Positions 1 through 31,431 of a DNA stretch of 31,431 nt are shown here, one piece after another. The DNA comes from a virus: positions 1 through 31,431 of the IMG/VR virus record IMGVR_UViG_3300021962_010117; one strand, 5' to 3'. Under the pieces are notes generated by a model. It searched no databases, was not told the DNA's origin, and saw only the letters and a list, made by a program, of their open reading frames with translations. Numbering within the stretch: position 1 is the stretch's first letter; every line of letters starts with the position of its first letter. The translations under genes and the position numbers were made by a program.

Positions 1-61
1 CAGCTCCACCAGAAAACAAAATATTGATGTGGGTACAATCTTCAGGGATGTCAATTTTCAT
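1..61 (-). CDS. PP-loop ATPase-like protein, N-terminal fragment (cut by window edge)
   Basis: Only the first 20 codons lie in the window. They begin at an ATG at 61 and run off the edge. The fragment reads MKIDIPEDCTHINILFSGGA, and the final ILFSGGA matches the start of the SGGxDS ATP-binding loop of N-type ATP pyrophosphatases (asparagine synthase B, QueC and TilS relatives). The gene starts 11 bases after the last tmRNA stem. A second gene with the same kind of loop is at 23874-24431, so the phage may carry two such enzymes. The substrate cannot be deduced from this fragment. The start and loop are seen directly; the family is inferred from one motif. Confidence 0.6.
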   Translation of the reverse strand, partial: MKIDIPEDCTHINILFSGGA

Positions 62-71
62 AGAAAAATTT

Positions 72-338
72 GGTGGGGTTTTCTGTTCCCAGGAGAACCC
101 CAAACCCGGCATGCCACCTAATTAGGCAGCTAATGCAAGAGGCGTATTATATGTGCCTGTTAATGTTTTTGCTCTGCTTACGGCAGTCGCCTATCGGGTA
201 GCTCTCTCATCTAGTCCTTAACCTGTCGAAACCAGTCATCCCCGAAATGTGTGTTACTGAATGGAGATGGAGGGAATCGAACCCTCGTCCAAGCTATGTT
301 TCAAATTGAGCTGTTCTACTACCATCCTACAGAATTAT
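72..338 (-). ncRNA. ssrA: tmRNA, circularly permuted two-piece form
   Basis: tmRNA rescues stalled ribosomes and adds a degradation tag. Read on the minus strand, the acceptor piece comes first. It has T-stem GAGGG (286-282), loop TTCGATT, CCCTC (274-270), acceptor strand CATCTCC (269-263) and discriminator A at 262; CCA is not encoded. After an 18-nt intervening segment (261-244) comes the coding-piece 5' end, GGGGATGACTGGTTTCGACA, from 243. GGGGATG pairs with CATCTCC over 7 bp with one G-U. The tag frame starts at GCA (172-170) and reads AKTLTGTYNTPLALAA, then TAA (124-122); the LALAA end is the classic tag ending. CTACC (201-197) can pair with GGTAG (323-319). Nested stems follow the stop (118-115 with 75-72, and 107-102 with 81-76). 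Acceptor before coding piece is the permuted order. Outer ends are approximate. Confidence 0.93.
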
Positions 339-341
339 TTA

Positions 342-2951
342 TCAGAAGTTAACTCGAATCCCCATTTGCATCTGCCAACGAGACATTAAATCATCTGTTT
401 GATAAGTGGTATTTAATGGGTCGAAACTAAATGTTGGAACGCTGTTCACACCACGGCCTGAACGATATTGGAGTGGGTAGACATTTTGATTGTTGAGGTT
501 AGGAACGAAATAATACTTGCCCCAATCCTTGTTCAACAGATTACCGAAGTTGGTGATGTCAAATGTGATATCTACATTCTTGACTGATTGGATGATACGA
601 ACATCTGCTCGGTGATTCCACGGAGTTCTTGCACCGTTTCTCTTGGTGTATTCACCACGGTGTGAGGACAGATATGGGTCATTACTGATGAATCTATCTA
701 AATCTTCCCAGATTTGTTGTGCTGTTCTGGTATCTACTTGACCCGTAGGACGAGCAGATGGAACCAACTTGATTTCATCAATGTTGCGTGGAACATAAAT
801 CAAATCATTATGACTTGACCCGTCACCATTTAAATCACCAGAATACACATAGGAAAATGGTGAACCTGATGAACCTGTATAGACTGCTGATACGGTGGTG
901 TTCTTCCAGTTCCAACTTGCGTTTGCTACGAACCGATGACGAATATCAAAGTTGGACCACGTAAGGTCATATTGGTTTGCCTTCACCAATTGATTGTATT
1001 CCACGTGTGATTGGAACGAGTTACGTTGACCATTTGCTAAATCCTTTGCTTCCCCATAACTGTATGCTGCCATTACATCAAGGTGGTCCCACTTCTTACT
1101 CAAGTTTGCCGTGACATTATATCTGTAACCCTTATCAGTATTATTGAGTGCGAATACTGATGTGTATGGATTAGTTGTAGTGGTTGTTAATCTGGTTGAT
1201 GTGTAGACAGGTCTACGGTCACCACCTGCAAGGTTTCCTGCGGGTGCTGGTAATCCAATGTTGGTGAATACGATATCATTCAATGTCTTGGTGAATGTCC
1301 AATCTAATACGAGTAATGCATCAAATGGTAACTTGATGTCTGTTGCCAAGTTCATTCTACGCATCTGTGGTTGGACATAGTTGTTGCCAATCACATTCAT
1401 TTCATATGTCGTGGTGCTACTTAATGAACTTTGACGAAGTGGGTCCACAATCAACGGAACCACATTGGTTGGACGAGCATCAATGTTTCCTACCACCAGT
1501 CCGTTGTGGATGAATGGATAAGCATACCATGCGAACGGCATTCTTCCTTGGAAGTATCCCACTCCACCACGATAGGTCACTCTATCCTTTTGCCAGTTAA
1601 ATCCAAAACGTGGACCAATCAACAAACTACGACCATAATCGTTGGTGATGGTGCTGTATGGTTTGGTTCCGTTGGTGAGAGTGATGTTCGTAAACGCATC
1701 TGCTTGAACTGGTGTGTCCATCATATTCCAATCTGCACGAACACCTGCGGTCACCTTGAAGTTATCGGTGACTGCCACTTCATCTTGAACATACACACTT
1801 GGCACGGTGATGTTGAAGTTGGCACCTGGATTGTTCAACACATAATCTAAACTATTGTCCGTCAAATCAAATGTAGCTCTGATACGATTCGGACGATTTG
1901 CGAAGAATGATGCAAGGTTTGCATATTGCCAACGACCTGCGTATCCATTCACGAAAGTATATTGAATATTGTAGAACTCATTATGGGTTCCTGCGGTAAG
2001 AGTATGCTTCCCCACAGACCACGTGAGATTGTTGGTCACTTCATAGGTGCGAACCTTTGTGCCATACACCACACCTTCACGGTCACTTCCTGCATTGATT
2101 TGACCGAATTGAATGTCTTGGATTTCAATTTGTGGGGCGAACACATTTCCGTATGGGTTTCTGTGGTCACGAACAAGTGAATATCCCAACAACAAACTGT
2201 TGGATACTCCTGCACCAAGTTGTGACTTCAATTCAGCAACCGTATTGGTGGCTCTACTGAAATGGTCGAAGTCTTGGGTTGCCAACTTGGTGAGTGCTTG
2301 TCCACGTTCCAAGTTTCCTGCTACTGCATTGACAAGATTACTACGAACCGTTAAGATGGAGTTTCCAATATTCCAATCCAATCGACCGAAATACTTTTCA
2401 CTATTTGCGTTGACATCATATGCCCCAAATGTTCCCGCATCAAAGTTTGGAACACCCGACCGTGCTGCAAATGATACAAGGCTATCACGGACTTGTTGTA
2501 CCACCGCTTCGGTTGCCAACACGCCTGGATTACCAGGGGCAAATAGGATAGGGTCTGTTCTACGTGCAATTTCAAAGTTCACAAAATAGAACAACTTGTC
2601 CTTGATGATTGGTCCACCGACACGACCCCCTGCTTGATATTCATTGAAGGTGGTTGGCATTTTACCAGAGATACCATCACCGATGAATTGTGGAACACGA
2701 CCGAATGAGTAGATGGAACCTTCGGTGGTGTTGGTACCTGAACGAGTAACTGCATTCACACTACCACCTGTGAAATTACCAATCTTCACATCATATGGTG
2801 CGATGACCACAGACACTTGTTCAATGGCGTCAAGTGAGATGGGTTGTGAACGTGAAAGAGAACCAGGCGTACCTGTTGGAACGGATGCTGTGGATTGACC
2901 TGATGATTGACTGAAACCGAACGCATCATTCGATGCTGCTCCATCAATCGT
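342..2951 (-). CDS. Oar-like TonB-dependent outer-membrane receptor, plug and beta-barrel part (downstream of in-frame TAG)
   Basis: This is the main body of an Oar-type TonB-dependent receptor, in the same frame as the 175-aa piece at 2952-3479 and separated from it only by a TAG codon. Just after the stop the frame reads TIDGA and NDAFG, then SVVIAPYDVKIGNFTGG and AVTRSGTN, which are plug-domain motifs of Oar-like proteins. A long alternating-strand barrel region follows. The chain ends in MGIRVNF with a terminal Phe, the usual beta-barrel assembly signal. The whole reading is 1045 codons counting the TAG, a normal size for the family. No ATG opens this half near the TAG, so it would need readthrough or a non-ATG start. 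These proteins sit in the outer membrane. A phage copy could alter uptake or block other phages (inference). Confidence 0.85.
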   Translation of the reverse strand, partial: TIDGAASNDAFGFSQSSGQSTASVPTGTPGSLSRSQPISLDAIEQVSVVIAPYDVKIGNFTGGSVNAVTRSGTNTTEGSIYSFGRVPQFIGDGISGKMPTTFNEYQAGGRVGGPIIKDKLFYFVNFEIARRTDPILFAPGNPGVLATEAVVQQVRDSLVSFAARSGVPNFDAGTFGAYDVNANSEKYFGRLDWNIGNSILTVRSNLVNAVAGNLERGQALTKLATQDFDHFSRATNTVAELKSQLGAGVSNSLLLGYSLVRDHRNPYGNVFAPQIEIQDIQFGQINAGSDREGVVYGTKVRTYEVTNNLTWSVGKHTLTAGTHNEFYNIQYTFVNGYAGRWQYANLASFFANRPNRIRATFDLTDNSLDYVLNNPGANFNITVPSVYVQDEVAVTDNFKVTAGVRADWNMMDTPVQADAFTNITLTNGTKPYSTITNDYGRSLLIGPRFGFNWQKDRVTYRGGVGYFQGRMPFAWYAYPFIHNGLVVGNIDARPTNVVPLIVDPLRQSSLSSTTTYEMNVIGNNYVQPQMRRMNLATDIKLPFDALLVLDWTFTKTLNDIVFTNIGLPAPAGNLAGGDRRPVYTSTRLTTTTTNPYTSVFALNNTDKGYRYNVTANLSKKWDHLDVMAAYSYGEAKDLANGQRNSFQSHVEYNQLVKANQYDLTWSNFDIRHRFVANASWNWKNTTVSAVYTGSSGSPFSYVYSGDLNGDGSSHNDLIYVPRNIDEIKLVPSARPTGQVDTRTAQQIWEDLDRFISNDPYLSSHRGEYTKRNGARTPWNHRADVRIIQSVKNVDITFDITNFGNLLNKDWGKYYFVPNLNNQNVYPLQYRSGRGVNSVPTFSFDPLNTTYQTDDLMSRWQMQMGIRVNF

Positions 2952-2954
2952 CTA
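2952..2954 (-). other. In-frame TAG codon interrupting the Oar-like receptor
   Basis: The codons around it read AAC AAC TAG ACG ATT GAT. Codon counting (135 bases from 2951 to 2816) shows that both halves share one frame, so this is a nonsense codon and not a frameshift. Several genes here use TAG as a real stop (ligase, nuclease, the gene ending at 28110), which argues against general TAG recoding. Confidence 0.9.
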
Positions 2955-3479
2955 GTTGTTATACCGATAGTTGGAACCCGCAAAAGAAACCCCGTTGCCT
3001 TGTGGGGTCATACGGGTCATATCTTGGAGACTACGAGACAAGGTGGGAAGCACTTGCAACTTCTCTTGATTGAGTTGTGCTACGGCACCATCTTTACGTG
3101 CTTGTGCTGCTACGTCTGCAATAACCGAAACTTGATTTAATACCACGACAATCTTTTCCATCTCAATATCTGTGCTTGTTGCTTCACCTAAACGAACTGT
3201 GAGATTATCCGAGGACTTGGGACGGAACCCCAATGCGGTCACCGATACGGTATATGGACCACCTGGTTTCAAGTTGGATAATGTAAACCGACCTTCAGTT
3301 GTAGTTTTCGTAACAATTCGTTGATTGGTGGGAACAAAGACCACAGTAACATTGGCATTTTCAATTGTACTACCAGTAACATCTTTAACAGTACCACGGA
3401 TTATACCACTTGTGATTTGAGCATGGGTTGTTCCTGACAACAACATGGTTGCTAACACAACTCCAAACATTTTGTTCAT
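2952..3479 (-). CDS. Oar-like TonB-dependent receptor, N-terminal part (ends at in-frame TAG)
   Basis: This is the N-terminal 175 residues of the same receptor. It has a signal peptide (short basic start, hydrophobic VVLATMLLSG core, probable cleavage after THA) and then a carboxypeptidase-regulatory-like beta-sandwich (GIIRGTVKDVTGSTIENANV, later GRFTLSNLKPGGPYTVSVTA) at about residues 25-110. The beginning of the TonB plug (LPTLSRSLQDMTRMTPQGNG) follows. It stops at TAG in the middle of the conserved RYNN-x-TIDGA plug motif, where homologues carry a hydrophobic or aromatic residue. If translation really stops here, the product is a secreted fragment without a barrel. A 6-bp inverted repeat lies just upstream at 3496-3519. 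The start at 3479 is the first ATG after the preceding gene; Shine-Dalgarno support is weak. Confidence 0.85.
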   Translation of the reverse strand: MNKMFGVVLATMLLSGTTHAQITSGIIRGTVKDVTGSTIENANVTVVFVPTNQRIVTKTTTEGRFTLSNLKPGGPYTVSVTALGFRPKSSDNLTVRLGEATSTDIEMEKIVVVLNQVSVIADVAAQARKDGAVAQLNQEKLQVLPTLSRSLQDMTRMTPQGNGVSFAGSNYRYNN

Positions 3480-3495
3480 AGAGGATCTCTATAAC

Positions 3496-3519
3496 CGAGT
3501 CCCGCCTGTGGGTGACTCG
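3496..3519. repeat. Inverted repeat between nuclease and receptor genes
   Basis: CGAGTC and GACTCG form a 6-bp stem with a 12-base loop in the short gap before the receptor start. No T-run follows, so it is not a standard intrinsic terminator. It could shape the receptor leader RNA; its function is unknown. Confidence 0.5.
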
Positions 3520-3522
3520 ACG

Positions 3523-4185
3523 CTAAGGTTTTGATACTTCATACACATCACGATAATACAGCAATTGTTCTACATACAAATCTCTTTTACTTTGAAATAT
3601 CTGCATGAACCCATCGGATACTGCAATGAGGATGGTTAAACGATTCACAGGAATGCCAGTACGTTCCTCAAACATGATGGCATAAGCGGCAGCCTGCATG
3701 AAATAGTGTTGAATATGCTCAACATCCTTTTCACGGCGGGCTGTCTTGAAGTCTATGATATTTAGTTTTCCGTCGAATTCTGCCACACAATCCACCCGTC
3801 CCGCCAAACGAAGATGGTGTGACCAAAGAGCCACTTCCTGGGCTCGAATGTTGTCAATTCTGTCCAACACAGGATTGGCCACCTTGAACATTTCATAGTC
3901 CCAGAGTGACAATTCTCCTGCCGTTAATGTGTTCTGTAGATATTTTTCTGTGATGGTGTGAAATCTGGTACCCCAGCTGGCAGCTTGGCGAGACACCTTG
4001 TTGGCTTCCTCGTCACCCACACGGGCTCGCCATTCTTGAATGCCTTTCTTGGTGTGCTCAGCCAATACTGTAGTCACAGATGGATAGAGCCTACCATCAG
4101 GTGTTTGATAGGCTCTGGTTCCATCTGCCTGTGTCACGGCGGATATGGTTTCTATTTTTACTGGGTCATGTAGGAATGTTTTCAT
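3523..4185 (-). CDS. RecB/Cas4-family PD-(D/E)XK exonuclease-like protein
   Basis: A nuclease-fold protein of about 220 aa. It carries PSVTTVL near the start, then GTRFHTITEKYL, then the catalytic core GRVDCVAEF and LNIIDFKTARREK, then YFMQAAAYAIMFEE. Together these give the D-x(n)-D-x-K plus Q-xxx-Y arrangement of the Cas4/RecB-like PD-(D/E)XK branch, which is common in phage recombination modules. An upstream ATG at 4239 is in frame, but its extra 18 residues lie inside the phoH end and before the promoter. The ATG at 4185 is preferred. It lies about 7 bases after the -10 box of the promoter at 4192-4220, so that transcript would be nearly leaderless. It ends with TAG. Nuclease family is fairly sure; exonuclease polarity is not readable. 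Confidence 0.85.
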   Translation of the reverse strand: MKTFLHDPVKIETISAVTQADGTRAYQTPDGRLYPSVTTVLAEHTKKGIQEWRARVGDEEANKVSRQAASWGTRFHTITEKYLQNTLTAGELSLWDYEMFKVANPVLDRIDNIRAQEVALWSHHLRLAGRVDCVAEFDGKLNIIDFKTARREKDVEHIQHYFMQAAAYAIMFEERTGIPVNRLTILIAVSDGFMQIFQSKRDLYVEQLLYYRDVYEVSKP

Positions 4186-4191
4186 GTTGTA

Positions 4192-4220
4192 AATGTAACA
4201 TTCCCTTCCCTGTTTGTCAA
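4192..4220 (-). promoter_or_regulatory. Sigma70-like promoter for the nuclease gene
   Basis: TTGACA (4220-4215), a 17-bp spacer, then TGTTACATT containing a TGn extension and the -10 TACATT (4197-4192). The phoH stop TGA is embedded in the -35 box. The same GGCTTGACAAAC core occurs at 6861, 23888 and 28107. Confidence 0.7.
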
Positions 4221-4972
4221 GCCACTGCCATGTCCTCACACGCCATTCTGGCCATGATGTATTCTTTCACCAAAGGCCCACGAACAATATCCTCCACCTC
4301 AAACTCCACATGGCGGAAAGATGGCATATTACGTGCGATGGCCATGAACTTCTTCAGTCCTGACATATCTGACCTTTTCTGTAAATCCGTCTGGCGGAAA
4401 TCACCACAGAAGATGATTTTGGTGTTTTGACCCACACGGGTCATGATACTGTTCAGCTCCATGTCATTCATGTTCTGAGCTTCATCCACAATCACAATGC
4501 AGTTGTCCAAGGTCAATCCACGAACATAAGAAGTGACCATGAAATGGATAAGGCTTTGTTCTTTCAGTTTGTTATAAGCACGTTCCCCAAATCGTGGGAA
4601 CAAATCAGCACAAATTTCTTGATAGGGTTGTGAGTAGATTTCCACTTTCTCCTTTTCATTTCCCGGAAGAAAACCAATGTCACGGGAAGGGACTGCTGAA
4701 CGAACCACAACTACTCGTTTGTATCCTGAATTTTCCAGTATCTCCTTGAAAGCGCTGTGCATTGCGATGTATGTTTTCCCTGTTCCTGCCACACCATGAC
4801 ACAAGATGGCCTTGTGTCCTTTACGATAGAAATTGAAGAAGTTCTCCTGATTGTTAGTGAGGGCCCAAATTTCCTTTAAATCTGCGAGTCGAATTTTGTG
4901 TTTGGATTCCTGATCCTCTTGTAGAATATAAGTTTGGGAAGTGACCAACTTAAGGCGCTTTTTTCTGGACAT
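4217..4972 (-). CDS. phoH: PhoH-like P-loop ATPase
   Basis: A 251-aa PhoH-family ATPase, common in phages, where its exact role in RNA or phosphate metabolism is unsettled. Visible features are Walker A GVAGTGKT at residues 60-67, VVVVRSAVPSRDIGFLPG around 87-104 (a PhoH signature), Walker B IVIVDEAQN at 159-167, and FCGDFRQTD at 188-196. The length matches the single-domain phage form. It lies downstream of a strong terminator-like hairpin (4996-5032), and its own start at 4972 has no clear Shine-Dalgarno sequence. How it is transcribed is therefore unclear: readthrough, or a promoter I did not recognise. Its stop codon forms part of the -35 box of the nuclease promoter. Confidence 0.95.
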   Translation of the reverse strand: MSRKKRLKLVTSQTYILQEDQESKHKIRLADLKEIWALTNNQENFFNFYRKGHKAILCHGVAGTGKTYIAMHSAFKEILENSGYKRVVVVRSAVPSRDIGFLPGNEKEKVEIYSQPYQEICADLFPRFGERAYNKLKEQSLIHFMVTSYVRGLTLDNCIVIVDEAQNMNDMELNSIMTRVGQNTKIIFCGDFRQTDLQKRSDMSGLKKFMAIARNMPSFRHVEFEVEDIVRGPLVKEYIMARMACEDMAVA

Positions 4973-4995
4973 AGCGTGCTCGCTGGGTTGGGGGT

Positions 4996-5032
4996 AAAAA
5001 ATCCCGCCAAGGCCGTGGCCCGGACGGGATTT
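4996..5032 (-). terminator. Rho-independent terminator after the zinc-ribbon gene
   Basis: On the minus strand AAATCCCG and CGGGATTT form an 8-bp stem, with GGCC pairs inside the loop, followed by a run of T (TTTTTT from about 5001). It sits between the FmdB-like gene (ends 5051) and phoH (starts 4972), so it closes the ligase transcript. Confidence 0.85.
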
Positions 5033-5050
5033 GAATAGGACGGAGAGTCC

Positions 5051-5317
5051 TTAGATGTAACTACTGTTGTTTTTAAGTGTGGAGCCTGGAGTTTTTTCAT
5101 GAATTTTGTGTAATACCTCTTTGAATCCATTGTCGGGCCGACGAATACGTAGTCGAACGGCATCTCCGATAGTAGGTGCAGTGAACATCACCTTTTGCAC
5201 CCGTATCTCGCCACAGTTAGGACATGCTTCCTCCGTAGGCTGATTCATGTTAGGTATACTAAGAAACTTCGTGAAATACTCCTCACAGGCTTCACACTGG
5301 TACTCATATGTTGGCAT
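5051..5317 (-). CDS. FmdB-type small zinc-ribbon protein
   Basis: An 88-aa protein beginning MPTYEYQCEACEEYF with a second pair at ACPNCG: CxxC at residues 8/11 and 32/35. This is the FmdB-family putative regulatory zinc ribbon, frequent as a tiny gene in T4-like phages of aquatic bacteria. The C-terminal half is charged and has no recognised domain. It follows the 59-aa gene with an 8-base gap and no evident Shine-Dalgarno, which suggests translational coupling. A terminator follows. The zinc site is read directly; the molecular role in phages is unknown. Confidence 0.88.
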   Translation of the reverse strand: MPTYEYQCEACEEYFTKFLSIPNMNQPTEEACPNCGEIRVQKVMFTAPTIGDAVRLRIRRPDNGFKEVLHKIHEKTPGSTLKNNSSYI

Positions 5318-5325
5318 ATTTTTAT

Positions 5326-5505
5326 TTATCTTTCGTAGTTTTCTGCGACACGATGTACTGTGTCACGTACCCATTGCAACAACAACACCGCAGATTCATT
5401 CCCTTGAACCAAACGTTCAATGTTGTCTATCTCCTCATTCAAGTCTGTCACAAAATACTGAATGCGGTTTCTTAATTCTTCATAGTATTCTTCATGCGGT
5501 TCCAT
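5326..5505 (-). CDS. Small acidic helical protein, 59 aa, unknown
   Basis: An ATG at 5505 preceded by AGGAGGATAT gives a strong ribosome-binding site. The 59-aa product starts MEPHEEYYEELRNRIQYF and continues with a predicted helical, acidic middle (LNEEIDNIERLVQ), then LLLQWVRDTV. It ends TAA at 5326. The Shine-Dalgarno overlaps the ligase stop TAG, so it is probably coupled to the ligase. The composition fits a small coiled or helical adaptor. I recognise no family. Confidence 0.8.
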   Translation of the reverse strand: MEPHEEYYEELRNRIQYFVTDLNEEIDNIERLVQGNESAVLLLQWVRDTVHRVAENYER

Positions 5506-5513
5506 ATATCCTC

Positions 5514-6809
5514 CTACTTGATAGAAGATGAGATGTCTGCATCCGTCTTATCTTCACGAAGTTCAAGGAACACTGGCAGAAACAAGCTGGTTTGTCCAGT
5601 TTTCTTGTCCTGAATCTTGGCATTGTACTTCACTGCCACCACCTTGCCTACCGTGTTCTCCTTGGTATATTTATCTCGTTGCTCGTCCGTGAATCCAGAA
5701 CCCACGTTCACTTTCACCACACCATCAGCAGATGTCAGCACCAAGGCACCCAACTTACCGACATTCTTGCCAGTTCCTTCCTGCCAATCCATGCACAGCA
5801 AATCACATTCCAATTCTCCCTTGAATTTCACTTGGTGCTTCACTCGCTTGTCTTCCCAAGGAGCATTGATGTCTTTCAGGATGATGCCTTCTTCACCCTT
5901 GTTGAAATATTCCTGAAACAACTCATGAGCTTCATCTTCAGTGTTCACCACACGATTTTCAATCAAGGAGATGCGACCAGGCAACACCAGTTGCTGTAGT
6001 TTACCAAAACGTTCCTGATAGGAAGTCTTGTACACACCTTGCTGAAATGCTGAGAAAGGAATGATGTCCCAGATGGTGGCGTGTACCATGGAAGCTTCCA
6101 TGGCAGAGATGGTGCCCTTCACAGCCTTGTTCAGGATGCCATTACCCTTCTGACGATTCATGATGCCTTGGCTATCACGAACCACAAGTTCTCCATCAAA
6201 CACACAGGATTCAGAACCTGCCATGAATAGAAATTCTTGTTCCAGATTGCCAAGTAAATCAATATGTTTGCCATTACGAGAACGAAACTCCACCTTACCA
6301 TTATTAACAATGGCATTGAATCGCATTCCATCCAGTTTCAATTGCACATAGGCAGGATAGGACATCTTGGCCATCACCTTTTCATCAAAGCCCGATGCCA
6401 ACATCACGGGATAGGTGGGAATCAGCCCAGGCCAAATCTTGTTCACCGTGGCTTCAGATACACCACACCGAAGATCCTTTTCAATGATGCGCTCAATCAC
6501 ATAGGCATCGTCGGCAGTAACACTTTCCAAAATGATTTTCAGATGATTGATGGCCGCATTACCTGTCACCACACGCTTGCTAATTTGTTCCAGATTGTCC
6601 AAAGCACCCTCCAACAGCATGGTGCTTCTGTTTGTTGAAGCAGGGCCTGGAATATAATTGGGAATCTTTCGGATGTAGAATTGTGTGAAAGGGTCCAATG
6701 CCAAGAACAACACTCGCTTAAGTGTAGAGTCCGTGAGGTGTTGACGTAGAATACACTCCTTTTCAATTCTGCTAGTTGTGTTCGCTAAGGCACGAAAAAT
6801 GGAATCCAT
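5514..6809 (-). CDS. ATP-dependent DNA ligase
   Basis: A 431-aa nick-sealing ligase of the phage ATP-dependent type. The adenylation lysine motif is KLDGMR at residues 158-163. Further motifs are VFDGEL at 203-208 (III), EEGIILK at 306-312 (IV) and KFK at 328-330 (V). An OB-fold-like C-terminal region contains VNVGSGFTDEQRDK. The N-terminal helical part with RCGVSEATVNKIWPGLIP resembles T4-type ligases; the protein is slightly shorter than the T4 enzyme. The start at 6809 has a perfect AGGAGG (6820-6815) and its own promoter at 6834-6861. It begins the ligase, 59-aa, FmdB unit that ends at the terminator. It probably seals nicks in phage replication and repair. Confidence 0.96.
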   Translation of the reverse strand: MDSIFRALANTTSRIEKECILRQHLTDSTLKRVLFLALDPFTQFYIRKIPNYIPGPASTNRSTMLLEGALDNLEQISKRVVTGNAAINHLKIILESVTADDAYVIERIIEKDLRCGVSEATVNKIWPGLIPTYPVMLASGFDEKVMAKMSYPAYVQLKLDGMRFNAIVNNGKVEFRSRNGKHIDLLGNLEQEFLFMAGSESCVFDGELVVRDSQGIMNRQKGNGILNKAVKGTISAMEASMVHATIWDIIPFSAFQQGVYKTSYQERFGKLQQLVLPGRISLIENRVVNTEDEAHELFQEYFNKGEEGIILKDINAPWEDKRVKHQVKFKGELECDLLCMDWQEGTGKNVGKLGALVLTSADGVVKVNVGSGFTDEQRDKYTKENTVGKVVAVKYNAKIQDKKTGQTSLFLPVFLELREDKTDADISSSIK

Positions 6810-6833
6810 GACATCCTCCTTGAGATGCCATGG

Positions 6834-6861
6834 AATCTAACACATCCTGAAAATTTGTCAA
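6834..6861 (-). promoter_or_regulatory. Sigma70-like promoter for the ligase operon
   Basis: TTGACA (6861-6856), a 16-bp spacer, then TAGATT (6839-6834), about 25 bases before the ligase ATG. The carbamoyltransferase stop TGA is embedded in the -35 box. Confidence 0.75.
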
Positions 6862-8312
6862 GCCCAAACTGGTACGTTATATGTGGTTTCAAATTGTTTG
6901 GCATCCACCAGATTGTTCACCATAGGCTTCCCTTTGATGTTCAAACTGGTGTTCAGCACCATAGGACAACCAGTTTCTCTATACCATTCCTGAAGAAATT
7001 CATAGAAGTAGGGAGAATCCGCCTTGGATACTGTTTGCACTCTGGAAGTTCCATCAGCATGAATAATGGCAGGGAAGGCTAATGGATGTTTGCACATGGC
7101 TGTGTATTGCATATACGGACTTTCTGCTGTAGGCATATGAAAATATTCATGTGCATGTTCCGCTAGAATGGCGGGAGCAAACGGCCGAAACTTCTGTCGT
7201 TTCTTGATGGCATTCACCTGGTCTTTGATGTCATCACCACGTGGGTCTGCCAACAAACTTCTGTGTCCTAAAGCTCTGGGCCCGAACTCAGCTCTTCCAA
7301 ATGCCACACCGGCAATTTTATCTTTTTTTAATGACTCAATCAGTTGTTCAGTGGGGTATTTGATTCCAATGTCATGACCCAGATATGGACCACGCCAATT
7401 TAAAAATTCCTGTTGATGTGCTGCGATGGCACCTAAGCTGTTACCTGCATCTCCTGGATTGGGCATGATCCAGACACGTTCAAAATACTGAAAGGCGATA
7501 CTATTGGCGACGCAGTTCAAGGCGCACCCTCCGCCTAACACCAGATTTTTGCTGCCTGTTAACTTTTTGGCTTCATCTAGTAAATCATGAAATGACATTT
7601 CATAGATGAACTGCGTAGCAGCGGCAATATCATACATATCCTGTTCAGTGGTCAGTTCAGGACGCCACCACATGCATCCACGATGTAGATTCTGATTCAG
7701 TTTCAGAATATGCCTGCTATCAAAAAAATCTTCCAGAATCATGGCAGTATATTTCAGTGGGTCACCGTATGCTGCCATGCCCATCAAGATGTATTCTTCT
7801 TCATTAGGTTTCAACCCAATGCGTTGTGTCATGGCTGAATACCACAACCCTAAACTATGTGGATATTTGATGGAGAACTTCTTCTCCAACTTGGTTCCCT
7901 TGCCGTGCCAAATTGTTGTGGTATCAAACTCACCGATAGCATCAATCACCAGCACAGCAGCCTCGTCAAAGTTACTGGTATAATAACCTCCGGCTGCGTG
8001 ACTATGATGATGGTCCACAGTAACTACTGGTGCTGTAATACCATAGTTCCGAACATATTGTTTGGCATTGTTGTTCACCCATCCTTGCCCTGCTCGGAGC
8101 TGACGTAGTGACTTCATGAGAGGTTGCTCATACCAAACCACCTCATCAGGTTCACCGTATCTATAGGCATCTGCCACAATATCAGCATTCAGATGAGCAT
8201 CATTCTTCACACCTGAGTATCGCTCTGATTGTGAGGCAAACAATATTTCATTGTCTTGCACCACAGTGATAGCGGCATCATGGCTGTTAGCGGAAATTCC
8301 CCATATTAACAT
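6858..8312 (-). CDS. NodU/TobZ-family carbamoyltransferase
   Basis: A 484-aa O-carbamoyltransferase-like enzyme, last gene of the long operon. These enzymes use carbamoyl phosphate and ATP to carbamoylate a sugar or nucleoside hydroxyl. The Kae1-like N domain shows GISANSHDAAITVV (5-18), the metal-binding VDHHHSHAA (99-107) and GGGCALNCVANS (260-271). The YrdC-like C domain shows FGPRALGHRSLLADPR (343-358) and KFRPFAPAI. It is somewhat short at the C terminus compared with typical members. The ATG at 8312 overlaps the preceding stop as TAATG and has GGAG upstream; an in-frame ATG at 8342 lies inside the neighbour and is less likely. Phage carbamoyltransferases are known in DNA base hypermodification, but no cytosine-modifying partner is visible here, so a sugar substrate is equally possible. 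Confidence 0.93.
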   Translation of the reverse strand: MLIWGISANSHDAAITVVQDNEILFASQSERYSGVKNDAHLNADIVADAYRYGEPDEVVWYEQPLMKSLRQLRAGQGWVNNNAKQYVRNYGITAPVVTVDHHHSHAAGGYYTSNFDEAAVLVIDAIGEFDTTTIWHGKGTKLEKKFSIKYPHSLGLWYSAMTQRIGLKPNEEEYILMGMAAYGDPLKYTAMILEDFFDSRHILKLNQNLHRGCMWWRPELTTEQDMYDIAAATQFIYEMSFHDLLDEAKKLTGSKNLVLGGGCALNCVANSIAFQYFERVWIMPNPGDAGNSLGAIAAHQQEFLNWRGPYLGHDIGIKYPTEQLIESLKKDKIAGVAFGRAEFGPRALGHRSLLADPRGDDIKDQVNAIKKRQKFRPFAPAILAEHAHEYFHMPTAESPYMQYTAMCKHPLAFPAIIHADGTSRVQTVSKADSPYFYEFLQEWYRETGCPMVLNTSLNIKGKPMVNNLVDAKQFETTYNVPVWA

Positions 8313-9148
8313 TATTTCCCATCTCCTACAACATATTCCCATACTTTAGGATCTCCCAAATATTGCATCTCATATTTTTCTGGTGGAATAGAATTTATTA
8401 AATGAGGATGATTATGAGAAATTAAGTTAAATAAGCGTTCAGCTAACATATCATACCCTTTTTCATTTGGATGACCACACCACGCTACTGTATCTAAATC
8501 TGAGTCTGTAATAAATCCGTGTAATATGCCATGATGTTCTGGATACATTATAGCTCGAGCAGCATTTAAACTTGAAGAACTTTGCATGAAACTATCCAAA
8601 TATTGACCTTCATCAGCAGCCACATTGATATACAAAAAATTATAATTAGATAACCGACATAGGTTTTCTATCACACTTACATAAAAGTAACTTTCTAAAC
8701 AACTATCTTTAATACCATCCCCTAAAAAATTTATGTAACTTTCAGATAAATTTTTATACACTGGTGGTAAACCACTGAAATTTGTTAGTATGGAAGAAAT
8801 TTCACTATTTCTATAAAAACTTATTCTGGTAGAAAATGTAACCATCCATAACACCAACACATCATATTCTTCAGAAAGATTTTTATTGGAAAATCTTTCA
8901 ATCCATTTTTTCACGGACTCAGAATTTGCTGTGCCACCTTTACCTAAATTCCACATACAATCATATTGTAATTTCTTTTGCAATTTGGCAGGCCATCCTT
9001 CAGAATGAAATCTGTCCCGACTTAATCCGTACATATTCACATTATTTGAATTTATAGGTTTACCTTTTTCATCTAACAATGAGGGTTCGTAACATCCTAC
9101 ACCTTCAGTAAAAGAACAACCTAACGTTATTAAAAGTTTCTTTTTCAT
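8312..9148 (-). CDS. SGNH/GDSL hydrolase-like protein 1
   Basis: A 278-aa protein with the SGNH-hydrolase pattern: block I LITLGCSFTEG with Ser12, a glycine block GKGGTANSESV, and a C-terminal HPNEKGYDMLAERL block with His in the expected place. Asp of GDS is replaced by Cys (GCS). These folds often act as esterases or acetyltransferase partners on glycans. The ATG at 9148 overlaps the upstream HAD gene as ATGA, so it is chosen over the in-frame ATG at 9169. It is one of four such proteins in this operon, and the sequence is strongly A+T rich. The true substrate is unknown. Confidence 0.8.
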   Translation of the reverse strand: MKKKLLITLGCSFTEGVGCYEPSLLDEKGKPINSNNVNMYGLSRDRFHSEGWPAKLQKKLQYDCMWNLGKGGTANSESVKKWIERFSNKNLSEEYDVLVLWMVTFSTRISFYRNSEISSILTNFSGLPPVYKNLSESYINFLGDGIKDSCLESYFYVSVIENLCRLSNYNFLYINVAADEGQYLDSFMQSSSSLNAARAIMYPEHHGILHGFITDSDLDTVAWCGHPNEKGYDMLAERLFNLISHNHPHLINSIPPEKYEMQYLGDPKVWEYVVGDGK

Positions 9149-9477
9149 AATTCTTCTGGCCTCATGCATTTATCATCAATCAGCATATCATAATGAAGTT
9201 TTCCCATTACTAATTGATGGTGTTTTACCTTCCATGTTTGTAGTTGATTTTTTGTTAGTTCATATAAATGTGAGTAGACTAAAGAGACATTCCCTTTAAA
9301 ATACGACATACCACGTGCTGTGTAAATGATTATATGATGGCCTGCATCATACAAGGCATTAATTTTCTCAATATTAGATAACATAGGGACGCAATGGTGA
9401 TATTTAACCACACCTAAAGATTCTACTTCTCTAGGACGAAAACATAGTGTATCATCCAAATCCACAGCGTATATCAT
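9145..9477 (-). CDS. Small HAD-superfamily phosphatase-like protein
   Basis: A 110-aa HAD-fold protein. The nucleophile motif is VDLDDTLC (Asp6 and Asp8), motif II is IIIYTARGM (about 49-57), and a GKLHYDMLIDDK segment at 92-103 provides the acidic motif. The short form without a cap domain resembles phosphatases found in capsule and sugar-phosphate clusters. It would dephosphorylate a small phosphorylated intermediate (inference). It is joined to both neighbours by ATGA overlaps, so it is firmly part of the operon. Confidence 0.85.
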   Translation of the reverse strand: MIYAVDLDDTLCFRPREVESLGVVKYHHCVPMLSNIEKINALYDAGHHIIIYTARGMSYFKGNVSLVYSHLYELTKNQLQTWKVKHHQLVMGKLHYDMLIDDKCMRPEEL

Positions 9478-10403
9478 AAATTAGTCATAGTTAAAATTTT
9501 TTCCTGCAGCATCCCTACAATATTTATGTTTGGTAGATTTAATCTATCATAATTATAATGACCACAAATTTTAAAGTATACACCTTTTGTGGACAAATCA
9601 TGTTCATCGGTTACCCACTTTTTCCAAAGACCAGAATCATAACATATCCTATCAGCTTCCATCAACTGATTCTCAGTGAAATGCTGAAGATACATATTGT
9701 TTTCAAATATACTTAGTTCCGGACCTATGTTGATGGAGGTTAATCCTGCTCTAAATCTAACTTCACGTTGTTCTTTGGATAAAAAATCACCATTATGTTC
9801 TTTGGTTTTCTTTCCAAAAACACCACATAGTTCAATTTCATCTTGAAGTTTTTTGAGACTGAATTTTCCTATATTTTTTTCATTAACTACATCTAACTTA
9901 ACACCGGACTGTATCACAACATATTCTATTTGTTTAAATGCATGGGGATTCAGCCTTTGTTGTAGCATTTCCATAAACCATTTTAAATCTGTGGCTGACA
10001 TTGGAAAAATCGCTTCTTCCGTGCCAACTTCAATGGTACAGAAAGGATTTTTTTCTAAGATAAAATTAATATCTTGTATTGTTTTTTCCAATCCCTCTTC
10101 CATACTAGAAACCGTTTTCCAAGGATCCACGTGAATTGAATTCATAAACATGGAATCAACTAGATAAGAAACTTTTCCATCATCTTTCCGTTTACCTTGT
10201 CCTCCACCGCCATGGTCACGCTGTATATAAAATTCATTACCAACATATTCACGAAAAGTTTCAGTATTCCAACCTGTATATCCACCGTCATAATCCACTT
10301 GCCTTCTGGATGGTAGGAACCCTATTGCTGGATTTTTTAATCCTATCACAGCATCCACAATGTTTTTAGACATTGGACAGAGAAAAAATGTAATATCATT
10401 CAT
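9474..10403 (-). CDS. TIM-barrel aldolase-like protein (family uncertain)
   Basis: A 309-aa protein. Conserved-looking stretches are FLPSRRQVDYDGGYTGWNT (29-47), YIQRDHGGGGQGK (59-71), NSIHVDPWK (88-96), CTIEVGTEEAI (122-132) and late SINIGPELS. Motifs placed at strand ends like this suggest a TIM barrel that binds a sugar phosphate. The IEVGTEEA and RDHGG segments recall the GatZ/KbaZ tagatose-bisphosphate aldolase group, but I am not sure of the match. It lies between a HAD phosphatase-like gene (ATGA overlap) and an SGNH-like gene (8-base overlap), which supports a sugar role. The coding call is secure; the function is tentative. Confidence 0.8.
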   Translation of the reverse strand: MNDITFFLCPMSKNIVDAVIGLKNPAIGFLPSRRQVDYDGGYTGWNTETFREYVGNEFYIQRDHGGGGQGKRKDDGKVSYLVDSMFMNSIHVDPWKTVSSMEEGLEKTIQDINFILEKNPFCTIEVGTEEAIFPMSATDLKWFMEMLQQRLNPHAFKQIEYVVIQSGVKLDVVNEKNIGKFSLKKLQDEIELCGVFGKKTKEHNGDFLSKEQREVRFRAGLTSINIGPELSIFENNMYLQHFTENQLMEADRICYDSGLWKKWVTDEHDLSTKGVYFKICGHYNYDRLNLPNINIVGMLQEKILTMTNL

Positions 10404-11046
10404 TTTGTGTTATAAACTCATACATTAAAGTAGATAGTTGTTCATGTCCTTTAGCATTAAAATGCCAATCTTTGTTAGGTACCAACCAGTAATCTGGATT
10501 ATTCTCAATCCAATTCCTCCAATTGTAGTCTCCATTTGGTTGAACTATGAGATTGTTAACATCATCAATTTCATCACAATTATCCATCAACCACGTGTAC
10601 ACCTGAAATCCAAATTTTTGCAAAGTTTTTATCTTGGTTTTCCATCTATGCTGGTTGAACAATACAATATCTTCTGGTTTTTTTAAATAATCCACACATT
10701 CTTCACACTCTGTATAGAAATTAAAAGCATTAGGTATTATATTTTCTGTGAAGTTGTCTTTTTCAAATTCTAGTATGTTGATTCTGGAAAACATACTAGG
10801 AGATATAATGATTGTATCCTCCAAGGACCAATTAATTATATCTTCATCTATTCTGTAATTTATATAGTTCCAACCAACTCCCCCTACAGCCTTACCTATA
10901 CAATGTAGATTGAGTTTTTCTGCCAAATGAGTTCCCCAAAAATCTATTCCTTGGTAATCTCGGGTTCCATCTTTATTGGTTTTGATTGATTTGGCAATAC
11001 CAAAAGGTTCACTAAAACTGCATCCATACACCCATAAGTTATTCAT
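10396..11046 (-). CDS. SGNH/GDSL hydrolase-like protein 2
   Basis: A 216-aa protein with block I WVYGCSFSEPFG at its start, a glycine block GKAVGGVGWNYI, and a terminal DWHFNAKGHEQLS block supplying the Asp-x-His pair typical of SGNH hydrolases. As in the copy at 8312-9148, GDS is changed to GCS. The start at 11046 overlaps the upstream gene's end by 8 bases and has AGGAAC upstream. An in-frame start at 11130 would overlap the neighbour much more and add residues unlike the family. Substrate unknown; probably an ester or acetyl group on the product of this operon (inference). Confidence 0.8.
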   Translation of the reverse strand: MNNLWVYGCSFSEPFGIAKSIKTNKDGTRDYQGIDFWGTHLAEKLNLHCIGKAVGGVGWNYINYRIDEDIINWSLEDTIIISPSMFSRINILEFEKDNFTENIIPNAFNFYTECEECVDYLKKPEDIVLFNQHRWKTKIKTLQKFGFQVYTWLMDNCDEIDDVNNLIVQPNGDYNWRNWIENNPDYWLVPNKDWHFNAKGHEQLSTLMYEFITQNE

Positions 11047-11647
11047 ATGTTGTTCCTGTATATAACCAGTATTGTGCTTTGGCTTGTTCTTGAAATATTT
11101 TAAAACCAAATGGTGTGGATGGTCTGGCATCTAGAATATTTGGGTGTGATAAATTCACAGGGGTGGCGTTGAATACTACTCCTGTAGTAGGTATCACATC
11201 TTGTCTATTTAACACCGTGAATTCAATACTTAGTTTGTCACAAGCATATTGTACAGCTCTACTGAATCCTCCTTGACCATAAATGTATAGATGTTGTAAA
11301 TTCATACCTCTCAAAACCTCACATACACCCACCCAGTCTGTGTTATATCCCACCCATCCCCGCTCATCACGAATCACTGTGTTAACCGCTCCTATGGTTG
11401 CAGCTACATCATCAATATAGTCTAAAAATGGTATTACGGATACCTTATGTGGTTTGGAGAAGGCGGCACCTTGAAAATTCATCAGATTCATAATGCTCAT
11501 GGCGTCAACTGTTTCTAGGCATTTGATAGGTAAATAAATGGCATTTAAACCAGCCTTAGAGAAAGCTTCATTGAAAAATGTTGCTCCATTGTTTCCTGGA
11601 ACCTCAGAAAAAGAACCAAAAAGTTTAGTTGAGGTGTTGATAACCAT
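11039..11647 (-). CDS. Shikimate-dehydrogenase-like oxidoreductase (HI0607-type)
   Basis: A 202-aa protein of the shikimate dehydrogenase superfamily. It lacks the usual HSxSPxxHN motif and instead has EVPGNNGATFFNEAF, like the HI0607-type SDH-like group. It keeps AFSKPHKVSVIPFLD, the IGAVNTV segment with the catalytic-region Asn, GYNTDW, and the nucleotide-binding IYGQGGFSRA. It is shorter than AroE (about 270 aa). In this setting it may oxidise or reduce a cyclic polyol or sugar-like intermediate and not serve aromatic amino-acid synthesis (inference). The start at 11647 overlaps the fusion gene by 23 bases; an ATG at 11698 is also in frame but overlaps more. Confidence 0.82.
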   Translation of the reverse strand: MVINTSTKLFGSFSEVPGNNGATFFNEAFSKAGLNAIYLPIKCLETVDAMSIMNLMNFQGAAFSKPHKVSVIPFLDYIDDVAATIGAVNTVIRDERGWVGYNTDWVGVCEVLRGMNLQHLYIYGQGGFSRAVQYACDKLSIEFTVLNRQDVIPTTGVVFNATPVNLSHPNILDARPSTPFGFKIFQEQAKAQYWLYTGTTYE

Positions 11648-13529
11648 GTAACAATTCCAAAGATTTAAACCATAACAGTTTGGCAAAATTTTCTTCATGC
11701 AGCGGCGCCATATTCAAAAATATCACAGCCATGATGAATTTTATCACATAATACGGGTGATTGTTTTCTTGTAACCAAGTTTCATATTGTTTCAAAACTG
11801 CTGGGCCATCAGGAATCTTGAAATTCACAAATGTTTCACCTTCATGAAGAACAATTTCATCATCGTTCTTCATCTCATCATACGGGATGTGTATACCCCC
11901 TAACATTTTGGCTAAATCATAATGTAAATCACCAAGATGCGTGTTGCCTGCAAAATCTGTTCTCCAATCAATATAAACAAATTCAGAATCTTTATTTTGA
12001 ACTAAATTAGCAAAATGCAAATCACCATGAAATTTACTGTACATGGGATTGTTTTCTAGCAATCGGTAGTTGATACTGTTTAATACACTTTCCATAGAAG
12101 GAAGAGCTGTTCCATTCACTGTCCACGGTCTGGTGTAGTACTTAGTTCCAAATTTGTTTACAAATTGTTGAACTCGTTGTTGTGTTTTCGTTATATAGAA
12201 TTTTTCCAATTCTTCAGGTAGAATATTTCGTTCTACGCTAACATTACTTTGAACAAAGTGTAGTAATTTTGCGAAATTTTCTGAAGTTAAACCTTCATAA
12301 AGATTGTGTCCTTCTATCCAAGGATAACATAGAAAATACTTTCCTATAAAAGTGTTTGTGGGTGCAACACTCTGTAGGTACTCATATCGTTGTTGTAAAT
12401 TACTTAACACTTTGGAATTTCCAAAAAATTTCAAAAATTTGTTTTGCACTTTGTAAGAAATTTGTGCGCTATCCTTGTTTAATGACAATTGGGCATCATT
12501 GAAATGTTTAACGGCTTTCTTATAGTCATCAACATTTCCTGTATCAAACCAATTTATTTTTCTGGCTTTCAATGATGAAAATTTTTCAGGATTTTGAAAT
12601 GCACACACAAGTTCACCATGTGTGATGTTAGCAGCCAACTCTTTCCAAAAGACCTCATGGTCTTTAATGGCAGCTAAACCAATGAATGCCAAGTTGAATC
12701 CTGATTCTGATTTATTTTTGAACTCGGTAACATTATAGTTATCATCACATAACACAGTGGAATATTTTTCAGGATAGCCAGTTTCATCTACCCCAACCCA
12801 ATTTGTTTCTAAACCTGGTATGACATCTTGCACCAAGCAATCACCCATAATAACATAGAAAGGACGATTCAGATGATGGCGGGCACATAGGGCACTGTAA
12901 CCAGGACCAGAATGCTCACTTTGATAATCATCAACATCCACAAATGTGATATTTCTATCTGGATGAATTAAATTACAGTATTCTCTGATAACATCTCCTT
13001 TATAACCTAATGCAATGATGACTTCATACTCCAAAGGAAATGATTCAATGATATGAGATAGTATAGCTTTGTTATTTACTGGCAACAAGGTTTTATTGGT
13101 GTGTTCAGTAAGTTGATGCAACCTAGATCCCAGACCAGCACACAAAATCAATACTGCAGGTGTTTCATGTTCGGCATCAATTTTTCCATCTGGACGATTG
13201 GTATCATCTTCAACACGAACTACATCATCAACATGAGGTGTGGAAACTTCTTGTACAATAACATCTGTCAATGCAATAATGCGGTGTTTTTTTGGAGGAT
13301 GAACTGTTACATAATCGCCTTCTGTATAAATCTTCTTTTCTATCACTCCTTCAGAATTTTCCAACCACACTTCTGCGGTACCTGACACAATGAAAGATGT
13401 TTCCACTTTTTCATTGTGATACTGCAAAGATGTTTTATGCCCAGCATTGATATGAATTCTTTTGTAGCAGTAAAATTCATTTAGTTCTAGCCAGATTTCT
13501 TTTCCCCAAGGTTTATAGACAGTTTTCAT
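11625..13529 (-). CDS. Three-domain fusion: cupin, sugar-phosphate nucleotidyltransferase, small-molecule kinase
   Basis: A 634-aa protein with three recognisable parts. Residues 1-105 form a cupin like type II mannose-6-phosphate isomerase (KPWGKEIW, SLQYHNEKVETSFIVSG). Residues 125-345 form an NTP transferase (LILCAGLGSRL at 128-138, Lys146 in TNKTLLP, FYVIMGDC at 224-231). Residues 370-634 form an aminoglycoside/choline-kinase-like phosphotransferase (HGDLHFANL at 501-509, YIDWR at 519-523, GDLHYDLAK). This would phosphorylate a small alcohol or sugar and then activate it as a nucleotide derivative, like the LicA/LicC pair. In ManC/AlgA proteins the cupin is C-terminal; here it is first and a kinase is added. 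There is no clear Shine-Dalgarno at 13529. Confidence 0.9.
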   Translation of the reverse strand: MKTVYKPWGKEIWLELNEFYCYKRIHINAGHKTSLQYHNEKVETSFIVSGTAEVWLENSEGVIEKKIYTEGDYVTVHPPKKHRIIALTDVIVQEVSTPHVDDVVRVEDDTNRPDGKIDAEHETPAVLILCAGLGSRLHQLTEHTNKTLLPVNNKAILSHIIESFPLEYEVIIALGYKGDVIREYCNLIHPDRNITFVDVDDYQSEHSGPGYSALCARHHLNRPFYVIMGDCLVQDVIPGLETNWVGVDETGYPEKYSTVLCDDNYNVTEFKNKSESGFNLAFIGLAAIKDHEVFWKELAANITHGELVCAFQNPEKFSSLKARKINWFDTGNVDDYKKAVKHFNDAQLSLNKDSAQISYKVQNKFLKFFGNSKVLSNLQQRYEYLQSVAPTNTFIGKYFLCYPWIEGHNLYEGLTSENFAKLLHFVQSNVSVERNILPEELEKFYITKTQQRVQQFVNKFGTKYYTRPWTVNGTALPSMESVLNSINYRLLENNPMYSKFHGDLHFANLVQNKDSEFVYIDWRTDFAGNTHLGDLHYDLAKMLGGIHIPYDEMKNDDEIVLHEGETFVNFKIPDGPAVLKQYETWLQENNHPYYVIKFIMAVIFLNMAPLHEENFAKLLWFKSLELLHGYQHLN

Positions 13530-13535
13530 AATATA

Positions 13536-13661
13536 TTAATGATAGATGTATGGATCTCGCTTTCTCATTTCCTTCAAACGGCGCCGCAATCTAATTTTTC
13601 TAGTAATTTTACCGAAAAGTTTTTCAATAATAAAAAATTTTATAGATTTAATCGTTAACAT
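13536..13661 (-). CDS. Small basic protein, 41 aa, unknown
   Basis: An ATG at 13661 with AGGAG seven bases upstream, overlapping the end of the SGNH-like gene by 14 bases and ending TAA six bases before the fusion gene. The product starts MLTIKSIKFFIIEKLFGK, then becomes very basic (KIRLRRRLKEMRKR) and ends YIYH. The layout is a short hydrophobic stretch followed by an Arg/Lys helix, which could be membrane-surface or nucleic-acid binding. No family recognised. The good ribosome-binding site and exact fit in the gap support it as real. Confidence 0.7.
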   Translation of the reverse strand: MLTIKSIKFFIIEKLFGKITRKIRLRRRLKEMRKRDPYIYH

Positions 13662-14448
13662 GAACGTTCTCCTGGTTGGGTGGAAGCTCTAAAAGCTTCA
13701 CGTAGTAATAATAGTCAGATTTACTTGGTTTAACTAACAAACTCATATCAGGTTCTAAAATTTGTTGACCTGTTTCTATTGCCTTGACGATTTGTTCATA
13801 TAACATCCTATTGTTTTCTTTTGAAAAGTGACATTTTCTTCTACAAACTATTGTTTTATACCTATAACTTTTTCCAAGTGGATTGATTTTATTTTCTTCT
13901 GGGTCAACTAATGCTAGTTCAGCTTCAGCTAAATCGTTTAAATTTTTTGTTGTTTGTTCTATTGAACTAGAAAATCCAGGAATAACAATGGTATTGGGTG
14001 CTAGTCTCCATAAGTTGTTAACTTGTAGATGTTGTATATGTTTTCGCATTTCCCAATCCACCCAATCCGTCAAATATACCCGAACACTTTCTAATATTCG
14101 GAGATGTCTATCTTTACTTGGGTACCAAGGAGATTTTTTGATTCTATTGACCTCAACATTTATCCAATCTTCACCAAAAACTAATATACCATCCAATGCT
14201 TTTATATGTGTTCTTTCTGGAAAAGATACTACTACTATATTTAAATCAAAAGATTTGTAGTTTTCAAGAAATTTTTCATAGGAATATTGAAAAGCAGTTC
14301 CTGGTTTTGAAAAATTGCACACTACATGATTACCTTCATCCTCTAGTAATTCCACCCACGCCGGCCCAGCATCTTCCGGTGCGTATGAACCTACAGAAAA
14401 CCTTGTGTTCATACCAGCAAAACTATCTCCATAAACAGCTATCTTCAT
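13648..14448 (-). CDS. SGNH/GDSL hydrolase-like protein 3
   Basis: A 266-aa protein starting MKIAVYGDSFAG, a canonical GDS block with Ser9, followed by SKPGTAFQYSYEKFL in the glycine-block position and RRKCHFSKENNRMLYEQIV with a His near the expected C-terminal block. The tail after about residue 225 is extra. The start at 14448 overlaps the preceding gene as ATGA; the upstream in-frame ATG at 14472 is rejected. Sequence is A+T rich. Likely an esterase-type enzyme for a glycan or small-molecule substituent (inference). Confidence 0.78.
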   Translation of the reverse strand: MKIAVYGDSFAGMNTRFSVGSYAPEDAGPAWVELLEDEGNHVVCNFSKPGTAFQYSYEKFLENYKSFDLNIVVVSFPERTHIKALDGILVFGEDWINVEVNRIKKSPWYPSKDRHLRILESVRVYLTDWVDWEMRKHIQHLQVNNLWRLAPNTIVIPGFSSSIEQTTKNLNDLAEAELALVDPEENKINPLGKSYRYKTIVCRRKCHFSKENNRMLYEQIVKAIETGQQILEPDMSLLVKPSKSDYYYYVKLLELPPNQENVHVND

Positions 14449-15272
14449 TGTGTTAACTCCAGTTTCATCCATGTATCTATACTTTCTTTAGATAAATTCT
14501 TATGGGTACCTACGAAAATATTGTTATAATAGGTTTCCCACCAAATTTGACTATCTTTTTTGTACTCATCAAATGATTTATCAAATTTTAAATGACTATT
14601 ACTACGTACTATACACCAATCTTCAATTGGTAAATTGTGTATCCATTTATACAATATACCACAATGTTTTGCTAAAAACTTGTGAGTGTCAATTATATTA
14701 GGAGGTTGTAAGCTATAAAATTCCTCTAATGGAATATTTTTTAGCTTTATGATAGTGTTCTGACCACCCACATACATCAAATCTGACAAGTTTTCAGTTT
14801 CACTTAATAATTGCATTTGACCAAGCGGTAATGAATTTATTGCATACAATATGTCATCAGACTTTTGTAATTTTGTTTGAAAAAAATCTGATAGTATCTT
14901 TTCATCAAATTGTAAACCTAAATCTGGACGTACCATAACAACAACATCATAGTTTACACCTGAATCTTCTAACATCTGTATAACAGTTTTCCACAAAAAA
15001 ATCATGGCACCGCATGAGTACATTTTATCAGTATTAAACTGACAGGAAGTGTATTCTATTATTTTATAGGACGTTGGTGTAATATACTGTAGAATATCTT
15101 GTTCTGTTACATTTTTTAGTATAGGAGGTGTATTTCGGTTTTGATTTATATGTAAAGTTTTATCCCAAGTTGCAAAATACACATCAACATTAGGCCATGT
15201 TAAAAAAGCCCAAAGTTTATGAGCCACAGGAAATTCTCTGTATTCTCCAGAAACCAAAAGGGCTATTCTCAT
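14445..15272 (-). CDS. Glycosyltransferase-like protein A
   Basis: A 275-aa protein starting MRIALLVSGEYREFPVAHK, with a later YDVVVMVRPDLGLQF segment. The short start, the R-xx-R style turn and the RPDL motif match a group of putative GT-A-like glycosyltransferases often seen in phage and surface-polysaccharide clusters. The gene at 16129 (LSGQPRTIKY and YDFVFRATYQG) appears to be a distant relative. The start at 15272 lies one base after the preceding stop. The family link rests on motif shape only. Catalytic activity, sugar donor and acceptor are unknown. Confidence 0.65.
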   Translation of the reverse strand: MRIALLVSGEYREFPVAHKLWAFLTWPNVDVYFATWDKTLHINQNRNTPPILKNVTEQDILQYITPTSYKIIEYTSCQFNTDKMYSCGAMIFLWKTVIQMLEDSGVNYDVVVMVRPDLGLQFDEKILSDFFQTKLQKSDDILYAINSLPLGQMQLLSETENLSDLMYVGGQNTIIKLKNIPLEEFYSLQPPNIIDTHKFLAKHCGILYKWIHNLPIEDWCIVRSNSHLKFDKSFDEYKKDSQIWWETYYNNIFVGTHKNLSKESIDTWMKLELTQ

Positions 15273-15273
15273 G

Positions 15274-16110
15274 TTATTCGTATCCAAACATCTTAATGTG
15301 GTCAATCAATCGTAAAGCAGTATCTTCATGTCCCCCATCACCGGTATGTAAGCATGGTGTAGGCCATTTTTTTGTTAGCTCACCCCATGGTTGAAAAAAG
15401 AAATCTGTTGGATTCTGAACATAATCTTTATAACCCGTATCTTGACTTAAGATAATACAATTTATACCTTGTTTTTTTATTTTAGTATAGGTCTTTAAAA
15501 TTACACCCATGTCGTAATCTCTTTTCATTTTACTATTCACTACATTCATGTAGTAATTGTAAATCAGTTCTATTTTTTCAATAGGTTCTGAATGCATTCT
15601 TTTGTACCACTTTAAGTTAACTGGAATACCTTCAACATTTGCATCAGGATTTTTAGTGGCTGTGGCTTTTTTATAAAGTTTTATATATTCATCCAAAGCC
15701 ACAACCTGCTCACTTAATATTTTAGGTTCATAATTCTGGTTACCTTGCATATAAAACGGCATAGGTTGTTCATGATGTGGCTCTGGAAACAAATGAGGGG
15801 GATATAAGTGATAATTTATGTACTCAGCTTTTGGATTTTCATGGTATGGAATCTCTTCCCCTTCGGATACCCATTCTATACGGTCGTAGCTGGTGATACC
15901 TAAAATAACAAGGTGAGGCTTTGGGTTCATGCCAGCCGCATACGCACCTTGTAAGTGAGTTGCATAATTACTGGAACTTCCTCTAGCCAAACGAATACAA
16001 TCCCAATCAAAATGCTTAGCAACCATAGGCCCATATGGTTTAGTGTATAAATCAGTGCATCCTATACCATAGTTGAAACTGTCACCACATACCACTATAG
16101 TTTTTTTCAT
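15274..16110 (-). CDS. SGNH/GDSL hydrolase-like protein 4
   Basis: A 278-aa protein starting MKKTIVVCGDSFNYGIGC (Ser11 in a GDS block), then RLARGSSSNYATHLQ, VILGITSYDRIEW and a C-terminal HTGDGGHEDTALRL that supplies the Asp/His-type block. The central part, about residues 100-200, is an insertion with many His and Pro residues (PPHLFPEPHHEQP). It lies between the two glycosyltransferase-like genes. Start at 16110 by position after an 18-base gap from the upstream gene; Shine-Dalgarno is weak (GAGACG). Substrate unknown. Confidence 0.8.
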   Translation of the reverse strand: MKKTIVVCGDSFNYGIGCTDLYTKPYGPMVAKHFDWDCIRLARGSSSNYATHLQGAYAAGMNPKPHLVILGITSYDRIEWVSEGEEIPYHENPKAEYINYHLYPPHLFPEPHHEQPMPFYMQGNQNYEPKILSEQVVALDEYIKLYKKATATKNPDANVEGIPVNLKWYKRMHSEPIEKIELIYNYYMNVVNSKMKRDYDMGVILKTYTKIKKQGINCIILSQDTGYKDYVQNPTDFFFQPWGELTKKWPTPCLHTGDGGHEDTALRLIDHIKMFGYE

Positions 16111-16128
16111 AAAATCGTCTCGCAGATA

Positions 16129-16896
16129 TTAATTATAACAATGAGATTGTATTTCTTGATAATCAACTATCCCATCTTTTGGAATCATTTCCTTCCTATA
16201 ATTAGTAGTTATGACCATACCTCCATGGAAATCCAAGTTATATCGTTCACAACATTGTTCGGATAACATAGTACCTGGTCCTAATATAGCTCGGTCATCA
16301 CCACGTATTTCGTTATAGCGGGGATAAAAATACTTATAAAAGTCACAAAACACATCCATAGCTGTTGAAGAGCCATAAAAACAATGGTCGCTAATGTTTA
16401 TGCGGTTGAATTCTTGATACATACGATTTCTAAAAATACCATAAATGTCCAAGTAGTTATCTTTGTTTGGTAACCCTGTTGGATCAAACTGTCTTTCAGG
16501 CCAATATATTCCTTGATATGTAGCACGGAATACAAAATCATAACGAAAATTATTGTCCCGCTCAAACACTTTTTTGTAATGATTCGCCATCATCATGGAA
16601 TAGAATAATGAAGACCATTCAGCAAACAAAGGTAGGTCCTCCTTTTTCTCCACTACAACTTTTTTTGGAGATAATACATTCATTGCTGTGTGAAACTCAT
16701 TCAAATCCACAGGAGTGTCAGGTTCCCACCAAATATGATTTGCACTATCAGACCCAATTTTTTTTCTTTTATACGTGTTGTAATCCCAAGCATGACAAAA
16801 GTAATCAGTGTCATGATTGGAAAAGAATTTCTTGATGTTATCAACCGTGTATTTTATAGTTCTAGGTTGACCGCTTAAACATACCGCGATTTTCAT
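16129..16896 (-). CDS. Glycosyltransferase-like protein B
   Basis: A 255-aa protein starting MKIAVCLSGQPRTIKYTVDN, a recognisable opening of putative phage and surface-polysaccharide glycosyltransferases, with YDFVFRATYQGIYWPE in the middle and DHCFYGSSTAMDVF after it. It looks distantly related to the product of 14445-15272. The start overlaps the upstream gene by 35 bases, and no other start gives the conserved opening. It is probably soluble, since no membrane segment is seen. Donor and acceptor are unknown. Confidence 0.7.
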   Translation of the reverse strand: MKIAVCLSGQPRTIKYTVDNIKKFFSNHDTDYFCHAWDYNTYKRKKIGSDSANHIWWEPDTPVDLNEFHTAMNVLSPKKVVVEKKEDLPLFAEWSSLFYSMMMANHYKKVFERDNNFRYDFVFRATYQGIYWPERQFDPTGLPNKDNYLDIYGIFRNRMYQEFNRINISDHCFYGSSTAMDVFCDFYKYFYPRYNEIRGDDRAILGPGTMLSEQCCERYNLDFHGGMVITTNYRKEMIPKDGIVDYQEIQSHCYN

Positions 16897-17485
16897 AATT
16901 TACACACTCCGTTTTCAGCTTGTAATTCTTCAAAAAATTATAGAAATATGTATGGTCATTCATTAATCTGTCTTTAATTGAATTCATAGGACTGTTAGAC
17001 AGATGCAAATCATTCTCTTTGGCAACGGTGCTTTTTACTAAACCATAATTAGCGGCTATACTAAAAGTGCTAGAATCCGCATAAAAAATCACAGGGTTCA
17101 TTGTAGTTTTGTACTTTTCTACTAATTCTCCTAGACAATAATAGACGGTATCAGGTTTGATATTCAACAATTCTTTAGCACGAATAAACAACTGTGATTG
17201 AGTTTTTTCTGTGAACTGATTTATAATAACAGTGTCATCCAAATTGATAGCAATCACGACACGAAAAAATTTCTTGGTTGTAAGTTCCATATCCATTTTT
17301 GTTACAGAACATTTCCACAGATTGAAATATAAATCTGGAGTGGAAGTATCCACACAAAAATTTACAACAGGTAAATCAAAATTTTCCTGCCAGGATCTAT
17401 TAATATGAGTTACTAACTCTGGGTTATGAAATGTCCCATAGTAACAAACACAAAAATCATTGGGGGATATATTCACCTGACTCAT
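16862..17485 (-). CDS. Unknown protein, possibly related to the glycosyltransferase-like pair
   Basis: A 207-aa protein starting MSQVNISPNDFCVCYYGTFH. The start at 17485 follows GGAGG with an 11-base spacer and overlaps the radical-SAM gene by 29 bases; an in-frame ATG at 17503 is also possible. The opening beta strand followed by a turn and HINRSW resembles the start of proteins A and B at 14445 and 16129, and NLDDTVIINQF and VIFYADSSTFSI sit later at strand-like positions. No motif is decisive. It ends TAG inside the start of the next gene. It is part of the same coupled run, so a role in the same pathway is likely. Confidence 0.75.
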   Translation of the reverse strand: MSQVNISPNDFCVCYYGTFHNPELVTHINRSWQENFDLPVVNFCVDTSTPDLYFNLWKCSVTKMDMELTTKKFFRVVIAINLDDTVIINQFTEKTQSQLFIRAKELLNIKPDTVYYCLGELVEKYKTTMNPVIFYADSSTFSIAANYGLVKSTVAKENDLHLSNSPMNSIKDRLMNDHTYFYNFLKNYKLKTECVNYENRGMFKRST

Positions 17486-18902
17486 AATGAGTGATTCCTC
17501 CATCTCTGAAATTATCTAATACTGTAAATGTCTTTTTAACCTGTAAGGTATCATACCACTCGACTAAAGAATCAGGGAAAGTGGTTCGGAAGTTTTTACC
17601 TCTACGATTGTCATACTGTGTGTAAAAACTTTTGAAATCATGGTGAAGAGCTTGCTTGTCATTGGTCGTGGTGTTGTGTCCCTTTTCCACCACCTCAATG
17701 TAATCTATCAGGCGTTCAATTTGTGCCTTTTCTCCATCCACAAGATAAGGGCTATCCATATGAGTTTCATACCAAGCTTTAAGCTTCTCCCGTACTTCAT
17801 TTTTTAAATGGTCTGGTAGCGCCAAAGGGCTCATGAAACTTGGCCAACGTAAAATGTTCAAATCAATATGTGGCTTATGATGCCCATATTTTGCTTTTAA
17901 TTCCATCATATCATCCAGAAACTCTGTGATGCTGAATAAGCACAAACTGTTAATAGTCATCATGATGGTGATGGCACGATGTCTAGCATTTTCTATGAAG
18001 TAGATGAGATTGTTTTTCCAACGTTCGTATATTAATCCATCGCGGATGTATTCTGCTTGTATTCCAAAAGCTTCATTACTAGTATACAAATCCAATTCTT
18101 TGATGGGAAGGTCATGCGTCAGTTTCACAACTTTTTCCAAGAGTTCCTGGTCCATGCCTAAATTGGAATTGATTGCAAAACGAAGATTGGGTGACGGATG
18201 TTGCTTCATCACTTCCACAAATTTCCAGAAATTATGACTTACTGAAGCTTCTCCGCCTGTCACACGAATTTCTTCGAGGCTCTGAGATAATTCTGGCCAC
18301 CAGCGAAGAAAAGCATCCACATAAGGATTATCATCAGAGTGTTTGCCGAAAGGTTCTGCCCAAGAACCATCTGATTGATAGGCACCACCCCCTTCTGAAA
18401 GAAAATTCTGATAAGGTCCGTGATTTTTCAACTCTTTACTCCACGTGGTACTGTATCCTGCATTACAGTAACTACAAGCAAAATTACAAGTTCTATCAAA
18501 ACTTATTTCCACAGTTTTCAGCAATACATCATCTTCCCAATTAGAACCCCATAGCTTAGCAATATCTAGAATATCATAAATTTGACTTTTATATACTCGG
18601 TCGGACACATTATTTCTGCCAATATCTTCAATTTTCCAACAATAAGAACATTCAGCAGGCCGTACCCCAGTGAGCATCATCTTGCGCATCTGTTTCTTAT
18701 GTTTGGTGTTATGTATGGCTGATGGGTTATCTTTGATTTCTTCCAAATCAATGGGATGAGGTAGTGGGAGGTGGCAAGAGCCAGAATAACCAGCACCTAA
18801 ATGAATGCTGGCATTATACCATTTGGCTGCACAGAAGCTTGGACTGATGCTGTTTAGGTATTTTTCTCTCCAATTAACTAAATCGTCAGCTGCCTTGGTC
18901 AT
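17457..18902 (-). CDS. Radical SAM protein 1 with an N-terminal four-cysteine site
   Basis: A 481-aa radical S-adenosylmethionine enzyme. The cluster motif is CNFACSYC (Cys139, 143, 146), followed by VTGGEASVSHNF (the GGE SAM-binding motif) and NINSNLG-like INSNLGMD. Before the core, Cys24, Cys43, Cys85 and Cys88 (PSFCAAKW, SGSCHLP, ECSYCW) have exactly the same spacing as in the next gene and may bind a second Fe-S cluster in the style of twitch-type radical SAM proteins. The C-terminal part has DNRRGKNFRTTFP, also shared. It directly abuts the paralogue at 18903. The reaction is unknown; such enzymes do dehydrogenation, epimerisation or C-C/C-S bond formation. Confidence 0.92.
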   Translation of the reverse strand: MTKAADDLVNWREKYLNSISPSFCAAKWYNASIHLGAGYSGSCHLPLPHPIDLEEIKDNPSAIHNTKHKKQMRKMMLTGVRPAECSYCWKIEDIGRNNVSDRVYKSQIYDILDIAKLWGSNWEDDVLLKTVEISFDRTCNFACSYCNAGYSTTWSKELKNHGPYQNFLSEGGGAYQSDGSWAEPFGKHSDDNPYVDAFLRWWPELSQSLEEIRVTGGEASVSHNFWKFVEVMKQHPSPNLRFAINSNLGMDQELLEKVVKLTHDLPIKELDLYTSNEAFGIQAEYIRDGLIYERWKNNLIYFIENARHRAITIMMTINSLCLFSITEFLDDMMELKAKYGHHKPHIDLNILRWPSFMSPLALPDHLKNEVREKLKAWYETHMDSPYLVDGEKAQIERLIDYIEVVEKGHNTTTNDKQALHHDFKSFYTQYDNRRGKNFRTTFPDSLVEWYDTLQVKKTFTVLDNFRDGGITHYESGEYIPQ

Positions 18903-20393
18903 TTAATCTGCCTCATTCAGGAAAGTGTTTTCTGTATCATTCACCAACTTCATGCATTCATGAAAAAATTCTGTGTATTCAGGAAAGGTTTCAAGAAAAT
19001 TGGTGCCTCGGCGGTTGTCATATTCCAGGACATATTCAGCAAATTGTTTTCTTAAAAGGTTTCTTTTTTTCCTGCCTGGGCGATTGATTTCATCACGCAT
19101 AGTGTAGTATAATCTTTCAATTCTGTTCATCTCGTAATCAAAAAAGCCTTTTCCGCATAAAGGACGCCAATTAGTCTGCTGGAGATTGAGGAATCCAAAC
19201 GTGACAATTTCTTCAATATAAGAAAGAAATTCTGCAGGTAAAACCCACGCTGCTAAATGTTCTGGCCAGCGAACATAAGCAATATCTAAAGATACTGGGT
19301 GTTTTCGGACAGGTTGTATTGTGTATTGGTGTTTCATATCAATAACATCTTGCATCATTTTTTTGAATGTTGTGACACTAAAAATGTTGAATGCCGCCAT
19401 GATGGTCAGATGACTGTCAGGAATATCTGATAGTATTTTATGACAATTTTTCAACCATTTATCATAATTCAATCCAAATCTGCTGTATTCCGCTTGTTTT
19501 CCATGAGCTTCATTACTGGTATATAACTTGAACAGTTTCACAGATTTGTTTTGTTGAATGATTTTCATCTTTTCCACAAACTTATCAATGATTTCATCAG
19601 GCGCGCCCAGATTGCTATTAATGTTTAGTTCCAAATTTGGTTGAGGGTTTTCAATAATGTAATCCAACACACGGAAAGTATGCTTAGACAACAAAGGTTC
19701 ACCGCCAGTGATTCGGAACACCTTTAATCCTTGGATCAATTCAGGCCACCATTGCCAAAAAGCATCAATGTAAGGATTTTCTTCAGATTGTAGAATAGGT
19801 AACACATTGTTTTGTTTCAACCAACCCAAATCATGCATTGTGTTGTGTGTTAGTTGATAGGGACCATGTTGTTTTATTTCTTGCTGCCAAGTTGTAGAGT
19901 AGGAAGGTGAACAGTAGGAACATTTAAAATTGCATGTGGTATCAAAGTCCACTTCTAGATACACAGGATTGAAATCCCCTGTATATCCCACCTCTCGGAT
20001 TTTTTCCAAATATGGGAGTGACCAAATTTCTGAGCTTTTGGTGATTCTATCACTAAACACCATGTTCTCATCAGTTTTTTTCATGCTATCTTCCACACGC
20101 CAGCAATAATCACACTCAGCAGGACGATCCCCACTTAGCATTTTTTTTCTTTGTTCCTTTTTGTATTCTGTGTTGTGCAAAGCCTTAGGATTGTTTTTCA
20201 ACTCCACTAATGGAATCTTGTGGGCTGCAGGATGATGGCAGCTATGTGTGGTTCCTGTCGCTAGATGTAAGGTCACTTGCGACCATTTTGCCAAACACAT
20301 GCTAGGGCTTATGGTATTTAAAACTCGCAGACTTTCTTGAAATCTAGGTCTGCTATCTGCACCTGTGAAAAACTCGTCTCCATACACGGTCAT
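18903..20393 (-). CDS. Radical SAM protein 2 with an N-terminal four-cysteine site
   Basis: A 496-aa paralogue of the previous protein. The cluster motif is CNFKCSYC (Cys154, 158, 161), followed by ITGGEPLLSKHTF and NINSNLGAPDE. N-terminal Cys33, Cys52, Cys94 and Cys97 (PSMCLAKW, HSCHHP, ECDYCW) have the same 19/42/3 spacing as in protein 1. LYTSNEA and DNRRGTNFLETFP are common to both. The start at 20393 overlaps the methyltransferase-like gene as ATGA. A tandem divergent pair suggests two successive steps or a heterodimer (inference). The substrate is unknown; context suggests a sugar-like or peptide-like intermediate. Confidence 0.92.
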   Translation of the reverse strand: MTVYGDEFFTGADSRPRFQESLRVLNTISPSMCLAKWSQVTLHLATGTTHSCHHPAAHKIPLVELKNNPKALHNTEYKKEQRKKMLSGDRPAECDYCWRVEDSMKKTDENMVFSDRITKSSEIWSLPYLEKIREVGYTGDFNPVYLEVDFDTTCNFKCSYCSPSYSTTWQQEIKQHGPYQLTHNTMHDLGWLKQNNVLPILQSEENPYIDAFWQWWPELIQGLKVFRITGGEPLLSKHTFRVLDYIIENPQPNLELNINSNLGAPDEIIDKFVEKMKIIQQNKSVKLFKLYTSNEAHGKQAEYSRFGLNYDKWLKNCHKILSDIPDSHLTIMAAFNIFSVTTFKKMMQDVIDMKHQYTIQPVRKHPVSLDIAYVRWPEHLAAWVLPAEFLSYIEEIVTFGFLNLQQTNWRPLCGKGFFDYEMNRIERLYYTMRDEINRPGRKKRNLLRKQFAEYVLEYDNRRGTNFLETFPEYTEFFHECMKLVNDTENTFLNEAD

Positions 20394-20986
20394 AATTTGT
20401 ATCCTATAGTCATATACCTGGTAAACTGTTTACAATCCAACTCACCTTCATATTTAGTCGTACTCAAAACATTCATTTCCTGAAATTGTTTTAAACTATT
20501 GGAACATCTAATATGTTCCGGGCAAGAGAAAAAATTATTTCCTTGCAAAATTACGGGGAGAAATTTAGGCACGTTTTCTATCCAGGTGTTAAAAGTATCC
20601 TGTGTTATATGCTCAGTGCTGGTGTTTATCACCAAAGAGGGTCTTTCTGCGAAAGAAAATGTTTTCATATCAGAGGTGATGAATTTAACATCAGGATTCA
20701 ATTTTTCACCTATACGTTTTGCTTCAGGATCCAGGTCAACACTGTATACTTCATTAATGTGTTTGTATTCATCTCGTAACATACCACCTAAAACACCAAA
20801 CCATCCTCCAAAAATGTACACTGAACCATAACAGGACATATTTAAATCATTTAACACATTCAAGATCCATTGCTTGCTGTTTATTTGACTCTCCCAGAAA
20901 CTTTCCAGTACCCTATACTGTTCTTTTCCTTCAGTTTCCCGAACTACATTCATCCATTGAATCACTCGTTCATTTTTCAACATCAT
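20390..20986 (-). CDS. SAM-dependent methyltransferase-like protein
   Basis: A 198-aa protein with a Rossmann-like start: SVYIFGGWFGVLGGML (glycine loop), VYSVDLDPEAKRIGEKL (acidic end of strand 2, ribose-binding Asp), FITSDMKTF, and LVINTSTEHI in the position of the motif IV loop. This is the class I methyltransferase plan, although the glycine loop is unusual (FGGWFG). ATGA overlaps link it to GMP reductase upstream and radical SAM 2 downstream. It may methylate an intermediate, or bind SAM without methylating. Moderate confidence in fold, low in substrate. Confidence 0.78.
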   Translation of the reverse strand: MMLKNERVIQWMNVVRETEGKEQYRVLESFWESQINSKQWILNVLNDLNMSCYGSVYIFGGWFGVLGGMLRDEYKHINEVYSVDLDPEAKRIGEKLNPDVKFITSDMKTFSFAERPSLVINTSTEHITQDTFNTWIENVPKFLPVILQGNNFFSCPEHIRCSNSLKQFQEMNVLSTTKYEGELDCKQFTRYMTIGYKL

Positions 20987-22002
20987 CGCACCGTGTATTG
21001 TTCTAAGCTACGATTTAATTGAGTGTTAACTTGTATGAATTGTGCCTTGTGAGTCATTTCAGCCACGTTGTTGGCGCCAATATAAGCACAAGTTGAACGA
21101 ATTCCACCCAAAATGTCAGAAATGGTGTGTTCCACCAGTCCTTTGTAAGGGATTTGAACTACTCTACCCTCGGAAGCACGATATTTCTTCACTTGATTGT
21201 GTCGCTGTTGGGCTGCATGACTGCTCATCCCGTAAAAAGTGACTTTTCCATCACGAATTTCCTGTTCTGACTCATCATGACCAGCAAAAACACTACCGGC
21301 CATCACCATTTTGGCTCCCACAGCCAGTGCTTTTGAGAAATCTCCAGGAAAAACACATCCTCCATCACTTTGCACTCCACCACCCACCTCTTCAGCGGCA
21401 GGAACACACTCCATGAGAGCGGAAAATTGAGGATATCCTACACCTGCCACGCGCCTAGTAGTGCAAACAGCGCCTGTGCCAATGCCAACACGGGCCAAAT
21501 CAGCTCCTGACATGATGCAACGTTGAACTGCTTCAGGTGTCACCACAGTTCCAGCCATGATGAAGGCATCTGGAACACATTCTCTAACCTTTGCAATGAA
21601 ATCATAGAAAGGATTCATGTATCCATTAGCCACATCAATGACAATTTTCGGGGTGAAGTTGGAAATTCTATCCTTCCATGTACTAATAATGGCATCTGCT
21701 TGGTTCAATTCACCATCATTCATGCCAATGGTGATGAACGCATGGCTCACATCCTGTTGATGCACCCAATCTGCCAAGGTGTGATGCTTGGTGATGGCAG
21801 TGAATGCACCAAATTTCTTCAAGGCATGATGCATGCTGAATGTGCCCACACCATCCATGTTGGCAGCAATCACAGGAACACCAGTGATGGATGCTCCCCA
21901 ACGACCTGAAATCGTTGTGGATACATCCACCTGGCTTCTGGAAGTGATGTCAGAGAATTGTGGAACTATCAACACATCATCAAAATCCAACTTCACTGTC
22001 AT
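20983..22002 (-). CDS. guaC: GMP reductase
   Basis: A 339-aa enzyme of the IMPDH/GMPR family that converts GMP to IMP with NADPH. The catalytic loop is VGIGTGAVCTTRRVAG with Cys180. SDGGCVFPGDFSKALAVGA and VMAGSVFAGHDES follow, then EGRVVQIPYKGLVEHT and DILGGIRSTCAYIGA, which match GuaC well. The TKHHTLADW segment is GMPR-like, and there is no CBS domain. With the PurA-like gene at 26482 it could turn host GMP into IMP and then an adenylate precursor, useful for an A+T-rich phage genome (inference). It stands at the head of the long coupled run; I see no clear promoter in the four bases upstream. Confidence 0.93.
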   Translation of the reverse strand: MTVKLDFDDVLIVPQFSDITSRSQVDVSTTISGRWGASITGVPVIAANMDGVGTFSMHHALKKFGAFTAITKHHTLADWVHQQDVSHAFITIGMNDGELNQADAIISTWKDRISNFTPKIVIDVANGYMNPFYDFIAKVRECVPDAFIMAGTVVTPEAVQRCIMSGADLARVGIGTGAVCTTRRVAGVGYPQFSALMECVPAAEEVGGGVQSDGGCVFPGDFSKALAVGAKMVMAGSVFAGHDESEQEIRDGKVTFYGMSSHAAQQRHNQVKKYRASEGRVVQIPYKGLVEHTISDILGGIRSTCAYIGANNVAEMTHKAQFIQVNTQLNRSLEQYTVR

Positions 22003-22005
22003 AAA

Positions 22006-22266
22006 TTAACCCTTCTTGGCTACAGTTTCATACAAAGATTCAAAATCCTTGTGAAGCTCCACTTCCTCGCTGTAGTTACCCTTGTGATAGGTCTTGGCCA
22101 ACTTGTTCAACACCTTACGATTCAGTTGCAAATCATCACACAGGTCCTTCTTCACGTTCTTAATCAAGTCACGTTCTGCCTCCATGCGTGTCATGCTGGC
22201 AGAAATTTCTTTCAACCCATCAAGCAGTTTCAGTTTATCTGCCGGGGTGGTGGGAAAAGGGGTCAT
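22006..22266 (-). CDS. Small DsbA-like double-stranded-DNA-binding protein (tentative)
   Basis: An 86-aa charged helical protein starting MTPFPTTPADKLKLLDGLKE. The ATG at 22266 has GGAG five bases upstream and overlaps the amidase end by 32 bases; the in-frame ATG at 22329 would lie deep in the amidase gene and is rejected. The second half, LNRKVLNKLAKTYHKGNYSEE followed by an acidic ELHKDFESLYE tail, resembles the short T4-type DsbA late-transcription DNA-binding protein group. The match is from pattern memory only. Confidence 0.7.
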   Translation of the reverse strand: MTPFPTTPADKLKLLDGLKEISASMTRMEAERDLIKNVKKDLCDDLQLNRKVLNKLAKTYHKGNYSEEVELHKDFESLYETVAKKG

Positions 22267-22750
22267 ATAATCTCCATGAATAAAAATGTTCACCTGGGTC
22301 CTTCTTACGATTCTGCGGATAAGCCACATCTGAATGACCCAGGATGGGTTTGTCTCGGCTATCCGGATATCTTAAATTAATATAATTCTTCAATAATGTC
22401 AAGGCCTGATACTGTTCTTCCGTATATGGTAAAAAATTTGTCCCTTGTAAACAAACACCGATGCTGAAAGTATTCCAATCGCTTGTTCCATTCCACAAGG
22501 AACGTCCTGCGTGGAGTGCCACATATTTCAAATCTTTCCATTGGTGAATATCTCCGTTACGTGCAATGAAAAAATGATAGGACAATCTTCTTCTTTGTAG
22601 AACATAACGTGTGGCTTTGGCATTCAAGCCTGCACCATCATTATGTACCACAATGTAATTACGCGTGGTGTCCCGTAACGTCTTACCCGGCAAGAAATTC
22701 TTTATTACCGGCGGTGCTAGAAGTTGTAGTGCTAGTGCTAACGTTAGCAT
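22235..22750 (-). CDS. N-acetylmuramoyl-L-alanine amidase (Amidase_2 family)
   Basis: A 171-aa peptidoglycan amidase, probably the phage lysin. Likely zinc ligands are His36 (YIVVHNDG), His139 (ILGHSDVA) and Asp151 (RKKDPGEHF); SYHFFIARNGDIHQW and ALHAG complete the AmpD/T7-lysozyme-like fold. The first ~20 residues (MLTLALALQLLAPPVIKNFL) are hydrophobic and could be a signal or signal-anchor. The start at 22750 is fixed by AAGGAG seven bases upstream, which puts the first 68 bases inside the PspC-like gene in another frame. It cleaves the amide between MurNAc and L-Ala, and the N-terminal segment may allow export without a holin (inference). Confidence 0.93.
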   Translation of the reverse strand: MLTLALALQLLAPPVIKNFLPGKTLRDTTRNYIVVHNDGAGLNAKATRYVLQRRRLSYHFFIARNGDIHQWKDLKYVALHAGRSLWNGTSDWNTFSIGVCLQGTNFLPYTEEQYQALTLLKNYINLRYPDSRDKPILGHSDVAYPQNRKKDPGEHFYSWRLYDPFSHHPGR

Positions 22751-22940
22751 GGAGTTTCTCCTTGTCTGGTACGATGAACCATGCTATAATATATCCCACC
22801 ACAGCAGGAAACGGTGTCCAAATAGCGAGGAACCATAGGAACCGAATCAGTGTGACATCCGCATCTAACATTTCACTTATCCCAGCACAAACACCACCTA
22901 ACTTACCTTCTTTACTGATTCGATACCACCGTTTCTTCAT
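22683..22940 (-). CDS. PspC-domain small membrane protein
   Basis: An 85-aa protein whose residues 1-60 form a PspC domain: RISKEGKLGGVCAGISEML, then the hydrophobic helix TLIRFLWFLAIW and a second hydrophobic stretch PAVVGYIIAWFIV. The last 25 residues are polar and Ser/Thr-rich. The start at 22940 has GGAGG and overlaps the UvsE gene as ATGA. It precedes and overlaps the amidase, so it may serve lysis or envelope-stress handling during infection (inference). The Thr/Ser tail is translated from DNA that also encodes the hydrophobic start of the amidase. Confidence 0.88.
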   Translation of the reverse strand: MKKRWYRISKEGKLGGVCAGISEMLDADVTLIRFLWFLAIWTPFPAVVGYIIAWFIVPDKEKLHANVSTSTTTSSTAGNKEFLAG

Positions 22941-23833
22941 ACTACCTCCAGATATCTAAAGTATGCCAATTCCTTGGCTTTGGTTTCCAAGTCAACATCT
23001 ATATTTAGACCGTAATCATCAATCTTCAAGAACGCATAATCAGAATGTGCTCGAGGATTTCCTTCCACACTCTCGTTCAAATTCTTGCTTTCACTGTAAT
23101 GAAACAATGGTGTAGTATCCCAGGTGGATGCTGCCAAGGCCGCAGCTTCATTGGATGCTAGGCCATCTGGATGAAATTCATGATGAAAATAATCAAACGT
23201 GATGGGAGTCTTGATACGGGAATAGATGTCACGATACAACTGCTTCACTGAGAAGGAATTGGCTTTGTCATCATTCTCCACTACCAGACGCTGTTGTGTT
23301 TCTGTGTTCAGGTTTTCAAACTGAGTGCAAAACTTTTCCACAATGTCCTCGGAATAGTTCATGCCTACATGAATGTTCAAAGGATAGTAATGGCTCACAG
23401 GAATCCCCATCAATGTGAACAGCAAATTGTGATGATGTAGATTCTTGATGCTTCGAGACACCACCTCAGGCTTGCTGGATGCCAGTTTCACAAAGTGGTC
23501 AGGATGAAAACTCACCCGCATACCACTTGCCATGATGACTTCACCTGCCTCACGCAATGCCAGTAAGATGTCTGAGTAATCTGGTAAGTCGGTTTCATGA
23601 TACTCCTCGAACCAGGGAAAGATGTTGCTACCAATACGAAACACACGAACGTTATTTTGAACGTTCCATTTCAGAATCTTCACCAGATCCTGCGCATTAC
23701 GCAAAGTAAGGGAGGACGTCCGTTCCAGTTTCGTGTCCTGACGGAACGAAGCCTGACGTAACGTCCTGCCTGTGGTGACATCTTGTTTGCCTAATGTGAG
23801 ATTGATACAACAGTACCCAACACGATGTGGCAT
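22937..23833 (-). CDS. uvsE: UV-damage endonuclease (UvsE/UvdE family)
   Basis: A 298-aa TIM-barrel DNA-repair nuclease that nicks beside UV photoproducts. Typical segments are RVGYCCINLTL at the start, LKWNVQNNVRVFRIGSNIFPW, MRVSFHPDHFVKL, YYPLNIHVG, RLVVENDDKANS, PITFDYFHHEF and RAHSDYAF; the His, Glu and Asp residues at strand ends are the metal ligands of this family. Length is normal. Its promoter at 23859-23888 is about 26 bases upstream, and GAGG precedes the ATG at 23833. It begins a transcript that continues into the PspC-like and amidase genes. UvsE is known from phages of sunlit waters. Confidence 0.95.
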   Translation of the reverse strand: MPHRVGYCCINLTLGKQDVTTGRTLRQASFRQDTKLERTSSLTLRNAQDLVKILKWNVQNNVRVFRIGSNIFPWFEEYHETDLPDYSDILLALREAGEVIMASGMRVSFHPDHFVKLASSKPEVVSRSIKNLHHHNLLFTLMGIPVSHYYPLNIHVGMNYSEDIVEKFCTQFENLNTETQQRLVVENDDKANSFSVKQLYRDIYSRIKTPITFDYFHHEFHPDGLASNEAAALAASTWDTTPLFHYSESKNLNESVEGNPRAHSDYAFLKIDDYGLNIDVDLETKAKELAYFRYLEVV

Positions 23834-23858
23834 AACACCTCACTTGAAGTCATACTGT

Positions 23859-23888
23859 AATATAACACTTTTTTTAGGTGTTTGTCAA
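23859..23888 (-). promoter_or_regulatory. Sigma70-like promoter for the uvsE unit
   Basis: TTGACA (23888-23883), an 18-bp spacer, then TATATT (23864-23859). The -35 lies within the last codons of the upstream PP-loop gene (…GAC TTG ACA AAC ACC TAA). Confidence 0.8.
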
Positions 23889-24431
23889 GTCCTCTATTCC
23901 CAGAGTGGAAAAGGCCCAGATTCGTTCTTTGCATTGCCAACATTGTTTACATCTACCCACGGACCATTCAGTACAAGTATGTGTGATTCTAGATAGCTCC
24001 AGAATGTTTAGATCCAAATATATTTGCAATAGGTCGGTCTTGAACAAGTGAAAAAAGGGTTGTATCATTTTGGGATGTTTTCTTCGAATTCTATTTGGTC
24101 CGCCTGGTAGAACATCTTTTGGATAGATGTTGCCTCCCAGATAAAACACATCACACAAATGTTCTATCTGTGGTAACGCATCATTCAGTATTTCACTATG
24201 GTGTAAATCTGGGTTGCCTATGCGAATGGAATAAGGAATCTTCACTTGTAATTTTTCATTGATCCAATCCACAACATCATCCACATACAAAGATGCGCCA
24301 TCATGCTTTGGCACCGTGAAGGTGGTTATCTTCTGTGGATGTTGTTGTGCCACAAGAAACAATAGGAGTGCGCTATCCATTCCTCCGGATATCAACACTC
24401 CTATGTGTTTATCAGTTGGAACTGAAAACAT
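23874..24431 (-). CDS. QueC-like PP-loop ATPase
   Basis: A 185-aa N-type ATP pyrophosphatase. The loop is GVLISGGMDSALL (SGGxDS at about residues 15-20), and a cysteine-rich tail, THTCTEWSVGRCKQCWQCKERIWAF, near 150-173 resembles the zinc site of QueC (7-cyano-7-deazaguanine synthase). The middle, YLGGNIYPKDVLPGG, is less familiar, and the protein is a little short. QueC relatives in phages can supply deazaguanine for DNA modification, but no other queuosine-pathway gene is visible, so the substrate is open. The start at 24431 overlaps the 38-aa gene as TGATG; a GTG at 24434 is possible. Confidence 0.82.
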   Translation of the reverse strand: MFSVPTDKHIGVLISGGMDSALLLFLVAQQHPQKITTFTVPKHDGASLYVDDVVDWINEKLQVKIPYSIRIGNPDLHHSEILNDALPQIEHLCDVFYLGGNIYPKDVLPGGPNRIRRKHPKMIQPFFHLFKTDLLQIYLDLNILELSRITHTCTEWSVGRCKQCWQCKERIWAFSTLGIEDLTNT

Positions 24432-24547
24432 CACTTCTTTTTTGTTTTCTTAGGCTTGTAACTGGACTTCACACGAACCTTCTTACTGGTACCATTTTTC
24501 TTCTTGATAGTTCGTGTGTGTTCTTTGATGTAACTAAACATTCCCAT
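24431..24547 (-). CDS. Tiny very basic protein, 38 aa
   Basis: An ATG at 24547 shared with the preceding stop (TAATG), with CGGAGG upstream in the end of the 30-aa gene. The product begins MGMFSYIKEHTRTIKKK and ends in a Lys-rich tail (KPKKTKKK). A second ATG at 24541 is possible. It is strongly positively charged and has no recognised domain; it could bind nucleic acid or host RNA polymerase or ribosomes (inference). It is coupled to its neighbours on both sides, which supports it as a gene. Confidence 0.75.
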   Translation of the reverse strand: MGMFSYIKEHTRTIKKKNGTSKKVRVKSSYKPKKTKKK

Positions 24548-24639
24548 TAGCGTTTCCTCCGATTGGAACGGTTCTTGCGTTTCTTACTGCCAATCTTTCT
24601 ACGACCACGGCGTGGACGATTCTTATGCGGATGTGGCAT
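24547..24639 (-). CDS. Tiny arginine-rich protein, 30 aa
   Basis: An ATG at 24639 with AAGGAG six bases upstream. The product MPHPHKNRPRRGRRKIGSKK, followed by ten more mainly Arg, Lys and Asn residues, has more than half basic residues. Its TAA overlaps the next ATG. The composition suggests a nucleic-acid-binding peptide. The good ribosome-binding site and double coupling make chance unlikely; the exact role is unknown. Confidence 0.75.
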   Translation of the reverse strand: MPHPHKNRPRRGRRKIGSKKRKNRSNRRKR

Positions 24640-24677
24640 AGCTCACTCCTTGTCTTGTGGCTTGTTCCTTGATGGCT

Positions 24678-24890
24678 TCAACATGCTGTCCACTCAATTC
24701 TGTTGCCATCTTCATCAATTCTGGGAAATTCTCCTTGGTTATCTTCACTTCGTTTGGGTGCATCATATAATCCTATCTCCTGTGAAAATGCAGTTAATTC
24801 ATCTGCTGTGTTAAAAATTCTATCCCAATTGTTATCAAACTCTTGTTTGTTCACACTAAGAGGTCTGGGACTATCGCCTTTGCCATTCAT
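24678..24890 (-). CDS. Conserved small phage protein, 70 aa
   Basis: A 70-aa protein starting MNGKGDSPRPLSVNKQEFDN and continuing NWDRIF. This opening (GKGD-x-PRPL and NWDRIF) is familiar from small hypothetical proteins of T4-like and related phages, though I cannot name a function. The rest is acidic and ends EDGNRIEWTAC. The start overlaps the sulfotransferase-like gene by four bases (ATGA). A 38-base gap with no gene separates it from the 30-aa gene downstream. Confidence 0.8.
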   Translation of the reverse strand: MNGKGDSPRPLSVNKQEFDNNWDRIFNTADELTAFSQEIGLYDAPKRSEDNQGEFPRIDEDGNRIEWTAC

Positions 24891-25534
24891 AATACTTTAC
24901 CTATGATTTTCATGCTAAGTTGTTCATACATTTCGTTAAATTGGTTAACATCTTTCAACATGGCTTCATCAGAGTGATAGGGAGCTTTTCTTTTATATTT
25001 AGCACCTACATATTCCAAATTCAATTGCTTCATCAATTGGTCTGGATGTTGAAATACATCTTCATCTAATACCACTACATCACATCTGTCTCGGTACATC
25101 ATGTGTGATTGATAGTGTTCCAGTCGTTCCACAATTTTATCTTCTGTGAACTCCAGTTGTCCAAGAAAACGTTCTCGACTGTTCTTTCTATCAGTCCCAT
25201 TACTGAAGGTACTTAGTTGTTTTTCCACCAAAGCCTTCAATAATCTTGTTCTGTAATTTTTAGGTTCAATGAAAATGGTGGTGTACATCTCATCTTCCAG
25301 AAATTTTTCAGCCAACCAAGGATAATGATTGATAACCATTTTCACAACAGGTCGGGGAGTTCGAGCAATCATTTTCTGATACTTCTCATGAACTTGTTCC
25401 AACGTGTTGTAAGCTGGATTGAAAGGCTCATCTTCATCTGACAGATGAATGGCATTTCCTAATGCCAAAGATGTTTTCAGTAAACTATGAACATAATGAG
25501 AACCACATCTTGGTAGATGAAAAATACAATACAT
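24887..25534 (-). CDS. Sulfotransferase-like P-loop protein
   Basis: A 215-aa protein starting MYCIFHLPRCGSHYVHSLL. PRCGSHYV is in the position of the 5'-phosphosulfate loop (PRSGSTWL type) of PAPS-dependent sulfotransferases. Later, VVLDEDVFQHPDQLMKQL resembles the E-D-xxxDP segment near the 3'-phosphate site. The family link is plausible but not certain. The start at 25534 overlaps the preceding stop as TAATG. A kinase-nucleotidyltransferase fusion two genes upstream could be linked to its cofactor (see findings). It might sulfate a surface sugar or small molecule. Confidence 0.75.
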   Translation of the reverse strand: MYCIFHLPRCGSHYVHSLLKTSLALGNAIHLSDEDEPFNPAYNTLEQVHEKYQKMIARTPRPVVKMVINHYPWLAEKFLEDEMYTTIFIEPKNYRTRLLKALVEKQLSTFSNGTDRKNSRERFLGQLEFTEDKIVERLEHYQSHMMYRDRCDVVVLDEDVFQHPDQLMKQLNLEYVGAKYKRKAPYHSDEAMLKDVNQFNEMYEQLSMKIIGKVL

Positions 25535-25800
25535 TACATCTTCTTCATCAAATTGTTCCAACTGACATCAAACACAAAATACAACAATGTTTTACCTATG
25601 AAATCCAAAGCGGAAATTCCTAGGCTGAGTTGTAAACTGCCAGTGACGGCAAATGAAATCAGGAATGTTACAATAACAGAGAAGAACCGATAGATGACTG
25701 CTTTTGCAAACAGCACTCGGTTACTCAGCCATCTTTTTCCTAATATCAGTCGCAGAAATGCTCTCAGTTTCCGCATCCAGATGAATTCGTTCCACTTCAT
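25534..25800 (-). CDS. DUF2061-like small membrane protein
   Basis: An 88-aa protein. VLFAKAVIYRFFSVIVTFLI, followed by SFAVTGSLQLSLGISALDF and GKTLLYFVFDVSW, matches the two-helix pattern of the DUF2061 family (AK...R..ATLVTF...VTG...LA......KT.LYY..E..W). The ATG at 25800 has GGGAGG nine bases upstream and is preferred over the ATG at 25776. The first 80 bases overlap the kinase fusion in another frame, a long overlap for this genome. It is an inner-membrane protein of unknown function. Confidence 0.85.
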   Translation of the reverse strand: MKWNEFIWMRKLRAFLRLILGKRWLSNRVLFAKAVIYRFFSVIVTFLISFAVTGSLQLSLGISALDFIGKTLLYFVFDVSWNNLMKKM

Positions 25801-26485
25801 ATCCTACGTCCCTCCCATAATATACACCACAGATGTTGGGTGCTTGAATGACGATATATTTATTATTGTATTCCTTCAATGCCTCATGAATCCGGTTCTT
25901 CACAAAGGTGAAGTCAAATGGATTCTTGTCATCAGTACCATGAGTATCACGAACCATAATCATCACTTGTCCTTGCTTCTTCAAAATCTCCTCGAACAAC
26001 TTCTTGTGACCATCATGGAAAGGTTGGAATCGTCCAATCATCACACCTGTGGGCTTCTTGCTATCAAAGGCCACGCCCATGTTGATTCTCCACATGATGT
26101 CACGTGCTTGTTGATTCACATCTCCCCACTCAGTAATGATGTAATCCGGATGGATGGGACGCTCAAACATCTTGTTGGTGTCCTCAAATCGTCCATCTAG
26201 AATGGTGTCCATGAAAATAGTGAAATCAGCACAATATCGGCGGCGCGTTTCCTCGGTGGGACATACAAAGTCTGCCACCACATGCTTGTCATAATCTTCT
26301 GCCACCCAGGCTAGGTCTGCCATGCGTTGGGCTTGACGAACACGACCTTCAGCAGTGAAATCCCAATCATTGTATTGTTTCCGAACATCATCAGCATTCA
26401 GATAGACAGCATTCATCTTCTCTGCCAATGTTTTAGCCAAAGTGGACTTTCCTGACCCAGGCAGTCCCATCACTAGAATTCTCAT
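25721..26485 (-). CDS. Fusion of APS-kinase-like P-loop domain and HxGH nucleotidyltransferase domain
   Basis: A 254-aa two-domain protein. Residues 1-135 are a P-loop kinase (GLPGSGKST at 7-15, LNADDVRKQY at 29-38, RVRQAQRMADLA) most like adenylylsulfate kinases. Residues 146-254 are a nucleotidyltransferase of the NMN-adenylyltransferase/cytidylyltransferase type (MIGRFQPFHDGH at 149-160, ISATDIRKKM at 243-252). Possible roles are NAD salvage with a kinase (compare NadR, in the other domain order) or PAPS-related chemistry. The start at 26485 overlaps purA as ATGA; a start at 26542 is rejected because it lies inside purA and adds no family sequence. Confidence 0.9.
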   Translation of the reverse strand: MRILVMGLPGSGKSTLAKTLAEKMNAVYLNADDVRKQYNDWDFTAEGRVRQAQRMADLAWVAEDYDKHVVADFVCPTEETRRRYCADFTIFMDTILDGRFEDTNKMFERPIHPDYIITEWGDVNQQARDIMWRINMGVAFDSKKPTGVMIGRFQPFHDGHKKLFEEILKKQGQVMIMVRDTHGTDDKNPFDFTFVKNRIHEALKEYNNKYIVIQAPNICGVYYGRDVGYEVERIHLDAETESISATDIRKKMAE

Positions 26486-27507
26486 ACTCCCTCCGGAGTT
26501 GTGGACCATGTTATGTTGTTTAATTGTGACCTGTAATGCCATTTGATGGTATCTTCAACAAATTGTTTGAATTCATTTACTGTATCAAACATATGGCGAG
26601 TGCCACGAAACACCACACCAAACTTTCCTACTTGTTCCATCACATCCACTTTGTTAATGATGAGGTCTGTGACATCATTAATATACATGGCTTGAATCAC
26701 GCCGTCAAGATGCAGCCAACGCACCTGACGCTTTCTTCCTGTGGTGGCGCCAAATTCTTGTCCAGCTTCCTGAATCTTGTCCAGGATGTCTTGGTCACCC
26801 TTGTCATTGAATGTTTTGAATCCAGAGTAGGTTTCATACGCCTTCATGATGCCATAGACATTTCTCCAGGTTCTGGGTGGGATGCCATTCAATGCCACGG
26901 CACCTGAGGTGCAATGTGAACTGGTGACATAGGGATAATCACCCCAATCAATGTCAATCTGAAATCCCTGAGCTCCTTCACATAACACATTCATCTCACG
27001 ATTATCACCATGAAAATAACTGTAGGTGTCAATCATATCATAGGGAAGGTCCCAGCTGTTGTATTTCAGCATCTCTTTGATACGAGTGCCTGTTCTGGCA
27101 TACTTGTCACGATAGGTGGGACCAATTCCTTGTTTCGTGGTGCCAATCTTGGTGTCAGTGTTATCTTCCTGGAGATGTTTATCCAACGTGACATGACAAC
27201 GAGCGTCAATCATCACAGGTGCTGAAAATCCAAGTTGTTCCAACATATCAATTTCTTCACGAAGCTTGGGAAGATTCACCACACATCCTATGCCAATGAT
27301 GCTGGGGATGCCATAGAACACACCCACAGGCACCTGATGCGTCACCACTTTCTGTCCATTATGATAGATGGTGTGGCCGGCGTTGGCACCACCATTGTAT
27401 CGAAGAACAGCATCATATTTGTAGGTCTTGGCTAACCAATGCGAGACCTTACCCTTGCCTGTGTCACCTGCTTGTAAATCCACCACAATGTCTGCATGAC
27501 GAATCAT
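26482..27507 (-). CDS. purA: Adenylosuccinate synthetase family protein (PurA/PurZ-like)
   Basis: A 341-aa GTP-dependent ligase that joins Asp to IMP, or to dGMP in the PurZ branch. IVVDLQAGDTGKGK (8-20) keeps the catalytic Asp15, and NGGANAGHTIYHNG follows. TTKQGIGPTYRDKYARTG, CEGAQGFQIDIDWGDYPYVTSS, EFGATTGRKRQVRWL and NKVDVMEQ line up with the IMP, GTP and aspartate sites. It is about 90 residues shorter than bacterial PurA, and its start resembles PurZ from 2-aminoadenine phages. In PurZ the Asp is usually replaced, so this may be a PurA or an intermediate PurZ0-type enzyme. A kinase fusion follows (ATGA). Confidence 0.92.
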   Translation of the reverse strand: MIRHADIVVDLQAGDTGKGKVSHWLAKTYKYDAVLRYNGGANAGHTIYHNGQKVVTHQVPVGVFYGIPSIIGIGCVVNLPKLREEIDMLEQLGFSAPVMIDARCHVTLDKHLQEDNTDTKIGTTKQGIGPTYRDKYARTGTRIKEMLKYNSWDLPYDMIDTYSYFHGDNREMNVLCEGAQGFQIDIDWGDYPYVTSSHCTSGAVALNGIPPRTWRNVYGIMKAYETYSGFKTFNDKGDQDILDKIQEAGQEFGATTGRKRQVRWLHLDGVIQAMYINDVTDLIINKVDVMEQVGKFGVVFRGTRHMFDTVNEFKQFVEDTIKWHYRSQLNNITWSTTPEGV

Positions 27508-27516
27508 AATCTATCC

Positions 27517-27840
27517 TCAGGCGCTGAAGCTGCTCCCGCAACCACAGCCGCCTGTTGCATTAGGGTTATTGAATTTGAAGCCTGAGGCTTCCATCGTAGA
27601 TACATAATCCAATTGTAAATTTTCCAGATACTGGCTACTGAAAGGATCCACTAGAAGATTCACTTTGTCTGATACATTCACCACCAGGTCATCTTCACTG
27701 GTGGTTTCTTCCACCATCATGGAATATTTGAAACCAGAACATCCTCCAGGCATCACACTGATGCGAACATAACCGCATTGTTCACGTTCCAGTGCTGTTT
27801 GCAATTCAATTAATGCTGAATTGGTTACTTGAATATTCAT
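27517..27840 (-). CDS. HesB/IscA-type Fe-S cluster carrier
   Basis: A 107-aa A-type iron-sulfur carrier. The three conserved cysteines are Cys34 (GGCSGFKY) and Cys99 and Cys101 (GGCGCGSSF). The length and the DPFSSQYLENLQLDYV segment are typical. It may load clusters onto phage or host Fe-S proteins; the two radical SAM enzymes here are natural clients (inference). Such genes are known in aquatic phages. The start has GAGG at a good distance. It shares TAATG with the upstream zinc-ribbon gene. Confidence 0.94.
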   Translation of the reverse strand: MNIQVTNSALIELQTALEREQCGYVRISVMPGGCSGFKYSMMVEETTSEDDLVVNVSDKVNLLVDPFSSQYLENLQLDYVSTMEASGFKFNNPNATGGCGCGSSFSA

Positions 27841-28052
27841 TAACGACCTCGGTTCACAAATCGTGTGAGAGTATGAACTGCTTGCTTGTTTTCAGGACGG
27901 ACAAACACCACTCGGCCGGCTGTCTTATGGTCATACACCATGGCACCCACATACTTCTGTACACCTGAACAGGTGACACAGGTCTGTGTTTCTGGAAGCA
28001 CTTCCAACCGACTGGTAGGAATCATGGACTTACACCGAGCACAAGTTCGCAT
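27840..28052 (-). CDS. Small zinc-ribbon protein, 70 aa
   Basis: A 70-aa protein starting MRTCARCKSMIPTSRLEVL, with a second pair in TCVTCSG: CxxC at residues 4/7 and 25/28. The rest is basic, with KTAGRVVFVRPENKQAV and no known domain. AGGAGG (28062-28057) precedes the ATG, and the promoter at 28079-28107 starts its transcript, so it leads the operon that includes the HesB and PurA genes. It could be a small transcription or RNA-binding regulator; the DksA/TraR-like finger is only a loose resemblance. Confidence 0.85.
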   Translation of the reverse strand: MRTCARCKSMIPTSRLEVLPETQTCVTCSGVQKYVGAMVYDHKTAGRVVFVRPENKQAVHTLTRFVNRGR

Positions 28053-28078
28053 ACATCCTCCTGAAAGGGTACAGTGGA

Positions 28079-28107
28079 AATATACTACAGTATGTTGTGT
28101 TTGTCAA
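28079..28107 (-). promoter_or_regulatory. Sigma70-like promoter for the zinc ribbon/HesB/purA unit
   Basis: TTGACA (28107-28102), a 17-bp spacer, then TATATT (28084-28079). It is the best match of the four, starting three bases after the TAG of the gene ending at 28110. Confidence 0.85.
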
Positions 28108-28109
28108 GC

Positions 28110-29183
28110 CTAATGTTTCTTTTTGTAGTCCGCCACCATGGAATTAGGATTCATTCCACCAGTTTTGTTTCTAAGATTGAATTTCAATTTGAACTCAGGT
28201 GTTTCCACAATCATGTCCACACGTTTGGATTCACCACCTGCGCCGCCATACACAATGTCCAAAGACAATGGTTTACTGGATTGTTCCAACATTTTTTTCG
28301 TCATTTCAAAATGCACAATTTTGTTGTTCAGGAAATGCACCAGATGATAACCATGCCCTATCCCACTTTTGATGAATGCCGTTAACCGACCTTTGTTCAC
28401 CTGAGAGAAGGTGTTGTCCGGTTTCATCACTTTGTTTTTTCCTTGGAACACATCAATGAATTTCTTTTCATCTATGCCAAAAAACTTCAAAATCTTCTTC
28501 CCTTCTTCGTTCTCAATCTTACCATTGAAGATTTCTTTACCAATGAGTTTTTTACCCACACCCACGTTGAAAAATGACACAGTTGGACCCAGTTTCAAAC
28601 TTAGATAGATGCGGCGTTTAGGAGCTTCTGTGGTCACAGTCAAATCCGTTACAGTGGCACCAATGTTGGGATCCCCTGCTGTGCCAATGAATAAACTATC
28701 TCCTTGTACTATCAAAGGTCTTTTCTTGTTCAATGCACCTTCTGGAATCACCACCACTTCATCCAAGATGGTGAGTTTGTAATACTTCACGAATTCTTCA
28801 ATGAACGTGGCATGGGCTTTGTTCTGGATGGGTTCTCCACGAACCCAACGCATGATGTCCTGTTGCAATTGCATTTCAAATGCATTGCCTTGATTGTTGG
28901 CACCACGACCCCCACGACTACCTTCACCTGGTGTCATCTTCAACAATTTCACGGCGCTTTTCATTTTGATGTTCGGGACTGGATCCACTGAAGTGATGCG
29001 TCGAGTGATTTTCACCTGCTCGGGATTGGCATCATCAATGGCCATGGGTTCTTCCACGGTGGGATGTTTTCTCCTGAGATAATCAAACAGCACCACCAGT
29101 TCAGCCTGAGCCTTCCGATGTTTCTTCACACCAGGATGAACCAGAATGTCTTTTTTCTCTTTGGGAATGAATTTAAAGGCCAT
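28110..29183 (-). CDS. Unrecognised phage protein, 357 aa
   Basis: A 357-aa protein, Lys-rich, starting MAFKFIPKEKKDILVHPGV. Notable segments are RGGRGANNQGNAFEMQLQQDI, KRRIYLSLKLGPTVSFFN and GESKRVDMIVETPEFKLKFN. The Glu in GNAFE and the beta-strand YLSLK could fit a PD-(D/E)XK-type nuclease core, but I cannot confirm it. It ends TAG just before the promoter at 28079-28107. The start at 29183 overlaps the upstream gene by 11 bases. No signal peptide or membrane segment is evident. A soluble DNA-related protein is the best guess. Confidence 0.78.
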   Translation of the reverse strand: MAFKFIPKEKKDILVHPGVKKHRKAQAELVVLFDYLRRKHPTVEEPMAIDDANPEQVKITRRITSVDPVPNIKMKSAVKLLKMTPGEGSRGGRGANNQGNAFEMQLQQDIMRWVRGEPIQNKAHATFIEEFVKYYKLTILDEVVVIPEGALNKKRPLIVQGDSLFIGTAGDPNIGATVTDLTVTTEAPKRRIYLSLKLGPTVSFFNVGVGKKLIGKEIFNGKIENEEGKKILKFFGIDEKKFIDVFQGKNKVMKPDNTFSQVNKGRLTAFIKSGIGHGYHLVHFLNNKIVHFEMTKKMLEQSSKPLSLDIVYGGAGGESKRVDMIVETPEFKLKFNLRNKTGGMNPNSMVADYKKKH

Positions 29184-29808
29184 CGGCGATGATGTCGTAG
29201 TAGAAACGGTTGCTATCTTCCGTGGAATATTTAGGCTGGTTTTCCACACGATACACCTGATGATTAATCAAACGATTCACCACCAGGTCCTTCTTCACAG
29301 TGAAGCTGGGGTCAAAGAAACGCATTCTGTTGTTGGGTTGTATGGCGAAATGGCCTGAATCCAATTTGATGACATGACCACATTTGTGATTGTCAGGTGT
29401 CTCGGCATAGCCATAGCGTAATTCAGAATAATCACCCTGGGCCCAATCCAACGTGAACAGATATTCTCCAGCATGTTTCTGATTGTCACGGTCATAGTAC
29501 ACACAGCTCAGATGATCCAAGGCGGCAAATGTAGTTGCCGTCACGTTGTAGCTGAAGTTGTTCCAGAGTTGCAACTGTGCCAGTTCACGATGTTCACACT
29601 CCCGCCAGCATAACGCACTCACAGGCACACCCCACCAGACACCTCCATCTTCCATCAGGATGGTGAACAGGGTGGCTTCAGCAGGTCGTGAAATCACCCC
29701 GAAGGCGATGCAGGGATGAAATGCTCCGTGGCCCGCTTCATGATTCTGGAGATATTCACTACGAACCAGGCAGCTGATGATGGGGATGTTGCAATTCAGA
29801 TAGGCCAT
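29173..29808 (-). CDS. Conserved T4-like phage protein, unknown function
   Basis: A 211-aa protein starting MAYLNCNIPIISCLVRSEYL, a beginning I recognise from hypothetical proteins of T4-like phages of aquatic bacteria. Cys, Trp and His are frequent early on (WWGVPVSALCWRECEHRE). A later RYGYAETPDNHKCGHVIKLD and PNNRMRFFDPSF resemble a beta-rich fold. There is no catalytic motif I can name. The start at 29808 follows AGAGAAGAA and overlaps the previous gene by 13 bases. Confidence 0.85.
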   Translation of the reverse strand: MAYLNCNIPIISCLVRSEYLQNHEAGHGAFHPCIAFGVISRPAEATLFTILMEDGGVWWGVPVSALCWRECEHRELAQLQLWNNFSYNVTATTFAALDHLSCVYYDRDNQKHAGEYLFTLDWAQGDYSELRYGYAETPDNHKCGHVIKLDSGHFAIQPNNRMRFFDPSFTVKKDLVVNRLINHQVYRVENQPKYSTEDSNRFYYDIIADGL

Positions 29809-30035
29809 TTCTTCTCTGGACAAGCCTCAGGGCCATCTTTGGGACTGTACACCTTTTTGCTCAGGGGACATCCACAGGCACCACAGATGAAACTCATGCT
29901 CAATTTGCTGAATTTCTTGTGTTCACAGCCGTCACAAATCTGGATGCGTGCATCCGCCACCTGTTGTTGTTCAGGTGTGGGGTTGGCAGCACGCTTCCAG
30001 GCCACGGCAATTTCCACTAGATTGGGTATTTTCAT
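29796..30035 (-). CDS. Small zinc-ribbon protein with CGCPL motif
   Basis: A 79-aa protein starting MKIPNLVEIAVAWKRA. CDGC (34/37), then CGACGCPL (51/54/56) and a final ACPEKKW form a zinc-binding ribbon seen in small phage proteins. The start at 30035 overlaps the previous stop as ATGA and has GGAG nine bases upstream; a start at 30074 is rejected because it covers the neighbour. It is the third tiny zinc ribbon here, after those at 5051 and 27840. Function unknown. Confidence 0.85.
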   Translation of the reverse strand: MKIPNLVEIAVAWKRAANPTPEQQQVADARIQICDGCEHKKFSKLSMSFICGACGCPLSKKVYSPKDGPEACPEKKWPI

Positions 30036-30208
30036 TTCTGTTGCTCCACTAGATCCCGTCGAATGACAGCACACTTGCCCATCACAGCCAGCGCCTCACG
30101 ATATCCATATGTGCGCGCCTGTTTCACGGATGTGGCGTACACCACCGTGGAATATTTATAGTTCTGTGTGAAGGCGGTGTAGACATAGGTGTTCCGTTGA
30201 GGACGCAT
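30032..30208 (-). CDS. Small protein, 58 aa, unknown
   Basis: An ATG at 30208 with GGGAG six bases upstream. The product starts MRPQRNTYVYTAFTQNYKYS and is Tyr-rich and basic (TSVKQARTYGYREALAVMG). It ends TGA, overlapping the next start as ATGA. Coupling and ribosome-binding site support it; no family recognised. It contains TATAAATA in codons near 30151-30158, a match to the T4 late-promoter core, which may be chance. Confidence 0.75.
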   Translation of the reverse strand: MRPQRNTYVYTAFTQNYKYSTVVYATSVKQARTYGYREALAVMGKCAVIRRDLVEQQK

Positions 30209-30209
30209 A

Positions 30210-30371
30210 TCAGACTCCCAGAAAGAAGCGTACAGGATGGATGATAATCATGATAACACTAACCCAAAGAATAGTCAAGATGAACACCCAGATGATGGCG
30301 AGCATTCTGGGTGGAAGCTGAGGATGGTGAAGAAACATCACCAGAGTGAGAAACAGAGCAATGATGGGCAT
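30210..30371 (-). CDS. Small two-helix membrane protein, 53 aa
   Basis: A 53-aa reading frame from an ATG at 30371 to TGA at 30210, two bases before the next ATG. It starts MPIIALFLTLVMFLHHPQLP and has a second strongly hydrophobic stretch, LAIIWVFILTILWVSVIMII, so two membrane helices with a short turn are predicted. No good Shine-Dalgarno is seen. It competes with a longer 74-aa frame on the same strand, which is polar, codon-poor and not coupled. The hydrophobic pattern makes this frame more likely. It could be a holin-like or envelope protein (inference). Confidence 0.6.
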   Translation of the reverse strand: MPIIALFLTLVMFLHHPQLPPRMLAIIWVFILTILWVSVIMIIIHPVRFFLGV

Positions 30372-30449
30372 ATTGGGTGAAAGGGGGTTTTCTGGGAAAA
30401 ATTGCGCAGAAAAAAATTTCCATTAGAGAATTCCAGAATGGAGGGGGAA

Positions 30450-30540
30450 TTCCATGGTCGGGAGTGGAAAGAGAACCAGCCAATAGGGGGTTTATGTCGT
30501 CCTCATGACCAATCCCGACTAGAGATTTCCATAGTCGGGA
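30450..30540. repeat. Direct and inverted repeats in the noncoding gap
   Basis: The roughly 176-base gap 30372-30547 holds no convincing gene. TTCCATGGTCGGGA (30450-30463) recurs as TTCCATAGTCGGGA (30527-30540). TCCCGACTA (30513-30521) and TAGTCGGGA (30532-30540) form a 9-bp stem with a 10-base loop and no T-run. GAATTCC and GGAATTC form another inverted pair just left of 30450. This may be an operator or RNA element. Confidence 0.6.
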
Positions 30541-30547
30541 TATAGTC

Positions 30548-30676
30548 CTACTCCTTGTTGTATGTTCGGCTGGCCTCTATCTCCAGCTCCACTATCTGCT
30601 GGATGAGGCGTTGCCGTTCCAATTCCAAACGCTGATATTTCTCTAGTTCCACGGCCAGCTGAAATAGCGGTTCCAT
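30548..30676 (-). CDS. Small coiled-coil protein, 42 aa
   Basis: An ATG at 30676 with GAGG upstream, one base after the AAA ATPase stop, ending TAG at 30548. The product starts MEPLFQLAVELEKYQRLELE and continues with a leucine/glutamate heptad-like pattern (RLIQQIVELEIEA), a short helical coiled coil. Coupling to the ATPase suggests a small partner or regulator (inference). No family recognised. Confidence 0.7.
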   Translation of the reverse strand: MEPLFQLAVELEKYQRLELERQRLIQQIVELEIEASRTYNKE

Positions 30677-30677
30677 T

Positions 30678-31430
30678 TCAAACACCTCGCAGTAAGAGAA
30701 CACGACCCATCTTCTCCCAATCGCTGGGGTGCGACTTAGCCAAAGCGCACAACTTCATCACAGTACGCAGGCTGTACTCGCGTAGGTCATCACGGTGCTG
30801 CTTGAGAAAGCCCATGATGGCAGCACCCACACTACTGGACACACCCTCACGCTGGAACATCTTGCCTGCAGTAGCCACATGCTCCACCCAGAGATGAATG
30901 GCCTGACGGTCATGCAACCGAAGATCCAGATACAGGGAACGTGACATCAGCGCCTCGAAATGCTTCACATACTTGTTGCCACCCTCATCCACGTACTTCT
31001 GGAAATCCAGATTGCTGATGAAAATGAAACTCCCATGGAAATCGTACCACTGCGGGACATCATCCTCACGCAGCGTGTGACTGTCCTTGAGCCAAGAGAC
31101 ACGCCGCACAGGGCTACTGTCGCAGAGAGCCTTCAGAATGTTCAGGGCATCCTCATCGGTGAAGATGCTATCGGCGTCATCCAGAACAATCACGGACCCA
31201 GGCTTACGCATCCGGTACCCCAACTTGTACAATTCCACCGCGCTGATGGCACCGGACACCGACTCACGCCGTTCCTCAGGGATTTTGCTGAGAGTCTGGT
31301 GCACCGTGAACGTCTTGCCCACGCCAGGCGCGCCCGTCACCACCATGCTACGGATGTTGCTCTGCGTGGCACCGTTGGTCAACTTGCCAAGCATTTCGAA
31401 ACGATCCTTGAGGTCAGTCAACACCTCCAC
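30678..31430 (-). CDS. AAA-type ATPase (5' end cut by window)
   Basis: At least 250 residues of an AAA ATPase. Walker A is TGAPGVGKTFTVH (Gly33-Thr40 of the visible part) and Walker B is VIVLDDADSIF. FIFISNLDFQKY supplies the sensor-I-like Asn and MSRSLYLDL the arginine-finger area. A leading GTG is visible at the edge, but the family normally has more before the P-loop, so the true start is probably outside the window. DNA here is visibly more G+C-rich than the centre. It is likely a replication or remodelling ATPase; the partner is unknown. Confidence 0.85.
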   Translation of the reverse strand: MEVLTDLKDRFEMLGKLTNGATQSNIRSMVVTGAPGVGKTFTVHQTLSKIPEERRESVSGAISAVELYKLGYRMRKPGSVIVLDDADSIFTDEDALNILKALCDSSPVRRVSWLKDSHTLREDDVPQWYDFHGSFIFISNLDFQKYVDEGGNKYVKHFEALMSRSLYLDLRLHDRQAIHLWVEHVATAGKMFQREGVSSSVGAAIMGFLKQHRDDLREYSLRTVMKLCALAKSHPSDWEKMGRVLLLRGV

Positions 31431-31431
31431 A

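Follow-up and report, generated by a model that had tools for sequence, protein, structure and literature searches.

The question raised by this locus is whether a phage genome carries a working tmRNA whose two pieces are encoded in permuted order and, if so, when and for what such an RNA would be used. We analyzed the whole stretch of DNA, a viral record of 31,431 bases hereafter called the window, for which a sequence-only reading had already proposed a two-piece permuted tmRNA, with the alpha, beta and cyano covariance models as a check. Results confirmed this proposal. At about 63-330 on the minus strand, the Rfam model tmRNA_permuted (RF04321, cut-off 47 bits) matched at 323-122 over its full length (model 1-213, 113.8 bits, E 9.6e-22), the beta_tmRNA model (RF01850, cut-off 84 bits) matched at 371-49 with 100.3 bits, and ARAGORN independently called a permuted tmRNA at 31-351 with the tag GTYNTPLALAA. 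Beta was the best of the three subtypes, followed by alpha (61.3 bits) and cyano (51.2 bits, under its cut-off), while some relatives score under the beta cut-off. The gene order is permuted and the best matches are the permuted families, not the one-piece standard tmRNA (RF00023). The strand given earlier had to be corrected, as the element sits on the minus strand. The parts of the locus are as follows:

1..61, minus strand: first part of a PP-loop/QueC-like gene (SGGADS) that runs off the window, with a complete copy in L014 (188 aa)
63..243, minus strand: coding (mRNA-like) piece, beginning with GGGGATG at 243-237, its 3' end being approximate (about 63-75)
75..109, minus strand: H-type pseudoknot, CCGGG/CCTGG and GGGGTT/AACCCC (covariation helices 6-7)
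113..130, minus strand: stop-codon helix GCTGCCT-AATT-AGGTGGC (covariation helix 5)
122..157, minus strand: tag reading frame GGC...GCC TAA, encoding GTYNTPLALAA and a stop (ARAGORN, alignment, pN/pS)
170..196, minus strand: ultraconserved 27-nt block CGATAGGCGACTGCCGTAAGCAGAGCA at the boundary of the tRNA-like and tag halves, putative recombination joint
244..261, minus strand: intervening segment TTCAGTAACACACATTTC, which would be excised; its length in relatives is 5-37 nt
262, minus strand: discriminator A73, with no CCA encoded after the acceptor piece
262..330, minus strand: acceptor piece, becoming the 3' tRNA-like part (Rfam, alignment, covariation)
269-263, minus strand: acceptor strand CATCTCC, pairing 7/7 with GGGGATG (243-237) across the permuted junction
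286-270, minus strand: T arm, within the acceptor piece
323-319, minus strand: P2 strand GGTAG, within the acceptor piece
336..343, minus strand: motif GATAAATA, resembling a T4 late promoter, from which transcription is predicted to start near 330 (positional conservation)
342..3479, minus strand: TonB-type outer-membrane receptor frame (CarboxypepD_reg plus barrel), upstream neighbour outside the tmRNA

Along the minus strand, the acceptor piece (about 330-262) is followed by an 18-nt intervening segment (261-244) and then by the coding piece (243 to about 63-75). The acceptor piece before the coding piece and the stem across their junction are as the sequence-only reading had described them, and the cut sites that it placed at 262 and 243 coincide with the predicted ends of the two pieces.

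We then looked for relatives of the gene. Using the neighbouring PhoH protein as query, 38 related viral loci were collected, and of the 36 related records taken whole, 21 exceeded the RF04321 cut-off. A scan with the 22-base core GGCGACTGCCGTAAGCAGAGCA returned 51 viral stretches, some of which are more distant tmRNAs. The tmRNA copy of L033 is cut by the contig end. In L025 and L051, which come from two samples, the tmRNA lacks the tag end and the pseudoknot with the same joint, either by a real deletion or by misassembly; unless misassembled, this loss suggests that the tmRNA gene may be dispensable.

Folds were compared among 21 distinct sequences, the window and 20 relatives. As MFE folding of the whole gene was uninformative (z -0.76, not unusual), covariation was used instead. 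All 21 sequences form the acceptor stem with 7 of 7 pairs, in three versions (CATCTCC/GGGGATG, CACCTCC/GGGGGTG and CGCCTCC/GGGGGCG). The alanine identity elements are invariant among them, both G3-U70 (a U-G pair, columns 80/86) and A73 after the acceptor strand, and an encoded CCA is absent from all 21. Over the 41 pairs counted, 95% of cells were paired, and shifting the partner by one column lowered pairing to 50-63%. Moreover, 14 pairs changed on both sides, compared to 7.0 (SD 1.5) in shuffles, a number reached in 0 of 500. The H-type pseudoknot is among the counted helices, with compatible variation in L039 and L046. The fold covaries across the permuted junction.

The resume codon is expected at GGC (157-155), where both ARAGORN and an alignment to the UAAAU-GCA position of the consensus place it. 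The tag read earlier, AKTLTGTYNTPLALAA, starts five codons too early, considering these two lines of evidence and an in-frame stop that the relative L176 carries among the codons just 5' of the resume codon; its LALAA ending was right, and the frame GTYNTPLALAA closes with a hydrophobic end and a stop. The value of pN/pS was 0.39 in the tag frame but 0.81 and 2.39 in the remaining two, a comparison based on only eight variants. Relatives fall into two tag classes, G[TA]YN[TA]PLALAA and DNxYMSxAxSYALAA, and the ALAA end is kept in every tag class of the window's tmRNA family.

Distances of the tRNA-like (front) half and of the tag (back) half disagree among relatives. Between L018 and L027 the distance is 0.06 in front and 0.41 in back, and between L036 and L044 it is 0.11 and 0.43, while the opposite holds for L027 and L016 (0.23 front, 0.01 back) and for L044 and L035 (0.29 front, 0.03 back). 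In all of these pairs, the halves are joined by a block that differs by 0-7%. As each of the two front types occurs with both tag classes, which is hard to obtain on one recombination-free tree, we infer that tag halves were exchanged among relatives by recombination at the conserved 27-nt block.

Upstream of the tmRNA, NATAAATA, an exact T4 late consensus, was found in all close relatives with enough sequence, at a nearly fixed spacing of 50-56 nt before the T stem that holds although the upstream genes differ. The predicted start, about six bases 3' of the motif, is the 5' end of the precursor, and this nearly fixed distance implies that transcription should start there. In G014, a related record of 178 kb, TATAAATA is about ninefold enriched (30 found, 3.4 expected) and precedes the genes for head scaffold, major head, tail sheath and baseplate; the same record encodes a late sigma factor of the gp55 type (E 3.5e-58) and a sliding clamp gp45. 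The promoter claim is based on positional conservation and on G014, as ATAAATA shows no excess in the window as a whole (6 versus 7.1 expected). A scan for sigma-70 promoters and simple terminators gave nothing on the correct strand. Judging from these motifs, expression of the tmRNA family appears to coincide with that of the late (virion) genes. The promoter motif, like the fold, the identity elements and the tag, can be read directly from the sequence.

The sequence-only reading had also stressed the neighbouring genes. The PP-loop gene indeed adjoins the tmRNA, just downstream. The adjacency of the receptor is incidental, since related T4-like contigs keep the tmRNA next to different upstream genes. 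This gene is an exonuclease in most relatives and a TonB-type receptor in the window, L010 and L014; other upstream genes, named by inspection only, are phosphoesterase-like in L016 and GCSFT-type in L026. Because the neighbour varies, a functional link between receptor and tmRNA was rejected. Most receptor-bearing contigs had no detected tmRNA. The receptor frame of the window is broken by one in-frame stop, and some of the related viral contigs L002-L013 carry intact copies that are 75-97% identical. In L044 (9499-12183, Plug domain) and in L043 (3520-6231), another TonB-type receptor, different from this one, occupies the place directly upstream of the tmRNA. Elsewhere in the window, the block 6858-27507 combines genes for a carbamoyltransferase, two radical-SAM proteins, IMP dehydrogenase and adenylosuccinate synthetase with QueC-like ones; these genes might modify nucleotides or surfaces.

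The phage is T4-like, with PhoH, ATP-dependent ligase and exonuclease genes in the window and T4-type head, tail and late-sigma genes in G014. Its terminase shares about 50% identity with those of cyanophages. G014 also has a cluster of 29 tRNA genes, which like the tmRNA are mostly without encoded CCA, at about 7279-11770 of L161 (G014:100001-120000). DNA comparison found no close isolate. The receptor relatives found are from Bacteroidota (about 40% identity, in a pattern-limited search), so that a Bacteroidota host was considered. Shine-Dalgarno-like sites speak against it: they reach 46% in this phage (14% in the control) and 48% in a Stenotrophomonas phage (10%), compared to 9% in a Cellulophaga phage (18%). 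A permuted tmRNA above cut-off was found in none of 148 Bacteroidota genomes.

How does this gene compare with known systems? The sequence-only reading had called the permuted form unusual in a phage, which was overstated, as 53 of 133 unique phage tmRNAs are two-piece, 50 of these 53 being aquatic (PMC9004378), and one Rfam model covers permuted tmRNAs (PMC11915505). The gene represents a new, well-conserved family of an already known class, the two-piece phage tmRNAs. It shares with RF04321 and RF01850 the gene order, tRNA-like fold, tag, resume context and pseudoknot region, but is phage-borne, does not encode CCA, has an 11-residue tag starting with Gly and lies behind a T4 late-promoter motif. 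Like the Melnitz/pelagimyophage tmRNA (PMC9004378), it is a two-piece tmRNA of an aquatic myophage with T4-like genes. The Melnitz type, however, resembles alpha tmRNAs, is associated with a glutamine riboswitch and has an early promoter (PMC9004378), whereas here the best match is beta, the late-promoter motif lies upstream and no riboswitch family reached its gathering threshold in the window, which ends soon after the tmRNA gene. The tmRNA of the Mendera-group Stenotrophomonas phages (Menderavirus), also T4-like and called permuted by ARAGORN, has distant blastn similarity to ours but encodes CCA, sits in a tRNA cluster, carries a ANDDSYTVRIAA-like tag and has an intervening segment of about 55 nt. 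Records of these cultured phages label the gene (L075:2941-3314) as tmRNA or tRNA-OTHER, or leave it unannotated.

Altogether, the window probably encodes a working permuted tmRNA, made late in infection and processed by the host, that would free stalled ribosomes. For its transcription timing, processing, charging, tagging and benefit, we reason from general tmRNA and T4 biology. Host RNA polymerase with the phage late sigma (gp55 type) would start at NATAAATA, giving an RNA whose 5' end would be that of the acceptor piece. Cleavage would be carried out by host RNase P on the 5' side of GGGG and by a 3' tRNA nuclease of the RNase Z/BN type behind A73; a host enzyme would add CCA, AlaRS would charge the two-piece RNA and host SmpB would deliver it to stalled ribosomes. 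Host enzymes would be needed, considering that CCA is not encoded and that SmpB was not found in nine large relatives. The ribosome would then append Ala-GTYNTPLALAA and terminate, and the tagged protein would go to Clp-type proteases. Late in infection, cut or decaying mRNAs would stall ribosomes at a time when translation is devoted to virion proteins, and the tmRNA would free them; ribosome release at this stage is the likeliest benefit. The retagging of stalled host or phage proteins, as suggested earlier, is plausible.

Other explanations of the locus have to be weighed against this one. The conserved TAAATA could be an RNA leader or an A/T-rich joint, the tmRNA being transcribed from an upstream promoter, and the lack of ATAAATA excess in the whole window would fit. 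We find this quite unlikely, considering the exact T4 late consensus at a nearly fixed spacing, its independence of the upstream gene, and the enrichment of TATAAATA before structural genes of G014. That the gene is a relic or a passenger, a tmRNA acquired from a bacterium but without function today, appears very improbable: some relatives indeed have no tmRNA or a truncated copy and shuffling among relatives is evident, but the compensatory stem changes, the complete acceptor stems in 21 of 21 sequences, the constrained tag frame, the conserved promoter motif and over 20 distinct intact versions argue against decay. The tmRNA might instead chiefly interfere with host trans-translation, either by competing for SmpB, AlaRS and stalled ribosomes or by diverting host proteins to proteolysis for amino acids. 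Selective degradation of host proteins was proposed for the early-expressed Melnitz tmRNA (PMC9004378), and phage DS6A has a tag-less tmRNA-like RNA that inhibits the endogenous tmRNA in E. coli, according to the passage citing it in PMC11915505. Here, however, an intact and constrained tag frame ends in ALAA, and the late-promoter motif argues against an early role in host degradation, which makes interference unlikely as the main function.

A further alternative concerns origin: the permuted gene could have been captured recently from the present host, whose own tmRNA it would simply mirror, that host being a betaproteobacterium or some other bacterium in which the tmRNA is permuted. In agreement with this idea, beta is the best of the older Rfam subtypes, by the scores given above. 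A close host sequence was not found, however, and CCA is not encoded here although the permuted consensus model has it. Moreover, the Mendera-group Stenotrophomonas phages have a permuted tmRNA, although their host group presumably has the standard form. Recent capture is thus possible, if somewhat doubtful.

Coming back to a working late tmRNA, we tentatively suggest, as one possibility, a modular late gene in which a constant, gp55-driven tRNA-like module would receive swappable proteolysis-tag cassettes at the 27-nt block, so that the peptide added to stalled proteins would differ from one related phage to the next, perhaps to suit the adaptors or proteases of the host. The late-promoter link and the tag-cassette exchange were not met in the literature searched and may still be described elsewhere. 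For the purpose of phage tmRNAs, the predicted late promoter offers a clue, as it would indicate when the RNA is needed. The exchanged tag halves would show which part of the tmRNA relatives have traded, and the cultured Menderavirus phages are a workable source of a permuted phage tmRNA.

Follow-up and report, generated by a model that had tools for sequence, protein, structure and literature searches.

The window analysed here, 31,431 nt of viral DNA (IMG/VR record IMGVR_UViG_3300021962_010117, positions 1-31,431), carries a replaceable cassette built around a five-function module rather than a fixed 16-step operon, and its carrier is probably a T4-like phage. Judging from sequence and predicted structure, we somewhat favour the view that the cassette specifies a conserved activated-sugar pathway whose product would be transferred, probably to a cytosolic acceptor, and decorated; its use is probably in modifying virus or host surfaces. 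We argue from what can be observed directly: which genes are present, how well they are conserved and how often they occur together, the replacement of the cassette, and the folds and residues predicted for its proteins.

A cassette between shared flanks

The initial annotation had read 6858-22002 as a candidate biosynthetic operon of about 16 genes. The same-strand run itself is real, with 16 ORFs that nearly all abut or overlap and a widest intergenic gap of 118 bp (13529 to 13648). The operon reading survives in this run and in a recurrent core, but the block is better described as a replaceable 15-gene cassette. Its features, and the flanks compared with those of two close relatives, G2 and G3, are as follows.

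3523-6809, minus strand: backbone flank (ligase, zinc ribbon, PhoH, exonuclease), 78-94% in G2 and G3
6858-20986, minus strand: replaceable low-GC glycan cassette of 15 genes (flanks shared with G2 and G3, content replaced; GC drop)
6858-8342, minus strand: CARB, O-carbamoyltransferase of the NodU/TobZ/GdmN type (PF16861, PF02543)
8312-9169, minus strand: SGNH1, SGNH/GDSL-like (sub-cut-off GDSL matches; relative in the same place in locus L084)
9145-9477, minus strand: HAD phosphatase, EcbF/BcbF-like (PHROG 1238, 2e-26; TIGR01689, EcbF-BcbF, below cut-off)
9474-10403, minus strand: TIM, GatZ/KbaZ-like TIM barrel, predicted from fold and GatZ site residues to be a probable ketose-phosphate C4-epimerase
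10396-11130, minus strand: SGNH2, SGNH-like (motif only; 52% relative in the same place in L084)
11039-11698, minus strand: AROE, compact AroE-like dehydrogenase (PF08501; profile match to HI0607)
11625-13529, minus strand: CNK, fusion of PMI-like cupin, nucleotidyltransferase and APH-type kinase (Pfam domains, nucleotidyltransferase fold)
13648-14472, minus strand: SGNH3, SGNH-like (GDSF motif only)
14445-15305, minus strand: GT1, glycosyltransferase-like (PHROG 13607, E 0.002; recurs beside type I modules, defined below)
15274-16110, minus strand: SGNH4, SGNH-like (family in 12/32 type I and 0/26 type II clusters)
16129-16896, minus strand: GT2, glycosyltransferase-like (PHROG 13607, 8e-12; family in 30/60 clusters)
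16862-17503, minus strand: 213-aa protein (28% relative immediately before GT2 in locus L012)
17457-18902, minus strand: SAM1, twitch-domain radical SAM (NF033640, 294.7 bits)
18903-20393, minus strand: SAM2, twitch-domain radical SAM (NF033640, 314.2 bits; 57-58% in G2 and G3)
20390-20986, minus strand: MT, methyltransferase-like (PF13649 below cut-off, E 0.008; 66% in L084)
20983-22002, minus strand: backbone flank outside the cassette, GMP reductase-like gene (95% and 86% in G2 and G3)

Both flanks are kept in G2 and G3, with a different set of glycan genes in between, and the conserved core module is absent from these closest relatives. As in a phage hypervariable glycan island, the locus stays in place while its glycan genes differ from one close relative to the next. 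Across most of the block GC lies at about 0.32-0.38, against 0.42-0.45 around it. The GMP reductase-like gene, first counted as a member of the set, was rejected as a pathway component because it belongs to the conserved backbone common to G2 and G3, as does an adenylosuccinate synthetase gene; its product has an IMPDH/GMP reductase domain (PF00478, E 1e-65) and scores 366.4 bits, below the NCBIfam equivalog cut-off of 397. We also considered a chimeric contig as the source of the TonB receptor at the window end, and rejected it since the adjoining tmRNA is also found in G2 and G3; the receptor is carried by 14 viral contigs.

Most of the enzyme families proposed at the outset were borne out by profile matches. 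Both CARB domains are over cut-off (PF16861, E 8e-52; PF02543, 7e-40), its matches in the PDB are GdmN, novobiocin carbamoyltransferase and TobZ, and it is 92% to its homologue in G2, the third gene there. SAM1 and SAM2 both match PF04055 and pass the curated cut-off of 170 bits for N_Twi_rSAM (NF033640); SAM2 had no match among isolate phages. The dehydrogenase, the cupin-nucleotidyltransferase-kinase fusion and the HAD phosphatase likewise held, the last by its PHROG match. Other labels are softer. The methyltransferase call has a weak Pfam match on its side, though a sub-cut-off one. All four SGNH labels come from G[DC]S motifs, joined in one case by the sub-cut-off GDSL match, and a profile of SGNH4 and its relatives found no match in the PDB. 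The glycosyltransferase labels draw on a recurrent family and its context, but the profile was again unmatched in the PDB.

Recurrence of the core in viruses and cells

The conserved module within the cassette comprises the CNK fusion, the AroE-like dehydrogenase, the GatZ-like TIM barrel and the HAD phosphatase. A TIM-based scan of viral sequences gave 352 contigs with relatives; a scan of viruses with the single TIM sequence found none, and among 50,697 phage records TIM had five matches (one uncultured marine virus and four Listeria contigs). We scored 60 distinct clusters, drawn from the best 80 of the 352 contigs plus L003 and the window. The co-occurrence that had been suggested as a check was found: dozens of viral contigs, and some cells, have the core genes together in a constant order. 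Within 2.5 kb of TIM, all 60 clusters have a nucleotidyltransferase-kinase and 56/60 a HAD; an AroE-like gene is present in 33/60.

The clusters fall into two types. Type I has a fused cupin and an AroE-like gene (32/60); type II has a separate cupin and no AroE-like gene (26/60). In the 60 clusters, two of them truncated, this pairing of a fused cupin with an AroE-like gene has no exception. Type I nucleotidyltransferase-kinases form one clade (100/99 without the cupin), and TIM sequences of the two types are interleaved in their tree. This maintenance of open frames, catalytic residues and fixed partners across 60 diverged clusters is hard to square with a block of non-functional DNA acquired and carried by chance. 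The absence of the block from the closest relatives would fit such an origin, and the available text of a cyanophage study raises 'stuffer DNA' for LPS clusters (PMC3037559), but we regard it as very improbable.

Versions of the module are also present in archaea, Patescibacteria and other cells, where a KdsC-like HAD adjoins it in 14/16 loci, TIM in 6/16 and an AroE-like gene in 2/16. Proteins of at least 200 aa with at least five membrane segments occur at none of the 60 phage loci, and at least one occurs in 9/16 cell loci.

Enzymes and a proposed route

The TIM-barrel call was confirmed and refined: by predicted fold and residues the protein is specifically GatZ/epimerase-like. Its structure model matches 2fiq (Z 26.7) and 9kcs (Z 23.0), and D63, H64, E129 and H203 align with the GatZ Zn/Asp site D87, H88, E171 and H257, so that all four proposed active-site residues are kept. 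By sequence, TIM scores 16.1 bits against Pfam GatZ/KbaZ (PF08013), under the gathering score of 26.7, as does its cell relative L046 (22.6 bits), and TIM alone found one chance match in the PDB. CNK (634 aa) matches PF01050 (2e-10), PF12804 (4e-6) and, weakly, PF01636 (4e-4) in Pfam. The fold of its nucleotidyltransferase matches GalU, LicC and HddC (5xhw); the cupin and kinase could not be placed by fold, as nucleotidyltransferase matches filled the list. The cupin part of the CNK model was poor. AROE has the shikimate-dehydrogenase substrate domain (PF08501, E 2e-12, over cut-off) and a best profile match to HI0607 (1e-55), and at 83.6 bits, against 285 for the best NCBIfam AroE equivalog, it is below that cut-off. 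It conserves K85 and D121, which we take to be the catalytic Lys/Asp of the shikimate dehydrogenase-like superfamily.

The chemistry first proposed (phosphorylation, activation with NTP, oxidation or reduction, carbamoylation) fits these families with their intact motifs. We infer substrates, product, step order and acceptor as follows. TIM, with its fold and intact active site, would invert a ketose-6-phosphate, for instance fructose-6-P, at C4; the PMI-like cupin, from its family and candidate ligands, would isomerise the product to an aldose-6-P; the HAD phosphatase would take off the 6-phosphate; the APH-type kinase would add a phosphate to the resulting free sugar, with C1 the likeliest position; and the nucleotidyltransferase, from its fold, would form the NDP-sugar. 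In type I the AroE-like dehydrogenase may add a redox step at some point of the route. Transfer of the sugar would fall to the GT-like proteins, acylation or deacylation to the SGNH proteins and carbamoylation to CARB.

More tentatively, the virus pathway may be widespread and come in two interchangeable chemotypes, swappable among uncultured T4-like phages and with an archaeal/Patescibacteria homologue, that turn fructose-6-P into a rare NDP-hexose for cytosolic glycosylation of virion proteins. NDP-talose, or in type I an AroE-modified derivative, are conceivable examples of its products. If this is right, many 'hypothetical' viral glycan genes gain a definite, assayable biochemistry, the product of part of the phage hypervariable region is accounted for, and phages, archaea and Patescibacteria have an activated-sugar pathway in common. 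That an AroE-like gene accompanies every fused cupin predicts two products, and the steps could be assayed in vitro with few proteins.

An unlikely variant has the pathway end in a small molecule other than an NDP-aldose, for instance an activated polyol such as a CDP-alditol, with the AroE-like enzyme reducing a ketose and a LicC-like nucleotidyltransferase using CTP. LicC is indeed among the sequence as well as the fold matches, and 5-ketofructose reductase is an AroE-like relative among the AROE matches. However, in the fold comparison LicC ranks no higher than UDP-glucose and dTDP-glucose pyrophosphorylases, the PMI-like cupin favours an aldose, and type II modules have no AroE-like gene, so the reductase is not general.

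Where the sugar might go

Since no multi-pass membrane protein lies beside the phage modules, transfer is probably cytosolic, and the acceptor would most likely be a virion protein. The same observation tells against a sugar destined for the host cell surface, where the phage would remodel LPS or another envelope glycan, for example excluding competing phages, although the host could still supply export. Envelope remodelling is the usual reading of pelagimyophage and cyanophage clusters in the available text of PMC7029224 and PMC3037559; in 9/16 cell loci the module is surrounded by membrane proteins of the kind usual where envelope glycans are encoded, and RmlC-like and epimerase families adjoin many phage modules. 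We consider it possible, if somewhat doubtful.

DNA, named earlier as one potential target, is disfavoured, and we think it quite unlikely that a sugar or carbamoyl group is added to it as in RB69 arabinosyl-hmC or 5-carbamoyloxymethylcytosine. The RB69-type set proposed for UDP-arabinose does include relatives of CNK and HAD, and some phage carbamoyltransferases use 5hmC according to the part available of an eLife study (PMC8670742). Yet that text also assigns carbamoyltransferases adjoining glycosyl transferases to unmodified contigs, and CARB is closest to small-molecule carbamoyltransferases. Moreover, neither G002 nor G003, both fragmentary records, has a match to PF00303, the hydroxymethylase/thymidylate synthase family, which occurs in 6/24 module-bearing records (which may be fragments), several matches being weak or partial. 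A separate candidate, 7-deazaguanine DNA modification, was rejected: QueD (PF01242) and FolE (PF01227) were each found in 1/10 records, never in the window, G2 or G3.

We suggest, then, that the module makes an activated sugar with a cytosolic acceptor, and no description of the gene set was found by title or abstract start in an open-access literature subset. Glycan genes lie in variable clusters, as here, in the LPS or hypervariable host-recognition clusters of P-SSM2, S-SSM7 and pelagimyophages; the portions available place the P-SSM2 cluster near phoH (PMC3037559) and radical SAM cassettes in pelagimyophage clusters (PMC7029224), and those portions do not mention the cupin-nucleotidyltransferase-kinase/TIM/HAD module. 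SAM1 and SAM2 fit the N_Twi_rSAM subfamily, whose model name states no reaction; neither they nor the 213-aa protein have a place in the proposed route.

Among phage systems that have been studied, the RB69/Mosigvirus module (arabinose-5-P isomerase, ORF53_52c nucleotidyltransferase-kinase and HAD), proposed for UDP-arabinose and ara-hmC, comes nearest. The two have in common a nucleotidyltransferase-kinase fusion, an EcbF-like HAD and an adjoining sugar-phosphate isomerase, and our nucleotidyltransferase-kinase and HAD profiles both match HX01 and ESCO47 (60.9-63.6 bits). The similarity is remote, about 24%, and the RB69-type set has a SIS isomerase where this module has a cupin and TIM barrel, Pfam scans of the cassette proteins finding no SIS domain; it also has DNA polymerase and UvsX as near neighbours, is accompanied by a thymidylate synthase-family gene and has no AroE-like one. 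In E. coli, GatZ/KbaZ and a HAD phosphatase together take fructose-6-P to tagatose; the fold, the four active-site residues and the proposed epimerisation followed by dephosphorylation are common to both systems, whereas TIM is shorter, below the Pfam cut-off and here followed by a kinase and nucleotidyltransferase. The GDP-heptose pathway (GmhA, HddA, GmhB, HddC) isomerises, phosphorylates C1, dephosphorylates and activates, the same logic as the route proposed here, with a different kinase family and different isomerases.

Cassette exchange between shared flanks

The initial annotation described a candidate biosynthetic operon of about 16 genes at 6858-22002 of this virus record of 31,431 bases. 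We were able to uphold that run as an observation: all 16 genes are encoded by the minus strand, most of them overlapping, and are transcribed in the following order.

First half: GMP reductase-like, methyltransferase-like, radical SAM 2, radical SAM 1, unknown 213-aa protein, GT2 and, after SGNH4 (SGNH-like), GT1 (both GTs glycosyltransferase-like)
Second half: SGNH3, CNK (PMI-like cupin, nucleotidyltransferase [NTase] and APH-type kinase fused), AroE-like, SGNH2, TIM (GatZ/KbaZ-like TIM barrel), HAD (EcbF/BcbF-like phosphatase), SGNH1, carbamoyltransferase

The GC fraction is about 0.32-0.38 over most of the block, against 0.42-0.45 in its surroundings. Two close relatives, the 76-kb contig G2 (G002) and the 28-kb contig G3 (G003), keep the flanks of the window. 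One flank is IscA-PurA-NadR-UvdE-amidase-GMP reductase, in which GMP reductase is 95% and 86% identical, respectively; the second is ligase-zinc ribbon-PhoH-exonuclease, at 78-94%. In both contigs the flanks enclose a methyltransferase (45-48%), radical SAM 2 (57-58%), a carbamoyltransferase (92% and 88%) and then other genes, whose translations read as GT-like, nucleotide-sugar epimerase-like, SGNH-like and RmlC-like; Pfam matches in G2 were a 2OG oxygenase (PF13640) and, below cut-off, a transketolase (PF02779). Profile searches of G2 and G3 gave no match to the NTase-kinase, TIM, AroE, HAD or cupin. DNA similarity between the window and G2 stops at 8313 and returns at 20981, except for some weak similarity within radical SAM 2. 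Given these limits and the shared flanks, GMP reductase belongs to the backbone and the cassette spans 6858-20986, so that the reductase is no longer part of the set in which the initial annotation had placed it. The carbamoyltransferase of G2 (23389-24840) is 92% identical to that of the window (6858-8342), yet lies at the opposite cassette end.

GMP reductase and adenylosuccinate synthetase together could take GMP towards AMP, and both genes are backbone here (20983-22002 and 26482-27507); the PHROG label of the latter is the 2-amino type. A QueC-like protein is encoded at 23874-24434; matches to QueD and FolE are absent from the window and from both relatives. An ATPase-like gene (30678-31430), 93% identical to its G2 copy, has the highest third-position GC of all ORFs listed (0.69).

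A predicted sugar-activation module

Within this swappable cassette sits a specific, widely conserved, predicted sugar-activation module of cupin, NTase-kinase, AroE-like protein, TIM and HAD. The earlier reading as a biosynthetic operon was right in kind and is sharpened accordingly.

A single-sequence viral scan with CNK found five viral loci, and searches of isolate phages found an uncultured marine virus in which CNK and TIM adjoin. A genome scan with the CNK alignment gave 41 loci; neighbours were counted in the 16 (L041-L056) that match most of the NTase-kinase, and 25 partial matches (L057-L081) were set aside. A KdsC-like HAD lay near the NTase-kinase in 14 of the 16 (L043 was added by later profile scoring), a TIM match in six (that of L056 covering part of the protein), and an AroE-like gene in two, L042 (Thaumarchaeota) and L046 (Alphaproteobacteria). 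Several loci (L045, L047, L048, L050, L052-L055) pair the NTase-kinase with the KdsC-like HAD without TIM, often with a C-methyltransferase-like gene; this pairing, in Patescibacteria and others, is an uncharacterised cellular pathway. L046 (5079-15256) holds two cupin and NTase-kinase pairs, one adjoining HAD and TIM, the other a SIS isomerase, a split transketolase and the AroE-like gene.

Scanning viral contigs with an alignment of TIM sequences yielded 352 relatives. Of the best 80 of these plus L003 and the window (82 loci), 81 had an NTase-kinase no more than 2.5 kb from TIM, the exception being L125, whose TIM opens its contig; an EcbF-like HAD was present in 77 and an AroE-like gene in 47. 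Grouping at 90% TIM identity gave 60 clusters, with these partners in 60, 56 and 33, respectively. Since the scan chose on TIM alone, the partner genes are an independent result, although their profiles were seeded from earlier module members, the window included. A search for the set in conserved order elsewhere, the check that the initial annotation proposed, found the core genes: the core partners recur across the 60 clusters, and L084, the closest copy, has the gene order of the window minus radical SAM 1. L084 matches the window in the methyltransferase (66%) and radical SAM 2 (56%), followed by three GT2-like proteins, an unmatched GDSW-motif protein and SGNH4 (30%), and then in CNK (50%), AroE-like (55%), SGNH2 (52%), TIM (64%), HAD (68%) and SGNH1 (48%). 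Another locus, L012, retains two radical SAM - 213-aa protein - GT2 - SGNH - GT1, with one opposite-strand gene interposed. In L103, proteins resembling a large terminase and a portal lie downstream of the module, which suggests that module carriers are T4-like phages.

Two types were seen. In type I (32 clusters, the window among them) the cupin is fused to the NTase-kinase and an AroE-like gene is present; in type II (26 clusters) the cupin is separate and the AroE-like gene absent. This rule has no exceptions among the classified clusters; L113 and L153, with no cupin in view, were left unclassified. Type I NTase-kinases form a single clade (support 100/100 with the cupin, 100/99 without). 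The L042 NTase-kinase groups with the type I side (100/94) on a long branch, and both from L046 fall outside it despite the nearby AroE-like gene. The TIM tree mixes the types, with eight changes for type I, at least six of them forced by well-supported branches. We infer that the TIM step is common to both types, and that the cupin-kinase-NTase and AroE-like enzyme set the product.

Enzyme predictions and precedent

The TIM structure model (pLDDT 75; Foldseek also run) best matched two GatZ-type proteins, 2fiq at Z 26.7 and 3txv at Z 25.3; below these ranked tagatose 4-epimerase (9kcs, Z 23.0) and UxaE (Z 22.2). Class II aldolases come next, at Z 21 or less, so aldolase activity is compatible with the fold. 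GatZ and KbaZ are described as converting fructose-6-P to tagatose-6-P, with a GatZ site proposed from modelling that has Zn on H88, H257 and E171 and a catalytic D87 (PMC11907403). Profile alignment to 2fiq (its numbering) maps the site residues to D63, H64, E129 and H203 of the window TIM, each with a conservation of 93% or more across 66 sequences. Four candidate metal ligands are intact in the cupin (Q36, H38, E43, H82). Also preserved are the HGD-N and D motif of the kinase, the glycine-rich loop of the NTase, and K85 and D121 of the AroE-like protein. The best solved structure for the AroE profile was SDH-like HI0607 (1e-55), ahead of true shikimate dehydrogenases. Nearest to the carbamoyltransferase were GdmN, novobiocin carbamoyltransferase and TobZ, whose substrates are small molecules.

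In RB69-like Mosigviruses, arabinose-5-P isomerase, NTase-kinase and EcbF-like HAD are grouped together, a module with a proposed role in UDP-arabinose supply for arabinosyl-hmC (PMC6024577). For TH1_060, a related Shewanella phage protein, PMC12838424 describes no function found in vitro, and inactivation that nearly halted propagation. Compared with the RB69 set, the module of the window seems to share the activation machinery and to differ in its front end; it is a variation on phage glycan islands and the RB69-type activation set, both already known.

Proposed acceptor of the sugar

Host surface, virion and DNA had all been named as possible targets. PF00303 was absent from G2 and G3, and matched in six of 24 module-bearing records, several matches being weak or partial. 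An eLife study describes thymidylate synthase as a companion of the carbamoyltransferases of modified contigs, and genes such as glycosyl transferases as the neighbours of the carbamoyltransferases of unmodified contigs (PMC8670742). On these grounds, DNA is disfavoured. By hydropathy count, none of the 1,222 genes in 60 phage loci encodes a protein of at least 200 aa with at least five membrane segments; nine of 16 cell loci have such a protein. Therefore, we prefer an acceptor in the cytosol, for instance a virion protein. Remodelling of the host surface is a less likely alternative, and is how comparable clusters have been interpreted in print (PMC7029224); a cyanophage paper leaves the function open (PMC3037559).

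Two further features lie beside the exonuclease. A TonB-dependent receptor-like gene with one in-frame stop (342-3479, minus strand) stands between the exonuclease and a tmRNA. It has relatives in 14 viral contigs (76-100% identity), some intact, and the exonuclease region of G2 runs straight into its tmRNA region; the receptor gene therefore looks like a true phage-borne insertion. The tmRNA is permuted and occurs near the exonuclease as follows.

Window 31-371, minus strand: permuted tmRNA (RF04321, 113.8 bits)
L033, 14896-15113: permuted tmRNA of a relative
L036, 9762-9967: permuted tmRNA of a relative

Its presence in both relatives means that it is apparently phage-encoded.
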